Below are positions 1 to 64,000 of a DNA stretch of 64,000 bases, in pieces (positions within the stretch are counted from its first letter, which is position 1; every line of letters begins with the position of its first letter). The notes under the pieces are model-generated. The model made no database searches, was not told the origin of the DNA, and worked only from the letters and a program-made list of their open reading frames with translations. The position numbers and the translations under genes were made by a program. Source of the DNA: Gemmatimonadetes bacterium T265 (GTDB taxonomy: Bacteria; Gemmatimonadota; Gemmatimonadetes; Gemmatimonadales; Gemmatimonadaceae); NCBI GenBank assembly GCA_019973575.1, contig BPUI01000001.1:930001-994000 (forward strand). Reading direction: 5' to 3'.

Positions 1-40
1 CCCGATCCGCGACGGGACGGCGGGAAGCGCGGAGCAGCCG

Positions 41-1759
41 GTGCCGGGGCAGCTCGTGCCGGAGATGGGGGGCGCGGTCGCGTTCGCGGGGACGCGGCGC
101 GTGCCGCCCGCGGTGAACGAGCCGGTGCGCGGCTACGCGCCGGGCTCGCCGGAGCGGCGCGAGCTGCGCGCGCGGCTCGCGGAGATGGTGGGGGAGCACG
201 CGGAGATCCCGCTCGTGGTCGGGGGCGAGCGCGTGTACACGGGCGACGTGGCGCGGGTGACGAACCCGTGCGCGCACCGCGAGGTGTTAGGCGAGTGGCA
301 CCGGGCGTCGGCGGAGGACGTCGCGCGCGCGGTGGGCGCGGCGCGGGACGCGCACCGCGAGTGGGCGAACTGGGCGTGGGAGGACCGGGCGGCGGTGTTC
401 CTGCGCGCGGCCGAGCTGCTCGCGACGACGTGGCGGCAGACGCTGAACGCGGCGACGATGTTGGGCCAGGCGAAGACGGCGCACCAGGCGGAGATCGACT
501 CGGCGTGTGAATTAATCGACTTTCTCCGCTTCAACGTGCAGTTCGCCCAGGAGCTGTACGCGGAGCAGCCGGCGAGCGACCGGACGATGTGGAACCAGCT
601 GGACTACCGCCCGCTCGAGGGGTTCGTGTACGCGGTCACGCCGTTCAACTTCACGGCGATCGCGGGCAACCTGCCGACGAGCGCGGCGCTGATGGGGAAC
701 ACGGTCGTCTGGAAGCCGGCGGGGAGCGCGATGCTCTCGGCGTGGCACCTGATGCGGCTCTTGGAGGAGGCGGGGCTGCCGCCGGGCGTGATCAATTTCG
801 TGCCTGGTGATCCCAAACTCGTGAGCGACGCGCTGCTGGCGCACCCGGACCTCGCGGGCGTGCACTTCACGGGGAGCACGGGCGTGTTCAACAGCATGTG
901 GGAGACGATCGGGCGCAACATGGGGCGCTACCGCTCGTACCCGCGCATCGTCGGCGAGACGGGGGGCAAGGACTTCATCCTCGCGCACCCCTCGGCCGAC
1001 CCGCAGGCGCTCGCGGTCGGGATCGTGCGCGGGGCGTTCGAGTACCAGGGGCAGAAGTGTTCGGCGGCGAGCCGGGTCTACGTACCGCGGTCGATGTGGC
1101 CGGACGTGCGCGAGCGGGTCGTGGCGATGATGCGGGAGATCCGCGTCGGCGACGTGCGCGACTTCCGCAACTTCATGGGCGCGGTGATCGACGAGCGCTC
1201 GTTCGCGAAGATTTCGGGGTACCTGGCCGACGCGCGGGCGAACGCGCGGGTCGTGCAGGGGGGCGGCGCGGACCGGTCGGCGGGGTGGTTCGTCGAGCCG
1301 ACGCTGGTCGAGGCGCCGGAGCCGGGGTACCGGCTGATGTGCGAGGAGATCTTCGGGCCGGTGGTGACGGCGTACGCGTGGGACGACGCCGCGCCTAACG
1401 GCTGGGCGGAGGTGCTGCGCACGGTCGACCGCACGTCGCCGTACGCGCTGACGGGGGCGGTGTTCGCGCGGGACCGGAAGGCGGTGCGGCAGGCCGCGGT
1501 CGCGCTGCGGAACGCGGCGGGCAACTTCTACGTCAACGACAAGCCGACGGGGGCGGTCGTGGGGCAGCAGCCGTTCGGCGGGGCGCGGGGGTCGGGGACG
1601 AACGACAAGGCGGGGTCGAAGCTCAACCTGCTGCGCTGGACCAGCCCGCGGACGGTGAAGGAGACGTTCGCGCCGCCGACGGACTTCCGGTACGCGTTCC
1701 TGCACCCGGAGTTGGACGGGGACCCGGCGGAGGGGCCGGCGCAGGAGGGGGCGATCTAG
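41..1759 (+). CDS. pruA: L-glutamate gamma-semialdehyde (1-pyrroline-5-carboxylate) dehydrogenase
   Basis: This enzyme oxidises glutamate semialdehyde, formed from proline, to glutamate with NAD+. The 572-aa protein is a full-length aldehyde dehydrogenase of the stand-alone P5CDH type (ALDH4A1-like) and not the bifunctional PutA form. The general-base Glu is about residue 306 (GETGGKDF) and the nucleophile Cys about residue 340 (GQKCSAAS), a spacing of 34 that is typical of the family; NFTAIAGNLP and PFGGARGSGTNDK are also P5CDH-like. The start is uncertain. GTG at 41 has a GGAG six bases upstream, but the frame is open to the window edge and an internal ATG lies at 65. It overlaps the PhzF gene by one base (TAGTG), which suggests co-transcription. 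Confidence 0.9.
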   Translation: MPGQLVPEMGGAVAFAGTRRVPPAVNEPVRGYAPGSPERRELRARLAEMVGEHAEIPLVVGGERVYTGDVARVTNPCAHREVLGEWHRASAEDVARAVGAARDAHREWANWAWEDRAAVFLRAAELLATTWRQTLNAATMLGQAKTAHQAEIDSACELIDFLRFNVQFAQELYAEQPASDRTMWNQLDYRPLEGFVYAVTPFNFTAIAGNLPTSAALMGNTVVWKPAGSAMLSAWHLMRLLEEAGLPPGVINFVPGDPKLVSDALLAHPDLAGVHFTGSTGVFNSMWETIGRNMGRYRSYPRIVGETGGKDFILAHPSADPQALAVGIVRGAFEYQGQKCSAASRVYVPRSMWPDVRERVVAMMREIRVGDVRDFRNFMGAVIDERSFAKISGYLADARANARVVQGGGADRSAGWFVEPTLVEAPEPGYRLMCEEIFGPVVTAYAWDDAAPNGWAEVLRTVDRTSPYALTGAVFARDRKAVRQAAVALRNAAGNFYVNDKPTGAVVGQQPFGGARGSGTNDKAGSKLNLLRWTSPRTVKETFAPPTDFRYAFLHPELDGDPAEGPAQEGAI

Positions 1760-2754
1760 TGGGGGCCGCGGCGCGGACGTTCCGCTACGTGACCGCCGAC
1801 GTCTTCACCGACCGTCAGTTCGGCGGCAACCCGCTCGCGGTGGTGCTCGACGCGCGCGGGATGACGGACGAGGAGATGCTCGCGGTGACCCGCGAGTTCA
1901 ACTACTCGGAGACGACGTTCGTGCTGCCGCCGGAGCGCGGCGGCGCGGCGCGGGTGCGGATCTTCACGCCGGCGGCGGAGATCCCGTTCGCCGGACACCC
2001 GACGGTGGGCACCGCGCACGTGCTGTTCGCGACGGGCGCGCTGCGCACGGACGCGGGCGAGACGACCGTGGTGCTGGAAGAGGGCGTGGGCGACGTGCGG
2101 GTGCGGGTAGTATTAGGCGAAGGCGGCTCGGCGGAGCTCGGGGGGGTGGAGCCGGCGTTCGTCGAGCTGAGCGTGGCGCGGCTGCCCGAGTCGCACCCCG
2201 CCCCCGCGCCGGCGCTCCTCGCGGCCGCGTTGGGCCTCGACCCCGACGAGCTGCTCGGGGCGGAGTACGAGCCGAGCATCGGGTCGTGCGGGCTGCCGTT
2301 CACGCTCGTCGCGGTGCGGGACCGGGCCGCGGTGGCGCGGGCGCACGTGCGGGCGGAGGCGTGGGCGGCGGCGTTCCCCGTGGCGCGCTCGGGGCTCGAC
2401 CCCCACGACGGGGCGCGCGCGTTCGAGAGCGAGGGGGTGATGGTGTTCGCGCTCGACGGCACCGACGGGGCGGACGTGCACGCGCGGGTGTTCGTGCCGG
2501 AGCTCGCGGTGCCCGAGGACCCGGCGACGGGGTCGGCCTGCGCGGCGTTAGGCGGGTACCTCGCGGCGCGGACGCCCCGGACGGGGGAGTTGGCGTGGCG
2601 GGTGGCGCAGGGGGTCGAGATGGGGCGGCCGAGTCGGCTGGAGTTGCGGGTGGAGAAGGACGGGGGCGGCGTGACGGGGGTGCGGGTGGGAGGAAGTTCG
2701 GTGGTGGTGTGCGAGGGGGTGATCCGGCTGCGGGGGGACGGGCGGGGTGCGTGA
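1759..2754 (+). CDS. PhzF-family isomerase/epimerase
   Basis: PhzF/YddE-like protein of 331 aa with the diaminopimelate-epimerase-like double fold. Typical landmarks are the N-terminal DVFTDRQFGGNPLAVV block, the catalytic glutamate about residue 51 (FNYSETTFV), TPAAEIPFAGHPTVG, and the C-terminal DPATGSACAALGGYL. Family members isomerise small acids; the substrate here cannot be read from sequence. There is no phenazine cluster around it, so a housekeeping or amino-acid-related role is more likely, in keeping with its coupling to the proline catabolic gene. The GTG start overlaps the preceding stop. A GTTAGGC heptamer encodes Leu-Gly near residue 264 and an ATTAGGC variant lies near residue 119. 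Confidence 0.88.
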   Translation: MGAAARTFRYVTADVFTDRQFGGNPLAVVLDARGMTDEEMLAVTREFNYSETTFVLPPERGGAARVRIFTPAAEIPFAGHPTVGTAHVLFATGALRTDAGETTVVLEEGVGDVRVRVVLGEGGSAELGGVEPAFVELSVARLPESHPAPAPALLAAALGLDPDELLGAEYEPSIGSCGLPFTLVAVRDRAAVARAHVRAEAWAAAFPVARSGLDPHDGARAFESEGVMVFALDGTDGADVHARVFVPELAVPEDPATGSACAALGGYLAARTPRTGELAWRVAQGVEMGRPSRLELRVEKDGGGVTGVRVGGSSVVVCEGVIRLRGDGRGA

Positions 2755-2977
2755 CGGGCGGAGGGGGATCGGGGACCGGTGGCTCGCGGGGGAATTGGTG
2801 CCCGGGGTGCGGTTCGGGCTGCATGATGCGGTGCGGGTGATCGCGGGGGAGCGGAAGGGGGCGAGGGGAAAGGTGATGTTGCTGGCGCGGGTCGGCGAGC
2901 GGGTGGAGTACGTGGTCGGGGTGGAGGGGGGTGGAGAGGTCAGAGTGCGGCAAGAAGAGTTGCAAGGGGAGGCGTGA
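2747..2977 (+). CDS. Small KOW-like hypothetical protein
   Basis: 76-aa protein starting at a GTG that overlaps the PhzF gene end by 8 bases. The core (GLHDAVRVIAGERKGARG followed by a short beta hairpin and VRVRQEELQ) resembles a KOW motif, the small beta-barrel found in ribosomal protein L24 and NusG. That points to nucleic-acid or ribosome binding, but the similarity is read by eye and no function is assigned. Codon use is consistent with a real gene and the overlap supports a third cistron in the P5CDH transcript. Confidence 0.55.
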   Translation: MRDGRRGIGDRWLAGELVPGVRFGLHDAVRVIAGERKGARGKVMLLARVGERVEYVVGVEGGGEVRVRQEELQGEA

Positions 2978-3388
2978 GCAGTTCGTTCGGGGCGGGTAGA
3001 GCGACAGGTAGGACGTGGGTTGGGGGGGCGCGCCAGGTGGGCGCTCGCGGACAGGTCGTTGGAGTGGGGCAGGCAGGGCGGGGCGACACCCGCGGCGCCC
3101 GTGACGCGGGGCGGCAGCGGCGGCCGGGTCGGGCACCGCCGCGGGGAGCTGCCCGGCTCCTGTCGTCCAGTCAGCCGCCGGTCCCGTCCCGTGGCTCCGC
3201 CTCGGTCTTCGGCCCCGCGGTGTTCGGAACCGCCCCACGACCGATCCGCAAGCGCTTATCTGGCACGCCCGCCCACCCACGCCCCACTCGTCGTCCCACC
3301 CGCCCCGCACCCACCCGCGACGCCGTTGCCTAACATCGTCCGGGCGCGCGGCCCTCGTCCGGGTAGCCCGGCGCTCTAGCTTTCCCTC
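2978..3388. other. Gene-free stretch upstream of panD
   Basis: About 410 bp without a convincing gene; the open frames here lack family features. A possible stem pairs 3117-3123 (GCGGCGG) with 3136-3142 (CCGCCGC), extended outward by GGCAGC (3113-3118) with GCTGCC (3148-3153). This could end the upstream transcript. A GCCTAAC heptamer lies at 3328-3334, just before panD. I see no clear sigma-70 promoter. Confidence 0.4.
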
Positions 3389-3784
3389 ATGCTCCGCACC
3401 CTCTACAAGTCCAAGATCCACCGCGCCACCCTCACCGGCGCCGACCTCCACTACGAGGGCAGCCTGACCGTCGACCGCGACCTGATGGACGCCGCCGACC
3501 TCCTGCCGTTCGAGAAGGTGCAGGTCGTCAACGTCAACACGGGCGCCCGGCTCGAGACGTACGTGATCGAGGGGCCGCGCGCGAGCGGGACGATCCAACT
3601 CAACGGGGCCGCCGCCCGGCTCGGGATGCCCGGCGACCTCGTGATCGTCATCAGCTACGGCGAGTACACGCCCGACGAGCTGGCCGGCGGCTTCGCGCCG
3701 ACAATCGTCTTCGTCGACGGCGCGAACCGCCAGGTCGCCCCGCACTCGCCGGCCGAGCTCGAAGGGGGGCGGCACGAGGCGTAG
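3389..3784 (+). CDS. panD: Aspartate 1-decarboxylase, pyruvoyl-dependent
   Basis: Converts L-aspartate to beta-alanine for pantothenate and coenzyme A synthesis. The 131-aa proenzyme has the [17 protein letters not shown]-terminus, catalytic Lys9, and the self-cleavage site Gly24-Ser25 (HYEGS), where Ser25 becomes the pyruvoyl group. The [15 protein letters not shown] and [12 protein letters not shown] blocks are also typical. Length is normal for the family. It stands alone here with no panB or panC beside it. The ATG at 3389 is the only sensible start because the conserved first residues follow it directly. Confidence 0.96.
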
Positions 3785-3848
3785 GTCGTAGGTCACCGAC
3801 CGGGCAAGCGGGCTCGGCACTACGCGGCCCGACCGGGGTAGTGGAGGT

Positions 3849-5120
3849 GTGACGCTGAATCCCCGCCCCGAGCCGTCCCGCGACTGGTTGAGCGTCGAAG
3901 TGCTCGCCTGGCAGGCGCGGTTGCGCCTCGCCGTCGGCGGGGCGGGCGTGCTCGTCGCGCTCGCAAGCCTCCTGGTCGGCGCGACCGCGTGGGCGGTCGC
4001 GGTCGCCGCCGCGGTGGCGGGCGTGTACGCCGGATGGGCGGCGCTGGCGGCACGCCGGGCGCGGCGCCGGCGGGGGGCCTCCCCGCGGCTGCGGGCGCTC
4101 GTCGCGCTTGGCGACGTGGTCTTCGTGTACGCCCTGACGCTCGCCCTGGCCGCGCCGGCGCACTACGAGCGCGCGCTCGTTCTCTCGACGTTCGCCGTGC
4201 TCGCCGCGCAGCTCTACCTCGGCACCCCCGCGGCCCGGGTCGCGTTCCGCGGCACCGTCGTCGGCTACGCCGCGCTGATTGCCTGGGCAGCCCACCGCGG
4301 CATCGCCGTCGACTGGTGGGGCGAGGTGGTCGACCTCGCGCTGTTCGGGCTCGGCGGGGGGCTCGTCGCGGCCGCGCAGGCCGCGCGCGAGCGGCGGCTC
4401 GCGCGACTCGTCGGACTCTTCGAACGGCTGGAAGAGGGCGACTTCGCCGGCGACTACGACTGGGTCGCGGACCGCCGTCCCGATGCAGTGAGCGCGGTCG
4501 GGCGCGCGTACGACCGGATGCGGACGCAGGTCGCGACGATCATCCTCACCGACCCGCTGAGCGGCTGCGTGAACCGCCGCGGCTTCGAGCAGCAGCTCGC
4601 GCGGGAGCTGGCGCGCGCCGAGCGCGCCGGGGCCCCGCTCGCGCTGCTCGCGGTCGACGTCGACCACTTCAAGCGCGTGAACGACGAGTTCGGCCACCTC
4701 GCAGGAGACGCGGTCCTGCGCGAGGTCGGGGCGGTGCTGCGCGCCGGGGCCCGCGCGGGCGACGTGGTCGCGCGGGTGGGGGGCGAGGAGTTCCTCGTCG
4801 TGCTTCCCGATACCGACGCGGCGGGGGCGGCTGCACTCGCCGAACGGGTGGTCGCGGCCGCGCGGGAGCACGTGTACCCGGGGCTGCCGGCCGGGCGCCG
4901 GGTGACGGTGAGCGCGGGGACGGCGGCGGTGGGGCGCGTGACCGACCTCGGGATCGCGGAGGAGCTCAAGGCGAGGGCGGATCACGCGCTCTACGCGGCG
5001 AAGCGCGGGGGGAGGGACCGGGCGGTCGCGTGGGGGGGGAGAGCGGGCGGGGAAGGGCGCGGGGGCGAAGGCGCGGGCGGGACGGCGGCGTGGTTGCGGA
5101 TGTCGGCCGCGGTGTCGTAG
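3849..5120 (+). CDS. Membrane-anchored diguanylate cyclase (GGDEF)
   Basis: 423-aa protein making c-di-GMP from two GTP. The N-terminal half (residues about 28-180) holds about five to six hydrophobic segments. A HAMP-like linker follows (LFERLEEGDFAGDYDW), then a C-terminal GGDEF domain. The active-site loop is GGEEF at about residues 311-315, a functional variant. An inhibitory I-site RxxD (RAGD) lies exactly five residues before it, so product inhibition is expected. The C-terminal 30 residues are Gly/Arg rich and probably disordered. The GTG start at 3849 keeps the membrane part intact. Confidence 0.9.
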   Translation: MTLNPRPEPSRDWLSVEVLAWQARLRLAVGGAGVLVALASLLVGATAWAVAVAAAVAGVYAGWAALAARRARRRRGASPRLRALVALGDVVFVYALTLALAAPAHYERALVLSTFAVLAAQLYLGTPAARVAFRGTVVGYAALIAWAAHRGIAVDWWGEVVDLALFGLGGGLVAAAQAARERRLARLVGLFERLEEGDFAGDYDWVADRRPDAVSAVGRAYDRMRTQVATIILTDPLSGCVNRRGFEQQLARELARAERAGAPLALLAVDVDHFKRVNDEFGHLAGDAVLREVGAVLRAGARAGDVVARVGGEEFLVVLPDTDAAGAAALAERVVAAAREHVYPGLPAGRRVTVSAGTAAVGRVTDLGIAEELKARADHALYAAKRGGRDRAVAWGGRAGGEGRGGEGAGGTAAWLRMSAAVS

Positions 5121-5150
5121 GGGCGAGGCGTTACAGGGGGTCGGGGACCA

Positions 5151-5287
5151 CGCTGTTGGTGAGGCGCTGTTGGTGGAACGCTGTTGGTGGAACGCTGTTG
5201 ATGTCACGCTGTTGGTCGGGCGCTGTTGATACGGCGGCCCGAGCGGGCCGGGGGCAGCGCCGTTCCAACAGCGCTTCTCCAACAGCG
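5151..5287. repeat. 14-bp-period repeat element, copy A
   Basis: Six copies of CGCTGTTGGT (last base pair variable) begin at 5151, 5165, 5179, 5193, 5207 and 5221, an exact 14-bp period with GGAA-type spacers. After a G+C-rich centre (CGGCCC-GAGC-GGGCCG hairpin near 5234-5250) come two inverted copies, CCAACAGCG, at 5265 and 5279, again 14 bp apart. The period is not a multiple of three, so it is not a peptide repeat. A related element lies at 38360-38498. It sits between a diguanylate cyclase gene and the end of the alkyltransferase-like gene. Confidence 0.9.
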
Positions 5288-5324
5288 TGGTCCCACCCGC
5301 CCCCTACCTCTCCCACACACACAC

Positions 5325-5696
5325 TCAATCCACCGCCGGCCGCGGCCGGTGACGCCACGCCCGCGGCGCCCAGCCGAACCGCTCGAGCGAGAGCCGCCCG
5401 CCTGCGGCGAACACGACCCCCTCGCGCTCGAGCCGTAGCCGCTGGAGCACGCTCCCGCCCGGGCCCTCGCTCCGGGCGCTGATGCGCCCCTGCGCGTTCA
5501 CCACCCGGTGCCACGGCACGCGGTCGTCGGGCGCGGCGGCGTGCATCGCGTAGCCGACGAGGCGGGCCTGGCCGGGGAGCCCGGCGAGCCAGGCGACCTG
5601 GCCGTAGGTGGCGACGCGGCCGCGCGGGATCCGGCGGACGACGCGGTAGATCGCGGCGTGCGACGACGGCGCCGCGGGCGGCCGTCCGTTAGGCAT
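5325..5696 (-). CDS. Alkyltransferase-like (ATL) DNA-damage protein
   Basis: 123-aa protein homologous to the DNA-binding domain of O6-alkylguanine-DNA alkyltransferase. The alkyl-acceptor Cys of the PCHRV motif is Trp here (PWHRVV, W62), which defines ATL proteins. These bind O6-alkylguanine, flip it out and recruit nucleotide excision repair instead of transferring the alkyl group. The HTH region RGRVATYGQVAWLAGLPGQARLVGYAM is intact, including the arginine-finger region. It overlaps the upstream peptidase E gene by 8 bases and its second and third residues (Pro-Asn) are written by a CCTAAC motif. Confidence 0.88.
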   Translation of the reverse strand: MPNGRPPAAPSSHAAIYRVVRRIPRGRVATYGQVAWLAGLPGQARLVGYAMHAAAPDDRVPWHRVVNAQGRISARSEGPGGSVLQRLRLEREGVVFAAGGRLSLERFGWAPRAWRHRPRPAVD

Positions 5697-6435
5697 CGTC
5701 CTCGGCCGTCGCGAGGTCGCCGCCCGGGGGCACCGCCTCCGCGTCGCGCCCGGCGCGGAAGACGAGCGCCGCGTGCGCCCCGCCGACCGCCGCGCGCGCG
5801 CCGGCGACGGCGAGCCAGCTGCCTTCCGGGAGGCCGACGACCGCCGAGCGCGGGTTGGCGGCGAGGAACTCCGCGAGGCGCTCGCGCCGCGTCTCGCCCT
5901 GGAAGCCCGGGGGGTGGGCGTCGGTGAAGTGGGCGTTGACCTGCGCGCCGAACAGGCCTAACGCGTCGAGCCCGCCGGGCGGCTCGACGATCGGCATGTC
6001 GTTGGTCGTGCGGATCGTCGGGCAGGCGACGACCGCGCCCGCGCTCCACCCCACGTACGGCGCGCCCGCCGCCGCCCGCGCGCGCAGCGCCGCCACGAGC
6101 CCCCGCCGCCGCAACTCGGCGAGCAGGTGGAAGGTGTTCCCGCCCCCCACCGCGACCGCGCCCGCCCCGGCGAGGACCGCCGCCGGGTCGGCGTCGGCGT
6201 GCACGCCGCGCAGCGTGATGCCTAACGGGGCGAACGCCCCGGCGGCGCGCGCCGCGTACGCGTCCCAGCCGACGGTGACGCCCGCGTAGGGCACGAAGGC
6301 CACCTCGCGCACGCCGGCGAGGTGTGCGGCGAGCGCGTCGCGCGCGTGGACGAGGTAGCGCCCCGCGGGGTCGCGCGAGTTGGAGAGGAGGAGCAGGCGG
6401 CGGGCGGCGCGGAGCGCGGGGTCGACGGGCGGCAC
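5689..6435 (-). CDS. pepE: Peptidase E (aspartyl dipeptidase, family S51)
   Basis: 248-aa cytoplasmic serine peptidase that hydrolyses Asp-X dipeptides. It has the class I glutamine-amidotransferase-like fold with the nucleophile elbow GWSAGA (Ser about 131), the GGGNTFHLL strand-turn about 97-105, and NDMPIVEPPG plus a later AHFTDAH segment supplying the His. Length fits the family. The GTG start at 6435 gives the usual short N-terminus. It precedes and overlaps the ATL gene, so the two are translated together; a functional link is not obvious. Confidence 0.87.
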   Translation of the reverse strand: MPPVDPALRAARRLLLLSNSRDPAGRYLVHARDALAAHLAGVREVAFVPYAGVTVGWDAYAARAAGAFAPLGITLRGVHADADPAAVLAGAGAVAVGGGNTFHLLAELRRRGLVAALRARAAAGAPYVGWSAGAVVACPTIRTTNDMPIVEPPGGLDALGLFGAQVNAHFTDAHPPGFQGETRRERLAEFLAANPRSAVVGLPEGSWLAVAGARAAVGGAHAALVFRAGRDAEAVPPGGDLATAEDDA

Positions 6436-6557
6436 GGGCCAACGATGGCGGTACCCGGCGCGGCCGTCAACGCCGCGGCGCGGCCCACGGGGCTGGACGC
6501 GGCGGCCGGCCGGCGGGAGATTCCGCGGCCCGCCCTCCCCCGCCCCTCCGGCCTGCC

Positions 6558-6923
6558 ATGATCCGCGGCGTCAAGTTCGTCACCATCCCCACGCGCGACC
6601 AGGACCGCGCGCTCGCCTTCTGGACCGAGCGCATGGGCTTCACCGTCGCGACCGACCAGCCGTTCGGCGGCGGCCAGCGCTGGATCGAGCTGCGCGTCCC
6701 GCGCGCCGACACGCAGGTCGTGCTCTTTACGTCGCCGGGGCACGAGGACCGGGTCGGCACGTGGTCGCCGTTCACCTTCTGGACCGACGACCTCGACGCG
6801 ACCTACGCGGAGCTGACCGCCGCGGGCGTCGAGACGCTCGGGCCGCCCGAGAAGGCGCCGTGGGGCTCGTCGCTCAAGTTCCGCGACCCGGACGGCAACA
6901 CCTTCCTCGTCTCGTCGCGTTAG
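6558..6923 (+). CDS. VOC-family (glyoxalase/bleomycin-resistance fold) protein
   Basis: 121-aa single-domain vicinal-oxygen-chelate protein, start ATG 6558. It shows the two beta-alpha-beta-beta-beta modules: VKFVTIPTRDQDRALAFWTERMGF then SPFTFWTDDLDATYAELTAAGVE, closing with KFRDPDGNTFLVSS. Family members bind a metal and act on small molecules or sequester drugs; the substrate is unknown. The stop codon TAG is embedded in GTTAGGC, and the 13-bp unit GTCGCGTTAGGCC is tandemly duplicated at 6914-6926 and 6927-6939. Confidence 0.9.
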   Translation: MIRGVKFVTIPTRDQDRALAFWTERMGFTVATDQPFGGGQRWIELRVPRADTQVVLFTSPGHEDRVGTWSPFTFWTDDLDATYAELTAAGVETLGPPEKAPWGSSLKFRDPDGNTFLVSSR

Positions 6924-6961
6924 GCCGTCGCGTTAGGCCCGGGGCGCCCCGCCGCGGGCGG

Positions 6962-7594
6962 TCACGCCGGCCCCGGCGCGAACTCCCCGGCCGGCTCCTC
7001 GCGCACCCGGCGGAGCGGGGGCCGGTCCGGCGCGGCGACCGAGCGGTAGATCTGCGAGAAGCTGAGCACGCCCGGCACGGGGCAGGGCACCGGCACGTGG
7101 CCGGCGTCCGCGCCGCGGTCTTCACGCCGCCGCGGCGCGTCGGCCGACTCGCGCCAGTGCCGCTCCACGTGGCGGTACTCCTGACTCACGATCAGGTACG
7201 CGCGGAGCGAGGGCAGTGCCCGGTACTTGCGGAGCTTCCGTTCCCGGTCGTCGCGCGTGCTACTCGGCGACAGGACTCCGACGACCACGCACGGCGCGTA
7301 CGCCATGCGGTCGTCCTCGCCGTCCGGCTCGCAGACGACCATCACGTCGGGGTAGAACACGTCGTCGCCGATGCGGAGCTTCTCGCCTTCCTGGTAGACG
7401 TGGCACGGCCCGTCGCCGGCCGCGTTCCAGAGCGACGCCGCGACGTTGAGCGTGATGCGGTTGTGCGGCGACGAGCCGCCGCTCATCGCGTACACGACGC
7501 CGTCGATGAACTCGTGGCGTTCCTCGACGCCTTTCTCCCAGGCGAGGAACTCGTCGCACGTCATCGGCGGGAGGCCGGGCACGGGCTCGCTCAT
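6962..7594 (-). CDS. Uma2-family (DUF820) PD-(D/E)XK nuclease-like protein
   Basis: 210-aa protein with the Uma2 layout: MTCDEFLAWEKGVEERHEFIDG at the start, HNRITLNVAASLW, then the nuclease core FYPDVMVVCEP and VVVGVLSPSSTRDDRERKLRKY. Asp of YPDV is followed by a hydrophobic strand, and the usual EVLS is VLSPS here. A single predicted PD-(D/E)XK domain of unknown biological role; these genes proliferate in soil bacteria and cyanobacteria. The ATG at 7594 overlaps the stop of the upstream acetyltransferase gene (ATGA). Confidence 0.88.
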   Translation of the reverse strand: MSEPVPGLPPMTCDEFLAWEKGVEERHEFIDGVVYAMSGGSSPHNRITLNVAASLWNAAGDGPCHVYQEGEKLRIGDDVFYPDVMVVCEPDGEDDRMAYAPCVVVGVLSPSSTRDDRERKLRKYRALPSLRAYLIVSQEYRHVERHWRESADAPRRREDRGADAGHVPVPCPVPGVLSFSQIYRSVAAPDRPPLRRVREEPAGEFAPGPA

Positions 7595-8199
7595 GGGCCG
7601 AGTATACGCTCGGCGCGCGGCCGCCCGCCACTCGGCGCGGCGCGCCCCGGCCGCCACTCGTCCGCGGTGATCGCCCAGCGCTCGTGGTCGCGCCAGCGCC
7701 CGCCGAGTTTGAGGTAGCGCGGCGAGTCCCCCTCGTGGCGGAAGCCGAGCGCGGCGAGCAGCGCGCGCGAGCGGTCGTTGCCGGGCTGCACGGCCGCCTC
7801 GACGCGGTGCAGCCCGGTGCGGCGGAAGCCGTGGGTGAGCAGCCGCGCGACGCCCTCGCGGACGTAGCCGCGCCCCGCAGAGGGCGCGAACGCGTAGTAG
7901 CCGAGCGAGGCGCAGCGGAGTCCGCCCCAGACGACGTTGTTGAGGTTGGCCGCGCCGAGGACCGCGCCGTCGGCACGGCGGCAGACGAGCCGGCAGACGT
8001 GCCCCGGGTAGACGTCGTGCTCCTGCGCGGCGCGGGCGACGTAGGCGCGGAACGCGGCCGGCGTGTCGGGCGCGACGACCCACGGGCGGTGCAGCGCCGC
8101 GCTCGCCTGGACGAGGGCGAGGAACTCCGCCGCGTCGTTAGGCGCCGGGGGGCGGAGCGTGACGCGCTCAGCGACGCGCGCCGCGCGCGTGGCGGTCAC
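7591..8199 (-). CDS. RimJ/RimL-like GNAT acetyltransferase
   Basis: 202-aa GNAT protein that would acetylate an amino group using acetyl-CoA. The RimJ/RimL type is indicated by RVTLRPPAPNDAAEFLALV at the N-terminus, SLGYYAFAPSAGRGYVREG covering the acetyl-CoA pyrophosphate loop, and HRVEAAVQPGNDRSRALLAALGF. It starts at a GTG one base after the stop of the GH43 lipoprotein and ends in an ATGA overlap with the Uma2 gene, so the three form one transcript. Substrate is unknown (ribosomal protein N-termini in characterised relatives). Confidence 0.88.
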   Translation of the reverse strand: MTATRAARVAERVTLRPPAPNDAAEFLALVQASAALHRPWVVAPDTPAAFRAYVARAAQEHDVYPGHVCRLVCRRADGAVLGAANLNNVVWGGLRCASLGYYAFAPSAGRGYVREGVARLLTHGFRRTGLHRVEAAVQPGNDRSRALLAALGFRHEGDSPRYLKLGGRWRDHERWAITADEWRPGRAAPSGGRPRAERILGP

Positions 8200-8200
8200 G

Positions 8201-9310
8201 TCACGGCACCGTGGGCCGGGTCTGAGGCGTGTTCGTCGGCATGCCGGCGGGACCGACGACGGGCCAGCCGTTCGCCTGGTAGGTGATCTTGTCGAGCAGC
8301 AGCGCCCGGCGCGAGACGTTGCCCCCCGGGAGCGTCGGGTGCGTCACGTCGATCGCGTGGTAGAGCATCCAGTCGGCGCCGCCGGCCATGACCACCGCGT
8401 TGTGCCCGGGCCCGATCCACGACGCGCTCGCCGCGAGCACCGGCGTCGTGGGCCCGTTCGCCGACGTGCGGAGGAACTCGAACGGCCCCGTCGGACTCGG
8501 CGCGCGCGCGACCATCACCGCGTACGCCACGGGCCCGAACTGCACGCAGCAGTTGCCGCCGGAGTAGAACAGGTAGTAGTACGGCGCGTGATAGGTCATC
8601 CACGCGCCCTCGACGAGGTTCTCGTACGGCTGTCCCGCACGCGGCGAGACGACCGGCGCGGGCGCGGTGCCCGCCGCGAACGTCGAGCGGTCGGTCGCCG
8701 ACAGCTCCTGCACCTGAATCGGCGCGAAGTCGGACCCCCAGAACAGGTAGCGCTTCCCCGTCTGCGGGTCGTCGAAGCCCTGCGGGTCGATCGTCGTCGC
8801 TCCCGAGCCGCAGACCACGGGGTGGCCGACGTCGGTGAACGGCCCCCCGGGGTTCGTCGCCGTCGCCATCCCGACGCAGAAGTCGTCGCCCGGGCTGGGG
8901 CGCTTGTCGGGGTCGACCTCCGCCGAGAAGTACATGACGTAGGTGTTGTTCTCGCGCAGCGCGACGTCGGGCGCCCAGAAGTTCTGCGACTGGCTCGCCC
9001 ACGTGGGCCGGACCGGCAGCGCCTCGCCGGGGGTGCTCCACGTGACCAGGTCGGTCGAGTGCGACAGCTGGATGTGGATGCCGGTCGTCTGCGTGGCGTA
9101 CGCGTAGTACGACCCGTCGCTCGCCTTGACGACGCCCGGGTCGGGGAAGTCAGCGTTGAGTACCGGGTTGACGTACTGGGTCGCGCTCGGCCCGGACGGC
9201 TGCGTGGGGGGCGGCGGCGTGCCGCCGCTGCCGCCGCTGCCACCGCCGCAGGCAGCGAGGGTGAGAACGGCGAACGCCAGTGCCGTCGCCGTCGTGCTGC
9301 GATGGATCAT
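8201..9310 (-). CDS. Lipoprotein glycoside hydrolase family 43
   Basis: 369-aa exported lipoprotein: signal peptide from ATG 9310 with lipobox LTLAAC, then a Gly/Ser/Pro linker and a five-bladed beta-propeller GH43 domain. The catalytic base Asp is in NADFPDPGV, the pKa-tuning Asp in FWAPDVAL, and the acid Glu in LVEGAWMTYH. GH43 enzymes cleave arabinan, xylan side chains and related glycans outside the cytoplasm. An upstream in-frame start at 9385 would hide the signal peptide, so 9310 is preferred. First gene of the three-gene operon. Confidence 0.88.
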   Translation of the reverse strand: MIHRSTTATALAFAVLTLAACGGGSGGSGGTPPPPTQPSGPSATQYVNPVLNADFPDPGVVKASDGSYYAYATQTTGIHIQLSHSTDLVTWSTPGEALPVRPTWASQSQNFWAPDVALRENNTYVMYFSAEVDPDKRPSPGDDFCVGMATATNPGGPFTDVGHPVVCGSGATTIDPQGFDDPQTGKRYLFWGSDFAPIQVQELSATDRSTFAAGTAPAPVVSPRAGQPYENLVEGAWMTYHAPYYYLFYSGGNCCVQFGPVAYAVMVARAPSPTGPFEFLRTSANGPTTPVLAASASWIGPGHNAVVMAGGADWMLYHAIDVTHPTLPGGNVSRRALLLDKITYQANGWPVVGPAGMPTNTPQTRPTVP

Positions 9311-9407
9311 CAACTGCGCGACTCCGTGGGTGTGGGCAGGGTGGGCCGCAAGGACGGGCGGCCTCACGATGTCGCGGGGGCCCACCCGTTCCTACGCCAC
9401 CACTAGC

Positions 9408-11279
9408 CTACCGCGCGGCCACCGCGCGCGCGACCGCCGGCGCGGCCGGGGCCGCGGGCGTCGTGAAGTCCTCGCCCGGGTTCACGAAGCGGTTCTCCTC
9501 CCACGCGTACTGCCGGTCGTGGAGCGCGCGGTAGCGGCCGCCGAGCGCCATGAGTTCGGCGTGCGTGCCGCGCTCGACGACCGCGCCCTGCTCCAACACC
9601 AGGATCTGGTCGGCCGAGCGGATGGTGGAGAGGCGGTGCGCGATCACGAACGTCGTGCGCCCGCCGCGGAGCCGCGCGAGCGCCTCCTGGATCAGCGCCT
9701 CGCTCTCCGAGTCGAGCGACGAGGTCGCCTCGTCGAGGATGAGGATCCGCGGGTCGGCGAGCAGCGCGCGGGCGATCGCGATGCGCTGCCGCTGGCCGCC
9801 CGACAGCTTCACCCCGCGCTCGCCGACGACCGTGTCGTACCCCTCGGGGAAGCCGCGCACGAAGTCGTCGCAGTTGGCGAGCCGGGCCACCGCTTCGACC
9901 TCCGCCCGCGTGGCCGACGGCCGCGAGAAGCTGATGTTCTCGGCGACCGTGCCGTCGAAGAGGAAGTTGTCCTGCAGCACGACGCCTAACTTGGCGCGGT
10001 AGTCGGCGAGCTTGACCGTGTCGAGGTCGCGGCCGTCGACGAGCACGCGCCCCCGGGTCGGGCGGTTGAAGGCCATGACGAGCGAGACGAGCGTGCTCTT
10101 GCCGCTCCCGCTCGAGCCCACGAGCGCGGTCGTCGAGCCCGCGGGCGCGCTGAAGCTGACGCCCTTGAGCACGTCCACCCCCTCGCGGTAGGCGAACCAG
10201 ACGTCCTCGAAGGCGACGTCGCCGCGGAGCGCCGGGAGCGCCGCGCGGCGCGCGTCCTCCTCGTTCTCGGTCGGCGTGGCGAGGATCTCCCGGATCCGGT
10301 CCAGCCCCGCGATCGCCTCCGAGATCTGCGTCCCGATCGAGGCCACCGAGATGACCGGCACGGCGAGCAGGCCGACGAAGAACACGTAGGAGAGGAGCGC
10401 GCCGAGCGTCATCCGCCCCGCGATCACCGCCGGGCCGCCGACGGCGAGGATCAGCAGCCCGACGAGGCCGACGACGACCGTGCCCGCGCTCGTCGTCGCG
10501 CTCACGCCGGTGATGCTGCTCGCGATGTTGCGGAACAGCCGGTTGACGCCCCGCCCGAACACCGCCTGCTCGCGCCGCTCGGTGCCGTACGCCTTCACGA
10601 CGCGGATCCCGCCCAACGTCTCGTTCAGCCGCCCGGTGACCTCGGCGGTGATCTTGCCGCGCTCGCGGAAGATCGGGCGCAGCCGGCCGAACGCGGTCGC
10701 CATCCCCCACGCGAAGAGCGCGAGGATGACGACGATGATGAGCGTCATGACCCAGTTGAGCCAGAGCAGCACGCCCAACGCGAGCACTGCGGTGAACACG
10801 CCGCCGACGAGCTGCACGAGCCCCGTGCCGACGAGGTTCCGGATCCCCTCCGCGTCGTTCATCACGCGCGAGATGAGCACGCCGGTCTGGTGCTCGTCGA
10901 AGTAGCGCACCGGCAGGCGCGTCACGCGGTTGAGCACGCGCCGCCGCATGTCGCTGATCGCGCGCTGCGCGGCCACCGAGATGACCTGCGAGAGCGCGAA
11001 GCCCGTCACGGCCTGCACGACGGTCGCGAGCGTCGCGGCGAGGGCGAGCGGCCAGAGCAGGTTGTGGCGCCCCTTCGTGATGACGTCGTCGATCAGGTAC
11101 TTGCTCGACAGCGGCAGCACGAAGCCCGCGAGGCGGCTGATCACCATCAGCACCGCGCCGACGCCGAGGGCGCGGCGGTGCTTCCACATGAGGGCGCGCG
11201 CCTCGCGCCAGGCGGCCTTCGTGTCGACGGGCTTCTTCTTGTCGCCCGGCTTCGTCGCCGGAAGGGCTGGGGCGGTCAT
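9408..11279 (-). CDS. MsbA-like ABC exporter (fused permease and ATPase)
   Basis: 623-aa half-transporter that would act as a homodimer. The N-terminal about 330 residues carry six transmembrane helices with the coupling segment FDEHQTGVLISRVMNDAEGIRNL. The ATPase domain has Walker A GSSGSGKST (about 390-398), Q-loop VLQDNFLFDGT, signature LSGGQRQ, Walker B ILILDEATS and the switch His in FVIAHRLST. This arrangement is typical of lipid A/phospholipid flippases and multidrug exporters; the substrate is not clear. The C-terminus is a disordered Ala/Pro tail. Transcribed alone. Confidence 0.93.
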   Translation of the reverse strand: MTAPALPATKPGDKKKPVDTKAAWREARALMWKHRRALGVGAVLMVISRLAGFVLPLSSKYLIDDVITKGRHNLLWPLALAATLATVVQAVTGFALSQVISVAAQRAISDMRRRVLNRVTRLPVRYFDEHQTGVLISRVMNDAEGIRNLVGTGLVQLVGGVFTAVLALGVLLWLNWVMTLIIVVILALFAWGMATAFGRLRPIFRERGKITAEVTGRLNETLGGIRVVKAYGTERREQAVFGRGVNRLFRNIASSITGVSATTSAGTVVVGLVGLLILAVGGPAVIAGRMTLGALLSYVFFVGLLAVPVISVASIGTQISEAIAGLDRIREILATPTENEEDARRAALPALRGDVAFEDVWFAYREGVDVLKGVSFSAPAGSTTALVGSSGSGKSTLVSLVMAFNRPTRGRVLVDGRDLDTVKLADYRAKLGVVLQDNFLFDGTVAENISFSRPSATRAEVEAVARLANCDDFVRGFPEGYDTVVGERGVKLSGGQRQRIAIARALLADPRILILDEATSSLDSESEALIQEALARLRGGRTTFVIAHRLSTIRSADQILVLEQGAVVERGTHAELMALGGRYRALHDRQYAWEENRFVNPGEDFTTPAAPAAPAVARAVAAR

Positions 11280-11416
11280 GGGTCAACGTTACCACCCGAA
11301 CGGCCGACCCGCCGCTCACCCGTTCGCCCGATGGGGCGGCCGGGGGGTGGCAGACGATCATGGGGAGGCGCCCGCGACGGGTGCCACCTCACGGACGCCT
11401 CACCACCCCGCGCACC

Positions 11417-12319
11417 ATGGCCACCATCCTCGAAACGCTCTCCACCGACCTCGCCGCCGCGGCCGACGCCGCGGGGCGCGCGACCGTCGCCGTGCACGCG
11501 CGCCGCCGCATCCCGGCGTCGGGCGTCCTTTGGCGCCCCGGGCTCGTCGTCGCCACCCACCACACGGTGCACAAGGACGACGACGTGCGCATCACGCTGG
11601 AGGGCGGCCGCACGGCGCGCGGGAGCGTCACCGGGCGCGACCCCGGAACCGACCTCGTCGTGCTCCGGCTCGACGGCGACGCGGGCACGCCCGCGACCGT
11701 CCACCGCGACCCGCTCCGCGTCGGCCAACTCGCCCTCGCCGTCGGCCGCCCAGGCGACGCGATCACCGCCGCCCTCGGCGTCGTGTCGGCGGTCGGCCCC
11801 GCGTGGCGCACCTGGCACGGGGGCGAGATCGACCAGTTCGTCCGCCTCGACGTCTCGGTCTACGACGGCTTCTCCGGCGGCCCGCTCGTCGACGCGGCCG
11901 GGCGCGTGCTCGGCATCAACACCTCGGCCCTCGCCCGCGCCGCGGCGGTGACGATCCCGGCCGCGACGGTCGACCGCGTCGTCGACCAGCTGCTCGCCGG
12001 CGGTCGCGTGCGCCGCGGCTACCTCGGCATCGGCACGCAGCAGGTCCGCCTCCCCGACGCGGTCCGGACGCAACTCGGCGAACAGCAGATGGCGCTCATG
12101 CTCGTCGCGATCGAGCCCGGCGCCCCGGCCGAACAGGGCGGTCTCCTCCTCGGCGACGTGCTCGTCGCCCTCGGCGACCGCGCGACCGAGGACGTCGACG
12201 ACGTGCTCGCGGCGCTCGGCGGCGACACGGTCGGCCAGCAGCTCGACGCGCGCGTGCTCCGCGCCGGCGAACTGCGCACGGTCCCGGTCACGATCGGCGA
12301 CGCGCCCGCCCGGCGCTGA
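11417..12319 (+). CDS. HtrA-like serine protease with C-terminal PDZ domain, no signal peptide
   Basis: 300-aa S1C-type protease. Catalytic triad candidates are His49 (ATHHTVH), Asp in GTDLVVLRLDG, and Ser in DGFSGGPLVD. A PDZ domain follows (YLGIGTQQVRLP ... LLLGDVLVALGDRATEDVDDVL). No signal peptide or transmembrane helix follows the ATG at 11417, unlike DegP/DegQ, so it is probably cytoplasmic. A second protease gene begins 37 bp downstream and a LuxR regulator follows. The three genes read as one unit. Confidence 0.86.
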   Translation: MATILETLSTDLAAAADAAGRATVAVHARRRIPASGVLWRPGLVVATHHTVHKDDDVRITLEGGRTARGSVTGRDPGTDLVVLRLDGDAGTPATVHRDPLRVGQLALAVGRPGDAITAALGVVSAVGPAWRTWHGGEIDQFVRLDVSVYDGFSGGPLVDAAGRVLGINTSALARAAAVTIPAATVDRVVDQLLAGGRVRRGYLGIGTQQVRLPDAVRTQLGEQQMALMLVAIEPGAPAEQGGLLLGDVLVALGDRATEDVDDVLAALGGDTVGQQLDARVLRAGELRTVPVTIGDAPARR

Positions 12320-12355
12320 CGCCTGCTCCGCCCCATCTTCTCGCGTCATCTTTCC

Positions 12356-13036
12356 ATGCCGCTCACCTCCTCGCCCACCCTCGCCGCCGACCTCGCCGCG
12401 GCCGCCGAGCGCCTCCGGGCGTCCACGGTCGCGGTGCTCGTCGGCGAGCGCGGCCCGCGCGCCCGCTACGCGCCCGCCGACGCGCCCGCCGGCCAGGGCT
12501 CGGGCATCGTCTGGCGCGCCGACGGCCTGATCGTGACCAACGCCCACGTCGCCCGCGCGGAGCACGTCGCGGTGCTCCTCCCCGACGGCCGGCGCGTCGC
12601 GGCCCGCCTGGTCGCCCGCGACCCGCGGCGCGACCTGGCCGTCCTGCAGGCCGACGCGGGCGGGCTCACCGCGGCTACCCCCGGCGATCCGGACGCGCTC
12701 CGCACGGGACAGCTCGTCCTCGCCTTCGGCCACCCGCTGGGGCTCGCGAACGCGCTCGCCCTCGGGATCGTTCACAGCACCGTGACATCATCCGCCCGCC
12801 ACCATCGAACGAGTCCGTGGGCCCGCGCGGGCGCCTCGCTGATCCGCGCCGACGTGCGCCTCCTCCCCGGCAACTCCGGCGGTCCGCTCGCCGACGCGTC
12901 CGGCCGCGTGCTCGGCGTGAACACGATGATCGTCGGCGGGCTCGGCGTCGCGGTCTCAGTCCGCGAGGTCGACGCGCTACTGAACGCGGGTCCGGCGGCC
13001 GACCGCGCGCGGCGCGACGTGCCGTACGCGGCCTGA
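12356..13036 (+). CDS. Trypsin-like serine protease, PDZ-less
   Basis: 226-aa S1C protease domain only. The triad is His in IVTNAHVARA, Asp in RRDLAVLQ and Ser in LLPGNSGGPLAD. It is closer to the DegP consensus than its upstream neighbour but lacks the PDZ domain and, again, a signal peptide. Length suggests a complete protein and not a truncation, because it ends cleanly after the last beta strand of the protease fold. It probably arose by duplication and domain loss from the neighbouring gene, though the sequences have diverged a lot. Confidence 0.85.
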   Translation: MPLTSSPTLAADLAAAAERLRASTVAVLVGERGPRARYAPADAPAGQGSGIVWRADGLIVTNAHVARAEHVAVLLPDGRRVAARLVARDPRRDLAVLQADAGGLTAATPGDPDALRTGQLVLAFGHPLGLANALALGIVHSTVTSSARHHRTSPWARAGASLIRADVRLLPGNSGGPLADASGRVLGVNTMIVGGLGVAVSVREVDALLNAGPAADRARRDVPYAA

Positions 13037-13067
13037 CGCCCCGGACGCGCACGCCGGACGCGCACGC

Positions 13068-13766
13068 ATGACTACCCGCGTGGCGGTGCTCGCGCCGTCG
13101 CCGCTCGTCCGTGCCGGGCTCGACACGCTGCTCGCGGAGTCGCCGGGGCTCGTGCGCGTCGCGCTGCCGTTCGACCCGGGCGACGACGGCGGCGACGTGT
13201 CGCCGCTCGAGCGGGCGGCGGGCTCCGGGGCGGACGTCGTCGTCTGGGCGCCCGGGTCCTCGCTCGACGTCACCGCCGCACTCGGCGCCGGACTCGTCGA
13301 CCTGCGGAGCGGCGTGTACGGCGACGCCGCCCTCTCGGCCGCCCCCGCGCTCGTCGTGATCGCCGACCTCGCGCCGCGCGACGCCGCGAGTGCGGTGCGC
13401 GCCGGCGCGCGCGCCGTGCTGCCCAACGGCGTGCGGGCGGAGACGCTGGCCGCCGCCGTCGCGGCGGCCGCCGCGGGGCTCGTCGTCTTTCCGGCCGACG
13501 ACGCGGCCGGCCTGCTCCCCGCGGACGACCGGGGCGATGGACCCGACCCGGCGTCCGCGCCCGGCGTCGCCCCGCTCAGCGGCCGCGAGCGCGACGTGCT
13601 CGCCCTGATGGCCGAGGGGTTGGCGAACAAGCAGATCGCCTACCGGCTCGGCATCAGCGAGCACACCGTGAAGACGCACGTCGCCGCGCTGTTCGCCAAG
13701 CTGCACGCGGGGACGCGCGCGGAGGCGGTCGTGACCGCAGCACGGGCGGGGCTGCTGCTGCTCTGA
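13068..13766 (+). CDS. LuxR/NarL-type regulator with degenerate receiver domain
   Basis: 232-aa protein. Residues about 1-125 resemble a CheY-like receiver (VAVLAPSPLVRAGLDTLLAE), but the phospho-acceptor position after strand 3 reads DVVVWAPGSS with no Asp, so phosphorylation is unlikely. The C-terminus is an intact LuxR HTH (LSGRERDVLALMAEGLANKQ, then SEHTVKTHVAALFAKL). It lies 31 bp after the second protease gene. A phosphorylation-independent regulator of the protease pair is a fair guess, but its target is unknown. Confidence 0.85.
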   Translation: MTTRVAVLAPSPLVRAGLDTLLAESPGLVRVALPFDPGDDGGDVSPLERAAGSGADVVVWAPGSSLDVTAALGAGLVDLRSGVYGDAALSAAPALVVIADLAPRDAASAVRAGARAVLPNGVRAETLAAAVAAAAAGLVVFPADDAAGLLPADDRGDGPDPASAPGVAPLSGRERDVLALMAEGLANKQIAYRLGISEHTVKTHVAALFAKLHAGTRAEAVVTAARAGLLLL

Positions 13767-13880
13767 GCACGTAGCTGAGGTGCTACGGGCTGGTGTGCTA
13801 CGCCCGCGGCCCTGTGCCTCGGGTCACCCACGTGCCATGTTGTGGGCGAGCCCCGCCCCGCGCGCGGGGTAGGTTGTACC

Positions 13881-14759
13881 ATGCACGCGCTGATGTCGCT
13901 CCCGCTTTTCTCGTCGGTCCGCGCTCGCTGTCGGCCGCGCTTCGTTCCCGGTGCGCTGTTCGTCGCCGCGTGGACGGCCGCCGCGTGCGGCGGCCGCGGC
14001 CCGCGCGCGGGCGAGGCGCCGGCGCCCGTCGCGGCGGCCCCGCGCAACCTCCTGCTCGACCCCGACACGACGCTCGAGCGCCGCGCCGCGCCCGACACGT
14101 TCGACGTCCGCTTCTCGACCACGCGCGGGCCGTTCGTCGTGCGCGTGGTGCGCGCGTGGGCGCCGCGCGGCGCGGACCGGCTGTTCTACCTCACGACGAA
14201 CGGCTTCTACGACGGGACGCGCTTCTTCCGCGTGCTGCCGCGCTTCGTCGCCCAGTTCGGCGCCCCGGGCGACCCGCGCGTGAACCGCGTCTGGGAGTCG
14301 CGCACGATCGCCGACGACCCCGTGCACCGCGCCAACGTGCGCGGCTTCGTCAGCTTCGCCACCGCGGGGCCCAACACGCGCACGACGCAGCTCTTCGTCA
14401 ACCTCGCCAACAACCAGCGCCTCGACCGGCTCGGCTTCGCCCCGTTAGGCCGCGTGGTGCTCGGGATGGACAACGTCGACTCGCTCTACGCCGGCTACGG
14501 CGAGGGCGCGCCGGCCGGGCGCGGCCCCGACCAGGACCGGATCGCGGCCGAGGGCAACCGGTATCTCGCGGCGGCGTTCCCGAAGCTCGACGCGATCGAC
14601 AGCGCGCGCGTGGTGCGCGCGGTCATGGCCGCGCCGGGCGAGGCGACGGCGGCGAAGCCCGACAGCGCGGCCGTCGACAAGAAGCCGGCGGCCAAGTCCG
14701 CGGCGAAAAAGAAGCCGGCCCGGACGAGCCGCGGCACCGCCCGGACCGGGACGCCGTAG
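13881..14759 (+). CDS. Lipoprotein peptidyl-prolyl cis-trans isomerase (cyclophilin)
   Basis: 292-aa periplasmic folding catalyst. The signal peptide ends in a lipobox (TAAACGG). The cyclophilin domain spans about residues 65-230, with FFRVLPRFVAQFGAPGD supplying the catalytic Arg and Gln, and GFVSFATAGPNTRTTQLFVNL. The last 45 residues form a low-complexity Ala/Lys/Ser tail. The ATG at 13881 was chosen because it gives a clean signal peptide. It converges with the next gene, only 11 bp between stops. Confidence 0.9.
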   Translation: MHALMSLPLFSSVRARCRPRFVPGALFVAAWTAAACGGRGPRAGEAPAPVAAAPRNLLLDPDTTLERRAAPDTFDVRFSTTRGPFVVRVVRAWAPRGADRLFYLTTNGFYDGTRFFRVLPRFVAQFGAPGDPRVNRVWESRTIADDPVHRANVRGFVSFATAGPNTRTTQLFVNLANNQRLDRLGFAPLGRVVLGMDNVDSLYAGYGEGAPAGRGPDQDRIAAEGNRYLAAAFPKLDAIDSARVVRAVMAAPGEATAAKPDSAAVDKKPAAKSAAKKKPARTSRGTARTGTP

Positions 14760-14770
14760 CGCCGACCGAC

Positions 14771-15297
14771 TCAGCCCTTCTTGTCGTAGACGATGTGCGT
14801 GCTCTGCTCGCCCATCGGCGTCGTGACGACCTGGTCGATCATCAGCTGCTTGCCGTCGGGCGAGAGCGAGTAGCGGGCGACGACGGGGATGTCCATCCCC
14901 TGCATCGCCGCCTTGCCGTCGATCACCAGCGTGGCCCCGTCCCAGCGGGTCGTCGACGTGAACGACATCGCCTGCCCCTGCGCGCGGATCGTGTCCGTCG
15001 ACGCGACGCCCACGGTGTGGTGCATCGTGTTCGTCATGTCGCCCATCGGCGTCGACATCATCTGCGTGCGCGTGATCTTGTCGCCGTCCTGCACGATCGT
15101 CAGCGTCCCCTTGGTCGGCGCGCCCTGCGGGCCGAACTTGCTCGCCGCAACGTTCAGCTCCCACGTGCCCGAGATGTTGGGGTGGGCGCCGGCCGCCGGC
15201 GACGCGGCGGGCGCCGCGGGCGTGGCCTGGGCGTGGACGGCGAGCGGCGCGGCGGCCGCACAGGCGAGCAGGAGGGCGGTGCGGGCGATGAAGCGCG

Positions 15298-15301
<4 letters not shown>
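14771..15301 (-). CDS. Secreted protein of unknown function
   Basis: 176-aa protein with a standard Sec signal peptide (MTRFIARTALLLACAAAAPLAVHAQ, cut here at A-Q-A) and a beta-rich mature part beginning NISGTWELNVAASKFG. That opening recurs in secreted lipocalin-like proteins of Acidobacteria and Gemmatimonadota. No catalytic motif is visible. The ATG overlaps the stop of the upstream UbiB gene (ATGA), so it is the distal gene of that transcript. Confidence 0.75.
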
Positions 15302-16938
<1,637 letters not shown>

Positions 16939-17011
16939 GCTACCCCGGACGGCGGGCGGGGTGCGAAGGTGTCAGCCGACCGCGGCGGCGCGGCGACCCC
17001 CGGCGCATCGG

Positions 17012-17446
17012 TCAGGCGCTCAGGATGGTGAGGTGGCGCGGCGGCAGCAACCGGCGGAAGTCCCGGTCGAACGTGACCAGGTGCTCGTTGAGCTGCAGCA
17101 CCGACGCGGCAATCCACGCGTCGCCGAGGATGCGGCCGGCCAGGCGGTGCTTGTCGCAGAGTTCGACCACGCGCGGCCATTCGTCGCCGTGCGTCGCCAG
17201 GCGAACGTTCGGCTGCTCCAGAAGGTCGGCGACGTTCGCGAGTGCCTCGGCGGTCGGCGTCGGCTCAGGGTGGGCACGCCGGTCGGTCACGAGCCGCACG
17301 TAGCCCACCACGACGGCGGGCAACACCGTGAACGGGGCGGCACGAGTGGCTGCGCGCACTGCCGTCCGGAGCCACGCTTCAGCGGCCGCGTGCTGCCGGT
17401 ACTCCGGCCGCGTCGCGTAGATCAGGACGTTGACGTCTGGGGTCAC
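17012..17446 (-). CDS. vapC: VapC-type PIN-domain toxin
   Basis: 144-aa PIN ribonuclease. The acidic metal-binding cluster is represented by Asp4 (TPDVNVLIYA), RILGDAWIAA and TFDRDF near the C-terminus. VapC toxins cleave tRNA or rRNA when freed from the antitoxin. The GTG start overlaps the antitoxin stop by four bases (GTGA), the usual antitoxin-first order. Base composition is a little less G+C-rich than the neighbours, consistent with mobility of such modules. Confidence 0.86.
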   Translation of the reverse strand: MTPDVNVLIYATRPEYRQHAAAEAWLRTAVRAATRAAPFTVLPAVVVGYVRLVTDRRAHPEPTPTAEALANVADLLEQPNVRLATHGDEWPRVVELCDKHRLAGRILGDAWIAASVLQLNEHLVTFDRDFRRLLPPRHLTILSA

Positions 17447-17736
17447 GCCGCCTGGTCTTCGTCTCGCGGTGCAAGCAGCCCGAGCTGGCGCCGATCGTCC
17501 TCTTCTTCGATCGCGGCCACGCGCGCCATGAACTCCTCGTGGCTGATCTTGGGCCCGTTGGGGTCACCGAACACGCGGACCCGATACGGCTCACGCTGCT
17601 CGGGCGGGGCCTCGTCCTGCTCGAGCCGCAGCTTCAGTCCTTCCTCGATGAGCCGAGTGAGGGTCGTCTGCTTCCGCGCCGCCTCCGCCTTGGCGCGGAC
17701 CAGCAGCGCGTCGTTCAGGTCGAGCGTCGTGCGCAT
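17443..17736 (-). CDS. vapB: VapB-type antitoxin
   Basis: 97-aa antitoxin. The N-terminal MRTTLDLNDALLVRAKAEAA is a ribbon-helix-helix DNA-binding segment, followed by a helical neutralising arm and a charged C-terminus (EEEDDRRQLGLLAPRDED). Dimers would bind the palindrome 10 bp upstream of the start codon to repress the operon together with VapC. Confidence 0.82.
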   Translation of the reverse strand: MRTTLDLNDALLVRAKAEAARKQTTLTRLIEEGLKLRLEQDEAPPEQREPYRVRVFGDPNGPKISHEEFMARVAAIEEEDDRRQLGLLAPRDEDQAA

Positions 17737-17745
17737 AGTGCCTCG

Positions 17746-17761
17746 ATGCAGATTTCTGCAT
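17746..17761. promoter_or_regulatory. Candidate VapBC operator palindrome
   Basis: ATGCAGA-TT-TCTGCAT, a perfect 7-bp inverted repeat with a 2-bp centre, ends 10 bp before the vapB ATG on the minus strand. Its A+T-richness against the local background and its place at the promoter of an autoregulated toxin-antitoxin pair make it a good operator candidate. Binding itself is inferred. Confidence 0.6.
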
Positions 17762-17817
17762 AGAGTAGCGCTTCAGCTCGCGCCCGGCAACCAACCGGGC
17801 GCGCCGCCCCGGAGCCG

Positions 17818-19512
<1,695 letters not shown>

Positions 19513-19666
19513 GGCTGGCTAACTATAACCCACACTGGCACTTGTGTTCGCGCGCCCCGGGTCGCTCTTGCGCCCGCGCGGCGTCGCGATATTGTCGGCG
19601 CGTCCCGGCGACCCCGGTCCCCGCGCCCCCGGACGCGCGTCTGCCGCGACACGCCCTCACCCGCCC

Positions 19667-21889
<2,223 letters not shown>

Positions 21890-21912
21890 CCGCGGGCGCC
21901 CCGACCGCGGGC

Positions 21913-21944
21913 GGCCGGCGCGCGACCTGCCTAACGCGCCGGCC
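21913..21944. terminator. Bidirectional hairpin between convergent genes
   Basis: GGCCGGCGCG (21913-21922) pairs perfectly with CGCGCCGGCC (21935-21944) around a 12-nt loop that contains most of a GCCTAAC heptamer. It lies between the prolyl oligopeptidase stop and the SIMPL gene stop. No T-run follows in either direction, so termination is inferred from position and stem strength. Confidence 0.5.
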
Positions 21945-21950
21945 GGGGCG

Positions 21951-22754
21951 TCACTGCAGCGCGTAGTCGACGGTGGTGACGACCCGCACGGTCTTGTTCA
22001 GCTGGCTCTCCTCGCTGATCCCCGGGGCCTGGTCGCGCGGCAGGATCTCGACCGCGCCCTGGCTCGCCGAGCGGATGCCGCCGAGCGCGCTCTTGGAGTC
22101 GCGCGCGAACTGCTCGGCCGCCTCGCGCGCCCGCGCCGTCGCCTCGGCGATCATCGCGGGCTTCATGGCCGAGAACTGCTTGAAGAGGTAGGTCGGCCCG
22201 CTCCCGCCGTTCCCGCCGTCGCCGGACGAGAGCACGACGCCGCGCTGCACGAGCGTGGCGACCTGCTGGCTCGCCGCCTGGACGCGCTCCGGCGCGGTCG
22301 AGCGGACGACGATCGTCTCGCGCACGACGAAGCGGTTGCCGCTCTGCTCGGCGTCCTTGGCGTTGCCGTACTGGTTGGTGCGCGCGTCCTGCACCGAGAA
22401 GTCCTGGAGCGTGACCTGGGTGACGCGCGCGCCGCCGGCGCCGGCGCTGTCGGGCGCGAGCTGGTGTTCGGCGAGGAACTGCTGCACCGTGGCGAGCTGC
22501 CGCGCGAGCGACGCGTTGGCGGCCGCGAGGTCGTCGTCGGCCGCGATGATGCGGAGCGGCCAGATCGCGAGGTCGGCCCGCGCCTCGCGCTCGCTCACCC
22601 CTTTGACGCTGACGGTACGGTCGTTCGTGCGCATCCGCGCGAACCCCGCGCCCGCGAGCGCGCCGCCGAGTGTGAGGCCGAGGCCGACGAGGGCGGCGGG
22701 GAGGAGCGCGCCGGAGGCGAGGGCGCGCGCGGGGGGCGGGGGCGGTGTCGTCAC
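21951..22754 (-). CDS. SIMPL-domain (DUF541) membrane-anchored protein
   Basis: 267-aa protein with one N-terminal membrane segment (ALVGLGLTLGGALAGAG) and an external SIMPL domain beginning RTVSVKGVSEREARADLAIWPLRI. DUF541 proteins are periplasmic or secreted and form ring-like oligomers in the few cases studied; the physiological role is poorly defined. The GTG at 22754 is preferred over the further upstream frame opening because the extension is Arg/Pro-rich and without family similarity. Convergent with the oligopeptidase gene. Confidence 0.85.
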   Translation of the reverse strand: MTTPPPPPARALASGALLPAALVGLGLTLGGALAGAGFARMRTNDRTVSVKGVSEREARADLAIWPLRIIAADDDLAAANASLARQLATVQQFLAEHQLAPDSAGAGGARVTQVTLQDFSVQDARTNQYGNAKDAEQSGNRFVVRETIVVRSTAPERVQAASQQVATLVQRGVVLSSGDGGNGGSGPTYLFKQFSAMKPAMIAEATARAREAAEQFARDSKSALGGIRSASQGAVEILPRDQAPGISEESQLNKTVRVVTTVDYALQ

Positions 22755-22857
22755 GCGCCGAATGTACGGGCGCGCGCAAGCCGGGGGCGCACGCGGGTAG
22801 GCGGGCCGCGGGCAGGCACACGCGCGGGGCGGCCCGATCCTCGCCACGGCCACGCGC

Positions 22858-23742
22858 ATGACTGTTCCTCAGAGTCCTGACACGGCCGACGCGCCCGTCG
22901 CGCTCGTCACCGGCGCCACCGACGGCATCGGCCGCGCGACGGCGGAGGCGCTCGCCCGCCGCGGCTACGCGGTGCTCGTGCACGGGCGAGACGCGGCGCG
23001 CGCGGGCGCGGTAGCCGACGCCATCACGTCGGCCGGCGGCGCCGCGCGCCCGGTGGTCGCGGACCTCGCCCGCCTCGCCGACGTGGCGCGCCTCGCCGCC
23101 GAGGTCCGCGCCGGGCCGCGGCTCGACGTGCTCGTGAACAACGCGGGGGTCGCGTTCCGCGGCGGCGCGCGCCGCCTCACGGCCGACGGTTTCGAGCTGA
23201 CGTTCGGCGTCAACCACCTCGCGCACTTCCTGCTCACGCTGGAGCTGCTGCCGCTGCTCGAGGCGACGGGCCGCGCGCGGCGCGCGGCGGGGCTCGACCC
23301 GGCCCCGTCGCGCGTCGCGACGGTCGCGTCGGAGCTGCACGCGCGGGGGCGCATCGCCTTCGACGACCTGGACGGCGCGCGGCAGTACTCCGGCGGGGGC
23401 GCGTACGCGCAGTCGAAGCTCGCGAACGTGCTGTTCGCGCGGGCGCTCGCGCGGCGGGCCGACGCGGCGGTGCTGGTCTCGCACGCGCTGCACCCGGGGG
23501 TGGTGAAGACGAAGCTGCTGCGCGACGGGTTCGGGTCGACCGGCGGCATGAGCGTGGAGCGCGGCGCGGCGACGTCGGTGGTCGTCGCGACGGGGGACGA
23601 GGCGGGGCGGACGACGGGCGGGTACTGGGCGCACGAGCGGCCGGCGGGGCCGGCGGCACAGGCGCTGGACGACGCGGCGGGGGAGCGGCTGTGGGGGGAG
23701 AGCGAGGCGCGGGTGGGGCGGTGGTGGGCGGGGAGAAGTTAG
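22858..23742 (+). CDS. Short-chain dehydrogenase/reductase (retinol-dehydrogenase-like)
   Basis: 294-aa NAD(P)-dependent oxidoreductase. The dinucleotide motif TGATDGIG is at about residues 19-26, LVNNAGVAFRG follows, and the active-site pair is YAQSK. The sequence after it (NVLFARALARR ... SHALHPGVVKTKLL) is of the retinol dehydrogenase/light-dependent protochlorophyllide reductase-like group. Substrate unknown. Its TAG stop lies in GTTAGGC and it ends 17 bp before the CRISPR remnant. Confidence 0.9.
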   Translation: MTVPQSPDTADAPVALVTGATDGIGRATAEALARRGYAVLVHGRDAARAGAVADAITSAGGAARPVVADLARLADVARLAAEVRAGPRLDVLVNNAGVAFRGGARRLTADGFELTFGVNHLAHFLLTLELLPLLEATGRARRAAGLDPAPSRVATVASELHARGRIAFDDLDGARQYSGGGAYAQSKLANVLFARALARRADAAVLVSHALHPGVVKTKLLRDGFGSTGGMSVERGAATSVVVATGDEAGRTTGGYWAHERPAGPAAQALDDAAGERLWGESEARVGRWWAGRS

Positions 23743-23759
23743 GCGTGGGCGTGCGCGGA

Positions 23760-23910
23760 CAGCTCCGCCCCGCATACGCGGGGAACGCCCGCGACGGCGG
23801 CGCGTGTAGGGGTGCACGAACGGTTCATCCCCGCGCGTGCGGGGAACGCTCGGTCAGGGGCACGGGTCAGCCCACGGCGCGCGGTTCATCCCCGCGCGTG
23901 CGGGGAACGC
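23760..23910 (-). CRISPR. Three-repeat type I-E CRISPR remnant
   Basis: Two identical 29-bp repeats (23821-23849 and 23882-23910; on the minus strand they start GCGTTCCCCGC and end GGGGATGAACCG) plus a degenerate third at 23760-23788 with 8 mismatches. Both spacers are exactly 32 bp (23789-23820, 23850-23881), giving the 61-bp period of type I-E arrays. Read on the minus strand the degenerate repeat is last, as expected for the leader-distal end. No leader, cas1 or cas2 is present; upstream is a cas3 fragment. Confidence 0.93.
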
Positions 23911-24481
23911 CTGTACCATCGACGCCCGCGGAGTGCAGGAAGGTAAGGAGGTCACCGGCGCACTCGGAGGCCGCAGCGACGCTCGGGGCGCCGAGCCCGT
24001 CGACCACCGGACCGCGACCACGCGTCACGGGCCGCCCGTGGTGCCCGAACACTGCGGGCGCGAGTTGGTGCAGCAGTACCGCGTGCGGCGCACCGATGCG
24101 CGCGGTCACGGACGCCGCGAGAACGTCCTCCCACAGCCACAGGCCGTCGCTCGTGTGGGCCTGCCCCGCGACGCTCGGTCGATAGGTGCCGAGGATCTCG
24201 GCGGGCCAACGCGCCTCGACTTTGGCCTGGAACGCCCATCCGAACTTGCCGAGATCGTGCAACGCGGCAAGCGCGACGACAAGTCGGCGGGCGGCACCGA
24301 CTTCCATCCCGAGCAGGCGTGCACCCACCCCGAGCGCATGCGTCCGAGCCGCCAGCAGCGCGTCGGCCGCCGCGGCCACGTCGAGCAGGTGGTAGGCGAC
24401 CGGGTGCCACGAGTGCGTCGCATTCTCGCACGGCTGCGCCTTTCCCCAGAACGCCAGATACCGTGGATCCGAGTGGGTCAT
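23911..24481 (-). pseudogene. cas3: cas3 5' fragment (HD nuclease domain) truncated into the CRISPR array
   Basis: The reading frame from ATG 24481 encodes the N-terminal HD domain of type I-E Cas3: LAFWGKAQP, WHPVAYHLLDVAAAAD, the metal site ALHDLGKFGWAFQAK, and VFGHHGRP. About 190 residues in, homology stops and the frame runs into the CRISPR repeat (reading PRTRGDEP), ending at 23867. The helicase half, some 700 residues in complete Cas3, and all Cascade and adaptation genes are missing. A GTG at 24508 is a possible alternative start. This looks like a deletion joining cas3 to the distal end of its own array. Confidence 0.83.
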
Positions 24482-24606
24482 GCCCAGGCTGAGTGTGACG
24501 CAGCGCACATGTTACAGCACGGGCCGAGTTTGGCACGCGCACCAGGATTCGGCAAGACACACTCGACGATGATGTCGCGCGTGCCCGTCCGGCGGCGCGC
24601 CCGTTA

Positions 24607-25209
24607 CTAGGACGCGCTCTGCTGTGCCCCGCTCGCCAGATCTCCCTTCGGCACCTCGCCTCCCCGCACCCACCCCGCGAACTCCGCCGGGTGCGCGACG
24701 ACGAGGCGCCCAGCCGCGTGCGCAATCACCGCGACCCGGTCCGGCCGCACCACCTCGGTCCGGTACGACACGAAATCCGCGAAGTTACCCGTCACGATCA
24801 CGTCCGCCCGCCCCGCAATCGCCACGTCCACGACGTGCGCGTCCTCCGCGTCCCGGACCGGCATCGCCCCGGTTCCGCCTAACACCACGAGCGGCGCGCC
24901 CGGCGTGCCCACGCCGCTCGCCCGTGCGACGACGCCGAGGTAGCGCTCCACCTCTCCGCGAGGGAGCGCGAGCTTACCCTCCAGCACGTCGCGCAAGCGG
25001 GTGAGCATCCCCCACGACACGACCAGACGCAGGTCCCCGAGGTCGCTGGACCCGCGCCGGACCGCCGCCACACACGCCTGGACTGCCGTACCGCGACGTC
25101 CGCGTCTGGTGGCGAGCAGGTCGGACACGTACACGTTCAGGTCCAGGCAGATGCGAAGCGCCTCGGTCTCGGGCGCGTCGGCTGCCGGTGCACTCCGCCC
25201 GCGGCCCAC
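24607..25209 (-). CDS. PIN-domain toxin-like ribonuclease (COG1569 type)
   Basis: 200-aa protein with a PIN fold: ICLDLNVYVSDLLA carries the first Asp, WGMLTRLRDVLEGKL the conserved Glu region, RDAEDAHVVDVA the central acidic pair and IVTGNFADFV the closing strand. This matches the putative toxin component of the PIN_3/COG1569 group. The GTG at 25209 lies two bases after the antitoxin stop and is favoured over the upstream open frame, which overlaps the antitoxin and lacks similarity. It ends near the truncated cas3 gene, in the accessory segment. Confidence 0.8.
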   Translation of the reverse strand: MGRGRSAPAADAPETEALRICLDLNVYVSDLLATRRGRRGTAVQACVAAVRRGSSDLGDLRLVVSWGMLTRLRDVLEGKLALPRGEVERYLGVVARASGVGTPGAPLVVLGGTGAMPVRDAEDAHVVDVAIAGRADVIVTGNFADFVSYRTEVVRPDRVAVIAHAAGRLVVAHPAEFAGWVRGGEVPKGDLASGAQQSAS

Positions 25210-25211
25210 CC

Positions 25212-25637
25212 CTACGCGGCCCGTGTTCGCCGCGAACGGCGGCGCGGTGGCGGCGACTCGGCCGCCGGCTCGACGACGACCGGCTCCGGTCCCGGCGACG
25301 ACGTCAGGCGTACAGCCGCGCCGAGGATGTCCTCTTCCGTATCCAACCCCGCCACGACCGCCTCGGGAATCGCGGACGCCAGTCGGTGTGTAGCCAACTC
25401 CCATTCGGCGCCGACGATCGCCCGCGCGACCGCGCGCGCGACGTCGTCGAGCGCCTGGTCACCGCCGAGCGCCGCGAGCGTGCGCAGCGATTGGTAGGTC
25501 TCGCCCGGTAGCCGGGCGTAGAACTCCAGCGCCGCCGCGACCACCTGCGATACCGGGCGTGCTTCGTATCGGGCGATTTGCTCGACCCGCCGCACGACCG
25601 CCTCGCTGACGTGCGCGGACAACGTCTTGCCGGCCAT
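25212..25637 (-). CDS. RHH-type antitoxin partner of the PIN protein
   Basis: 141-aa protein. The N-terminal KTLSAHVSEAVVRRVEQIAR and RPVSQVVAAALEFYARLP form a plausible ribbon-helix-helix with an unusually long following helix. The middle is Ala-rich helical, and the C-terminus (about residues 115-141) is a Pro/Arg-rich tail that probably folds only on toxin binding. A palindrome 32 bp upstream may be the operator. The order antitoxin then toxin is conserved in such modules. Confidence 0.75.
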   Translation of the reverse strand: MAGKTLSAHVSEAVVRRVEQIARYEARPVSQVVAAALEFYARLPGETYQSLRTLAALGGDQALDDVARAVARAIVGAEWELATHRLASAIPEAVVAGLDTEEDILGAAVRLTSSPGPEPVVVEPAAESPPPRRRSRRTRAA

Positions 25638-25668
25638 AACTCCTCACGGACTCGGGGGGCTTTCCTCC

Positions 25669-25684
25669 AGATTCTAGAGAATCT
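25669..25684. promoter_or_regulatory. Candidate operator of the PIN/RHH module
   Basis: AGATTC-TAGA-GAATCT, a 6-bp inverted repeat with a 4-bp centre, lies in an A+T-rich pocket upstream of the antitoxin ATG (25637, minus strand). Position and symmetry suit autoregulation by an RHH antitoxin. No binding evidence. Confidence 0.5.
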
Positions 25685-25708
25685 ACAGCACCCGACGATG
25701 CCCACCCA

Positions 25709-26698
25709 TCAGTAGAACAACCGCCCCTCCCGCCCGTACCGCCCCCCCGCCGCGTGCTCCGCCGCACAGACGCCTTCCCACCCGCCGATGGCGGCGACGA
25801 CCGCGTCCAGCGCGTCCCCGCCCGGGTCCCGCATCATCCGCCGCACGAACCCCGCGTCCACCGCCACGCGCGCACAGAGCCCGCCGACGATCGCCCGCCG
25901 CGTCCGCCGCCTAACGGCCGTCAGCGCCCCGCCCTCCGGCTGCTTGTACCGCTGGTGCGGCAGCCCCCAGCGCTTGAGCGTCGACCCCGGGCACGTCTCG
26001 ACCACGACGCGCCGCACCGCCGGCCGCTCGTCGGCCGGCGCGCCCCTGGCCCGCCCCGCGCCGCCACGCCGTCCCAACTTTCGGTACTGGAACGGCAGCA
26101 CCGCCGTCCCCGCGTCCCCCGCCAGCGGCCCGGCCACGTCCCGCATCCCGTAGAACGTCTGGTAGATGATCCGGTAATGGTACGGGTCGAACGGCGCCCG
26201 CGCCTCCCCGTCCGTGAGCCGCCGCACGTGCAGCGGCCCGCCTAACGCCCGCGCGCGCCGCACGCACTCCAGCCCGAGCCCGTACGCGTCCTCCCCCCAC
26301 TCGCGCACGAGCCCGCGCTGCGCCCCCCACCCCGCGCGCGGCGGCAGCAGCTCGACCGGCAGCCCGAACGGACAGTCGAACGCCCAGAGCGCGTCCGCCG
26401 ACGCGCGCACGAGCGCGACCAGGTGGGCGAGCGCCGGCGCCCGCTCCGCCGTCCCCGCCAGCCGGTCGAGCCGGTCCAGCGCCACGAGCCGCGGGCGCGC
26501 GCCGGCGCCGACCGTGCCGAGGTCGAGCCGGGCGACCCACGTCGCGCGGCCGGCGAGGCGGGCGCCGCTGAAGTCGACGCCGTACACCCGGGCGAAGCCC
26601 GGGAGGCGGAACGGTCCGGAAGCTGACAGCATCCCGAACGTACCCCGAAGATCCGCCGGCTCTCCATCAACGGCCAGCCGACAAGCCTCGTAACTCAT
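25709..26698 (-). CDS. DUF429 family protein (RNase H-like fold)
   Basis: About 329 aa from ATG 26698. The DUF429 signature is VYGVDFSGARLAG near residue 45, with DALWAFDCPFGLP further on and a C-terminal GGDALDAVVAAIGGWEG. The invariant acidic residues (D in VDFSG, D in FDCPFG, D in DALDA) are arranged as in RNase H-like nucleases, but no DUF429 activity is established that I can rely on. It is divergent from the second prolyl oligopeptidase and neighbours a toxin-antitoxin module. Confidence 0.8.
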   Translation of the reverse strand: MSYEACRLAVDGEPADLRGTFGMLSASGPFRLPGFARVYGVDFSGARLAGRATWVARLDLGTVGAGARPRLVALDRLDRLAGTAERAPALAHLVALVRASADALWAFDCPFGLPVELLPPRAGWGAQRGLVREWGEDAYGLGLECVRRARALGGPLHVRRLTDGEARAPFDPYHYRIIYQTFYGMRDVAGPLAGDAGTAVLPFQYRKLGRRGGAGRARGAPADERPAVRRVVVETCPGSTLKRWGLPHQRYKQPEGGALTAVRRRTRRAIVGGLCARVAVDAGFVRRMMRDPGGDALDAVVAAIGGWEGVCAAEHAAGGRYGREGRLFY

Positions 26699-26762
26699 CT
26701 TACTACGTAACTTTTTTACTACGCCGCGCCGCGCGCGGCCGACCGCCGCAACGACTCCAGCC
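26699..26762. promoter_or_regulatory. Divergent promoter region
   Basis: The 64 bp between the DUF429 start (minus) and oligopeptidase start (plus) contain the A+T-rich stretch TACTACGTAACTTTTTTACT near 26702-26721, exceptional in this background. It must hold both promoters, but I cannot fix -35 and -10 boxes with confidence. Confidence 0.4.
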
Positions 26763-29075
26763 ATGCGCCTCCCCGCCCACGCGACCGCCGCGACCCTCGC
26801 CGCGTGCGCCGCCATCTCGACGGTCGCCGCGCCCGCCGTACGCGCGGCCGCCGCCCAGCCGCTTCCCGCCAGCAGCTCCTCACGCGTGCAGTATCCCGCC
26901 ACCCGCCGGGTCGACCAGGTCGACGACTACCACGGCACCCGGGTCGCCGACCCCTACCGCTGGCTCGAGGACCTCGACGGCCCCGAGACCAAATCCTGGA
27001 TCGCCGCGCAGAACGCGGTCACCAACGCCTACCTCGCCGCGACGCCGGGGCGCGACGCCATCCGCGACCGCCTCACCGCGCTCTGGAACTACCCCCGCGT
27101 CTCGCTCCCCTACCGCGAGGGCGGCCGGCTCTTCTTCACCAAGAACACCGGCCTCCAGAAGCAGTCGCCCTACTACGCCGTCGCCGGCGCGACGACCGCC
27201 GACGCGGCGCGCGGCGCGGCCGAGCGCGCGGCGCTCGTCCTCGACCCGAACGAGATCTCCAGGGACGGCTCCACGTCGCTCTCGATGTTCACCCCCGACC
27301 CCACCGGCGCCTACGTCGCCTACGGGCTCTCCGAGGGGGGCGCCGACTGGCGCACGGTCCACGTCAAGCGCATCGCCGACGGGCACGACACCGACGACGT
27401 CGTGCGCTGGATCCGCTACAGCGGCGTGAGCTGGACGAAGGACGGGCGCGGCTTCTTCTACACCCGCTACCCCGAACCCGCGGCCCCAACCGGGTCGCCG
27501 ACCGCGCCTAACGGGGCTGGCGGGGCCGGCGCCCTCTCCGGCCGCTCGCTCGCCGGCGCCTCGCGCGACCCGGTCGTGCACTACCACCGGCTGGGCACCC
27601 CCCAGAGCGCCGACGTCGCCGTCTTCCGCTACCCCAAGGAGCCCACCTGGGGCGTCGGCGCCTTCGTGAGCGAGGACGGCCGCTACCTCTTCGCCACCGT
27701 CGGCCGCGGCACCGACCCCGAGAACCACCTCTACGTCGCCGCGCTCGGCGACCCCGCCGCGCCTAACGTCTCGGCCCCGCTCGCCCCCGTCGACACGACC
27801 ATGGAGGCGAGCTTCCACCCCGTCGGCGTCGTCGGGCACACGGCCTACGTGCTCACCAACCTCGACGCGCCCAAGTACCGCGTCGTCGCGGTCGACCTCG
27901 CGGCCCCCGCGCGCGCCAACTGGAAGACCGTCATCCCCGAGGGCCCCAACGCGCTCCAGAGCGCGAGCGTCGTCGGCGGGCGCCTCGTCGCCGAGTACCT
28001 GGCCGACGTGAAGAGCGTCGTCACCGTACACGAGCTCGACGGGCGGCAGGTCGCCACGCTCCCGCTCCCCGGCACCGGGATCGTCGCCGGCCTCTCCGGG
28101 CGCGAGGACTCGCCCGAGCTGTTCTACGCCTACACGTCCTACCTCACCCCGGCCAGCGTCTACCGCTACGACGTGCGCACGGGCGAGCAGACCGTATTCT
28201 TCGCGCCCCACGTCCCGTTCGACGCATCCCGATACGAAACCGAGCAGGTCTTCTACGCCTCCAAGGACGGCACGCGCGTGCCGATGTTCGTCACGCACCG
28301 CAGGGGCATGCCGCGCGACGGGCAGAACCCGACCCTCGTCTACGCGTACGGCGGCTTCAACATCGCGATGACGCCCGCGTTCTCCGCCTCGGTCGCGGTC
28401 TGGCTCGAGATGGGCGGCGTGTACGCGGTGCCCAACCTCCGCGGCGGCGGCGAGTACGGCGAGGCGTGGCACCAGGCGGGCAAGCTCGCGCGCAAGCAGA
28501 ACGTCTTCGACGACTACCTCGCCGCCGCGCAGTACCTCGTCGACCAGAAGATCACCTCCCCCGCGAAGCTCGCCATCCGCGGCGGCTCGAACGGCGGCCT
28601 GCTCGTCGGCGCCGCGATGACCCAGCGCCCCGACCTCTTCGCCGTCGCCCTCCCCGCCGTCGGCGTGATGGACATGCTGCGCTACCAGAAATTCTCGGCC
28701 GGCGTCTTTTGGGTCCCCGAGTACGGGTCGAGCGACGACCCGCAGCAGTTCGCCTACCTCGCCAAGTACTCGCCGCTCCACAACCTCCGGCCGGGCACCT
28801 GCTACCCGGCCACGCTCACCACCACCGCCGACCACGACGATCGCGTCGTGCCCGGGCACTCGTTCAAGTGGGCGAGCGCGCTCCAGGCCGCCCAGGCGTG
28901 CGACCGCCCGGTGCTCATCCGCGTCGAGGCGCAGGGGAGCCACGGCTACCGCCCGCTCGACAAGGCGATCGCCGAACAGGCCGACGTCTGGGCGTTCGCG
29001 GCCCGCAACCTCGGCATGACCGTCACGTTCCCGCCGGCACCCGCGCGGCGCACCGCGTCCACGCCGACGGACTGA
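26763..29075 (+). CDS. Secreted prolyl oligopeptidase (family S9A), copy 2
   Basis: 770-aa paralogue of the product at 19667-21889. It has a signal peptide (VRAAAAQ), the VDQVDDYHGTRVADPYRWLED opening, the propeller and the hydrolase domain with Ser in GGSNGGLL, Asp in TADHDDRVV and His in GSHGYRP. It carries an insertion of about 30 residues in the propeller (PTGSPTAPNGAGGAGALSGR), Gly/Ala-rich and containing a CCTAAC motif as Pro-Asn. Two full secreted copies within 10 kb suggest peptide scavenging matters to this organism. Confidence 0.93.
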   Translation: MRLPAHATAATLAACAAISTVAAPAVRAAAAQPLPASSSSRVQYPATRRVDQVDDYHGTRVADPYRWLEDLDGPETKSWIAAQNAVTNAYLAATPGRDAIRDRLTALWNYPRVSLPYREGGRLFFTKNTGLQKQSPYYAVAGATTADAARGAAERAALVLDPNEISRDGSTSLSMFTPDPTGAYVAYGLSEGGADWRTVHVKRIADGHDTDDVVRWIRYSGVSWTKDGRGFFYTRYPEPAAPTGSPTAPNGAGGAGALSGRSLAGASRDPVVHYHRLGTPQSADVAVFRYPKEPTWGVGAFVSEDGRYLFATVGRGTDPENHLYVAALGDPAAPNVSAPLAPVDTTMEASFHPVGVVGHTAYVLTNLDAPKYRVVAVDLAAPARANWKTVIPEGPNALQSASVVGGRLVAEYLADVKSVVTVHELDGRQVATLPLPGTGIVAGLSGREDSPELFYAYTSYLTPASVYRYDVRTGEQTVFFAPHVPFDASRYETEQVFYASKDGTRVPMFVTHRRGMPRDGQNPTLVYAYGGFNIAMTPAFSASVAVWLEMGGVYAVPNLRGGGEYGEAWHQAGKLARKQNVFDDYLAAAQYLVDQKITSPAKLAIRGGSNGGLLVGAAMTQRPDLFAVALPAVGVMDMLRYQKFSAGVFWVPEYGSSDDPQQFAYLAKYSPLHNLRPGTCYPATLTTTADHDDRVVPGHSFKWASALQAAQACDRPVLIRVEAQGSHGYRPLDKAIAEQADVWAFAARNLGMTVTFPPAPARRTASTPTD

Positions 29076-29076
29076 A

Positions 29077-29130
29077 CCCGCCGGGCGCGGCCGGCGGGCA
29101 CGCCCGGCGGCCGCGTCAGGGGCCGCCGGG
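29077..29130. terminator. Paired hairpins between convergent genes
   Basis: CCCGCCGG (29077-29084) pairs with CCGGCGGG (29091-29098); next, CCCGGCGGCC (29103-29112) pairs with GGCCGCCGGG (29121-29130). The second stem overlaps the stop codon of the Ig-like lipoprotein gene. Two adjacent perfect stems between convergent stops suggest bidirectional termination, although no T-tract is present. Confidence 0.5.
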
Positions 29131-31737
29131 CGGCGGCGCGACGACCGTGATTCCCGCGCTCACGCCGTCGGCCGCACGCGCGTAACCGGGGTTGGCGTCG
29201 CGCGCCCGTAGCACGACGCTTCCCGCCGCACGCAACGCCACCCGCGTCGTGGTCCCGGTCGCCCCCGCCGGGATCAACACGGAACCCGCGACCGGGACCG
29301 CGACCGTCGTGTCGGTGCTCGTCAGCAGCACGGTCGTCGCCTGGTCCGTCGGACGCCCGACGCCCGCGGGGTCGAGCACCGTGAGCCCGACCGTCACCGT
29401 GTCGCCGGCCACGAACGCGCTCCGCCCCGCAGCCGGGGCCACCGGCCCCACGCCGAGCGCACCGCGACCGACGTCCACGCGCAGGCTGTCGGGCTGCAGC
29501 CCGGCCGCCGTGAACACGACCCACCCGCTCCCCGTCGTGTCGCCGCCGACGAGGGCGACGCCGCGCTGGCCGTACGCATTCGCCCCGACCGGGAGCAGCT
29601 GCGCCCGCACGAGCCGCGCGTTCGTCGTGCGCACGTGCAGGTCGGTGTCGTACGCGCTCCCGCCCGACGGGATCACCGTCACGCCGCTCGCGCCGTCGAG
29701 CCGCTGCCCCATGCCGAGCGTCGCGCGGGCGGTCCCGCCCGTCCCCGCCGTGCCGCCGCCGCCGGCGACGACCATCGGCGTGCTCGCGACCGTGACCGGC
29801 GGCAGCGTGACCGCCGGGTACCGCCCCGCCGGATCGCTCAGCGTCACCGTCCCCGTCCCGACGTCGAAGAAGCGGACGCGCACCGCGAGCGAGCCGCTCG
29901 ACGTCGTGCCGACCACCACCGGATCCAGGACTTGGAGCAGCGCCGGATTGCTCGGCGTCGCCGTCAGCGACACGGGCCCGTCGAGCGGCAGGTGCTGCGC
30001 GCCGGTCGAGTCGGCGACGACGACGACGAACGTGCCGGGCGCCGTGACGCGCCCCGACGTCGGCGCGCCCTGTACGACGAGGCGCGGCGTCGTCACGCGC
30101 AGCACGAACGTCGCCGACTCGAAGCCGGGCACCGACGCGACCACCGTGTCCGCCCCGACCGCGAGCCCGGCCCACGTGAACGCGCGAACGCCGGTCGTCA
30201 GGTCGGGGGCGAGCGGGAGCGAGCCCGGGACCCGCGCCACCTCGGGGTGCCGCTGCGTGAGCGTGACCGTGACGTTGGGGGGCGGCGACGCGGTGCTCGA
30301 GAGCACGAGCTGGTCGGGCGTCGAGACCTGCCGCGCCCCGGCGAGCGAGACGCCGGCGTACGACGGCCCGCCGGTCACGCGCAGCTGCGGGGCCGACGGC
30401 GTGCCGGCGACCACCACGGCGAGGCTTTCGGCGGGGTACCCCGGCGCGCTCACCCGCACCCACGCCTGCCCCGGCGCCTGCGTGACGAGTTGGACGTTGC
30501 CGTTCACCTCGCCCTGCGGCACCCACCCTTCCGGAGCGGAGTACATCGGCGCGGCGACCGACGGGTCCGACGACACCGCCGTGAGCGGGAGCCGGCTCTG
30601 CACGCGCCGCGCGTTCCCGCGTCCGTCGGTCGTGTAGAGATAGACGGACGGCCACGCGCCGGCCGTCACGCGGATCGTCGGGTCGGGCGTCCCGACGAGG
30701 CCGAGGTGCAGCCGCGGCGCCGTCACGCGCACGACGGTCGACGCGCTCGTGAAGCCCGGCGCGGTGATCGTGACCCGCGCGAGCCCCGGGCGGCGTCCCG
30801 CGAACACGAGCCCCACCGTCGACCCCGTCGACGGCTCGAACGCGCTCACCTGCGCGGGCACCGCGACGACCGACGTGTCGCTCGCCGCCATCGTCAGCAC
30901 CACGGTCTCGCCGTCGCCGAATGCCTCGAGCGCGACCGCCGGCCCCGGCGCGTACGCCGTACTCGTCAGCTGGCCGACGCCGACGTCGATCGTGTCGGTG
31001 TCGACCGTGAGCGACCGGACCGTCGTGGTGACGGCGATCGACCGCGTGATCGCCCCCGCGCCGGCGGCGACGGTCACAGTTACCGTGGCGGCCCCGGGCG
31101 CGACCGCGGTCAGCAGCCCGGCGGTGTCGGCCGTGACGACGTCGGGGTGCGACGACTGCCACGACACGCGGGCCGCGGGTATGGGCGTGTTGCCCGAGTC
31201 GACCACGCCGGCCATGAGGCGGAGCGTGTGCGTGACCGCGATCGCGAGGGCGGGGGGCGAGCCCGCGAGCACGGCCCCCCCGAGCGACGCCCGCACGTCG
31301 ATCCGGGCCGCGCGCCGGCGCACGACGACGGGCGTCGAATCGGACGCGTTCGCCGCCGGCGCGGTCGCGAGCGCGACGACCCACGTCGCGCCGTCGTTCT
31401 GCGCCGTGACCACGCCCTCCTGCGACACGCGGACGACCGCCGTGTCGCGCGCGACCCACGTCGCGGTCGCGGCCGTCGCCTTGCCCGCCGTGTCGACGAG
31501 CTGCGCGCCGAGCGTGCGAGCGTCGCCCGCCCAGGTGAGCGTGTCGGGCGCGGCGCCGGCGGGCGGGACGATGCGGAACGCGGGCCGGGCGACCGGTGCG
31601 GCGCCGGCGCGCGGCTGCGTCGTCTGCTCGCCGCCGCACCCGAGCACGAGCGCGGCCGACACCCGCCCGACCAACGACCGCCACGCGGCGCGCCCTCGAC
31701 GGCGGGCGGCGTAGGAGCTGACGGGGGCGGGCGGCAT
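29116..31737 (-). CDS. Ig-like-repeat (BIG2) lipoprotein
   Basis: 873-aa exported protein. An Arg-rich n-region and hydrophobic segment end in a lipobox-like LVLGCGG. The mature part consists of repeated about 80-90-residue beta-sandwich units with the BIG2 pattern (VVTADTAGLLTAVAPGAATVTVTV; WVARDTAVVRVSQEGVVTAQNDG) and strands ending VLRVTTPRLVVQG. It has no enzymatic motif. Such proteins act in surface adhesion or as structural spacers. Thr, Val and Ala dominate, and Cys is almost absent after the lipobox. It faces the oligopeptidase gene convergently. Confidence 0.82.
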   Translation of the reverse strand: MPPAPVSSYAARRRGRAAWRSLVGRVSAALVLGCGGEQTTQPRAGAAPVARPAFRIVPPAGAAPDTLTWAGDARTLGAQLVDTAGKATAATATWVARDTAVVRVSQEGVVTAQNDGATWVVALATAPAANASDSTPVVVRRRAARIDVRASLGGAVLAGSPPALAIAVTHTLRLMAGVVDSGNTPIPAARVSWQSSHPDVVTADTAGLLTAVAPGAATVTVTVAAGAGAITRSIAVTTTVRSLTVDTDTIDVGVGQLTSTAYAPGPAVALEAFGDGETVVLTMAASDTSVVAVPAQVSAFEPSTGSTVGLVFAGRRPGLARVTITAPGFTSASTVVRVTAPRLHLGLVGTPDPTIRVTAGAWPSVYLYTTDGRGNARRVQSRLPLTAVSSDPSVAAPMYSAPEGWVPQGEVNGNVQLVTQAPGQAWVRVSAPGYPAESLAVVVAGTPSAPQLRVTGGPSYAGVSLAGARQVSTPDQLVLSSTASPPPNVTVTLTQRHPEVARVPGSLPLAPDLTTGVRAFTWAGLAVGADTVVASVPGFESATFVLRVTTPRLVVQGAPTSGRVTAPGTFVVVVADSTGAQHLPLDGPVSLTATPSNPALLQVLDPVVVGTTSSGSLAVRVRFFDVGTGTVTLSDPAGRYPAVTLPPVTVASTPMVVAGGGGTAGTGGTARATLGMGQRLDGASGVTVIPSGGSAYDTDLHVRTTNARLVRAQLLPVGANAYGQRGVALVGGDTTGSGWVVFTAAGLQPDSLRVDVGRGALGVGPVAPAAGRSAFVAGDTVTVGLTVLDPAGVGRPTDQATTVLLTSTDTTVAVPVAGSVLIPAGATGTTTRVALRAAGSVVLRARDANPGYARAADGVSAGITVVAPPPGGP

Positions 31738-31801
31738 GGTCGCCGAATGTGCACCAGCGTGCCGCCCGCACCAGGGCAGCGGGCGCGCTACTCTTCCCCG
31801 C

Positions 31802-32704
31802 GTGCCGCCCGCCCGACCGCCCGCCCCACACGGCGACGACCCCGTCGTCTACCTCGACGGCCGATGCCTGCCGAAGTCCCGCGCCCGGATCTCCCCCGAC
31901 GACCGGGGCTTCCTCTTCGGCGACGGCGTCTACGAAGTCGTCCGCGTGATCGGCGGCCGCATGGTCGACCTCGACCGCCACCTCGCGCGCTTCGCGCGCG
32001 GCGCGTCCGCGCTCGCCCTCGCGCTCGACCGCGCGGGCGGCGTGGCGGGCGTGCGGGAGGCGTGGGAGCGCCTGCTCGGTGCCAACGGCCTCACGGAAGG
32101 CGAGGCGCTCTGCTACGCGCAGCTCACGCGCGGCGCCGCGCCCCGCGCCCACGCCTACCCGGCCGCCGACACGCCGCCCACGCTCTACGCCTTCGCCCAA
32201 CGCATCGCCCCGCCCGACGCGCTGCGCGCGACCGGCGCGGCCGCCGTGACCTACCCCGACCTGCGCTGGGCGCGCTGCGACCTCAAGACGGTCAACCTGC
32301 TGCCCAACGTCATGGCGCGGCAGGCCGCCGCCGCGGCCGGCGCGTTCGAGTCCCTCCTCGTGCGCGACGGCGTCGTCACCGAGGCCTCGCACTCGAGCGC
32401 GTTCGCCGTCGTCGGCGGCACGCTCCGCACGCACCCGTTAGGCACCTGCGTCCTCCCCGGCGTCACCCGCGCGGCCGTGCTGGAGCTCGCCGCGGGGCTC
32501 GGGATTCCCGCGCGCGAGGAGGCGGTCACGCTCGAGGAGCTGCGCGCGGCCGACGAGGCGTTCGTCGCGAGCACGACCGCCGACGTGATGCCCGTCGTCA
32601 CGCTCGACGGCGCCCCGGTCGGCGCCGGCGCGCCCGGCCCGGTCGCCCGCGCGCTCGGCGGCGCGATGGCCGCGCGGCTCGGGCGCGCGGCGGCCATTCG
32701 TTAG
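31802..32704 (+). CDS. Class IV aminotransferase, D-amino-acid transaminase-like
   Basis: About 300 aa PLP enzyme of fold type IV. The family opening VVYLDGRCLPKSRARISPDDRGFLFGDGVYEVVRV is intact, the PLP lysine is in RCDLKTVNLLPNVM (the D-alanine transaminase form of the motif), and LPGVTRAAVLELA and EAFVASTTADVMPV follow. D-Ala/D-Glu interconversion for peptidoglycan is the likeliest role; a branched-chain or ADC-lyase role is less likely. GTG at 31802 is preferred to the frame opening at 31736, which would overlap the divergent lipoprotein gene. The stop TAG is embedded in GTTAGGC. Confidence 0.85.
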   Translation: MPPARPPAPHGDDPVVYLDGRCLPKSRARISPDDRGFLFGDGVYEVVRVIGGRMVDLDRHLARFARGASALALALDRAGGVAGVREAWERLLGANGLTEGEALCYAQLTRGAAPRAHAYPAADTPPTLYAFAQRIAPPDALRATGAAAVTYPDLRWARCDLKTVNLLPNVMARQAAAAAGAFESLLVRDGVVTEASHSSAFAVVGGTLRTHPLGTCVLPGVTRAAVLELAAGLGIPAREEAVTLEELRAADEAFVASTTADVMPVVTLDGAPVGAGAPGPVARALGGAMAARLGRAAAIR

Positions 32705-32714
32705 GCCGCCGCGC

Positions 32715-33326
32715 GTGTTCGGCCTCTCCCCCCTCGAGCTGGTCGCGTCGCTGTTCGGCGCGGTGAGCGTGTGGCTCTCCGCCCGCCAGCACATCTGGAG
32801 CTGGCCCACGGCGATCGTCAACGTCCTGCTCTCGGCCGTGGTCTACTACCGGACCAAGCTGTACTCCGACATGGGGCTGCAGTTCGTCTACTTCGCCCTC
32901 AGCGTCTACGGGTGGTACGAGTGGCGCTACGGCGGCGCGGACAAGACCGAGCTGCCCGTCACGCGCACCCCCCGCCGCCAGGCGCCGCTCCTCGTCGCCC
33001 TCGGCGCGCTCGGCGCCGTCGCCCTCGGCACGCTCTCGGCCCGCTACACCGACGCGGCGCTGCCCTGGGTCGACGGCACCCTCACCGCGGCGAGCCTCGT
33101 CGCCCAGTGGATGATGACGCGCAAGCTGGTCGAGAACTGGGCCGTCTGGATCGCCGTCGACGTCGTCTACGTCCCGATGCTCGCCTACAAGCGGCTGTTC
33201 GCGTTCGCGGTGCTCTACGCGGTGTTCCTCGCCCTCGCCGCGCGCGGCCACGTCGACTGGTGGCGCGACCTGCGCGCCCGCGCCGCGGCGCCCGGCGCCG
33301 GCGCCGCCGACCCCGCGACCGCCTAA
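32715..33326 (+). CDS. pnuC: Nicotinamide riboside transporter PnuC
   Basis: 203-aa inner-membrane facilitator with about seven hydrophobic segments. PnuC landmarks are HIWSWPTAIVNVLLSAVVYY, VYGWYEWRYGG and ENWAVWIAVDVVYVPMLAYK. Uptake is driven by intracellular phosphorylation to nicotinamide mononucleotide, but no kinase (NadR/NrK) is visible here. It follows the transaminase gene by 10 bp and its TAA stop is embedded in GCCTAAC. Convergent with cysK. Confidence 0.92.
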   Translation: MFGLSPLELVASLFGAVSVWLSARQHIWSWPTAIVNVLLSAVVYYRTKLYSDMGLQFVYFALSVYGWYEWRYGGADKTELPVTRTPRRQAPLLVALGALGAVALGTLSARYTDAALPWVDGTLTAASLVAQWMMTRKLVENWAVWIAVDVVYVPMLAYKRLFAFAVLYAVFLALAARGHVDWWRDLRARAAAPGAGAADPATA

Positions 33327-33336
33327 CGCACCGCGG

Positions 33337-34338
33337 TCACGCCGGCGACGGCGCCGGGAAGAGCCCGTCGACGCTCAGGTAGCGCTCGCCCGTGTCGTAG
33401 CAGAAGGTGAGCACCCGGCTCCCCTCGGGCAGCTCGGGCAGCTTCTGCGCGACCGCGGCGAGCGACGCCCCGCTCGACGCCCCGACGAAGATCCCCTCCT
33501 CGCGCGCGCAGCGGCGCGTCATCTCGAACGCGTCCTCCTCGGTCACCTGGATCACGCCGTCGACCACCTCGGGGTGGTAGTTGGCCGGCACGAAGCCCGC
33601 CCCGATCCCCTGCAGCTTGTGCGGGCTCGGGCTCCCGCCGCTCAGCACGGGGCTCTTCGCCGGCTCCACGGCGTAGCTCCGGTGCGCGGGCCAGCGCCGC
33701 TTGAGCACCTCCGAAACCGCCGTGATGTGCCCGCCCGTCCCCACGCCCGTGATCGTCACGTCCACCCCCTCCGGGAAGTCGGCGAGGACCTCCTCCGCCG
33801 TCGTCCGCACGTGCACGTCGACGTTCGCGGGGTTCTCGAACTGCTGCGGCATCCATGCGCCTAACGGACCGGCGCCCGGCGCGCGCGGCGCCTCGGCCCC
33901 GCCGTCGATCGCGCCGGGCACGTCGCCGCCGTTCCGCTCGGCGACCAGCTCGTGCGCCCGCGCGATCGCCCCCTTCATCCCGAGCTCGCGCGGCGTGAGC
34001 TCCAGGTGCGCCCCGTACGCGGCCATCACGCGGCGCCGCTCGAGGCTCATGCTCTCGGGCATGACGAGCGTGAGCCGGTACCCCTTTACGGCCGCGACCA
34101 TCGCGAGCCCGATGCCGGTGTTCCCCGACGTCGGCTCGACGATCACCGTGTCGGGGCCGAGCACCCCGCGCCGCTCGGCGTCCTCGATCATCGCCAGCGC
34201 GATGCGGTCCTTGATGCTCGCGCCCGGGTTGGCGCGCTCCAACTTCATCCACACCTCACGACCGCTGCCCGCAAACAGGCGGTTGAGGCGGACGACGGGG
34301 GTCCGGCCAATCGTGGAGAGGATCGTCGCGTGGCGCAT
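33337..34338 (-). CDS. cysK: Cysteine synthase (O-acetylserine sulfhydrylase)
   Basis: 333-aa fold-type II PLP enzyme forming cysteine from O-acetylserine and sulfide. PLP Lys is in [12 protein letters not shown], the phosphate/substrate loop is [11 protein letters not shown], and [10 protein letters not shown] and VGASSGAS follow. An insertion of about 25 residues after AHELVAERN (Gly/Ala/Pro-rich, containing a CCTAAC motif) interrupts the otherwise conserved middle. It begins at ATG 34338, downstream of cysE on the same strand but separated from it by a 740-bp gap filled with a large inverted repeat. Confidence 0.95.
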
Positions 34339-34402
34339 TGGTTCAGTGGTGAGGGGATTGATAAAGATACAAGGGGAGGGGACAGGGCTGGTTGGCTCGC
34401 GC

Positions 34403-35053
34403 GGGGAGGCCCGCGCCGCCGTACCCGTCGCGCCGTTGTCGTCGCGCGCCGCCGTACCCGTCCGGCCCGTGTCGTCGCGCGGCGGCCGTCGTCGCCCGCC
34501 AGGGGGCGGGACGGGTGGCTCAGAGACCCGGTGGTGCAGGGGCGGGTGGGGCGACGGGGCGGGCGGGCCGTCGGCGGGCGTGTACGTCGGGGGGCGCAGC
34601 GGGACGTGCGAGATGGCGCGTCCGCGAGTAGGGCGATTCGGGGAGGACCGTGCGACAGCCACGAGGCGGGAAGGGCGGCGGGTTGGGCGAAAGGAGCGGG
34701 CGACGGGCACGGCGCGGCGGGTACCACGGGACGGGAACGGCGCCCGCCCGTCTCGTCCCGCCGTGAGGCCCCGGCGAACCGCCCGTTCCGTCTCGTCGTG
34801 CCCGTCGCGCTCCACCCGGGGTGCCTTACCCGCCACGCGCCATCTCGCACGTCCCGCTGCGCCCCCCGACGTACACGCCCGCCGACGGCCCGCCCGCCCC
34901 GTCGCCCCACCCGCCCCTGCACCACCGGGTCTCTGAGCCACCCGTCCCGCCCCCTGGCGGGCGACGACGGCCGCCGCGCGACGACACGGGCCGGACGGGT
35001 ACGGCGGCGCGCGACGACAACGGCGCGACGGGTACGGCGGCGCGGGCCTCCCC
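34403..35053. repeat. Perfect 219-bp inverted repeat with 213-bp spacer
   Basis: Left arm 34403-34621 and right arm 34835-35053 are reverse complements over all 219 bases as far as I can compare them by eye. The spacer is 34622-34834. The arms contain internal direct repeats (GCCGCCGTACCCGTC twice). The whole lies in the 739-bp gap between cysE and cysK, both on the minus strand. A GCCTAAC heptamer (35059) lies just outside the right arm. No transposase frame or target duplication is visible. Confidence 0.93.
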
Positions 35054-35077
35054 AACCTGCCTAACCCCAATCCTCTC

Positions 35078-36058
35078 CTAAATACTGAAATCCTCCACCC
35101 CGTCCCAGGCCGCCCTCGGCGCCACCTGGCTCTGGTGCGTCACCACACTCTTCGGCGGCACGCTCCGCGTCAGCCACACGTTCCCCCCGATCACGCTCCC
35201 CTCCCCCACCACCGTCTCCCCCCCGAGGATGGTGGCGTTCGCGTACACCACCACGTCGTCCCCGAGCGTCGGGTGCCGCTTCACCCGCGCCAGCTGCTTC
35301 GCCACCGCCAGCGCGCCTAACGTCACCCCCTGGTACAGCCGCACCCGGTCCCCCAGCACCGCCGTCTCCCCGATCACCACCCCCGTCCCGTGGTCGATCG
35401 CGAACGCCCGCCCTATGCGCGCCCCCGGGTGGATGTCGATCCCCGTCTCGCGGTGCGCGAACTCCGTCACGAGCCGCGGCACGAGCGGCACCCCGTGCCG
35501 GTAGAGCACGTGCGCGATGCGGTAGCACGCCGTCGCGTAGAACCCGGGGTACGCCGCGATCACCTCGTCCACGCTCGCCGCCGCCGGGTCGCCGTCGTGC
35601 GTCGCCCGGGCGTCCTCGAGCAGCGCGTCGTAGACCGCCGGCAGCTCCGCCGCGGCCGCCGCCTCGAGCGCGTCGGCCGGGCGGCCGAGGATCGCCGCCA
35701 CGGGCTCGAGCACCTCGCGCAGCGCGCGGCGCGCGCGGGCCAGCTCGTCGCCCATCTCGCGCACGTCGCACGGGGCGCCGCACGCGGGGCCCGCGTCCCC
35801 GTCCGGCCGCTCGTTGGCGAGCGGCGGGAAGAGCAGCGCGAGCAGCGCGCGCACCGCGTGCTCGGTGTTGGCGCGGAGCCGCGGCGGGAGCGCGAACGCC
35901 TGCCGCGCCGCCGCGAGGCGCGCGAGGAAGGCGTCGGACAGCGCCGGCGGTGGTGGCGCCGACGCGGGCGCGGCGGACGCCGGCGGTTCCCCCCCCGGCG
36001 GGGGGAGGACGGTCGTGGGCGACGTGGAACCCGGTGCGTAATCGGACACGCCCGACAA
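35078..36058 (-). CDS. cysE: Serine O-acetyltransferase (EpsC/CysE type)
   Basis: 326-aa hexapeptide-repeat acetyltransferase making O-acetylserine for cysteine synthesis. The left-handed beta-helix part contains [57 protein letters not shown] and [12 protein letters not shown]. The N-terminal about 150 residues are a helical extension of the EpsC subfamily, preceded by a Pro/Ala-rich disordered stretch. The C-terminus ends in Ile (DFSI), as in CysE proteins that dock into CysK active sites, so the cysteine synthase complex with the neighbouring enzyme is plausible. Confidence 0.93.
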
Positions 36059-36116
36059 GCTCGCCCGCCCGGACCCGCGCCGCTACGGTCCGCGACCGCT
36101 CCGATGCTCGACCACC

Positions 36117-36137
36117 CCGACCCGCGCCGCGGGTCGG
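36117..36137 (-). terminator. Hairpin downstream of the GGDEF-EAL gene
   Basis: CCGACCCGC (36117-36125) pairs with GCGGGTCGG (36129-36137), a perfect 9-bp stem with a 3-nt loop, 13 bp past the stop of the minus-strand gene ending at 36151. There is no T-run, so intrinsic termination is uncertain. Confidence 0.45.
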
Positions 36138-36150
36138 AGCCCGTCCCTCG

Positions 36151-37938
36151 TCAGGCGGCCAGCGCCGGACGCGGCGGCGGCCCCGCGTCCCGCCCGAGCC
36201 ACGGCCGCGGCAGCCCCGCCTCCGCCCGCAGGACTTCGGCGGCCGCCTCCGCCGCCATCGGCCGGCCGAACAGAAACCCCTGGACCACGTCGCACGCCCG
36301 CTCGGTCAGGTAGGCCATCTGCTCGGGCGTCTCCACCCCCTCCGCGACGACCGCGAGGCCGAGCGAGTGGCCGAGCGCGATGATCGCCTCCGTGATCGCG
36401 CCGCTCTGCCGGTCGGTGACCGCGTCGCGCACGAAGCTCTTGTCGAGCTTGATGCAGTCGATCGGGAACCGCTTGAGGTAGCCGAGCGACGAGTAGCCCG
36501 TGCCGAAGTCGTCGAGCGAGATCGTCACGCCTTCGGCGCGCAGCGCCTGGAGCACCACGGCCGTATGCGCGATGTCGTCCATGAGCAGCGACTCCGTGAC
36601 CTCGAGTTCGAGCAGCGCGGGGTCGACGCCGTGGTCGGCGAGCGCCGCGCGCACCGTGGTCACGAGGTCCGCGTGCGTGAACTGGCGCGCCGAGAGGTTG
36701 ACCGCCACCGAGGTCGCGGGCAGCCCCGCGTCGCCCCACGCCGCGAGCTGCGCGCACGCCGTGCGCAGCACCCACTCGCCGATCGGCACGATGAGCCCCG
36801 TCGACTCGGCGACCGGGATGAACTCCGCGGGCGAGACGAGGCCGCGCTCGGGGTGCCGCCAGCGGAGCAGCGCCTCGAAGCCGCGCACGCGCCCGGTCGC
36901 CACGTCCATCTTGGGCTGGTAGTGCAGGAAGAGCTGGCCGCGGTCGAGGGCGTGGCGCAGGTCGGCCTCGAGCGCCATGCGCAGGTGCAGCCGCGCGTTG
37001 AGGTCGGCCGAGTAGAAGCGGTGCGCGTTGCCGCCCGCGCGCTGCACGTCGTAGCGCGCGGCGGTCGCGTTGCCTAACAGCTCGTCGACGCCGCCCGGGT
37101 CGTTGGGGCAGATCGTGATCCCGACGCTCGCCCCGACCGTCACCTCGCGCCCGAGGACGGCGAACGGGCGCCGCAGCGCGTCCACGACGCGACCCGCCAG
37201 CGCGTCGAGCCCCTCGACCGTCGCGGGCGCCGCCGCGACGATGGCGTACTCGTCGCCGCCGAGTCGCGCCAGCACGTCGCCGTCGCGGACGACGCCCTGG
37301 AGGCGCTGCGCGGCCGCGGCGAGCAGCGCGTCGCCCCCGGCGTTCCCCAGCGACAGGTTCACGGCCTGGAAGCCGTCGAGGTCGAGCACGAGCACGCCCA
37401 CCGGCCGGCCGTCGCGCCCCGACCGCGCGACCGCCTGACGCAGCTGGTCGCGGAACAGCGCTCGGTTGGGCAGCCCCGTCACGCGGTCGTAGGTGGCGGC
37501 GTGCACGACGACCTCGTCGAGCCGCTCGACGACGTGCTGGGCGTCGGCCATGAGCGCGCCCGCCTCGTCGACGTCGGCGAGGTCGAGCGGGAGCGCGGGC
37601 GTCGCGCACCGCGTGAGGTAGTCGCGCAGCGCCGCCGCGGTGAGCGTGACCGGGGCGAGCAGGGCGCCGACGAGCCACGCCGCCCCCGCGCCGCCGGCGA
37701 CGCCGCCGAGGGCGGCCGCGCCAAACGCGGCCGCGGCGCCCGCCCCCGGGGCGTACGCGACGTACGCGCCCACGGCGGCCACCGGCGCCGCAGCGCCGAG
37801 CGCGACCGCGGTCGTCAGCTTCGCGCGGTAGCTCGCGCGCCCAACCACGCCCCCCACCTGCCACGCCCCGCCGCGCCGCACGCCAGGTCGGCGCGCGGCG
37901 CGGGCGAGCGCGGCGTAAGTGCGGAGCGAAGCGGGCAT
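36151..37938 (-). CDS. Membrane GGDEF-EAL protein (c-di-GMP cyclase/phosphodiesterase)
   Basis: 595-aa protein. Residues about 35-105 are hydrophobic (two to three membrane segments). The GGDEF domain (about 155-310) has LGGDEYAIV, a usable active-site variant, and [14 protein letters not shown] contains RDGD at the I-site position. The EAL domain (about 325-570) retains FEALLRW, NLSARQF, the catalytic Glu in [18 protein letters not shown] and KLDKSFV, so phosphodiesterase activity is expected. Which activity dominates cannot be read from sequence. Separate transcript. Confidence 0.93.
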
Positions 37939-38099
37939 GCGGCAGGGGCGCGGGACGTCGGCGCGGAGTCTCGTCCGTGCGGAAAGCGCACTTGAGCCGC
38001 CACGTGCAGCAGATCGGCCGAACCGGCGCGTGACTGCAGCATCACGCGTCGCCGGCGCAGCCCTTGAACCGCGCCGCGACGGCCGTTGCTTTCGCCGCC

Positions 38100-38315
38100 A
38101 TGACCGACTTCACCCTCAGCGCCGATTCCGGCGCCCGCCCGCCCGAACGCCGCCGCAACGCCGCGCTTCGCGAGTTGATCGACGAGATGCTCGCCTCGAT
38201 CCGCACCGCCGCGAACCGCGACCTGTGGACGCCCGACGAGCGCGCGCAGTACGAGCGCGAGCTGGCAGAGATTATGGCGCGGGTGCGGAGTGAGGCGGTG
38301 AATCGGGCGGGCTGA
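38100..38315 (+). CDS. Small hypothetical protein
   Basis: 71-aa acidic/basic helical protein from ATG 38100 ([42 protein letters not shown] region predicted as two helices). No family recognised. Codon use (G/C third positions) matches neighbouring genes, and the ATG is preceded by a purine-poor region, so the call is moderate. It is followed by the second 14-bp-period repeat element. Confidence 0.5.
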
Positions 38316-38359
38316 GGGGCGGGGTCGGTGGGGCGGTCGGGACGGCGCGGTTGCTACAG

Positions 38360-38498
38360 CGCTGTTGGTGGAACGCGGGTGATGCCGCGCTGTTCAATGG
38401 CGCTGTTGATATGGCGGCCCGAGCAGGCCGGGGCCAGCGCCGTTCTAACAGCGCCTCACCAACAGCGCCCGACCACCAACAGCGCCCGACCAACAGCC
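38360..38498. repeat. 14-bp-period repeat element, copy B
   Basis: Paralogue of the element at 5151-5287. CGCTGTT-type units start at 38360, 38374 (degenerate), 38388 and 38401. The shared centre (GATATGGCGGCCCGAGCAGG) differs from copy A at a handful of positions. Inverted units (CCAACAGCG-like) begin at 38445, 38459, 38476 and 38490. Periods are mostly 14 bp. It lies between a small hypothetical gene and the stop of the M28 peptidase gene. Confidence 0.88.
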
Positions 38499-38529
38499 GC
38501 TCGCCAACCGCGCCTCCGCCCGCCTCCCC

Positions 38530-40047
38530 CTACCGCTCCAACTTGAACCCCGGATCCACCGCCGGCCGCCGTTCCCGTTCCGCCACCGCCCACCCCGTCG
38601 CGTACATCCACCGCGCCATCCGCGTCAGCTTCGCGTAGTCGATCCGCGACGGTTCGTCCCGGACGGTGTGATAATCCGAGTGCAGCAGCGTCGTGAACAT
38701 CACCGCCGGCACGCCGGCGCGCGCGTAGGGCAGGTGGTCGCTGCGGAAGTACCAGCCCTCGGGGTGCGAGGGGCGGTCCCACGCCGAGTCGAGCGCGAAG
38801 TGGCCGACCCGCCGGTTGGCCTCGAGCGCGATCGCGACGAGGTCGGACGAGTTGCGGTGGGGCGGCTGCACGCCTAACAGGGCCGCCGAGTCGGGGCTGT
38901 TGCGGCCGATCATGTCGCCGTTGAGGACGGCGACCATGGACCCGCGCGGCACGGTCGGGTGCGCGGAGAACCAGCGCGAGCCTAACAGCCCGCGCTCCTC
39001 CGCGCCGTGCCAGATAAAGAGCGCCGAGCGCCGCCCCGGCGCCCGCACGAAGGCGCGCCCGGCGGCGAGGATCGCCACGTCGACGCTCGCGTTGTCGTCC
39101 GCGCCGTTGCGGATGCTGTCGAGCCGGCCGCCGCCGAGGTCGACCGCCGTGCGCACGCCGTCGTGGTCGTGGTGCCCGCTGAAGACGACGTACTCGCTCC
39201 GGAGCCGCGGGTCGCGCCCGGGCGCCACGGCGACTACGTTCGCGCTCGGGTAGACGAAGCTCTCCGAGACGAGCGAGAGCGCGAGCCGCCCCCCGGACGC
39301 GGCGGCCGCGCGGAGCCCCGCGGCCGCCGCCGGCCGCACCCAGAGCACGGGCGCGCCGCCCGGGACCGCCGCCGCGCCGGTCGTGTCGACGTTGTACCGG
39401 CCGCGGAGCAGCGAGGCGCCCGCGAAGTCCCACCCCGCCTCGGCCGTCGAGTCGCCGACGAGCACGACCGCGGCCGCGCCGCGCCGCGACAGCGCGGTCC
39501 CCTGCTCCCGGATCGCGGCGAATACGTACCGGGCCGGGCGCAGGCTCACGCCCTCGGGCGGGAGCGCGCGCGGCGGCCGGATGTCGACCAGCACGGCGCG
39601 CCCGCGCACGTCCGTGGTTGTGTCGCCCGCCGCGAGCGCGACGAGGGGCAGTTCGCCGCGGAACTCAACCGGCGCCGCGGGAACGACCTCGCGCCCCCAC
39701 GCGAGCGGCGCGCCGCCCGTGACGGCGACCGTGCTCCGCTCGGGCAGGAGGCGCACGCGGCGCATCGGCCACCACTGGAAGTATGTGCCGTCGTCCCCCG
39801 CCGGCTTGAGCCCCGCCTCGCGCGCGCGCTCGGCCGTCCACACCGCGGCGCGCAACTCGTCGAGCGTGCCGGCTTCCCGGCCGCGCATCGAGTCGCCGGC
39901 CATCGCGTAGAGGTCGCGCCGGAGGTCCGACTCGCGGATCGCGGCGAGCGCGGGCGGGGCCGGCTGGGCGACGGCGGTGGCGGCCACCGGCGACGACGCG
40001 GCTACGCAGGAGGCCGCTACGGCACGAAGCAGGAACGAACGCGACAT
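38530..40047 (-). CDS. Secreted M28-family zinc peptidase
   Basis: 505-aa exported aminopeptidase-like protein with a signal peptide (SSPVAATAVAQ) and a PA-type insert domain (about 150-260) before the catalytic domain. Metal ligands are visible in order: GHHDHDG, GADDNAS, GAEERGLLG, NGDMIGR and LLHSDYHTV, so two zincs are expected. Start ATG 40047 was chosen for the signal peptide. Substrate specificity is not evident. With the two prolyl oligopeptidases it makes a third secreted peptidase. Confidence 0.92.
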   Translation of the reverse strand: MSRSFLLRAVAASCVAASSPVAATAVAQPAPPALAAIRESDLRRDLYAMAGDSMRGREAGTLDELRAAVWTAERAREAGLKPAGDDGTYFQWWPMRRVRLLPERSTVAVTGGAPLAWGREVVPAAPVEFRGELPLVALAAGDTTTDVRGRAVLVDIRPPRALPPEGVSLRPARYVFAAIREQGTALSRRGAAAVVLVGDSTAEAGWDFAGASLLRGRYNVDTTGAAAVPGGAPVLWVRPAAAAGLRAAAASGGRLALSLVSESFVYPSANVVAVAPGRDPRLRSEYVVFSGHHDHDGVRTAVDLGGGRLDSIRNGADDNASVDVAILAAGRAFVRAPGRRSALFIWHGAEERGLLGSRWFSAHPTVPRGSMVAVLNGDMIGRNSPDSAALLGVQPPHRNSSDLVAIALEANRRVGHFALDSAWDRPSHPEGWYFRSDHLPYARAGVPAVMFTTLLHSDYHTVRDEPSRIDYAKLTRMARWMYATGWAVAERERRPAVDPGFKLER

Positions 40048-40218
40048 GGACGGAAAGGGTTCGGGCACGGGAGCATGCGCGGACCCGGCGCAACGAAGCG
40101 CGCCGGATACATCCGCGCTACGACCGCGGCACAACGTCACGCTTCTCCCCGGTCCGCAACGGCCCGGGCGCACGGCACGCGCCGCCCGGGGTCGCGCGCC
40201 CGCGCGCGGGCGTCGCGC

Positions 40219-42681
40219 TCAGTCGGCCGCGAGCGCCCGCACGGGCGCCGTGCGCCCGGCCCGCCGCGCCGGGCCGAGCGCCGCGAGGAGCGCGGCCGCG
40301 AGGAGACCCCCCGCGGCGAGCAGGTACGGCACCGGGGTGAGCGGCGCGACGCCGTAGAGCAGCGCGCCCAGACCCCGCGCCCCGGCCGCGGCCCCGACCA
40401 CGCCGAGCAGGACGCCCACGCCGGCCAACCGGCCGACGTCGCGCAGCACGAGGCCGACGAGCTGCGCGGGCGCCGCGCCGAGCGCCGCGCGTACGCCGAG
40501 CTCGCCGGTGCGCCGCGCGACGCCGTAGCTCACGGTCGCGTGGACGCCGAAGAGGGCGAGTGCGAGCGCGACGCCGCCGAACGCCGCGCCGAGGGTGGCG
40601 CCTAGCTGCCACGCGTGGAGTTGCGGGGCGTAGAGCTCGGCGACGGACTGGACGCGCACGAGCGGGAACGCCGGGACGAGGTCGGCGAGCGTGCGGCGGA
40701 CGGCCGCGGCCACGGCCGCGTCGGAGGCGCCCGGGACGAGGCGGAGCGCGTAAGTGCCGGCGAGAAACACGTCCCGCGCCGTACCGGCGCGCTCGGTGCG
40801 CGCGCCGGCGAGCGGGAGGTAGACGTCGCGCTCGGGAGTCGCGGCACGGAGGTCGAGGCGGCGGTCGGCGACGACACCGACGACGGTCAGGCACGCACCG
40901 GTCCCGAGTTCGGCGAGCACGACGCAGCGGCCGAGCGGTGACCGACCGGGCCAGCGCTCGCGGGCGAGGCCCTCGCTCACGAGCGCGACCCGCGCGCCTG
41001 CGTCGACCTCCGCCGCGGTGAAGGCGCGGCCCGCGCGCAGCATGAGGCGCAGGGCGCGGGTGTAGCCGACGTCGACCCCGTCGACCGTGACGAGCGAGTC
41101 GCGCGTCGGGACCCCGTCGGGGGTGATGCCGTCGAAGCCGATCTGCGGGAAGAGGCCCGCGTTAGTCGCGCCCACGACCGCGACGCCGGGCAGCCGTGCC
41201 AGGCCGCGCGCGCCCTCGCGGACGAGCGCCTCCGCGCGCGGCCCCGTGATCCCGGCCGCGCGCAGGTCGACGTCGGCGACGAGCAGGCCCCGCGGGTCGA
41301 AGCCGAGGTCGGCGGCGCGGGCGTTGTGGAGGCTGGCCCCGAAGAGGGCCGCGCCGACGACGAGCACGAGCGCGAGGCCGACCTGCAGCGCGACGAGCGG
41401 GCGGAGGAGGCGCGACGCGGCGTCGCTCGTGCCCGTGCGGAGCCCGGCGCGCAGGTCGCGCGTGAGGTCCAGGCGCGTGCCGCCGAGGGCGGGCCAGAGG
41501 CCGGCGGCGCACGCGGCGACGGTGGCGAGTCCGAGCGCGAGCGCGAGGACGCGCGCATCGAACGCGGGCGCGCCGGCGGCGTCGAGCGCGAGCAGGCGCT
41601 CGCGCACCGCGGCGCCGGCCCACGCCGCGAGCCCGAGCGCGAGCGCGCCGCCCGCGGCCGCGAGCACGCCGACCTCCGCGGCGAGCAGGCCGGCGAGGCG
41701 CCAGCGGCCCGCGCCTAACGCGGCGCGGGTGGCGAGGGCGCGCCGCTCCTCGAGCGCGCGGGCGAGGGCGAGGTTGGCGACGTTGGCGCAGGCGACGAGC
41801 AGGACGACCGCCGCGACGCCCGCCATCCAGAGCGCGACGCGCAGCTCGGGGCGCGCGTCGGGGCGCACGAGGTCGCGCCGCGCGGCGACGAGCGGCCTCA
41901 CACGCACGACGGCGCGCGGGAGTGAGTCCTGGTCCACCCAACGTGCGCCGACGTTCTCGCGGCGGTAGACCGCGGTCGCCGCCGCTTCCGCCTCCGACAC
42001 CGTCGCGCCCGGGGCGAGGCGGCCGACCACGCGCAACCCGCCGTAGGCGCGGCTGGTGAGCGCCTCGGGGTAGCCGAATCGCGGCGTGTTGGCGATCGGG
42101 AGGAACAGGTCGGCGCGCGCGAGCGTCGCCCCGGTAAAGTGTAGGGGCGCGACCCCGACCACGGTGAACGGCTCGCCCGCGAGGCGGACCACTCGGCCGA
42201 GCACCTGCGGGCTGGCGTCGAAGTGGTCGCGCCAGAACGCGTCGGCGAGGACCACCACGTGCGGGCCGCCCGGACGGTCTTCGTCGGGGGCGAACCGGCG
42301 GCCTCGGGCCATCGCGGCGCCGAGGACCGGGGCGAGCGTGTGGGACGCGAGTAGCCCCTTCGCCTCGACCACTTGGCCGTTCGCGACGACGGTGTAGGGG
42401 ATCGGCCGAGGGCTCTCCGCGGCCACTCCCGCGCCGGCACCGGCGAATGCGGGCACACCGCGGGCGACCACGAGGTAGTCGGGGTACGTGCCGACGTCGA
42501 TCGCGACGAGGCGGCCCGGGTCGCGTGTCGCCGCGGGCGGGCGGAAGAACAGGGCGTCGACGATGCCGGCCATCGTGGTCGCGGCCGCGAGGCCGACGGC
42601 GAGCGACGCGACAACGCCCGCGGCGTAGCGCGGGCGTCGGACGAGGCGGCGAAGGGTCTGGGCGAGCCAGGGCATGCGCAT
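40219..42681 (-). CDS. ADOP-type ABC permease (MacB/FtsX superfamily)
   Basis: 820-aa permease of the acidobacterial duplicated orphan permease type: two FtsX-like modules, each with a periplasmic MacB_PCD domain, and about eight to nine membrane helices in total. Landmarks are VRRPRYAAGVVASLAVGLAAATTM, ACANVANLALARALEERRALATRAALGAGR and VARRTGELGVRAALGAAP. No partner ATPase gene adjoins it, which is normal for ADOP genes. Function is unknown; relatives serve macrolide or peptide export and envelope stress. Confidence 0.9.
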   Translation of the reverse strand: MRMPWLAQTLRRLVRRPRYAAGVVASLAVGLAAATTMAGIVDALFFRPPAATRDPGRLVAIDVGTYPDYLVVARGVPAFAGAGAGVAAESPRPIPYTVVANGQVVEAKGLLASHTLAPVLGAAMARGRRFAPDEDRPGGPHVVVLADAFWRDHFDASPQVLGRVVRLAGEPFTVVGVAPLHFTGATLARADLFLPIANTPRFGYPEALTSRAYGGLRVVGRLAPGATVSEAEAAATAVYRRENVGARWVDQDSLPRAVVRVRPLVAARRDLVRPDARPELRVALWMAGVAAVVLLVACANVANLALARALEERRALATRAALGAGRWRLAGLLAAEVGVLAAAGGALALGLAAWAGAAVRERLLALDAAGAPAFDARVLALALGLATVAACAAGLWPALGGTRLDLTRDLRAGLRTGTSDAASRLLRPLVALQVGLALVLVVGAALFGASLHNARAADLGFDPRGLLVADVDLRAAGITGPRAEALVREGARGLARLPGVAVVGATNAGLFPQIGFDGITPDGVPTRDSLVTVDGVDVGYTRALRLMLRAGRAFTAAEVDAGARVALVSEGLARERWPGRSPLGRCVVLAELGTGACLTVVGVVADRRLDLRAATPERDVYLPLAGARTERAGTARDVFLAGTYALRLVPGASDAAVAAAVRRTLADLVPAFPLVRVQSVAELYAPQLHAWQLGATLGAAFGGVALALALFGVHATVSYGVARRTGELGVRAALGAAPAQLVGLVLRDVGRLAGVGVLLGVVGAAAGARGLGALLYGVAPLTPVPYLLAAGGLLAAALLAALGPARRAGRTAPVRALAAD

Positions 42682-42706
42682 GGACGCCGCATGCCCGGTG
42701 CCGGCG

Positions 42707-43150
42707 CTACGCGGCGGTCGGGTCGCCGGATGTCGGGACGCCGTCGAGAGATGCGGGCGCGCCCGGACCCGCCGCGTCCGACAGCGTGTCCGGACGTGGG
42801 ACGGCAGCGTCCGGGTCCGGACGCTCGTCGTCGATCGGCTCCGTGCGCCACGCTTCGTTGATCGCGTCGAAGAACTTTTCCCGGTCCGTGAGCGGTCGGT
42901 CGGGATTGCGCGGCGGCCAGCCTTTCGCCCAGGGCGGGTTCGGCTTCTCGCGGAACGGGCTCAGGCCACCGTGCTGCTCGAGGAACGCGCGCTCGTCGGG
43001 GTCGCGGGGGGGGCGGGTCATGCGGCTCAGGCCAAGGTCGGCCTCGCGCCAACGCTCTCGCAGCACGCGGACGCGCTCGTAGCGCTCGCGCCAGAGCGCA
43101 CGCAGGTCGTCGATCGACTTGCAATCGGCAGTATCGCGTGGTCCGTCCAT
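42707..43150 (-). CDS. Hypothetical protein downstream of the nucleotidyltransferase
   Basis: 147-aa hydrophilic protein from ATG 43150. It is rich in Arg, Asp and Pro (LRALWRERYERVRVLRERWREADLGLSRM; DREKFFDAINEAWRTEP), with a disordered C-terminus. I do not recognise a family. It follows the broken nucleotidyltransferase by 16 bp and precedes the permease gene by 25 bp. Accessory nature is suggested by its partner. Confidence 0.6.
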   Translation of the reverse strand: MDGPRDTADCKSIDDLRALWRERYERVRVLRERWREADLGLSRMTRPPRDPDERAFLEQHGGLSPFREKPNPPWAKGWPPRNPDRPLTDREKFFDAINEAWRTEPIDDERPDPDAAVPRPDTLSDAAGPGAPASLDGVPTSGDPTAA

Positions 43151-43166
43151 AGTTTCCAACTAACGC

Positions 43167-43869
43167 TCACTCGTCGTCGCCGGCAACGGCATCCTCGATG
43201 AGCCTACCGCGCAGACGCGTCAGCACCCGCTCCAGAACGTTCTCGGTCACGTGCGCCGGGTCGGCGGCGAGCGCGACGAGTGCCTCAAACGCGTCGGTGA
43301 CCGCCTCGCGGCGCAGTTGCGGGGCCAGCCACTCCATGTCGAGCCGCGAACCGAAGGCGCTCAGCATGTCGACGGCCTGCCGACCGTAGGCGACCTGCGC
43401 CCAGTGCTTGAACCCGACCAGCCGATCGCGAAGGAGCACCTCTTTCCGAATGACGGCAAAGCGCATCGGCGGCGAATCGTACAGCTCCGCCGGGTCTTCC
43501 AGCGAGAGGCTCGGCACTTCGACGTAAAGTTCACCGCGGGTCCAATGCCGGCCGGTACGCACGAACCCAAGGCGGTCGAACACGCGGGCGACGCGCGCGC
43601 GGGCGTCGGTAGAGGTGCCAGCCGTCGACGACGATGTCGATGTCGTGCGACAGGTACACGCCCGGCGCCTGCACCTCGATCGCTCCGCCTCCGACGAGCA
43701 CGCATCGCAGTCCGCCCGCGCGAAACGCCCGGTCCAGCACCGTCATGATCGCCGCGACCTGCTCGGCATGCGCGAACAGGTCCGTCGCCATCCCGCCCGC
43801 GAGCACCGCGTCCAGCGCCGCCCGCAGCTCCCGCGCCAGCGGCTCGTCGAGGCATTCCATGCGGCGCAA
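43167..43869 (-). pseudogene. Nucleotidyltransferase-fold (DUF6036-like) gene with frameshift
   Basis: Two abutting frames make one protein. The first (ATG 43869) gives CVLVGGGAIEVQAPGVYLSHDIDIVVDGW, the nucleotidyltransferase GG...DID core. Its sensible sequence ends about 43620. The second frame continues with TSTDARARVARVFDRLGFVRTGRHW and ELYVEVPSLSLEDPAELY, the expected middle and C-terminal part of the family, to 43167. A net one-base shift near 43610-43620 separates them. It is either a real inactivating mutation or a sequence error. A GTG at 43583 could allow re-initiation. Confidence 0.7.
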
Positions 43870-43963
43870 TGTCGGGCATCGCCCCCGGCCGGACTAGCCC
43901 GAAACGTCGCGGGGTGCATCACGCGAACGCACGTATTTTTCCGGCACCCGTCACCCCGTCCGT

Positions 43964-44716
43964 ATGCCCGACGCCCCGCTCGTCTGCTTCTCGATCGACT
44001 ACGAGCCCGACTGCCCGCCCTACATGTCGAGCACGTTCCGCGGCGTCGAGGAGGCCACGGCTCCGCTCCTCGCCATGCTCGCCGACCTCGGCGTGCCCGC
44101 GACGTGGTTCTCGACCGGCGACGTGGCCGAGCGGTACCCGGACGCGGTGCGCGCGATCGTCGGCGCGCCCGAGGGGCACGAGCTCGGGTCGCACGGCCAC
44201 ACGCACCGCCGCTTCGACGCGCTGGGGCCGGAAGACGCGCGCGACGAGATCGACCGGTCGAGCGCGGTCCTGCGCCGCTTCGCCCCGGTCGACTCCTTTC
44301 GCGCGCCCAACCTGACCTTCCCCGACGCGTACCTCCCGCTGCTCGAGCGGGCGGGGTACGCGCTGGACTCGTCGCACGCCAAGTACAAGGCGCCCTACTG
44401 GCGCGACCTACGCCACCCGGCGCCGACCCGGCTGCGGCGCATCGCGGCCTCGGTCACGTCGAGCGTGCTGCGCCTGCCGCGCCCCCTGCGCGCGGCGTAC
44501 TTCGCCGCGCTGGGGTCGCCGGTGGTGCTGTTCGTGCACCCGTGGGAGTTCGTGGATCTCACGCACACCGACCTCCGGCTCGACTGCCGCTTCAACACCG
44601 GCCCGGTCGCGTTCGCGCGGGTGCGGGCGGTGCTCGAAGGGTTCGCCCGGCGCGGGGCGCGGTTCGTGACGATGCGCGACGCCGCCCGCCTAACGTACGC
44701 GGGGGCCGCGGGGTGA
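43964..44716 (+). CDS. Polysaccharide deacetylase (NodB homology domain)
   Basis: 250-aa carbohydrate esterase family 4-like protein. The catalytic Asp is in SIDYEPD, the metal pair in SHGHTH, with FRAPN and FVHPWEF further on. It lacks a signal peptide, so the acceptor is probably a cytoplasmic lipid-linked or nucleotide-linked sugar, as in the group of NodB-like enzymes associated with surface glycan synthesis. It overlaps the next gene by four bases (GTGA), indicating translational coupling with the flippase-like membrane protein. Confidence 0.9.
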   Translation: MPDAPLVCFSIDYEPDCPPYMSSTFRGVEEATAPLLAMLADLGVPATWFSTGDVAERYPDAVRAIVGAPEGHELGSHGHTHRRFDALGPEDARDEIDRSSAVLRRFAPVDSFRAPNLTFPDAYLPLLERAGYALDSSHAKYKAPYWRDLRHPAPTRLRRIAASVTSSVLRLPRPLRAAYFAALGSPVVLFVHPWEFVDLTHTDLRLDCRFNTGPVAFARVRAVLEGFARRGARFVTMRDAARLTYAGAAG

Positions 44717-45849
44717 CGGCCGAGGCCGCCCCCGGCGTCCGCGGCCGCCGGCGCCGGCTCTCGAAGCGCGCCCGGATCGCGCTCTCGGCCGCGGCGTGGC
44801 TCGTCGGCACGGCGCTCGTCGTGCTCGCGCTCCGCGCCGTCGGCTGGCACGAGGCGCTCGCCGCCGTGCGCCGCGCCAACCCGCTCTGGCTCGCGGCCGC
44901 GGTGTGCTGCTACGGCTCGATCGTCTTCCTCTGGGCGTGGCAGACGTACGTGCTCCTGCCGCGCGGCCCCGACGGGCGTGCCGCGCCCGCGGCCGACGGC
45001 TCGCACATCACCTACGCCCGGTGCGTCGAGGTGCAGGCGCTCACCGCGACCGCGTCCAACACCGTGCCCGCCTTCCTCGGGCAGGCGACCGGCGTGGCGC
45101 TCCTCTCGGAGCGGGTCGGGATCGGGACCGCGGGCGCGCTCTCGGTGTTCGCGCAGCACAACCTCGTCGAGGGGTTCACGAAGATCGGCGTGCTGTTCGC
45201 CGCCGCCCAGGTCGCCCCCCTCCCGCCCTGGATGCGAAAGGCGCTCGTCGCGCTCGCCGTCGCGATGACCCTCCTCACGACCGCGCTCGGCGCGGCCGCG
45301 TGGTACGCGCGCCGGCAGCGCGCGCGCGGCGAGCGGGCCGCCGTCGCGCCGGCCGCGGCCGACGCGCCTAACGTGCCGGCCGGCGGCGACCGGCGGCGGC
45401 GCGACCCGCTCGGCCGGTTCCGCGCGTTCGTCGTCAGTTGGGCGGCGTCGCTCGACGCGCTCCGCCACCCCGGACAGCTCGCGGCCGCGTTCGCGATCGC
45501 GGTCCTCATGAAGGTGGCCGAAGCCGCGGGATGGCGGGCGATCGAGCACGCGTTCGCCGTCTCACCGCGGCCGGGGAGCCCGATCCTCGCGCTCGCCGCG
45601 ACCAACCTCGCGAGCGCGATCCCAGCCTCGCCCGGCAACCTCGGCGTGTACGAGGGCGCCGCGTTCTCCGCCTACCACCTCCTCCTCGGCGTGCCGCGCG
45701 AGACGGCGATCGCCCTCGCCCTGCTCGGCCACCTCTGTTACCTCATCCCGCTCGTCGGGATCGGTTGGGCAATCCTATCGGCGAGGCAGCTCGCCGGGCT
45801 CCGCGCGCGGCGGCCGGGCGGGCGGGAGGAGCGGCGGCAGGGTTCGTAG
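44713..45849 (+). CDS. LPG-synthase-TM (UPF0104/AglD2-like) membrane protein
   Basis: 378-aa integral membrane protein from GTG 44713 with about seven to eight helices. It carries the signature of the MprF flippase-domain family (SAIPASPGNLGVYEGA near residue 300; VEVQALTATASNTVPAFLGQATGVALLS). Members move lipid-linked substrates across the membrane or anchor glycolipid synthesis. A charged cytoplasmic loop (ARRQRARGERAAVAPAAADAPN) splits the domain. Coupled to the deacetylase gene, which fits a glycolipid modification role. Confidence 0.88.
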   Translation: MTAEAAPGVRGRRRRLSKRARIALSAAAWLVGTALVVLALRAVGWHEALAAVRRANPLWLAAAVCCYGSIVFLWAWQTYVLLPRGPDGRAAPAADGSHITYARCVEVQALTATASNTVPAFLGQATGVALLSERVGIGTAGALSVFAQHNLVEGFTKIGVLFAAAQVAPLPPWMRKALVALAVAMTLLTTALGAAAWYARRQRARGERAAVAPAAADAPNVPAGGDRRRRDPLGRFRAFVVSWAASLDALRHPGQLAAAFAIAVLMKVAEAAGWRAIEHAFAVSPRPGSPILALAATNLASAIPASPGNLGVYEGAAFSAYHLLLGVPRETAIALALLGHLCYLIPLVGIGWAILSARQLAGLRARRPGGREERRQGS

Positions 45850-45874
45850 GGCGGTCCGCTGCGGCGGAAACACG

Positions 45875-45905
45875 TGTCAAGGGCGCTACGCTTTCGGTAT
45901 ATATT
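45875..45905 (+). promoter_or_regulatory. Possible promoter
   Basis: An A+T-rich block TATATATT at 45898-45905 is the best -10-like sequence in the 94-bp gap before the next start. A -35 candidate (TGTCAA, 45875-45880) is a poor match. Called only because such A+T stretches are very rare here. Confidence 0.3.
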
Positions 45906-45943
45906 CGGTTAGTCGCGCCCTGCCGTCGCCAACCCGCCGCCCC

Positions 45944-46561
45944 ATGTCCGACGCCTCTGTTGCCGCCGCGTCCTCGGTAGCCGTTGCCATCATCACGGCG
46001 GTCGTCGGCCCCGCCGTGCTCGCCCGCTACAAGGCGCGCCGTGAGGCCGCGCTCCTGGCCGCCCGGGGCGGGCGGCCGTCGATCCCGGCGCGCCCGGGCG
46101 CGCGACGCGCCACCGTGCGCCCCGCGCTCGCGCACCCGCCCGCCGCGCCGCCCGCCGCGCGCCCGGGCCTGCACCTGCGCGCGATCGGTCTAACGCCCAG
46201 GGCCGACCCTGCGCCGGCGCGGCGCGTCGTGCTGCGTGAGGGCGGCCCGCGCGCGGTGCTGGACCGCCTCGCCGCAATCCCGCCGCTCAGCCGCCGCGCG
46301 GTCGCGCACGAACTCTTCGTCGGCCGTTGGGCGGACTGGGGCGGGGTCGTACACGACGTGCGCGAGAGCGAATCGGGCTACGCCGTCCACGTCGTCGACC
46401 CGGACGACGGCGGCGCCGCCCTGCTCGACTTCGCCGCCGACGAGCGGCCCACGCTCGAGTCGCTGCGCGAAGGCGACCGCGTGCGCTACGCCGGCCGCGT
46501 CACCGGCGCGGAGGACGGGTTCGTCATCCTCGACTCGCCGACGATCAACCGCGCGGAGTGA
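45944..46561 (+). CDS. Membrane-anchored hypothetical protein with OB-like C-terminus
   Basis: 205-aa protein. One N-terminal membrane helix (ASSVAVAIITAVVGPAVLA) is followed by a Pro/Ala/Arg-rich linker (about 35-85) and a C-terminal domain of about 90 residues (WADWGGVVHDVRESESGYAVHVVD ... GDRVRYAGRVTGAEDGFVILDSPTI) whose strand pattern resembles an OB-fold or OmpA-unrelated beta barrel. No family recognised. Its last 17 bp overlap the convergent methyltransferase gene. Confidence 0.65.
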   Translation: MSDASVAAASSVAVAIITAVVGPAVLARYKARREAALLAARGGRPSIPARPGARRATVRPALAHPPAAPPAARPGLHLRAIGLTPRADPAPARRVVLREGGPRAVLDRLAAIPPLSRRAVAHELFVGRWADWGGVVHDVRESESGYAVHVVDPDDGGAALLDFAADERPTLESLREGDRVRYAGRVTGAEDGFVILDSPTINRAE

Positions 46562-47243
46562 CACGGCCCGGTCCCTCGCCGGGCCCGTCGGCCGCGCGGC
46601 GCAGGATGACGCCGTAAAGTGGGTCGCCCCGCCGTGGCGTGTGCGCGCGCACCTCCGCCGCGTCGAACCCGCCCGCCGCGCGCCCGTACTCGGCGACGAG
46701 CGCCGCGTGGCCGCGGTCGTCGAGCGCCTGCCACGCCGCGACGGCCTTGGTCGGGAAGCAGCGGTTGGAGAAGGTGACCACGAACGGCGCCCCCGGCCGC
46801 AACACCCGGGCGACCTCACGAAACACCTCGACCGGGCGCACGAGGTACTGCACCGACACGCAGCACCCCGCCCCGTCGAACTCCGCGTCGCGGTACGGCA
46901 GCCGCGGGTCGGCGTTGAGGTCCTGCACGCGCCACTCGGTGAGCCGCGGGTTCGCGCCTAACTCCGCGGCGTTCATGCCGAGCCCGGCGACGCGGCCGTA
47001 GGCGACGTCGTCGGGCAGGTGGCTCACCCAACTCGACATCAGGTCGAGCACGTCGCCGCCGGCCGGCAGCAGGTCGCGGTACAGCGCGGTCACCGCGGCG
47101 ATCGCGCCGTCGTCGATGTGCGTGACGAACCGCGGCGCGACGTAGAACGACGCGTCCGGCGACTCGTCGTCGCGGCGGAACGCGGCCTCGGGCAACCGCG
47201 CCTCCGGCCGCCCGACGCCCGGCCGCCCGCGCGCGGCGCTCAC
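46545..47243 (-). CDS. SAM-dependent methyltransferase (type 11-like)
   Basis: 232-aa class I methyltransferase. Motif I is degenerate (GGDVLDLMSSWVSHLP), followed by RVAGLGMNAAEL, VQDLNADPRLPYRDAEFDGAGCCVSVQYL and VLRPGAPFVVTFSNRCFPTKAV. This looks like the small group of methyltransferases with DLMSS in place of DxGxG. The GTG at 47243 overlaps the stop of the H1-tail gene (GTGA). Substrate unknown. Confidence 0.82.
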   Translation of the reverse strand: MSAARGRPGVGRPEARLPEAAFRRDDESPDASFYVAPRFVTHIDDGAIAAVTALYRDLLPAGGDVLDLMSSWVSHLPDDVAYGRVAGLGMNAAELGANPRLTEWRVQDLNADPRLPYRDAEFDGAGCCVSVQYLVRPVEVFREVARVLRPGAPFVVTFSNRCFPTKAVAAWQALDDRGHAALVAEYGRAAGGFDAAEVRAHTPRRGDPLYGVILRRAADGPGEGPGRVTPRG

Positions 47244-47848
47244 GCGCGGGCGCGCCTGGTCGGCGACTTTGTCGCGGGAGTCTTCGTGGCCGTCGCGCCG
47301 CGCCGCGCGGCGGCCACGGGGGCCGTGTTCGCGACGAACTGGCGCCCCGTCTTCGACGCCGCTCGCTTCTTCTTGTCGGTCGAGCGCCGCTCGGCGGGCG
47401 TCAGCTCCTCCCACGCCTGCTTCGGCAGGTAACGCGCGGTGGTCTTCCCGCGGATCGCGGGCTTCCCGTCGGCAGTCGTCCACTCCTCGTGTGTCCACGC
47501 GTCCAGGTGCCGCTGCGCGGGGGACTTGCCGCCCTTGTAGCCGCCGCCCGCGGCCTCGTACGCGTGCGCGAGGAGCTGCGCCTTCCGCGCGCTCCACTGT
47601 CCCGGCCGCCCGCCCTTGTCGCCCGCGAGGATCTGGTCCTTGAGCTGCTCGCGCAGTTCGGGCTGCGTGTAGTGGCTCGGGTCGGCCTTCCCTCGGCGCG
47701 GCGCCGACTTCGCTGCCGGCTTCTTTGCCGCCGATTTCTTCGCGGCTGGCTTTTTCGCCGCCGTCGTCCTGTCGGCCGTCGTCCTCTTGGCCGCGGCCGT
47801 CTTGGCCGTCGTCTTCGCCCGCGTCCGCGTCCCCGTCGTCACCGCCAT
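47240..47848 (-). CDS. H1-like Lys/Ala tail plus DUF5872-like domain protein
   Basis: 202-aa basic protein. Residues about 1-50 are AAK-type repeats like histone H1 tails and bacterial H1-like proteins (KKPAAKKSAAKKPAAKS). The central domain begins HYTQPELREQLKDQILAGDKGG and continues GQWSARKAQLLAHAYEAAGG, then RYLPKQAWEELTPAERR, which resembles DUF5872-type small domains. A second basic Ala/Thr/Lys tail closes the protein. Nucleic-acid binding is inferred from the tails. Coupled to the methyltransferase gene by GTGA. Confidence 0.8.
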   Translation of the reverse strand: MAVTTGTRTRAKTTAKTAAAKRTTADRTTAAKKPAAKKSAAKKPAAKSAPRRGKADPSHYTQPELREQLKDQILAGDKGGRPGQWSARKAQLLAHAYEAAGGGYKGGKSPAQRHLDAWTHEEWTTADGKPAIRGKTTARYLPKQAWEELTPAERRSTDKKKRAASKTGRQFVANTAPVAAARRGATATKTPATKSPTRRARA

Positions 47849-47920
47849 CCCGTCCCCCGTTGCGGAAGTTGGTGGCCGAGTGGCAAGAAGCGTGACGGCG
47901 ACCGTTCCGCGTCCGCCGGC

Positions 47921-48466
47921 TCAGAACGCGCGGACCACGGCCGTCGCGCGCAGGGTGTCCACGCGGCCCGTCCGCGTCACCGCGAGCGCGAACGGGACGG
48001 AGTCGCCGACGGCCAGCGGCCGCCGGAGCCGCTCGAGCATCGCGTGCTTGCCGAGCGGCGCGAACGCGGCCGAATCGCCGGGCGGCACGACGCCGCGTGC
48101 GAGCGGGGCCATGTGCGTCATCGCGCCGGCGCCCTCGCCCATCCGCATCGACTCGTGCAGCGACGTCGCGCCGGCGACGTCGGCGCGCGCGCCGACGAGG
48201 ACGAGGGTGTCGCGGCCGGGGTTGGCGAGGACGAAGTAGAGCGCGCCGTCGGCGCCCGCCGCCGCGGGGCGCGCCCACGCATCGCGGAGCGCGGGCGGGG
48301 CGTCGGCGGTGCCCGCGGCGTCGGGCCGCCCGCGTGCGCAGCCAGCGCCTAACAGCACGACGAGCGCGGCGGCCGGCGCGAGCGCGCGAGCCCCGCATCG
48401 CCGGCGCCCGGCCCGAAGTGTGAGGGGATGATTCGGCAGATGGGAATGATGCCCTGCTCGGCTCAT
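47921..48466 (-). CDS. PCu(A)C copper chaperone lipoprotein
   Basis: 181-aa periplasmic protein that delivers Cu(I) for cytochrome oxidase assembly. A signal peptide with lipobox LLGAGC precedes a DUF461 domain with the copper motif: His and Met in LHESMRMGEGAGAMTHM, then KHAMLERLRRPLAVGDSVPF. The spacing H-x(3)-M...M-x-H-M is as in the family, with the second His/Met pair present. No Sco or CtaG gene adjoins. Divergent from the DMT transporter gene. Confidence 0.87.
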   Translation of the reverse strand: MSRAGHHSHLPNHPLTLRAGRRRCGARALAPAAALVVLLGAGCARGRPDAAGTADAPPALRDAWARPAAAGADGALYFVLANPGRDTLVLVGARADVAGATSLHESMRMGEGAGAMTHMAPLARGVVPPGDSAAFAPLGKHAMLERLRRPLAVGDSVPFALAVTRTGRVDTLRATAVVRAF

Positions 48467-48572
48467 CCCGGGAACCTAACCCGCCCGGGCCCGGGCGTTG
48501 CACCCGCAACGCCGCCGAGTCCCACGCGGCCCGTGCACGACGGCCGTTCCCAGGCCGCCCACGAGCCCCCGC

Positions 48573-49028
48573 ATGCAAGCGCTCCTCCTCGTTTTCGCCG
48601 TCGCCGCCGGCATCCTCAACACCCTACAGTCGGGGAGCAACTCGACCCTCAACAAGCGGCTCGAACACCCGCTCGCCAGCGCGACGGTCGTCTACCTCGC
48701 CGGGCTCACCGTGCTCGCCCTCGGCTGGCTCGGCGCACAGCTCGTCGGCAAGGGCGGCCTCCCCGCCGGCGACCGCGTCGCGCAGGTCCCGTGGTGGGGA
48801 TGGATCGGCGGCACCCTCGGACTCGTCTTCGTGTTCGGGACGCTGCTCGTCGCACCGAAGGTGGGTGCCGCGGTCTACACCGCGTTCACGGTCACGGCCG
48901 CGGTCATCACGTCACTCGTGCTCGACCACTTCGGCTGGATGGGGTTCGAGCAGCACCCGGCGGGTGCGGGACGCGTCGGCGGCGCCGTCCTCATCATCGC
49001 GGGCCTGGGGCTAATCGCGAAGTTCTGA
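48573..49028 (+). CDS. DMT2 (YdcZ/DUF606) family membrane protein
   Basis: 151-aa protein with five hydrophobic helices. The DUF606 pattern is seen in AVAAGILNTLQSGSNSTLNKRL, VPWWGWIGGTLGLVFVFGTLLVAPKVG and VGGAVLIIAGLGLIAKF. Members of this small drug/metabolite transporter relative are thought to pair as dimers; the substrate is unknown. ATG 48573 gives the conserved start. Confidence 0.87.
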   Translation: MQALLLVFAVAAGILNTLQSGSNSTLNKRLEHPLASATVVYLAGLTVLALGWLGAQLVGKGGLPAGDRVAQVPWWGWIGGTLGLVFVFGTLLVAPKVGAAVYTAFTVTAAVITSLVLDHFGWMGFEQHPAGAGRVGGAVLIIAGLGLIAKF

Positions 49029-49115
49029 GCCGGAGCGACGCCGGGCACGGCCCGGCCGCCGGGTCGTGCGCGGACGGACGGGATCGCCGCCCCGGGCGTG
49101 ACGCGGCGGCCCGGC

Positions 49116-50777
49116 TCAGGATTCCGGCAGCACATCGAGTCCCGCGGTCCCCGCACGCTCGGCCGGCCCGCGGTCGCGCACGACGCGCCGCTCGGCGGTC
49201 GGCGCCGGGGCGCCGCCCCGCTTGTCGCCCGTAGGGCGCGCGGCGCGCCGCGCGTCGGCCGGCAGCGCCGCCGTGTAGCGCGCCACGTACTCCGTGACGC
49301 GCACCTTGCGCGCCGTCGCCTCGCTCGACATCGGCCGCACCTTGCCCAGCACCGGCCGCTCCTGCCAGGCGTGATCGTACCGGCCTAACACCCAGGTGAT
49401 CCCGCTCGTCGAGTTCGGGTTGCGTCCGTCGAGCGCCCAGCGGTTGTTCACGTGCAGCATGAACGCGAGCGCCTCCTCCCCCGAGCGCGTCCACTCGAGG
49501 AACTTCTTCCCCCAGAGGATCCGCAGGTAGTTGTGGATCCGCCCGTCGGTGCGGAGCTGGCCCTGCGTCGCGTTCCACAGCGCGTCGTACGTCGCGCCCG
49601 CCTCCAACTCGTCGCGCGTGAACAGCTCCGCGCGCCGGTCCCCCCGGTGCGCCCCCAGCGTCGCGCGCGCCCACTCGGGCAGCGACCCGTACGTGTCGTG
49701 CGCGGGGAGGAAGAACGCGGTGTTGTACGACAGCTCGCGCCACGTCACGAACTCGTCCAGGAACGCCTCGCCGTTGGGCGACATCCCCCACCACCCCTCG
49801 CGCTTCCCCGTCGGCCGCGGCGCGAGCCGCGCGGGCGTCCACCCCTCGCGCTCCGCGACGCGCGCGAACACGTCGTGCGCGCTCACGAACCCCCAGTGCA
49901 GGTACGGCGAGAGCCCGCTGTTGCTCGGGTCCTCCGCCTCGTTCCGGCGCGCGGCGTACGTGTCGAGCTTGCGCCCCACGAAGTCGGCGAGCACGACCGC
50001 GGCCTTGCGCGGGCCGCCGCCGAAGGCGACCGGCGCGACGCCGTGGTCGATCGGCAACGTGCCTAACGCCAGCCGCCCCGCCTCGCCCCGGTCGAGCAGT
50101 TCGGCCGACGCCGCCGGGTAGCGCCGCCGCACGCCGTCCACGTGCGCGCGCGCCGCGCCCGCGAGCGCCGGCAGCGCGCGCGCGCCGCGCAGCGGCTCTT
50201 CCGCCGGGAACCAGCCGAGCTGGGCGGGCAGCTCGCGCTGCAGGTGGCGGCGGAAGTGCGGCGCCGCGCTCCACGCCTTCTCCCCGAGCCGCAGCGGGAG
50301 CAGCCCGTTGCCGTCGACCGCCTCGAGGCGCACGCCGCGCGCGGCGAGCGTCCGCCCCGCGGCCGCGAGCATGCGCGGGAGGAAGAACTCGGGAAATTCG
50401 TCGGTAACGACCAGGCATGCGCGCTCGGCGAGCGCCTCGAGTAGCCCGCGGTCCGCGCCGTCCTCGGGCTCGACGTACGCGTAGTGCGCGACCCCGACAT
50501 CCGCGTACGCCGCCGCGTTGTCGGCCATGCCGTCGAGCGCGAACCGGTGCAGCCGGTCGCTCGCCCACGGGTAGCCCGCGCGCAGCGCCTCGAACACGAC
50601 GAGCGGTCGCCCCCACGCCCGCGCCCGCGCCTCGGCGTATTCGAGCGCGAAGTTGTACCGCGTGCGCCGCGCCATCACGCACCAGTACAGCACGTAGTCG
50701 CGCGCCGGCTCGGCGGGCACGTCGTTGAGCGCCGTGAGGCGCTCGGCGGGCACGGCAGAAATGGGGACGGCGGGCAT
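49116..50777 (-). CDS. phr: Class II deoxyribodipyrimidine photolyase
   Basis: 553-aa flavoprotein that repairs cyclobutane pyrimidine dimers with light. The class II markers are VLYWCVMARRTRYNFALEYA, SGLSPYLHWGFVSAHDVF, RELSYNTAFF and NRWALDGRNPNSTSGITWVLGRYDHAW, with the latter covering FAD and DNA contacts. It is longer than typical class II enzymes because of an about 60-residue Arg/Ala/Gly-rich C-terminal tail of unknown role. Start ATG 50777. Transcribed alone, near the MsrA and other stress genes. Confidence 0.94.
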   Translation of the reverse strand: MPAVPISAVPAERLTALNDVPAEPARDYVLYWCVMARRTRYNFALEYAEARARAWGRPLVVFEALRAGYPWASDRLHRFALDGMADNAAAYADVGVAHYAYVEPEDGADRGLLEALAERACLVVTDEFPEFFLPRMLAAAGRTLAARGVRLEAVDGNGLLPLRLGEKAWSAAPHFRRHLQRELPAQLGWFPAEEPLRGARALPALAGAARAHVDGVRRRYPAASAELLDRGEAGRLALGTLPIDHGVAPVAFGGGPRKAAVVLADFVGRKLDTYAARRNEAEDPSNSGLSPYLHWGFVSAHDVFARVAEREGWTPARLAPRPTGKREGWWGMSPNGEAFLDEFVTWRELSYNTAFFLPAHDTYGSLPEWARATLGAHRGDRRAELFTRDELEAGATYDALWNATQGQLRTDGRIHNYLRILWGKKFLEWTRSGEEALAFMLHVNNRWALDGRNPNSTSGITWVLGRYDHAWQERPVLGKVRPMSSEATARKVRVTEYVARYTAALPADARRAARPTGDKRGGAPAPTAERRVVRDRGPAERAGTAGLDVLPES

Positions 50778-50904
50778 GCGGGGCGGGCGCGGGTGTGGCA
50801 GGAATGCGGTCCCGGCAAACGGTCGCGCCTCGGGCGGAGTTCCGCCGCGGCAGTTCGCGCGCCGGGCCGCATCGCGGCGCCCCCACGATGCTGCCGCGAA
50901 CGCG

Positions 50905-50940
50905 CGGCGCCCCGCCGATCCGGAGATCGGCGGGGCGCCG
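50905..50940 (-). terminator. Strong 16-bp hairpin
   Basis: CGGCGCCCCGCCGATC (50905-50920) pairs perfectly with GATCGGCGGGGCGCCG (50925-50940) around a 4-nt loop. It lies 70 bp past the stop of the minus-strand lipoprotein gene and 127 bp upstream of the photolyase start. Terminator for the lipoprotein mRNA is the natural reading; no T-run. Confidence 0.6.
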
Positions 50941-50970
50941 TACAGTGCGGGCGCCGCAGCGCGACGCCGC

Positions 50971-51020
50971 TTACTGCTGGTTACTGCTGGTTACTGCTGG
51001 TTACTGCTGGTTACTGCTGG
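50971..51020. repeat. Five tandem copies of TTACTGCTGG
   Basis: Five perfect copies of the 10-bp unit TTACTGCTGG. On the minus strand the first copy (CCAGCAGTAA) ends the coding sequence of the small lipoprotein and its TAA is the stop codon. The remaining four copies lie in the 3' untranslated region. Confidence 0.97.
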
Positions 51021-51301
51021 CCCGACGGCGGGGTCGGCTGGTCGCCCTTCGTCCACGTGACCATGTAGCCGCCGGTCGGCGACGTGGGGCCGGTCACCGG
51101 ATTCCCGGCCACGGGCGCGCCGGCGCCGCCGCCCGTCACGAAGCCGCCGACGTAGTGGTTCGGAGCCGGGGTGGCACTCGAGGGAACCCGGGCGGCCTGG
51201 GCCGCCTGCGGCGCCATCGGGTCGTTGTTGGAGCAGGCGGCCGTGAGGGCCGCGGCCGCGACGAGCACGGCGGTCGATCCGCGAGCGACGAGGTGCTTCA
51301 T
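51011..51301 (-). CDS. Small secreted lipoprotein with GYMVTWT terminal motif
   Basis: 96-aa protein: signal peptide and lipobox LTAACSN, a Pro/Ala/Gly-rich mature chain, and GGYMVTWTKGDQ close to the C-terminus. The same GYMVTWT block ends the divergently transcribed neighbour (51596-52363). No family is recognised and no catalytic residue is visible. The stop codon lies in the 10-bp tandem repeat. Expression from the shared divergent region (51302-51595) is likely. Confidence 0.65.
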   Translation of the reverse strand: MKHLVARGSTAVLVAAAALTAACSNNDPMAPQAAQAARVPSSATPAPNHYVGGFVTGGGAGAPVAGNPVTGPTSPTGGYMVTWTKGDQPTPPSGQQ

Positions 51302-51595
51302 GGTGGGAGGTACGGAGGTAGGTGCCCGGAGTCGGGCGCGGCGCCACCGCTTAGATAGTCGCCGCCCGGTCCAATGTCGGTCGGTACCGTCGAGTCCTTG
51401 AGCCACCCGGCCCGTTCGGGTCGCGCGCTCTGGACTGCTTCCCGGGACGGCCCTGCCACCACCTCCGCGCGACCGGGACGTCCCACGCTGCCGCGCTCAA
51501 GTCCGTGCGGTGACGGACGACACTGTCGCCGCGAGCTCGTCTGCTCCCAGACCGGAGATGATGGGCCGCACCGGCCGTCCACCCTCAAGACGCAC

Positions 51596-52363
51596 ATGTC
51601 GACACTGCGCAACATCGCCGCCCACCTGTGGCACGGCAGCATCGTCCGTAAGGCCAACGTCGTTCTCGGCATCACCGGCGCGGCGCTGTCCGCTGCATGC
51701 GCGGCGGAGAACGCCGTCGCGCCGGTCGCGCCGAGCTCCCAGCGCGCCCACGCCGACCTGTCCACCCAGGACTCCGCGTTCGACGTCAACGGCGACGGGC
51801 GGCTCAGCCCGGCCGAGCAGGCCGCGAAGAAGGCGGCGCGGGACTCGATCAAGCAGTACAACAAGGCGCAGATGGATTCGCTCAAGGCGGACTGGCAGGC
51901 GTACAAGCGCGCGGTGCAGTCCGGGCTCATCGAGGCCGCGTTCCTGCGCTGCGAGCCGAAGCCGGAGGTCAGCGTCACGCGCGTGATCGGCCCGAAGGGT
52001 GGCACCTTCAACATCGGACCCCACAAGTTCGAAGTGCCCGCGGGCGCGCTCGACACGAACGTGACGATCAGCGCCACCGCGCCGACGAACTCGCGCGACG
52101 AGCTGCGGTTCGAGCCGCACGGGCTGCAGTTCAACAAGCCGGTCCAGATGACGATCAGCTACAAGGGGTGCGTCGTGCCCGACAGCGTCGTGCTCGGGGT
52201 TTCCTACGTCTCGCACCCCGAGCAGTCGGCGGCCGCGCTCACCGCCAGGACGGATCAGCGCATGCCGACGCACGACGACAAGGGCACGTCGGCGGTGACG
52301 GCGCTGACCGACCACTTCTCGGGATACATGGTCACGTGGACCCGTACGGGCGCCACGAACTGA
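51596..52363 (+). CDS. Lipoprotein with EF-hand-like loop and ZU5-like domain
   Basis: 255-aa exported protein from ATG 51596, lipobox LSAACAAEN. A dockerin/EF-hand-like calcium loop (DVNGDGRLSPAE) is followed by a charged helix (KKAARDSIKQYNKAQMDSLKADWQAYKRA). Then comes a beta domain with the ZU5 pattern: GPKGGTFNIGPHKFEVPAGALD, then RFEPHGLQFNKPVQMTISY. The last residues, GYMVTWTRTGATN, match the neighbouring small lipoprotein. A structural or signalling surface protein is probable; ZU5 domains often mediate protein contacts. Confidence 0.8.
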   Translation: MSTLRNIAAHLWHGSIVRKANVVLGITGAALSAACAAENAVAPVAPSSQRAHADLSTQDSAFDVNGDGRLSPAEQAAKKAARDSIKQYNKAQMDSLKADWQAYKRAVQSGLIEAAFLRCEPKPEVSVTRVIGPKGGTFNIGPHKFEVPAGALDTNVTISATAPTNSRDELRFEPHGLQFNKPVQMTISYKGCVVPDSVVLGVSYVSHPEQSAAALTARTDQRMPTHDDKGTSAVTALTDHFSGYMVTWTRTGATN

Positions 52364-52393
52364 CCTGATTCGCGGTCGAGCGGCGTTCCGCAC

Positions 52394-52428
52394 GACGGCG
52401 GCGCCCCCTGAACGGAGGCGCCGCCGTC
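52394..52428 (+). terminator. Hairpin after the ZU5-like lipoprotein gene
   Basis: GACGGCGGCGCC (52394-52405) pairs with GGCGCCGCCGTC (52417-52428), a perfect 12-bp stem with an 11-nt loop, 30 bp after the stop. A short T-containing stretch (GTTCTC) follows, so weak intrinsic termination is possible. Confidence 0.6.
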
Positions 52429-52493
52429 GCGTTCTCGGCCCGGTCGAAACGCGCCGCGGTGACCTCGTGCCTCCCGGCGCGTCCCGAGATGTC

Positions 52494-54671
52494 ATGTCTT
52501 CAGACGCCGACGCCGCGCGGGGGTTGCTCGCGACTGCCGTCGCCGCGCTCTCGCGCGGTGACGTCGACGGAGCGCGGGCGCTCTGCCGCGCCGTGTCGGG
52601 CGCGCTCCGTACGACGCGCGCCCCCGCCGCGCTGGCGGCGGAACTCGCGCGGTTGGAGGCGCGCGCCGCGTTCACGGGCGGCGACGCGGACGCCGCCCTC
52701 GACGCGCTCGCGGCGGCCCTCGCGATCTCCGACTGCAACGGCGACGCGTTAGGCCGCTCGCAGGCCCTGAACAGCTCGGCGATCGTCCACCTCCAGCGGG
52801 GCGAACTCGACGAGGCCGAGGCCCTGTACGAGGCGGCGCGCGCGGCGGCCGTGCGGGCGCGTGACCGCCGCGTGGTCGTCGCGACGACGCTCCACCTCGG
52901 GATCATCTCGAACGTGCGCGGCGACCTTCGCCGGGCGCGCTCGCACTACCGGCGGGCGCTCGTGGGCGCCCGGCGGCTCGGGGCCATCCCGAGCGAGTTG
53001 CACGCGCTCAACAACCTCGGGATGCTCCACGCCGACCTCGGTCAGTGGGACGAGGCCGAGGAGGCGTACGCCGAAGCGCTCGCCATCAACCAGCGGCTCG
53101 GCGATCAGGAGGCGCTGGCGCTCCTGCACGCGAACGTCGCCGAGGTCTGGCTGGGGCGCGGCGACCTGGCGCGTGCCGGAGCCGCGTGCGACGCCGGCGT
53201 CGCGGCGTCGGCCCGCACCGAGCACGGCGCACACCGCGCGGACCTGCACAAGATGGAAGGCGTCGTCGCGCGCGAGGCGGGCCTGCTCGCCAAGGCCGAG
53301 GCGCACTTTACCGACGCCGAGCACATCGCGCGCGAACGGCACGACCTGCTACTCCTCGCCGAGGTCGCGCGCGAGCAGGGCGACCTTTACCGTCGCCAGG
53401 GCCGCAACCGCGACACGCTCGCGGCCCTCAACCGCTCGCACCAGCTCTTCCGGCAGCTCCGCGCCCGGCGCGATCTCGCGGACGTCAACCGTCGCATGGG
53501 GCGCCTCGAGGGCGAGTTCCTCGAGGTGGCGCGGCGCTGGGGCGAGTCGATCGAGGCGAAGGACTGCTACACGCAGGGCCACTGTCAGCGCGTCGCGGAC
53601 CTGTCGTGCCGGATCGCCGAGCACGCGGGGGCGGCGTACGGGTTCGACGCGCAGACGATGTTCTGGTACCGCATCGGCGCGCTACTGCACGACGTGGGCA
53701 AGCTCGACGTGCCGGCCGAGGTGCTCAACAAGCCCGGCAAGCTGAGCGACGCGGAGTGGGCGATGATGCGCGGGCACGCGGAGGCCGGGGTCGCGCTGTT
53801 AGGCGACATCGAATTCCCGTGGGACGTCCGCCCGATCGTGCTCTCGCACCACGAGCGGTGGGACGGGAAGGGCTACCCGCACGGGCTCGCGGGCGAGACG
53901 ATCCCGCTCTCGGCGCGGGTGCTCGCGGTAGCGGACGTCTACGACGCGCTCACCTCGGTGCGGAGCTACAAGCGCGCGATGCCGCACGAGGACGCGCTAC
54001 GCATCCTGCGGCAGGACGCCGGGACCGCGTTCGACCCACAGGTGGTGGCATGGTTCGAGGCCGTGGCGCCGGCGTGGCGCGCGACGCTCGCCGCCGCAGG
54101 TGCCGGCGACGCGGCGCACGGCGCCGACGCGCGCCCGGCGCCGGACGTGCGCGACCAGCGCCGCATCGCGGGGCTCGACGAGGTCACGGGGCTCCCCGGC
54201 CGCCAGGCGTTCTTCGACGAATGCGCGCGCGTGCTCGCCGCGCGCGCCGACGACGGGCGTCCGACGACGCTCCTCCTCGTCACCCTCACGCCGCCGGCCG
54301 TCGGTAGCGGGGACGGCGCGGGCACATTGAGCGAGACGGCGTTGGCCGCCGTCGCCGAGGCGATCAGCCGAAATACGCGGGGCGGCGACTTCGTGGGGCG
54401 GTACGCGGAACGGGAGTTCGTGGTGCTCCTCCCCGACACGAACGCCGAGGAAGGGGCGGCGACGCTCGCGCGGCTGCGCGACGTGGCCGGGACCGCGCTC
54501 CGCCGGGCGACGTTCGACGTGCCGCCCGCGACGCTCGAACTCGCGGCGAGCGTCGCGCCGGAGCACGGCACAACGTCGGGTGCGCTCCTCGCCACGGCCG
54601 ACGCGACCCGGCGCCGCGGTCGCGGCGGCGCGCTCCCGCCGGGGCTCCGCGTCCTGCAGACCGCGGCCTGA
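52494..54671 (+). CDS. TPR, HD-GYP and degenerate GGDEF protein
   Basis: 725-aa predicted cytoplasmic protein. Residues about 70-350 are TPR helices (ALNNLGMLHADLGQWDEAEEAYAEAL). An HD-GYP phosphodiesterase domain follows, with HD at about 399-400 (LLHDVGKLDVP) and the GYP loop at about 460-462 (WDGKGYPHGL), both complete, so c-di-GMP hydrolysis is expected. The C-terminal domain has a GGDEF-like fold, but the signature reads AEREF (about residue 637), which should abolish cyclase activity. It might bind GTP as a sensor. ATG 52494 is preferred over GTG 52467. Confidence 0.9.
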   Translation: MSSDADAARGLLATAVAALSRGDVDGARALCRAVSGALRTTRAPAALAAELARLEARAAFTGGDADAALDALAAALAISDCNGDALGRSQALNSSAIVHLQRGELDEAEALYEAARAAAVRARDRRVVVATTLHLGIISNVRGDLRRARSHYRRALVGARRLGAIPSELHALNNLGMLHADLGQWDEAEEAYAEALAINQRLGDQEALALLHANVAEVWLGRGDLARAGAACDAGVAASARTEHGAHRADLHKMEGVVAREAGLLAKAEAHFTDAEHIARERHDLLLLAEVAREQGDLYRRQGRNRDTLAALNRSHQLFRQLRARRDLADVNRRMGRLEGEFLEVARRWGESIEAKDCYTQGHCQRVADLSCRIAEHAGAAYGFDAQTMFWYRIGALLHDVGKLDVPAEVLNKPGKLSDAEWAMMRGHAEAGVALLGDIEFPWDVRPIVLSHHERWDGKGYPHGLAGETIPLSARVLAVADVYDALTSVRSYKRAMPHEDALRILRQDAGTAFDPQVVAWFEAVAPAWRATLAAAGAGDAAHGADARPAPDVRDQRRIAGLDEVTGLPGRQAFFDECARVLAARADDGRPTTLLLVTLTPPAVGSGDGAGTLSETALAAVAEAISRNTRGGDFVGRYAEREFVVLLPDTNAEEGAATLARLRDVAGTALRRATFDVPPATLELAASVAPEHGTTSGALLATADATRRRGRGGALPPGLRVLQTAA

Positions 54672-54753
54672 CCACCGCGCGGGAACCCGAGGGAGCGGCG
54701 CCGCGGGCTCGGGGTATAGAACGCGTCGTTCGACGCCCTTCTCTCGCCCCGCC

Positions 54754-55401
54754 ATGACCCGACACCTCGCCCGCACGCTCGGCGCGCTCGCGTTTCTTCC
54801 GGCCCTCGCGGCCGCGCGCCCGACTCATTCATCGTCAGCCGCAGGCGCCCCGCCGCGTGCCGGCGCGCTCGACACCGCGGTGTTCGCGGGCGGCTGCTTC
54901 TGGGGCGTGGAGGGCGTGTTCGAGCACGTGCGCGGCGTGCGGTCCGCGACGGCCGGGTACGCGGGCGGGACGCTCGCCGCGCCGTCGTACGAGCAGGTGA
55001 GCACGGGCGAGACCGGGCACGCCGAGTCGGTGCGCGTCGTCTATGACCCGTCGCGCGTCTCGTACGCACAGCTGCTGCAGGTGTTCTTCACCGTCGCCCA
55101 CGACCCGACGGAGCTGAACCGCCAGGGTCCGGACGTCGGGACGCAGTACCGCTCGGCGGTTTTTTACCGCACGCCGGCGCAGAAGGCCGCTGTCGACGCG
55201 TACCTCGCCCGGCTGCGGACGTCGCACGCGTTTGCGAAGCCGATCGTCACGCAGGTCGCCCCGCTCGGCCGGTTCAACGAGGCCGAGGCGTACCACCAGG
55301 GGTACATGGCCAAGCACCCGGACGCGCCGTATATCGTCTACAACGACGCGCCGAAGGTCGCCGACCTGAAGAAGCGCTTCGCGGGGCTGTACCAGGGGTG
55401 A
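54754..55401 (+). CDS. msrA: Secreted peptide methionine (S)-sulfoxide reductase
   Basis: 215-aa MsrA with an N-terminal signal peptide (AFLPALAAARP). The active site GGCFWGVEGVF places the nucleophile at Cys48. The family blocks YAGG, ETGHAESVRVVYDP and AEAYHQGYMAKHP are intact. There is no second cysteine, so the usual resolving Cys is absent and reduction must be by an external reductant. The extracytoplasmic setting suits repair of oxidised envelope proteins. Confidence 0.93.
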   Translation: MTRHLARTLGALAFLPALAAARPTHSSSAAGAPPRAGALDTAVFAGGCFWGVEGVFEHVRGVRSATAGYAGGTLAAPSYEQVSTGETGHAESVRVVYDPSRVSYAQLLQVFFTVAHDPTELNRQGPDVGTQYRSAVFYRTPAQKAAVDAYLARLRTSHAFAKPIVTQVAPLGRFNEAEAYHQGYMAKHPDAPYIVYNDAPKVADLKKRFAGLYQG

Positions 55402-55415
55402 GGCGCGGGGCGTAG

Positions 55416-55440
55416 GCCGTGGCGCCTAACGGCGTCCTTT
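55416..55440. terminator. Small hairpin with T-run holding a GCCTAAC
   Basis: GCCGT (55416-55420) can pair with ACGGC (55429-55433) around the loop GGCGCCTA, followed by GTCCTTTT (55434-55441). GCCTAAC (55424-55430) is partly in the loop. It lies between the msrA stop and the end of the convergent metallopeptidase gene. The stem is short, but the T-run favours termination of msrA. Confidence 0.45.
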
Positions 55441-55455
55441 TAGCGGCACTCCCGC

Positions 55456-56388
55456 TCAGATCGCGCCGGCGAACGTGTCGCAGCTGCGCATGTCGCCGCT
55501 CTGGAACCCGCGCTGGAACCAGCTCGCGCGCTGGGCCGAGGTGCCGTGGGTGAACGTGTCGGGGCGGACGTCGCCGGTCTCCTGGCGCTGGAGGCGGTCG
55601 TCGCCGACGGCGCTCGCGGCCCGGAGCGCCTCCTCGACGTCGCCGGGATCGAGCAGCTGTTCGTTGCGCACCTGCGCGCCCCAGACGCCGGCGTAGCAGT
55701 CGGCCTGGAGTTCGAGGCGGACGGAGAGCGCGTTCTGCAGCTGCGGCCGTTGGGCCTGCGCCTGGCGGACGCGCGCCTCGGTGCCGACGATCTTCTGGAT
55801 GTGGTGCCCCATCTCGTGCGCGACGACGTAGGCCTGCGCGAAGTCGCCGGGCGCGCCGAAGCGCTTCGCCAGCTCGTCAAAGAACGAAAGGTCGAGGTAG
55901 ACCTTCTCGTCGCGTGGGCAGTAGAACGGCCCCACCCCGCTCGGCGCGTTGCCGCAGCCGGTCTGGATGGCGTCGCGGAAGAGGACGAGGCGCGCCGGGC
56001 GGTACTGGGCGCCCGCCTGCCGAGGCAGGAGCGTGTCCCAGATGTGTTGTGTGCTGTTGAACACGGCGCGCGCGCGCGAGAATTCGGCGTGCTCCCCGGC
56101 CGTTTCGCGGACCGGGGCACCGGCCGTGCCGCCCGCGGGCGCGCCCGGCCCGTAAGCACTTGGCGCGCTCCGCGGCGGTCCGGAGTCGTCGACCGCCGGT
56201 CCGCCACCGCCGATGAAGTTGCGGCCGAAGACGAGGCTCAGCACGAGCAGGAGCACCGTACCGCCGAGTCCCATGCGACCGACCGGGAACCCGCCCCCGC
56301 CAAACCCGAAGCTCCCGCCCCCGCCGCCTTCGGTCTCGGCGCGGCGGTCCTCGATGTACGAGTTGTCGTTGTCGTCGGTCAGGCGCAT
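55456..56388 (-). CDS. YpfJ-family neutral zinc metallopeptidase
   Basis: 310-aa membrane-anchored protease. It starts with the typical MRLTDDNDNSYIEDRR block, then a Gly-rich linker and one membrane helix (GTVLLLVLSLVFG). The external domain carries the zinc motif HEMGHH (AHEMGHHIQKIVG) and the third-ligand region RLELQADCYAGVW. Closing residues FQRGFQSGDMRSCDTF are characteristic. ATG 56388 is chosen because the conserved N-terminus follows it. Physiological substrates are unknown. Confidence 0.92.
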   Translation of the reverse strand: MRLTDDNDNSYIEDRRAETEGGGGGSFGFGGGGFPVGRMGLGGTVLLLVLSLVFGRNFIGGGGPAVDDSGPPRSAPSAYGPGAPAGGTAGAPVRETAGEHAEFSRARAVFNSTQHIWDTLLPRQAGAQYRPARLVLFRDAIQTGCGNAPSGVGPFYCPRDEKVYLDLSFFDELAKRFGAPGDFAQAYVVAHEMGHHIQKIVGTEARVRQAQAQRPQLQNALSVRLELQADCYAGVWGAQVRNEQLLDPGDVEEALRAASAVGDDRLQRQETGDVRPDTFTHGTSAQRASWFQRGFQSGDMRSCDTFAGAI

Positions 56389-56507
56389 GGCGGTTCTCCG
56401 GCACGTCACACGGCGTTATGTCCGACGGCGGATGGCCGGCGGGCGGACCGTGGAAGGCAGGAAGCGGACCGCGGGCAGATGTGCTACAACCCGACCGGCG
56501 CCACGCC

Positions 56508-57839
56508 TTACCGCGCGGGTCCCGCCGCGGACTGGGACACGCGGCCGATGCGCCCGACGCGACCGCGACGCAGTCCGCTTCCGGTTGCCGCGGGCACCGA
56601 CGAGGTGTGCAGCGACAGCCCGTGCGCCATCCGCCGCGCGTCCGCGTACACGGCCTCGTGGCGGGCGAGCACCGCGTCCCACGTCTCGGCGGGGCGCGTC
56701 GTGCGGTTGTGGCGGGCGATGCTGGCGCGCAGGCGGTCGTCGGTGGCAAGGCGGAGGAGCCCCGCGGCCATGCCGGTGTCGTCGTCGGCGAGGAGCCCTT
56801 CGATGCCGTCGCGGATGAAGGCGGCCGGACCGGCGTTCCGCATCGCGAGCACGGGGAGTCCCGCGCAGCGAGCCTCAAGAGCCGCGATCCCGAACGATTC
56901 CAGAATCGAGGGGAGCACAAACACGTCACTCTCGGCGTAGAGCGCCCGAATCGCCTCGCGCGGCTGCCAGCCCAGCAGTTCGACGTTGCCGTCGAGCCCG
57001 AAGCGACGGATGTCGCGTTCGACGGCGGCGCGCTCGGGGCCGTCGCCCGCGATGCGGAGGCGGAAGCGCATGCCCGGCGGGAGCTGCGCGCGAAGCATCG
57101 CGGCGATCTCGACGAGCGCGCGGGGCCGCTTGCGGCCGGCGAGGCGCATCACCGAGGCCAGGTGGAACTCGCCCGGCGTACCGGGCGCGCGGCGCGCGAC
57201 CGCCCAGGCCCGTGGGTGAATGCCGTTCGGCAGTACGCGGGTCTCGATCGTCCGACCGGCGCGCGCGGCGGCCTCGCGCACCTCGTCCGCGACGAACGGG
57301 CTCACCGCGGTGTGGAGCACGCGCCAGCGCGTCCACCCCAACAACCGGTCCGCCGCGGCGCAGAGCGGCACGGCGCGGCCGAGCACGGAGTGCTGGGTGA
57401 GCACGGCGGGCAGGCCGAGCCCGTGGGCGGCGGCCACGCCGGCGAAGGCGAGCGGCGAGAGGACGCTCGCGTGGGCGTGGACGAGGTCGTAGTCGCCCTC
57501 GGCCAGCACGTCGGTCATCGCGGCCGCGATGCGGGGCGAGGCGGCGATCGCGAAGTGCGGGATGCAGGCGAGTCGGAGGCGGCGGACTCGCACGCCCTCG
57601 GCGCCACGTACCATGGCGACCGGGCGGGGGCCGCCGCGAGCGCCGCCGCTGCCCGGGCGGGCGAGGGCGGCGCCGTCGCCGCGGCACCCCGCGGCGGTCG
57701 TAATCACGTCGACTTCGTGTCCCGCCGAGACGAGCTGTTCGGCGAGCGCGCGCACGTGTGTCTCGATACCGCCGACCCGGGGCGGGTACCAGTCGCACAC
57801 CAGCGCGAGGCGGAGGGAGCGGAAGGTAGACGGACTCAC
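56508..57839 (-). CDS. Family 4 glycosyltransferase (GT-B), copy 1
   Basis: 443-aa retaining GT-B enzyme. N-terminal LALVCDWYPPRVGGIETHVRALAEQL and HAHASVLSPLAFAG form the acceptor side. The donor side has VMRLAGRKRP, AGDGPER and the E-x7-E motif ESFGIAALEARC. The opening WYPP..GGIE is like PIG-A/PimB-type lipid glycosyltransferases, suggesting a lipid acceptor. GTG 57839 is the probable start because it gives the beta-1 strand a short lead. It is divergent from the CBS protein gene. Confidence 0.9.
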   Translation of the reverse strand: MSPSTFRSLRLALVCDWYPPRVGGIETHVRALAEQLVSAGHEVDVITTAAGCRGDGAALARPGSGGARGGPRPVAMVRGAEGVRVRRLRLACIPHFAIAASPRIAAAMTDVLAEGDYDLVHAHASVLSPLAFAGVAAAHGLGLPAVLTQHSVLGRAVPLCAAADRLLGWTRWRVLHTAVSPFVADEVREAAARAGRTIETRVLPNGIHPRAWAVARRAPGTPGEFHLASVMRLAGRKRPRALVEIAAMLRAQLPPGMRFRLRIAGDGPERAAVERDIRRFGLDGNVELLGWQPREAIRALYAESDVFVLPSILESFGIAALEARCAGLPVLAMRNAGPAAFIRDGIEGLLADDDTGMAAGLLRLATDDRLRASIARHNRTTRPAETWDAVLARHEAVYADARRMAHGLSLHTSSVPAATGSGLRRGRVGRIGRVSQSAAGPAR

Positions 57840-58119
57840 GAGAGGACGGCGGGACCAGGGACGCGACGAAGGATCCGCTAGCCGGCGGGTAGGGGGCGGG
57901 CGAAGAGCCCGGCGGGGCGCTCCGGTCCGCGCCCGGGCCGGCGTGCTATCGGAATAGCGCCCGGGGCAGACCGGCACAAGAGTAACCGGATTGCTACTCG
58001 CGTCGCGTCTCCGCACTCTATACACCCCTGGCGCGCCGCTGTCCCTACCTCCACGTTCGAGCGCCCGCGACATCCGTGGCCGGGCTTCGCGCTCGATCCC
58101 GTCACCCCCGGAGGACTGC

Positions 58120-58581
58120 ATGCCCACCGTTCGCGATCTTCTCACCCGCAAGAGGGCGCACGTGGCCGACGCGGCGGCCGAGCACGTGGTCATGATCGAC
58201 GCGGAGTCGACGGTGCTCGACGCGGCGCGGCTGATGACGGCGCGCGGGATCGGCGGCCTCATGGTCCGCGATGCGGCGGGGCACATGGTCGGGATCTTCA
58301 CCGAACGCGACGTATTGCGGCGCGTCGTGAACGACGGCCGCGACCCGCAGGCGACGGCCGTGGCTGCGGTGATGACGGCCCCCGTGCTCACCGTCGCGCC
58401 CGAGACGACGGTCGCCGAGTGCCGGCGGCTGTTCACGGGGCGGCGGATCCGGCACCTGCCCGTGAAGGACGGCGGGGAACTCGTCGGGGTGGTGACGAGT
58501 GGCGACGTGCTCGCCTTCGAGGCCGACGAGGCGAAGGCGACGATCGAGCACCTCGAGGGCTACGTCTTCTCGAATCGCTGA
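58120..58581 (+). CDS. Two-CBS-domain protein
   Basis: 153-aa stand-alone CBS-pair protein. CBS1 (VVMIDAESTVLDAARLMTAR ... GHMVGIFTERDVLRRVV) and CBS2 (VLTVAPETTVAECRRLF ... GELVGVVTSGDVLAFEAD) are separated by a VAAVMTAP linker. Such pairs bind adenine nucleotides or SAM and regulate partners. A strong ribosome-binding site (GGAGGA, 58110-58115) sits 5 bp before the ATG, better than most genes here. It is inserted between the two glycosyltransferase genes on the opposite strand. Confidence 0.9.
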   Translation: MPTVRDLLTRKRAHVADAAAEHVVMIDAESTVLDAARLMTARGIGGLMVRDAAGHMVGIFTERDVLRRVVNDGRDPQATAVAAVMTAPVLTVAPETTVAECRRLFTGRRIRHLPVKDGGELVGVVTSGDVLAFEADEAKATIEHLEGYVFSNR

Positions 58582-58617
58582 CCGGCGGCCGGTCCGGCTG
58601 TCGGGCCGGAGGTCGGG

Positions 58618-59826
58618 CTAGCGAACCGCGGCGGCGGCGACGTACGCGTCGAGGTGGGCGTCGGTGACGGCGTCCCACCCGAAGGCGACCGGCACGTCCG
58701 CGGCGCTCGCCGCGCGCGTCCTGGCGAGCGCCGCGGGGTCGTGCACCCAGGCCGCCGCGCGCTCGGCCAACTCGGCGTCCGACGCGCAGAGCCACCCGTC
58801 AACGCCGGGGGCGACGAAGTCGGCCACCCCGGAGCCGGCGCGCGCGAGGACGGCGAGCCCCGCCGCGCGCGCTTCGAGGGCGGCGATGCCGAACGACTCG
58901 CGCACGGTCGGCAGCACGAACGTGTCGGCGGTGCGGTAGAGGGCGCGGAGCCCCGCGCGCGACTGCCACCCGAGCACGGAGACGACGTCGGCGAGCCCGG
59001 CGCGTCGCGCGGCGCGCTCGAGGCGCGCGCGCTCGGCGCCCTCGCCGGCGACGAGCATGCGCACGCGGACGCCCGCGGGCGCGGCGGCGCGCATCGCGGC
59101 GGCGACGGGGACGAGGGCGAGCGGGCGCTTCTTGCGGACGAGGCGCATCGCGGTCACGAAGCGCACCTCGGCCGGGCGCCCGCCCGCGCCGTTGCGCGGG
59201 CGGGCGCGCCACCACGCGAGGTCGGCCCCGTTCGGCAGCACGCGCACGCGGGCCATCGGCACGCCGCGCCGCAGCTGGTCGGCGACGAGCGTGCTCACGC
59301 CGCTCAGCACGACGCCCGGGTCGCGCGCCCAGCCGGTGAGCGCGTCGACGGCGCCGAGCAGGGGCGCGGCCGCGTCAAGGACGGAGTGGAAGGTGACGAG
59401 GCAGGGGATGCCGCGCCGCCGCGCCGCGCGGACGGCGGCGAACGCGGCCGGTGAGACGACGCTCGCGTGGGCGTGGACGACGTCGTAGGCGCCGACGTCG
59501 AGGGCCTGGGCGAGGGCGTGGCCCAGCGCGGGCGTGTAGGCAACCCCGGCGCCCGGCAGCCGGGGGACGTCGAGCCGGACGACGCCCGATTCGGGGTCGC
59601 CGGGCGTGGGGGTGATCACATCGACGTGGTGCCCGCCGGCCGCGAGGTGGGCGGCGAGCCCGGCCAGCTGCAGCTCGATCCCGCCGCGCCGGGGGAGGAA
59701 CCAGTCGGAGACGAGGGCGATGCGGCGCGCGGCCCGACGCGCGGGGGTACCGGGCCGCGGGTGGCGTCGGGGGACGAGACCAGGGACGGCGCGGCCGAGG
59801 GCGATGCTGCCGGAGACGGCGCTCAC
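58618..59826 (-). CDS. Family 4 glycosyltransferase (GT-B), copy 2
   Basis: 402-aa GT-B protein related to the one at 56508-57839. It shows RIALVSDWFLPRRGGIELQLAGLAAHL, HAHASVVSPAAFAAV, AMRLVRKKRP, AGEGAER and ESFGIAALEARAAG with the E-x7-E donor motif. The GTG at 59826 overlaps the stop of the oxoamine synthase gene (GTGA). That coupling links sugar transfer to the lipid-base enzyme. A long N-terminal lead of about 35 residues before the first strand is Arg/Pro-rich. Confidence 0.9.
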   Translation of the reverse strand: MSAVSGSIALGRAVPGLVPRRHPRPGTPARRAARRIALVSDWFLPRRGGIELQLAGLAAHLAAGGHHVDVITPTPGDPESGVVRLDVPRLPGAGVAYTPALGHALAQALDVGAYDVVHAHASVVSPAAFAAVRAARRRGIPCLVTFHSVLDAAAPLLGAVDALTGWARDPGVVLSGVSTLVADQLRRGVPMARVRVLPNGADLAWWRARPRNGAGGRPAEVRFVTAMRLVRKKRPLALVPVAAAMRAAAPAGVRVRMLVAGEGAERARLERAARRAGLADVVSVLGWQSRAGLRALYRTADTFVLPTVRESFGIAALEARAAGLAVLARAGSGVADFVAPGVDGWLCASDAELAERAAAWVHDPAALARTRAASAADVPVAFGWDAVTDAHLDAYVAAAAVR

Positions 59827-61271
59827 GCCGCCGCGTGCCGCTCCAGGGCCTCGGGCGCGTGCCGCCGCACGGCGCGCTCGAGCGCGTCGACGACGCGGTC
59901 GATCTGCTCGTCGGTGTGCTCCGCGGTCATCGACAGGCGCAGGCGGCAGCCGTTGGGCGGGACGGCGGGGGGCGGCACCGGTTGGACGAAGATGTGATCG
60001 TCCTCGAACAGCGTTCGCCACACCTTGAGCGTGACGTCGAAGGTGCCGACGACGACCGGCAGAATGGGCGTCTGCGTGGCGATCGGGGCGAGGCCGACGC
60101 TCGTGAGGCCGTCGGCCATGCGGCGCGTGTTGGCCCAGAGGCGTGCGCGCCGCTCCGGCTCGTCGAGCATGACGTCGAGCGCGGCGAGCGTGCCGGCCAC
60201 CGACGCGGGGGGCATCGCGGCGGTGAACATGAGGGCCCGGGCGTTGTGCCGGACGAAGTGGATCACCTCGTCGTCCCCGGCCAGCACGCCGCCGACCGAG
60301 GCGAGCGACTTGGAGAAGGTCGCCATGATGAGGTCGACCTCGTCGTCGAGGCCGAAGTGGCGCGCGGTGCCAGCGCCGTCCTCGCCGAGCACGCCGAGGG
60401 CGTGGGCGTCGTCGAGGAGGAGGGCGGCGCCGCGCTCCTGGCAGAGGGCGACGAGGCCGGGGACGTCGGCGATCACGCCGTCCATCGAGAACACGCCGTC
60501 GGTGACGACGAGCTTGCCCGCGCCCTCCGGGGCGCGCTCGAGCTGGCGCGCGAGGTGGTGCAGGTCGTTGTGCGCGTAGCGGACGGTGTGCCCCATCGAG
60601 AGCCGCGCGCCGTCGACGATGCAGGCGTGGTCGAGCTTGTCGAGGTAGGCGATGTCGTCGCGCCCAACGAGCGCGGCGATCGCGCCGAGGCTCGCCTGGT
60701 AGCCGGTCGTGAAGACGAGCGCGGACTCCTTGCGGTAGAAGGCGGCGAGGCGGGCTTCGAGCGTCTCGTGCAGGTCGAGCGTGCCGTTGAGCAGGCGACT
60801 CCCGGTGGCACCGCTGCCGTAGCGCTGGGCCGCCGTGGCCGCGGCTTCGAGCACGCGGGGGTGGTGCGTGAGGCCGAGGTAGTTGTTGGAGCCGAGCATG
60901 ACCTTCCAGCGCCCGTCGATGCGCGCCTCGCTCGGCGTGGTCTCCTCGATCGCGCGGAAGTAGGCGTAGACGCCGCGGGCGATGAGGTCGCGGGCGCGCG
61001 TGTCGGCGGCGGCCTTGGCGAAGAGGGGGTTGCGGGCGCGCGGCGCGGGCGCAGCGGCCGCCCCGTCGGGATGCGTGCCGTTCGCCCGCGTGCCGTGGGT
61101 CGGCGCGGTGTAGGTGTGGGCAACGACGCCGTGTGCGAGGGCGCCGTTGGCGGCCGCGCCGGCGTGGGTGCCGTTCGCGTGCGTGCCATTGGCGTGCCTG
61201 CCATTCGCATGCGCGCCGTTGCTGGGCGCGCCGCTGCCGTGGGCGCCGATGGCCATGGACGGCCGGTTCAT
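59823..61271 (-). CDS. Alpha-oxoamine synthase, probable serine palmitoyltransferase
   Basis: 482-aa PLP enzyme condensing an acyl-thioester with an amino acid. It has the NNYLGLTHHPRVLEAA block, GSGATGSRLLNGTLDLHETLE, the cofactor-stacking His in DKLDHACIVDGARL, LLDDAHALGVLG and the PLP lysine in ATFSKSLASVGG. The GSRLLNGTLDLH version is closer to bacterial serine palmitoyltransferases than to KBL (GTQDSHKELE) or BioF. The first 70 residues are low-complexity with an NGTHA-type repeat. ATG 61271 is the likely start; a codon at 61313 is an alternative. Overlaps the GT-B gene. Confidence 0.8.
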   Translation of the reverse strand: MNRPSMAIGAHGSGAPSNGAHANGRHANGTHANGTHAGAAANGALAHGVVAHTYTAPTHGTRANGTHPDGAAAAPAPRARNPLFAKAAADTRARDLIARGVYAYFRAIEETTPSEARIDGRWKVMLGSNNYLGLTHHPRVLEAAATAAQRYGSGATGSRLLNGTLDLHETLEARLAAFYRKESALVFTTGYQASLGAIAALVGRDDIAYLDKLDHACIVDGARLSMGHTVRYAHNDLHHLARQLERAPEGAGKLVVTDGVFSMDGVIADVPGLVALCQERGAALLLDDAHALGVLGEDGAGTARHFGLDDEVDLIMATFSKSLASVGGVLAGDDEVIHFVRHNARALMFTAAMPPASVAGTLAALDVMLDEPERRARLWANTRRMADGLTSVGLAPIATQTPILPVVVGTFDVTLKVWRTLFEDDHIFVQPVPPPAVPPNGCRLRLSMTAEHTDEQIDRVVDALERAVRRHAPEALERHAAA

Positions 61272-61449
61272 CAGAATGGTGTCCGCGGGGGATCTCAAGG
61301 CGCCTCGGCGCACGATGCTGGCGGAAGAAGGTAACCGCCCCGTGACGGCGACTCTACGATCCTCGTCTTAATTCCTTTCATTTTGGGCGGATTGGGCTCA
61401 TGCATGAATCATCTTACTGCCGGGCTCGGCGTCCGGAGCCGTCTACATT

Positions 61450-62547
61450 GTGGCCGTGCGACGCCCTCCGCCCGTCTCAGGGGCCGCTGGCCTGACCGAT
61501 CCCGCGGTCCGGCCCGCGCTCGTCCTGCTCACCGCCTGGCTGCTGGTCACGGCGGTCCCCCTCGCCGAGAGTGGCGCCGGGCCGGCGGGCTACGGCGCGC
61601 TCGTGTGGCACCTCGTACTCGTCGGGGCGTCGGTCGCGATGCTGGCCCTCACGGCGGGCGCGCGCGCCGGCGCGACGCCGCGCCGCTCGCGCGCCGCGGC
61701 GCCGGCACTGGAGTGGAGCGTCGCGTGGCTGCCGCTCGTCGCGGTGCCGGCCTTGTACGCGGAGTTGCCGATCGTCGCGGCGGGGCTGGCGGGCGCGGGG
61801 TCCGGCGTCGCCGCGATGCACGACGCCGTCGCGATCCGCTGGGAGCTGGCGCTCTTCGGCCCACTGCTCGGCGCGAGTCCCGCGGTCGCGCTCGCGCGCC
61901 ACGCGTCGTGGACGCCGCTCAGCGAGTTGCTCCACCTCGCCTACCTCGCGTACTACGTGATCATCTACGTGCCGCCCGCGCTCCTCTGGTGGGAAGCGCG
62001 CCGGCGGCGCGGGGGCGTGGTCAGCGGGGCGGCCGACCCGCGGGCGGCGTTCTACGCGAGCGCGTTCACGGTGCTGCTCGCGTTCGTGCTCTGCTACGCC
62101 GTGTTCGTCGTGTTCCCCGTGCAGGGCCCGTGGTACACCTGGCACACGGGCGGGCCCGGCGGCCTGCCGCTCGCGGGGCCGGTGCGCGCGTTCGTGCAAG
62201 GGCTGCTGGTCGCCGGCTCGTCGCGCGGGACGGCGTTCCCGTCGTCGCACGTGGCGGTGAGCGTCGCGCAAACGGTGGTGCTCGCGCGCGTGGCGCCGCG
62301 GCTCGCGCGGGCCGCGGGGCCGGCGACGGCGCTGCTCGCGTTAGGCGCGGTGTACGGCGGCTACCACTACGGGGTCGACGCGCTCGCGGGCGCGGCGCTC
62401 GGCGCGGCGGTCGGGTGGGCGGGGCCGCGGCTGCTGGCGTACGTCGCGGGGGGCCAGGGGCGGGAACGACAGGGGCGCGAGCGACGCGCGACGGAGGAGT
62501 TTCGCCCCGCGGCGGGACGGGCGGCGCTGGAGCGGAGTGCGCAGTAG
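61450..62547 (+). CDS. PAP2/Aur1-like membrane phosphotransferase
   Basis: 365-aa integral membrane protein with about eight helices. The PAP2 catalytic motifs are SRGTAFPSSHVAVS (motif 2, with His) and GGYHYGVDALAGAALG (motif 3: His-x3-Asp). VVFPVQGPWYTWHT precedes them as in the Aur1 inositol-phosphorylceramide synthase group (PAP2_3). It could dephosphorylate a lipid phosphate or transfer a phospho-head group to ceramide. GTG 61450 is the start. Divergent from the palmitoyltransferase-like gene over a 178-bp, locally A+T-rich gap (TTAATTCCTTTCATTTT near 61368). Confidence 0.83.
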   Translation: MAVRRPPPVSGAAGLTDPAVRPALVLLTAWLLVTAVPLAESGAGPAGYGALVWHLVLVGASVAMLALTAGARAGATPRRSRAAAPALEWSVAWLPLVAVPALYAELPIVAAGLAGAGSGVAAMHDAVAIRWELALFGPLLGASPAVALARHASWTPLSELLHLAYLAYYVIIYVPPALLWWEARRRRGGVVSGAADPRAAFYASAFTVLLAFVLCYAVFVVFPVQGPWYTWHTGGPGGLPLAGPVRAFVQGLLVAGSSRGTAFPSSHVAVSVAQTVVLARVAPRLARAAGPATALLALGAVYGGYHYGVDALAGAALGAAVGWAGPRLLAYVAGGQGRERQGRERRATEEFRPAAGRAALERSAQ

Positions 62548-62564
62548 TCGAACTGTCGGAAGGC

Positions 62565-62937
62565 GGGCCGGTCGGATCGTTCGCGGTGGTGCCGCTGACG
62601 GTTGTGCTGCACCCGGGTCGGGGCCGTCCCGCCGGCCCATGAACGGCCGGGGTCGGTAACGCAGCTGGGGTGGTGCAGGGGATGGTACGGCTGGGGATGG
62701 TGGGGCCGGGGTCTGGGCGAGGGCAGCGCGCCAGTCCCGGCGGGACTGACGACTGGAGACGCGGGCCCCGGCGGACCGAGGCCGTCCCCCGCCCCGGGTG
62801 GACCGACCCCGGGTTCATCATCGCCTGCAGCATCCCCGCTGCCCCACCGACCCCGGCCGTTCACGGACCCGCGCAACGGGCCACCCCGGGTGCAGCACGA
62901 CCGTCAGCGGCACCACCGCGAACCGTACGACCGGCCC
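62565..62937. repeat. Imperfect inverted repeat of about 125-bp arms
   Basis: Left arm about 62565-62690 and right arm about 62812-62937 are imperfect reverse complements about a centre near 62751. The best-matching block (TCGCGGTGGTGCCGCTGACG at left, about 62579-62598) is repeated nearly exactly in the other arm. It fills the 398-bp gap between two convergent genes, so it may also work as a terminator. It resembles the 34.4-35.1 kb element in design but not clearly in sequence. Confidence 0.8.
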
Positions 62938-62945
62938 GCATCCCC

Positions 62946-63965
62946 TCACACCAAACCTTGTGCCTTGTACCAGGCGTACGTCCGCCGCGTCCCTTCTGCC
63001 AGCCCGACTGTGGGGACCCACCCCAGTTCCAGCCGCGCCCGCGCCGCGGAGCAGCACCAGAAGCGTGGCCGCCCGAGGCGCAGCTTCTCGCGCGTGACGA
63101 GGACCTCGCGTCGGGTGAGGGCGGCCCAGGCGTCGCCGGCGAGGCCCGCCGCGGCGAGGACGACGGCGGGGGCGTCGAGGCCGAGGCGCACGCGGCGGCC
63201 GGCGGCCGCGGCGGCCGCGTCGTAGACCGCGGGCCACGGGACCCGCTCGTCCCCCGCGACGAAGAACGTCCCGCCGACCGCCTGGGGCGCGGTGGCCGCG
63301 AGGACGAGGGCGCGGGCGAGGTCGCCGACGTAGACCATCGACAGCCACGCGTCGCGCGTGCCGGGGTAGAGGGCCATCCCGCGCGCCGCGTGGCGGAAGA
63401 CGGGGAGGAAGTCGCGGTCGCGCGGGCCGTAGACCGCCGACGGGCGGACGATCGTCCACGGGAGGCCGCCCGGGTGCGCCATCAGCAGGCGCTCCGCCTC
63501 GCGCTTGCTGTGGCCGTAGGCGCCGACCGGCTCGGCGGGGTCCCGCTCGGTGCGCGGGCGGTCGGGGGAGCGCGCCGCGCCCGCGGCGGCCTGCGACGAG
63601 ACGAGGACGAAGCGCGCGGGCGGGGCGCCGCCGCCCGCCCCGCGGGCGGCGAGCGCGTCGAGCAGCGCGGCCGTCGGCGCGACGTTGCCCGCGCGGAACT
63701 CGGCGAGCGTGCGCCGCTTCGTCACCCCCGCGAGGTGGAACACCGCGTCCACCCCGTCGAGCGCGGGCGAGCGGCCTAACGCGTCGGCGTCGGCGAGCGG
63801 CGCGGCGACCGTCTCGACGCGGCGGGCGAGCGCGTCGGGGAGGGCCGGGGGCGCGGGCGCGCTCTCGGGGCGGACGAGGCGCCGCACGGTCCACCCCGCG
63901 CCCGCGAGGGCCTCGACGAGGTGCGAGCCGACGAACCCCGAGCTGCCGGTGACGAGGGCGAGCAC
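62946..63965 (-). CDS. NAD-dependent epimerase/dehydratase, possible ceramide-type reductase
   Basis: 339-aa extended short-chain dehydrogenase. It has the NAD motif TGSSGFVGSH at residues 6-15, VFHLAGVTKRRTLAEF, VSSQAAAG for the catalytic Ser, and YGHSKREAE for Tyr-x3-Lys, followed by IVRPSAVYGPRD. The group includes sugar epimerases and bacterial ceramide reductases (CerR). The neighbouring serine palmitoyltransferase-like gene makes the latter plausible but unproven. GTG 63965 is the start, 35 bp from the window edge. Confidence 0.82.
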   Translation of the reverse strand: MLALVTGSSGFVGSHLVEALAGAGWTVRRLVRPESAPAPPALPDALARRVETVAAPLADADALGRSPALDGVDAVFHLAGVTKRRTLAEFRAGNVAPTAALLDALAARGAGGGAPPARFVLVSSQAAAGAARSPDRPRTERDPAEPVGAYGHSKREAERLLMAHPGGLPWTIVRPSAVYGPRDRDFLPVFRHAARGMALYPGTRDAWLSMVYVGDLARALVLAATAPQAVGGTFFVAGDERVPWPAVYDAAAAAAGRRVRLGLDAPAVVLAAAGLAGDAWAALTRREVLVTREKLRLGRPRFWCCSAARARLELGWVPTVGLAEGTRRTYAWYKAQGLV

Positions 63966-64000
63966 GCCGGGCTACCGCCGCGCGCCGCGCCGCGCGGGGG

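What the first reader, a model, noticed from the sequence alone, without database searches (positions are those of the whole stretch)
286..63780. GTTAGGC/GCCTAAC is strongly over-represented: a possible DNA-uptake-like or chromosome-marking motif
I count 46 exact copies in 64 kb, about one per 1.4 kb. With about 74% G+C and independent bases, roughly five would be expected on both strands, so the excess is near nine-fold although the motif holds three A/T bases. Copies occur in genes of unrelated function, on both strands, in stop codons and in intergenic hairpins. The density is like that of uptake sequences in Haemophilus and Neisseria, which also favour terminators. In genes it is mostly read as Leu-Gly (TTA GGC, 29 of 37), also Pro-Asn (6), Val-Arg and Leu-Thr. 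So it is not one peptide motif; DNA-level selection is the simplest explanation. Alternatives are a nucleoid-protein or repair site (Chi/KOPS-like), a methylation target, or mutational capture of TTA.
Basis: partly seen in the sequence, partly recalled or inferred. Interest (0 to 1): 0.82.

Follow-up and report, generated by a model that had tools for sequence, protein, structure and literature searches.

The report
Genome-wide heptamer tag in soil bacteria
A seven-letter DNA word, GTTAGGC, has been written thousands of times through the whole genome of this soil bacterium and some of its relatives, evenly spaced and on both strands, in a pattern that most resembles the tags some bacteria use to recognise their own kind's DNA for uptake, although that role has not been shown here.

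Summary
The window holds 46 copies against 2.7 expected; the genome holds 3,304 against 253 for the reversed control. Synonymous-codon shuffling leaves 16-21 of 430 genic copies. About 15% of Leu-Gly and of Pro-Asn codon pairs carry the word, in different frames and orientations, so it is kept at the DNA level. It is all-or-none across Gemmatimonadales: rich in Gemmatirosa and about ten other genera of the family, and virtually absent from sister genera (1 copy in 400 kb of G015). Copies turn over like ordinary synonymous sites, yet they exclude each other within about 200-300 bp (5 pairs at 50-200 bp, 33 expected). That rules out a purely local, site-by-site mutational bias and points to density-dependent maintenance. 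I found no clear replication polarity, no hairpins, no adenine methylation in the published Gemmatirosa methylome, and no detectable RecB/AddAB-type nuclease in this genome, so Chi, KOPS and m6A readings fare badly. The profile fits a DNA-uptake-type signal best (about 0.45), but no receptor was identified, no dialects exist, and a phage-like element carries the word at full density. CGTTAGGC is also exactly the integron attC core box of this phylum. That link is unexplained and may be coincidence.

The parts
286..292 (+). GTTAGGC copy, Val-Leu-Gly in gene 41-1759+
1393..1399 (-). copy, Ala-Pro-Asn in gene 41-1759+
2547..2553 (+). copy, Ala-Leu-Gly in gene 1759-2754+
3328..3334 (-). copy, intergenic
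5688..5694 (+). copy, Met-Pro-Asn at gene start region
5956..5962 (-). copy, Ala-Leu-Gly
6220..6226 (-). copy, Pro-Leu-Gly
6919..6925 (+). copy containing a TAG stop codon
6932..6938 (+). copy, intergenic, direct repeat 13 bp from the previous one
8137..8143 (+). copy, Ala-Pro-Asn
9984..9990 (-). copy, Lys-Leu-Gly
14444..14450 (+). copy, Pro-Leu-Gly
15928..15934 (-). copy, Thr-Leu-Gly in ABC1-kinase gene 15298-16938-
16450..16456 (-). copy, Leu-Leu-Gly in ABC1-kinase gene
16693..16699 (-). copy, Ala-Leu-Gly in ABC1-kinase gene
18001..18007 (-). copy, Pro-Leu-Gly in release-factor-3-like gene 17818-19512-
18304..18310 (-). copy, Leu-Leu-Gly in release-factor-3-like gene
20635..20641 (+). copy, Pro-Leu-Gly in prolyl-oligopeptidase gene
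21929..21935 (-). copy, intergenic
23738..23744 (+). copy overlapping a TAG stop codon
24877..24883 (-). copy, Val-Leu-Gly
25909..25915 (-). copy, Val-Arg frame
26240..26246 (-). copy, Ala-Leu-Gly
27506..27512 (-). copy, Ala-Pro-Asn
27761..27767 (-). copy, Ala-Pro-Asn
32437..32443 (+). copy, Pro-Leu-Gly
32700..32706 (+). copy overlapping a TAG stop codon
33321..33327 (-). copy overlapping a TAA stop codon
33859..33865 (-). copy, Pro-Leu-Gly
35059..35065 (-). copy, intergenic
35315..35321 (-). copy, Thr-Leu-Gly
37072..37078 (-). copy, Leu-Leu-Gly
38872..38878 (-). copy, Leu-Leu-Gly
38980..38986 (-). copy, Leu-Leu-Gly
41713..41719 (-). copy, Ala-Leu-Gly in MacB/FtsX-type permease gene
44688..44694 (-). 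copy, Arg-Leu-Thr frame
45366..45372 (-). copy, Ala-Pro-Asn
46956..46962 (-). copy, Glu-Leu-Gly
48347..48353 (-). copy, Leu-Leu-Gly
49383..49389 (-). copy, Val-Leu-Gly
50061..50067 (-). copy, Ala-Leu-Gly
52748..52754 (+). copy, Ala-Leu-Gly in TPR-HD-GGDEF gene
53798..53804 (+). copy, Leu-Leu-Gly in TPR-HD-GGDEF gene
55424..55430 (-). copy, intergenic
62340..62346 (+). copy, Ala-Leu-Gly
63774..63780 (-). copy, Ala-Leu-Gly

Best explanation
(C)GTTAGGC is a genome-wide double-stranded DNA recognition signal whose density, not the position of single copies, is under selection or molecular drive. The likeliest reader is the natural-transformation machinery: a type IV pilus or competence receptor that prefers DNA carrying the word, so that copies accumulate wherever coding and promoter constraints allow, as with Neisseria DUS and Haemophilus USS. 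SHOWN here: real enrichment, DNA-level and frame-independent; even spacing with exclusion over about 200-300 bp; no clear replication polarity; clade-wise presence and total absence; ComEC and a ComEA-type domain in all 30 genomes examined.
For: Density of 1 per 0.74-1.7 kb in strongly rich genomes, as in DUS/USS. Leu-Gly 14% and Pro-Asn 15% use across frames and orientations. Codon shuffles do not reproduce it. Motif pairs at 50-200 bp are 5 observed vs 33 expected; intergenic/stop/other-frame copies have none within 100 bp of coding copies (10.8 expected); control codons show no exclusion. DUS/USS are also described as evenly spaced and unpolarised (PMC1939737). Excess in convergent gaps and at gene ends, scarcity in divergent promoter gaps. 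Use rises from 2.5% to 22% with host-like GC3; DUS are likewise enriched in core DNA (PMC2397512). The near-miss GTTGGGC is enriched. ComEC and HHH_3 in all 30 genomes. Individual positions are not specially conserved.
Against: No receptor found; competence genes do not separate rich from poor genomes. The word is identical across three families of the order, whereas DUS has eight dialects in one family (PMC3630211). Gemmatirosa megaplasmids and a 21-kb high-copy phage-like element carry it at full density (L031), unlike typical foreign DNA in DUS species. The exclusion range of 200-300 bp is shorter than usual uptake fragments, and the exclusion is weaker in Gemmatirosa. No paired, hairpin-forming copies. 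Transformation of these bacteria was not tested.
Confidence: 0.45

Rival explanations
1. An intracellular architectural, repair or segregation signal: an unidentified DNA-binding protein needs about one site per kilobase (HIP1-like, function unknown).
For: Density-dependent spacing, presence on all replicons including megaplasmids and a small high-copy element, identical word across the order as HIP1 is across cyanobacteria, lack of conserved individual positions.
Against: No reader protein known; complete absence in close sister genera (G015 1 copy per 400 kb) means the function is dispensable; no clear strand polarity as expected for KOPS or Chi.
Confidence: 0.3
2. A modification-linked signal as proposed for HIP1: a methyltransferase recognises the word and methylation-directed repair creates or keeps it.
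For: HIP words track methyltransferases in cyanobacteria (PMC4390886). A cytosine methylation of the word is not excluded; standard SMRT calling is weak for 5mC (my knowledge).
Against: The Gemmatirosa methylome shows only RGATCY, ATGCAC and CCAGN7TCA adenine methylation (PMC3974934), so GTTAGGC is not m6A-modified in a genome with over 5,000 copies. PF01555 enzymes are not found in rich G016, G021, G020, G028; PF07669 occurs in rich and poor alike and was not found in rich G227 and G242.
Confidence: 0.08
3. The word is tied to integrons: it is the R'/R'' core of attC sites, and the genome-wide copies are integrase-binding boxes, decoys, or an uptake preference aimed at gene cassettes.
For: attC sites beside IntI in this phylum read GCCTAAC(G)...(C)GTTAGGC, including this genome (L254) and Gemmatimonas aurantiaca (L257); attC core defined as GTTRRRY/RYYYAAC (PMC3053210); IntI is common in the family; the invariance of the word across the order would follow.
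Against: IntI is in rich and poor genomes alike and was not found in the rich, 97%-complete G242. Only GTTAGGC of the 16 GTTRRRY words is strongly enriched. Genome-wide copies are single, with no clear R''-R' pair excess.
Confidence: 0.09
4. A purely local mutational or repair bias (context-dependent mutation, VSP-like conversion, capture of TTA).
For: The word acts in all frames and on most replicons; a close pair of genomes differs at two sites by the same GTTAGGC/GTTGGGC transition.
Against: Independent sites would not exclude each other over 200-300 bp. The stepping-stone GTTGGGC is enriched, not drained (5.9% vs 0.6% in Gemmatirosa). Leu CTC-to-TTA needs two changes. Copies are depleted in atypical genes.
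Confidence: 0.03
5. A Chi-type recombination site or KOPS-like polar motif.
For: A non-palindromic 7-mer, strongly over-represented.
Against: PF12705, the RecB/AddAB nuclease domain, was not found in this genome or in most rich ones, while E. coli and B. subtilis controls were detected. No clear replication-strand preference per opportunity; the second half of the Gemmatirosa chromosome shows only a mild bias (0.085 vs 0.147).
Confidence: 0.03

Closest known systems
DNA uptake sequences of Neisseriaceae (DUS) and Pasteurellaceae (USS)
   Same: Thousands of short non-palindromic copies, about 1 per kb, both strands, no replication polarity, even spacing, noncoding excess, fewer in foreign-looking DNA, sharp consensus.
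   Different: Another phylum; 7-8 bp core only; no dialects across an order; not paired in terminators; carried at full density by a phage-like element and megaplasmids; no receptor or uptake bias shown.
HIP1 (GCGATCGC) of cyanobacteria
   Same: Highly iterated octamer-scale word, invariant across a broad clade, patchy losses, about 1 per kb, function unknown.
   Different: Here non-palindromic; adenine methylation excluded in Gemmatirosa; no methyltransferase family tested tracks it.
attC core (R'/R'' boxes) of integrons
   Same: Identical sequence, GTTAGGC / GCCTAAC, with the same flanking C/G in most of the phylum's own attC sites seen here.
   Different: attC boxes come in hairpin pairs at cassette junctions and vary as GTTRRRY; the genome-wide copies are single, inside ordinary genes, and invariant.
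Chi sites
   Same: Over-represented short asymmetric word.
   Different: RecB/AddAB-type nuclease not detected; no clear strand polarity.

Membership tests
DNA uptake sequence (DUS/USS) | Strong genome-wide over-representation at about 1 per kb on both strands | tested here: met
DNA uptake sequence (DUS/USS) | No chromosomal orientation bias and even spacing | tested here: met
   polarity, one mild bias in half of the Gemmatirosa chromosome; exclusion, weaker in Gemmatirosa
DNA uptake sequence (DUS/USS) | Core competence machinery present | tested here: met
   ComEC, HHH_3/ComEA-type; present also in motif-poor genomes
DNA uptake sequence (DUS/USS) | Depleted in foreign or mobile DNA | tested here: inconclusive
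   Depleted in low-GC3 genes but full density on a phage-like element and megaplasmids
DNA uptake sequence (DUS/USS) | Specific receptor and biased uptake of motif-bearing DNA | not testable with these tools
   Needs transformation and binding experiments
DNA uptake sequence (DUS/USS) | Inverted pairs in terminators (Neisseria) | tested here: not met
   not a defining feature for all uptake sequences
HIP1-type iterated word | Palindrome | tested here: not met
   GTTAGGC is not palindromic
HIP1-type iterated word | Associated methyltransferase | tested here: inconclusive
   m6A excluded in Gemmatirosa (PMC3974934); PF01555 and PF07669 do not track; C5 enzymes not tested
Chi site | RecBCD/AddAB-type nuclease present | tested here: not met
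Chi/KOPS | Polar orientation relative to replication | tested here: not met
   replication origin inferred only, mild bias in half of the Gemmatirosa chromosome
Integron attC site | R''-R' pair forming a 57-141 bp hairpin | tested here: not met
   for genome-wide copies; met only beside IntI
Integron attC site | Core matches GTTRRRY / RYYYAAC | tested here: met
   Sequence itself; PMC3053210

The most novel reading that the evidence does not exclude
The word is the integron attC core turned into a genome-wide recognition signal: a receptor or binding protein in these bacteria reads the integron box itself, for example so that competent cells preferentially import gene cassettes and kin DNA. 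That would explain why the word never drifts into dialects and why mobile elements carry it too.
Probability: 0.07. Interest if true: 0.93.

Novelty: new variant of a known kind. Interest (0 to 1): 0.75.

Why it matters
My searches of the held library found no report of such a word in this phylum; known genome-wide iterated words with a proposed function sit mainly in Neisseriaceae, Pasteurellaceae and cyanobacteria. Gemmatirosa has a complete genome and a published adenine methylome. If it is an uptake signal, it would be the first that I know of in this major soil phylum and would give a handle for its genetic manipulation. The exclusion range of about 200-300 bp offers a quantitative test of how such words are maintained.

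Tried and rejected
Hairpin/terminator role: motif bases are less paired than random intergenic DNA. Peptide or codon-pair cause: shuffles and similar Leu-Gly and Pro-Asn use. Sense-strand RNA role: Pro-Asn (opposite orientation) is used as much as Leu-Gly. Chi: PF12705 not detected. PF01555 and PF07669 methyltransferases. IntI phyletic pattern. Dispersed attC sites: no pair excess. Alternative word in poor genomes: G015 shows only codon-run-like words among its top 7-mers. Prophage test by terminase PF03237: no hits in any genome. Viral contigs related to the 21-kb element: only distant ones, without enrichment. Recent insertion sequences: none repeated in the samples. Literature: no paper found with this word as a genome-wide repeat.
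Full report
OBSERVATION. The window holds 46 exact GTTAGGC/GCCTAAC at the stated coordinates, against 2.7 expected from dinucleotide shuffles. The window is G000:C1:930001-994000 of a 5.63-Mb, roughly 74% G+C genome with 3,304 copies, against 253 for the reversed word.

ORGANISM. The family is Gemmatimonadaceae. G016 matches Gemmatirosa kalamazoonensis: its contig sizes of 5,311,527 and 20,952 bp agree with the 5,312-kb chromosome and 21-kb high-copy element of PMC3974934, and related plasmid records bear that name. G022 is taken as Gemmatimonas aurantiaca from its chromosome length (my knowledge). The window's genome has RpoC about 87% identical to those of G015 and G016.

DNA LEVEL. In 864 kb of this genome the masked order-2 expectation is 17 and the count is 556; in Gemmatirosa (420 kb) it is 288 against 3. 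Synonymous shuffles leave 16-21 of 430 genic copies. In 464 kb of this genome 189 of 218 TTA codons lie in the word. After a G, before GGC, TTA is 27% of leucine codons; before other G-starting codons it is 0.5%. CCT before AAC is 25% (39% in Gemmatirosa) against 0-0.2% before the control codons. Leu-Gly (14%) and Pro-Asn (15%) are used equally although they read the word in opposite orientations. The extended core is CGTTAGGC.

PLACEMENT. Copies are dense in convergent gaps (1.2/kb; 2.1 in Gemmatirosa), intermediate in tandem gaps, and sparse in divergent gaps (0.4; 0.2); 55 of 771 genes end inside the word. Intergenic copies are not in hairpins. No clear replication polarity appears once gene strand is controlled for; the second half of the Gemmatirosa chromosome shows a mild bias. 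A 9-kb stretch with translation genes including tuf and fusA has none. Use rises with GC3 from 2.5% to 22% of available sites in this genome, and weakly in Gemmatirosa.

SPACING. Permuting the word among Leu-Gly/Pro-Asn sites within GC3 classes, pairs at 50-200 bp number 5 against 33 expected, returning to random at 300-400 bp. Intergenic, stop-codon and other-frame copies have none within 100 bp of coding copies (10.8 expected). Pairs in opposite orientation are also scarce. Control codons show no exclusion. A uniform null over all copies agrees. Gemmatirosa shows a weaker form, with an extra class of tandem copies under 50 bp apart. Independent mutation at each site cannot do this. Selection against clustered TTA codons cannot explain it either, because copies without TTA codons and outside genes take part. 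Individual positions are no better conserved between this genome and Gemmatirosa (odds ratio 4.4) than ordinary synonymous choices (2.3-8.4). So density is maintained, not sites.

DISTRIBUTION. Of about 150 family genomes the word is rich in about eleven genera and at background in the rest. Rich lineages are scattered on an RpoC tree, each next to poor ones, such as G015 beside this genome and Gemmatirosa, and G123 beside G021/G125. G015 has 1 copy in 400 kb; at conserved positions it reads mostly GCTCGGC or GCTGGGC, and it uses TTA once in about 11,700 leucines. Some genomes of families f2 and f3 are moderately rich. No dialects were seen.

READERS TESTED. ComEC and HHH_3 occur in all 30 genomes, so competence is possible everywhere but does not discriminate. 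PF01555 and PF07669 methyltransferases do not track the word, and the Gemmatirosa methylome lists only RGATCY, ATGCAC and CCAGN7TCA (PMC3974934). The RecB/AddAB nuclease domain was not found in this genome or in most rich ones.

INTEGRON COINCIDENCE. The phylum is full of integrons. In several poor genomes the word occurs in one-strand arrays at roughly 0.3-4 kb spacing, mostly under 1.5 kb, which I take to be cassette arrays; those stretches could not be read. Next to IntI genes, attC sites read GCCTAAC(G)...(C)GTTAGGC, in this genome too. The 8-mer is thus the phylum's attC box. But IntI does not track richness, genome-wide copies are unpaired, and the other fifteen GTTRRRY words are not strongly enriched. 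I treat the identity as unexplained; a chance match is possible.

VERDICT. A real, genome-wide, density-selected DNA word, new for this phylum as far as my literature searches show. An uptake-type signal is the best single explanation (0.45): it shares density, sharpness, lack of polarity, even spacing, noncoding excess and depletion in atypical genes with DUS/USS (PMC1939737, PMC2397512, PMC3630211). Invariance across an order, full density on plasmids and a phage-like element, and the lack of a known receptor keep an intracellular reader (0.3) in play.

Noticed in passing
G230:C2:164-18652; G245:C5:12471-26115; G035:C43; G297:C24: One-strand, regularly spaced runs of CGTTAGGC in otherwise motif-poor relatives, most likely integron cassette arrays; they inflate word counts there.
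   Followed up: partly
[quoted passage not shown] about 14 motif copies per unit, denser than the chromosome.
   Followed up: partly
G000:C3:115000, C1:366680, C3:192486: At least three integron integrase genes in this genome, one with an in-frame TGA.
   Followed up: no
Gemmatimonadaceae generally: Many genomes examined, including this one, give no PF12705 (RecB/AddAB nuclease) match, so how they resect double-strand breaks is open.
   Followed up: no
G123 within genus g22: A genome with 9 copies assigned to the same genus as genomes with 2,664-5,785; a recent loss of the system or a misassignment.
   Followed up: no
G000:C1:203263-204456 and 248540-249733: Two identical tuf genes with no motif copy, at lower G+C (0.675) than the genome.
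   Followed up: no
A conserved protein of about 1,050-1,200 aa with an Eco57I-type methylase domain in nearly every family member, motif-rich or poor.
   Followed up: no
G016 samples: Excess of motif copies less than 50 bp apart (34 vs 14), often direct repeats 11 or 16 bp apart, against the general rule of exclusion.
   Followed up: partly

Follow-up and report, generated by a model that had tools for sequence, protein, structure and literature searches.

Why two perfectly complementary arms of 219 nt lie between cysE and cysK in Gemmatimonadetes bacterium T265 is the question raised by the window analyzed here, a stretch of 64,000 nucleotides (contig BPUI01000001.1, positions 930,001 to 994,000) whose own numbering is used below. 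The left (A) arm occupies 34403-34621 (+) and the right (B) arm 34835-35053 (-), with 213 nt between them; both the coordinates and the 100% complementarity are exactly those claimed in a preliminary description of this DNA. With a composition of 80% GC, the chance of 219 consecutive matches at one given placement is about 10^-102. The spacer (34622-34834) is ORF-less and consists of an A-specific and a B-specific inner half, imperfectly paired; it also folds back and is thus half-palindromic, which turns 34403-35053 into a single quasi-palindrome of 651 bp, 87.6% identical to its own reverse complement over the full length (blastn). As RNA, the whole element forms one long hairpin of -721.6 kcal/mol, compared with -408.7 ± 7.7 kcal/mol for shuffled sequences (z = -40.7). 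The left arm contains a tandem duplication of a 33-bp unit (34412-34477, +; units 34412-34444 and 34445-34477; repeat families D3/D4), which the repeat search also recovered mirrored in the right arm (34972-35037, -; units 34972-35004 and 35005-35037).

Upstream of the element lies cysE (35078-36058, -), a serine O-acetyltransferase gene whose best match, TIGR01172 (162 bits), is below the cut-off of 210.65, and downstream cysK (33337-34338, -), a cysteine synthase A gene matching TIGR01139 above the curated cut-off (374.7 bits), which upholds the placement between these two genes given previously. The right end of the element is 24 bp behind the cysE stop and its left end 64 bp before the cysK start, and its orientation, from B (right) to A (left) as set by the ORF-bearing relative described below, is also that of cysE and cysK (-). 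Five relatives (L224, L225, L227, L229 and L230) share this gene order, and in them cysE and cysK are at most 124 bp apart, measured between aligned ends, whereas 739 bp separate them in the window, 651 of which belong to the element. On this comparison the window element is an insertion between cysE and cysK, and the empty site that the preliminary description had proposed to seek in related genomes is represented by these five loci. Rfam returned no match in 33000-36500 up to E = 1, and a known RNA family was accordingly rejected for the element, which lies between two protein genes and not in an rRNA gene. A 577-aa open frame (33337-35070, -) crosses the palindrome into cysK, which automatic annotation may therefore wrongly lengthen at the N-terminus by about 240 aa.

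The arms were also proposed to be sought elsewhere, and a search of the genome holding the window (G000; 6-contig assembly) located the family at four further places, all on the 2.99-Mb contig C1. Two are full, ORF-less palindromes (C1:1035068-1035631 and C1:1512946-1513428), one is a half only (C1:1934433-1934644) and the fourth carries a gene (L009, C1:2787417-2788331). In L009, flanked by what appear from their ORFs to be nadB and nadA, 177-bp arms of 98% identity enclose an intact ORF (2159-2551 of the locus, minus strand) encoding a 130-aa four-helix-bundle protein, which matched PF05635 ("23S_rRNA_IVP", 89.5 bits) and TIGR02436 (88.2 bits) and has 2gsc as its nearest solved structure. 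The L009 arms are 85% identical to the window palindrome over 216 bp, and the gene sits at the position matching the window spacer (34622-34834). When the halves of all copies were aligned, two kinds of half, A and B, could be told apart by their inner ends; in L009 the ORF is placed between A and B, whereas the window copy and two further copies have A joined to B with no ORF. From these alignments, the best reading of the window copy is that of an ORF-less derivative of a gene-bearing element. Among 99 related genomes only short weak matches to the family were detected, suggesting that this sequence family is private to its lineage within the genomes searched. Elsewhere in G000, a PF05635 gene interrupted by a single in-frame TAG is accompanied by a weak hairpin only (L041, C1:852873-853175) and is possibly a decayed element.

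Arm-to-arm identity is 98-100% in the window copy and L009 and 87-92% in the other two full copies, and in the half alignment the similarity of the arms within each full copy equals or exceeds that between copies. The window A arm has variants otherwise restricted to B halves (GGGCCGTCGGCGGGCG, in common with the B half of the C1:1035068 copy, which is 94% identical to the window B half over 267 bp), and its inner end is still of A type; these B-type variants show that the B arm was the source from which the window A arm was copied. The 33-bp tandem duplication, absent from the other family copies in the half alignment, is present in both window arms, and together with the B-type variants fits hairpin-templated copying or conversion. 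One arm would template the other within the hairpin, by template switching or conversion, which would keep the arms identical over a perfect 219 bp and carry small tandem duplications into both. The preliminary description took perfect identity to imply recent origin, gene conversion or strong constraint; arm-to-arm copying probably accounts for it, and to explain the perfect arms one would need neither an assembly artefact nor an element that as a whole arose very recently. Its suggestion of a foldback transposable element gains from the other G000 copies, the empty cysE-cysK site in relatives and the arm-to-arm homogenization.

Beyond this family, PF05635 genes were present in 79 of the 99 genomes searched within the order, with up to 14 per genome. 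Among the 100 loci of relatives with full flanks, 86 had the PF05635 gene bracketed by an inverted repeat of at least 30 bits, compared with 2.8% at shifted positions and 0% with shuffled flanks; at 50 bits or more, 45 loci were bracketed and none in the controls. Scanning 84,980 species genomes for PF05635 relatives yielded 80 loci from many phyla; 59 of these had full flanks, and at the 30-bit threshold 59% of them were bracketed, compared with 1.3% and 1.7% in the controls. The design of a hairpin plus a PF05635 gene is found across bacteria and archaea. Most of the arm sequence consists of 7-bp units repeated in tandem and mirrored between the arms: same-base frequencies at lags of 7, 14, 21 and 28 were 0.44, 0.41, 0.38 and 0.36 in the relatives (flanks, approximately 0.26-0.32) and 0.58, 0.55, 0.50 and 0.45 in the loci from many phyla (against approximately 0.25). 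The unit varies from element to element, the extreme being a locus from Terriglobia (L270) with perfect 155-bp arms of AGTTCTC repeats. A second genome (G004) also has ORF-less offspring: its palindromes at C5:370039-370245, 457318-457508 and 651782-652147 lack an ORF and match arms of elements that carry the gene. A census of 400 kb per genome counted 32 inverted repeats of at least 50 bits in G000 and 15 in G004, against 1 and 0 in Markov controls.

Evidence of mobility was sought by comparing the joined flanks of 13 elements with four sister genomes. One element (L085 of G059) had a clean empty site in the sister genome G097, with 22 bp instead of 635 bp between the flanks, and no target-site duplication was evident at this single clean site. 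A second candidate, the site of L096 of G004 in G036, was rejected, as it holds a different ORF-less hairpin; this hairpin (L195, G036 C7, ~19390-19607) is made of CACAGATG-like repeats, and one intergenic site hosts different elements. Many elements were found at the same locus across genera, with both flanks homologous. Protein identity at shared loci had a median of 63% (28 comparable pairs; the remaining 11 of 39 gave no protein identity, and frame choice may err where both strands are open), compared with 39% for other pairs. The repeat units at shared loci such as L076/L084 and L103/L139/L146 are often quite different, each still self-complementary, and those of L121 and L126 differ by one base throughout (CGGGAGA and CGGGAAA). 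The arms thus seem to turn over in concert while the protein persists, whole arms changing sequence yet staying complementary, which would make them a clean natural record of palindrome correction. The dN/dS values of PF05635 proteins in ten pairs ranged from approximately 0 (with saturated dS) to 0.21 and indicate that the four-helix-bundle protein is under purifying selection. To our knowledge, no catalytic activity has been assigned to this protein; the reading of its gene as a defence gene was rejected, PADLOC having returned no match for it.

The reading that we favor, with a probability of roughly 70%, is that the window feature is a non-autonomous copy of a mobile hairpin element, inserted behind the cysE stop, whose complete form is an inverted repeat around a PF05635/TIGR02436 gene. 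Such elements are best seen as selfish and free-standing kin of rRNA intervening sequences (IVS), accompanied by hairpin copies that are non-autonomous. The element would move, or be copied, as a hairpin with the help of the four-helix-bundle protein, which could also assist ORF-less copies in trans and which, possibly aided by enzymes of the host, is the candidate left for mobility. Insertion right behind stop codons would limit harm to the host, and the hairpin RNA at the window locus would be a strong RNase III substrate that may uncouple cysK from cysE. Against a mobile element stands the presence of the gene in only one of the five G000 family places, so that the ORF-less form could be older and the gene an acquisition; likewise, the many elements that keep their locus from genus to genus could reflect slow inheritance, vertical for the most part, no less than mobility. 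The lack of a known catalytic activity of the protein, the absence of an evident target-site duplication at the one clean empty site and the G000 arms, which are no clean heptamer arrays, also count against it.

Among the alternatives, host-maintained 3'-end structures, namely very large bidirectional terminators or RNase III processing sites that recombination has spread and a regulatory use has preserved, have the best standing, although we consider them unlikely; the four-helix bundle would then be an RNA- or DNA-binding partner and not a mobility factor. Their position speaks for such a role: as judged with a rough gene caller, elements lie directly behind stop codons (median distance of 6 bp) and avoid divergent promoters (40 co-directional, 25 convergent and 5 divergent gene pairs). 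The occupation of the same locus across genera with arms still paired, and the purifying selection on the protein, point the same way. Presence between relatives is, however, patchy, paralogous copies are many per genome, repeats are element-specific and the window copy has no terminator-like T run.

Among known systems, rRNA IVS come close to these elements. In the IVS of Coxiella burnetii, tandem GACAGAT heptamers precede an S23p ORF and a 28-bp terminal stem is cut by RNase III, and the origin and function of rRNA IVS have been called unclear (PMC4990558); rRNA insertions with IVP ORFs have been described in CPR bacteria as well (PMC11270868). The gene-bearing elements described here likewise have an inverted-repeat stem around a PF05635-type ORF, and heptamers are part of the elements as they are in Coxiella (PMC4990558). 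The window copy retains a terminal inverted repeat able to form a stem, as in IVS, and lacks the S23p/PF05635 ORF found inside many IVS and in its L009 relative. Whereas rRNA IVS lie within 23S rRNA genes and are excised by RNase III, the present elements are free-standing between protein genes, numerous per genome and accompanied by ORF-less copies. No description of such a free-standing intergenic element was found in the literature searched, which omits most subscription journals.

A second link is to the GGGAATC heptamers of Xanthomonas, described as G-quadruplex repeats with 70-75 close inverted pairs per genome (PMC4692102) in a text that mentions neither S23 nor "four helix". These are also 7-bp intergenic tandem repeats, often in close inverted pairs, and at three Xanthomonas loci (L295, L300 and L305) a PF05635 gene between apparent accB and accC is bracketed by GGGAATC heptamers at one end and by the complementary heptamers at the other, which would tie the known repeats to the PF05635 family. 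In contrast, the G000 arms are long, hardly heptameric and form no clean heptamer arrays.

This departure from the heptameric pattern favors another alternative, that the long palindromes of G000 are an independent MITE-like family and that the four-helix-bundle gene landed in the L009 copy by chance. Like MITEs, the window element is short and ORF-less, with terminal inverted repeats and several copies. G000 moreover contains further dispersed palindromes that are unrelated in sequence. Chance capture is nonetheless improbable, given that PF05635 genes are mostly within inverted repeats in dozens of genomes and that the ORF-less palindromes of G004 also share arms with ORF-bearing elements. 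As with MITEs and foldback transposons, short dispersed ORF-less palindromes are here related to longer ORF-bearing elements; unlike in those, the ORF-bearing relative, which has its arms in common with the window copy, encodes a four-helix bundle and no known transposase, and the one clean empty site had no evident target-site duplication. REPIN/RAYT systems similarly multiply intergenic palindromes within one genome, but the window element is far longer and the Y1 transposase family (PF01797) was not found in G000 by profile search (genome 97.6% complete). PF05635 resembles Avd, the accessory protein of diversity-generating retroelements (PMC10053308) and a member of the same four-helix-bundle superfamily (PHROG 3206, E 2.8e-6; PMC10053308), although the reverse transcriptase (PF00078) of such retroelements was also not found in G000 by profile search. 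Mobilization by a reverse transcriptase or a REP-type (Y1) transposase was thus rejected for this genome, and with both families also not found in G004, G006 and G019, which have 8-11 PF05635 genes each, neither kind of mobilization would be needed.

An invertible switch of the kind preferred in the preliminary description, in which RecA or a recombinase would flip the 213-bp spacer and a promoter within it would thereby switch cysK, is very improbable: long identical arms around a spacer could recombine, but no promoter-like site was detected in 34300-35150 (judged by the sigma-70 consensus only), the spacer is half-palindromic and recurs at intergenic sites elsewhere in G000, inspection of the ORFs revealed no recombinase gene in the element and no inverted form of the site was encountered among assembled sequences, so the switch and its promoter were rejected. 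A fold-back chimera introduced by assembly, of which perfect long inverted repeats are a typical form, can be set aside with similar confidence, since other loci repeat the arms and both the A-specific and the B-specific inner half in the same register (for the inner halves, in the L007 and L008 copies of the half alignment) on a 2.99-Mb contig of an assembly of only six.

Whether the same design extends to all these systems seems to us an evenly balanced matter. PF05635/TIGR02436 proteins would then define widespread mobile hairpin elements with mirrored heptamer arms and ORF-less offspring, of which rRNA IVS and intergenic heptamers are special cases and whose mobility involves neither a reverse transcriptase nor a known transposase. 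Three loose ends would meet here, namely the origin of rRNA IVS, the function of the S23p family and the over-representation of intergenic heptamers (PMC4990558, PMC4692102), and the hairpin-plus-gene design may explain what the very common PF05635 genes are, along with the 7-base repeats that surround them. Should the elements be mobile, they would owe this to a small helical bundle, Avd-related and with no known active site, in genomes where a reverse transcriptase was not found.

The window also holds a second dispersed, ORF-less quasi-palindrome (62558-62944), self-complementary over 62563-62939 and with outer arms (62558-62617 and 62885-62944) of 90% identity, which takes up the space separating the stop codons of a PAP2-like and an epimerase-like gene, a convergent pair. 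G000 has four other near-full copies of it together with a partial copy and several fragments. It is not homologous to the 34403-35053 element as a whole and is related to it in kind. In G004, a different inverted-repeat family with arms of ~140 bp, gaps of 160-225 bp and no identified ORF occurs at C5:426766-427260, 436834-437283 and 502634-503129. Another G000 family consists of palindromes of ~80-130 bp with ends like GTCATCCTGAGCGCAGCGAAGGATC, located at C1:1046792, 1085031, 1102769, 1276204, 1337521, 1362594 and 1365772 (L155-L171).
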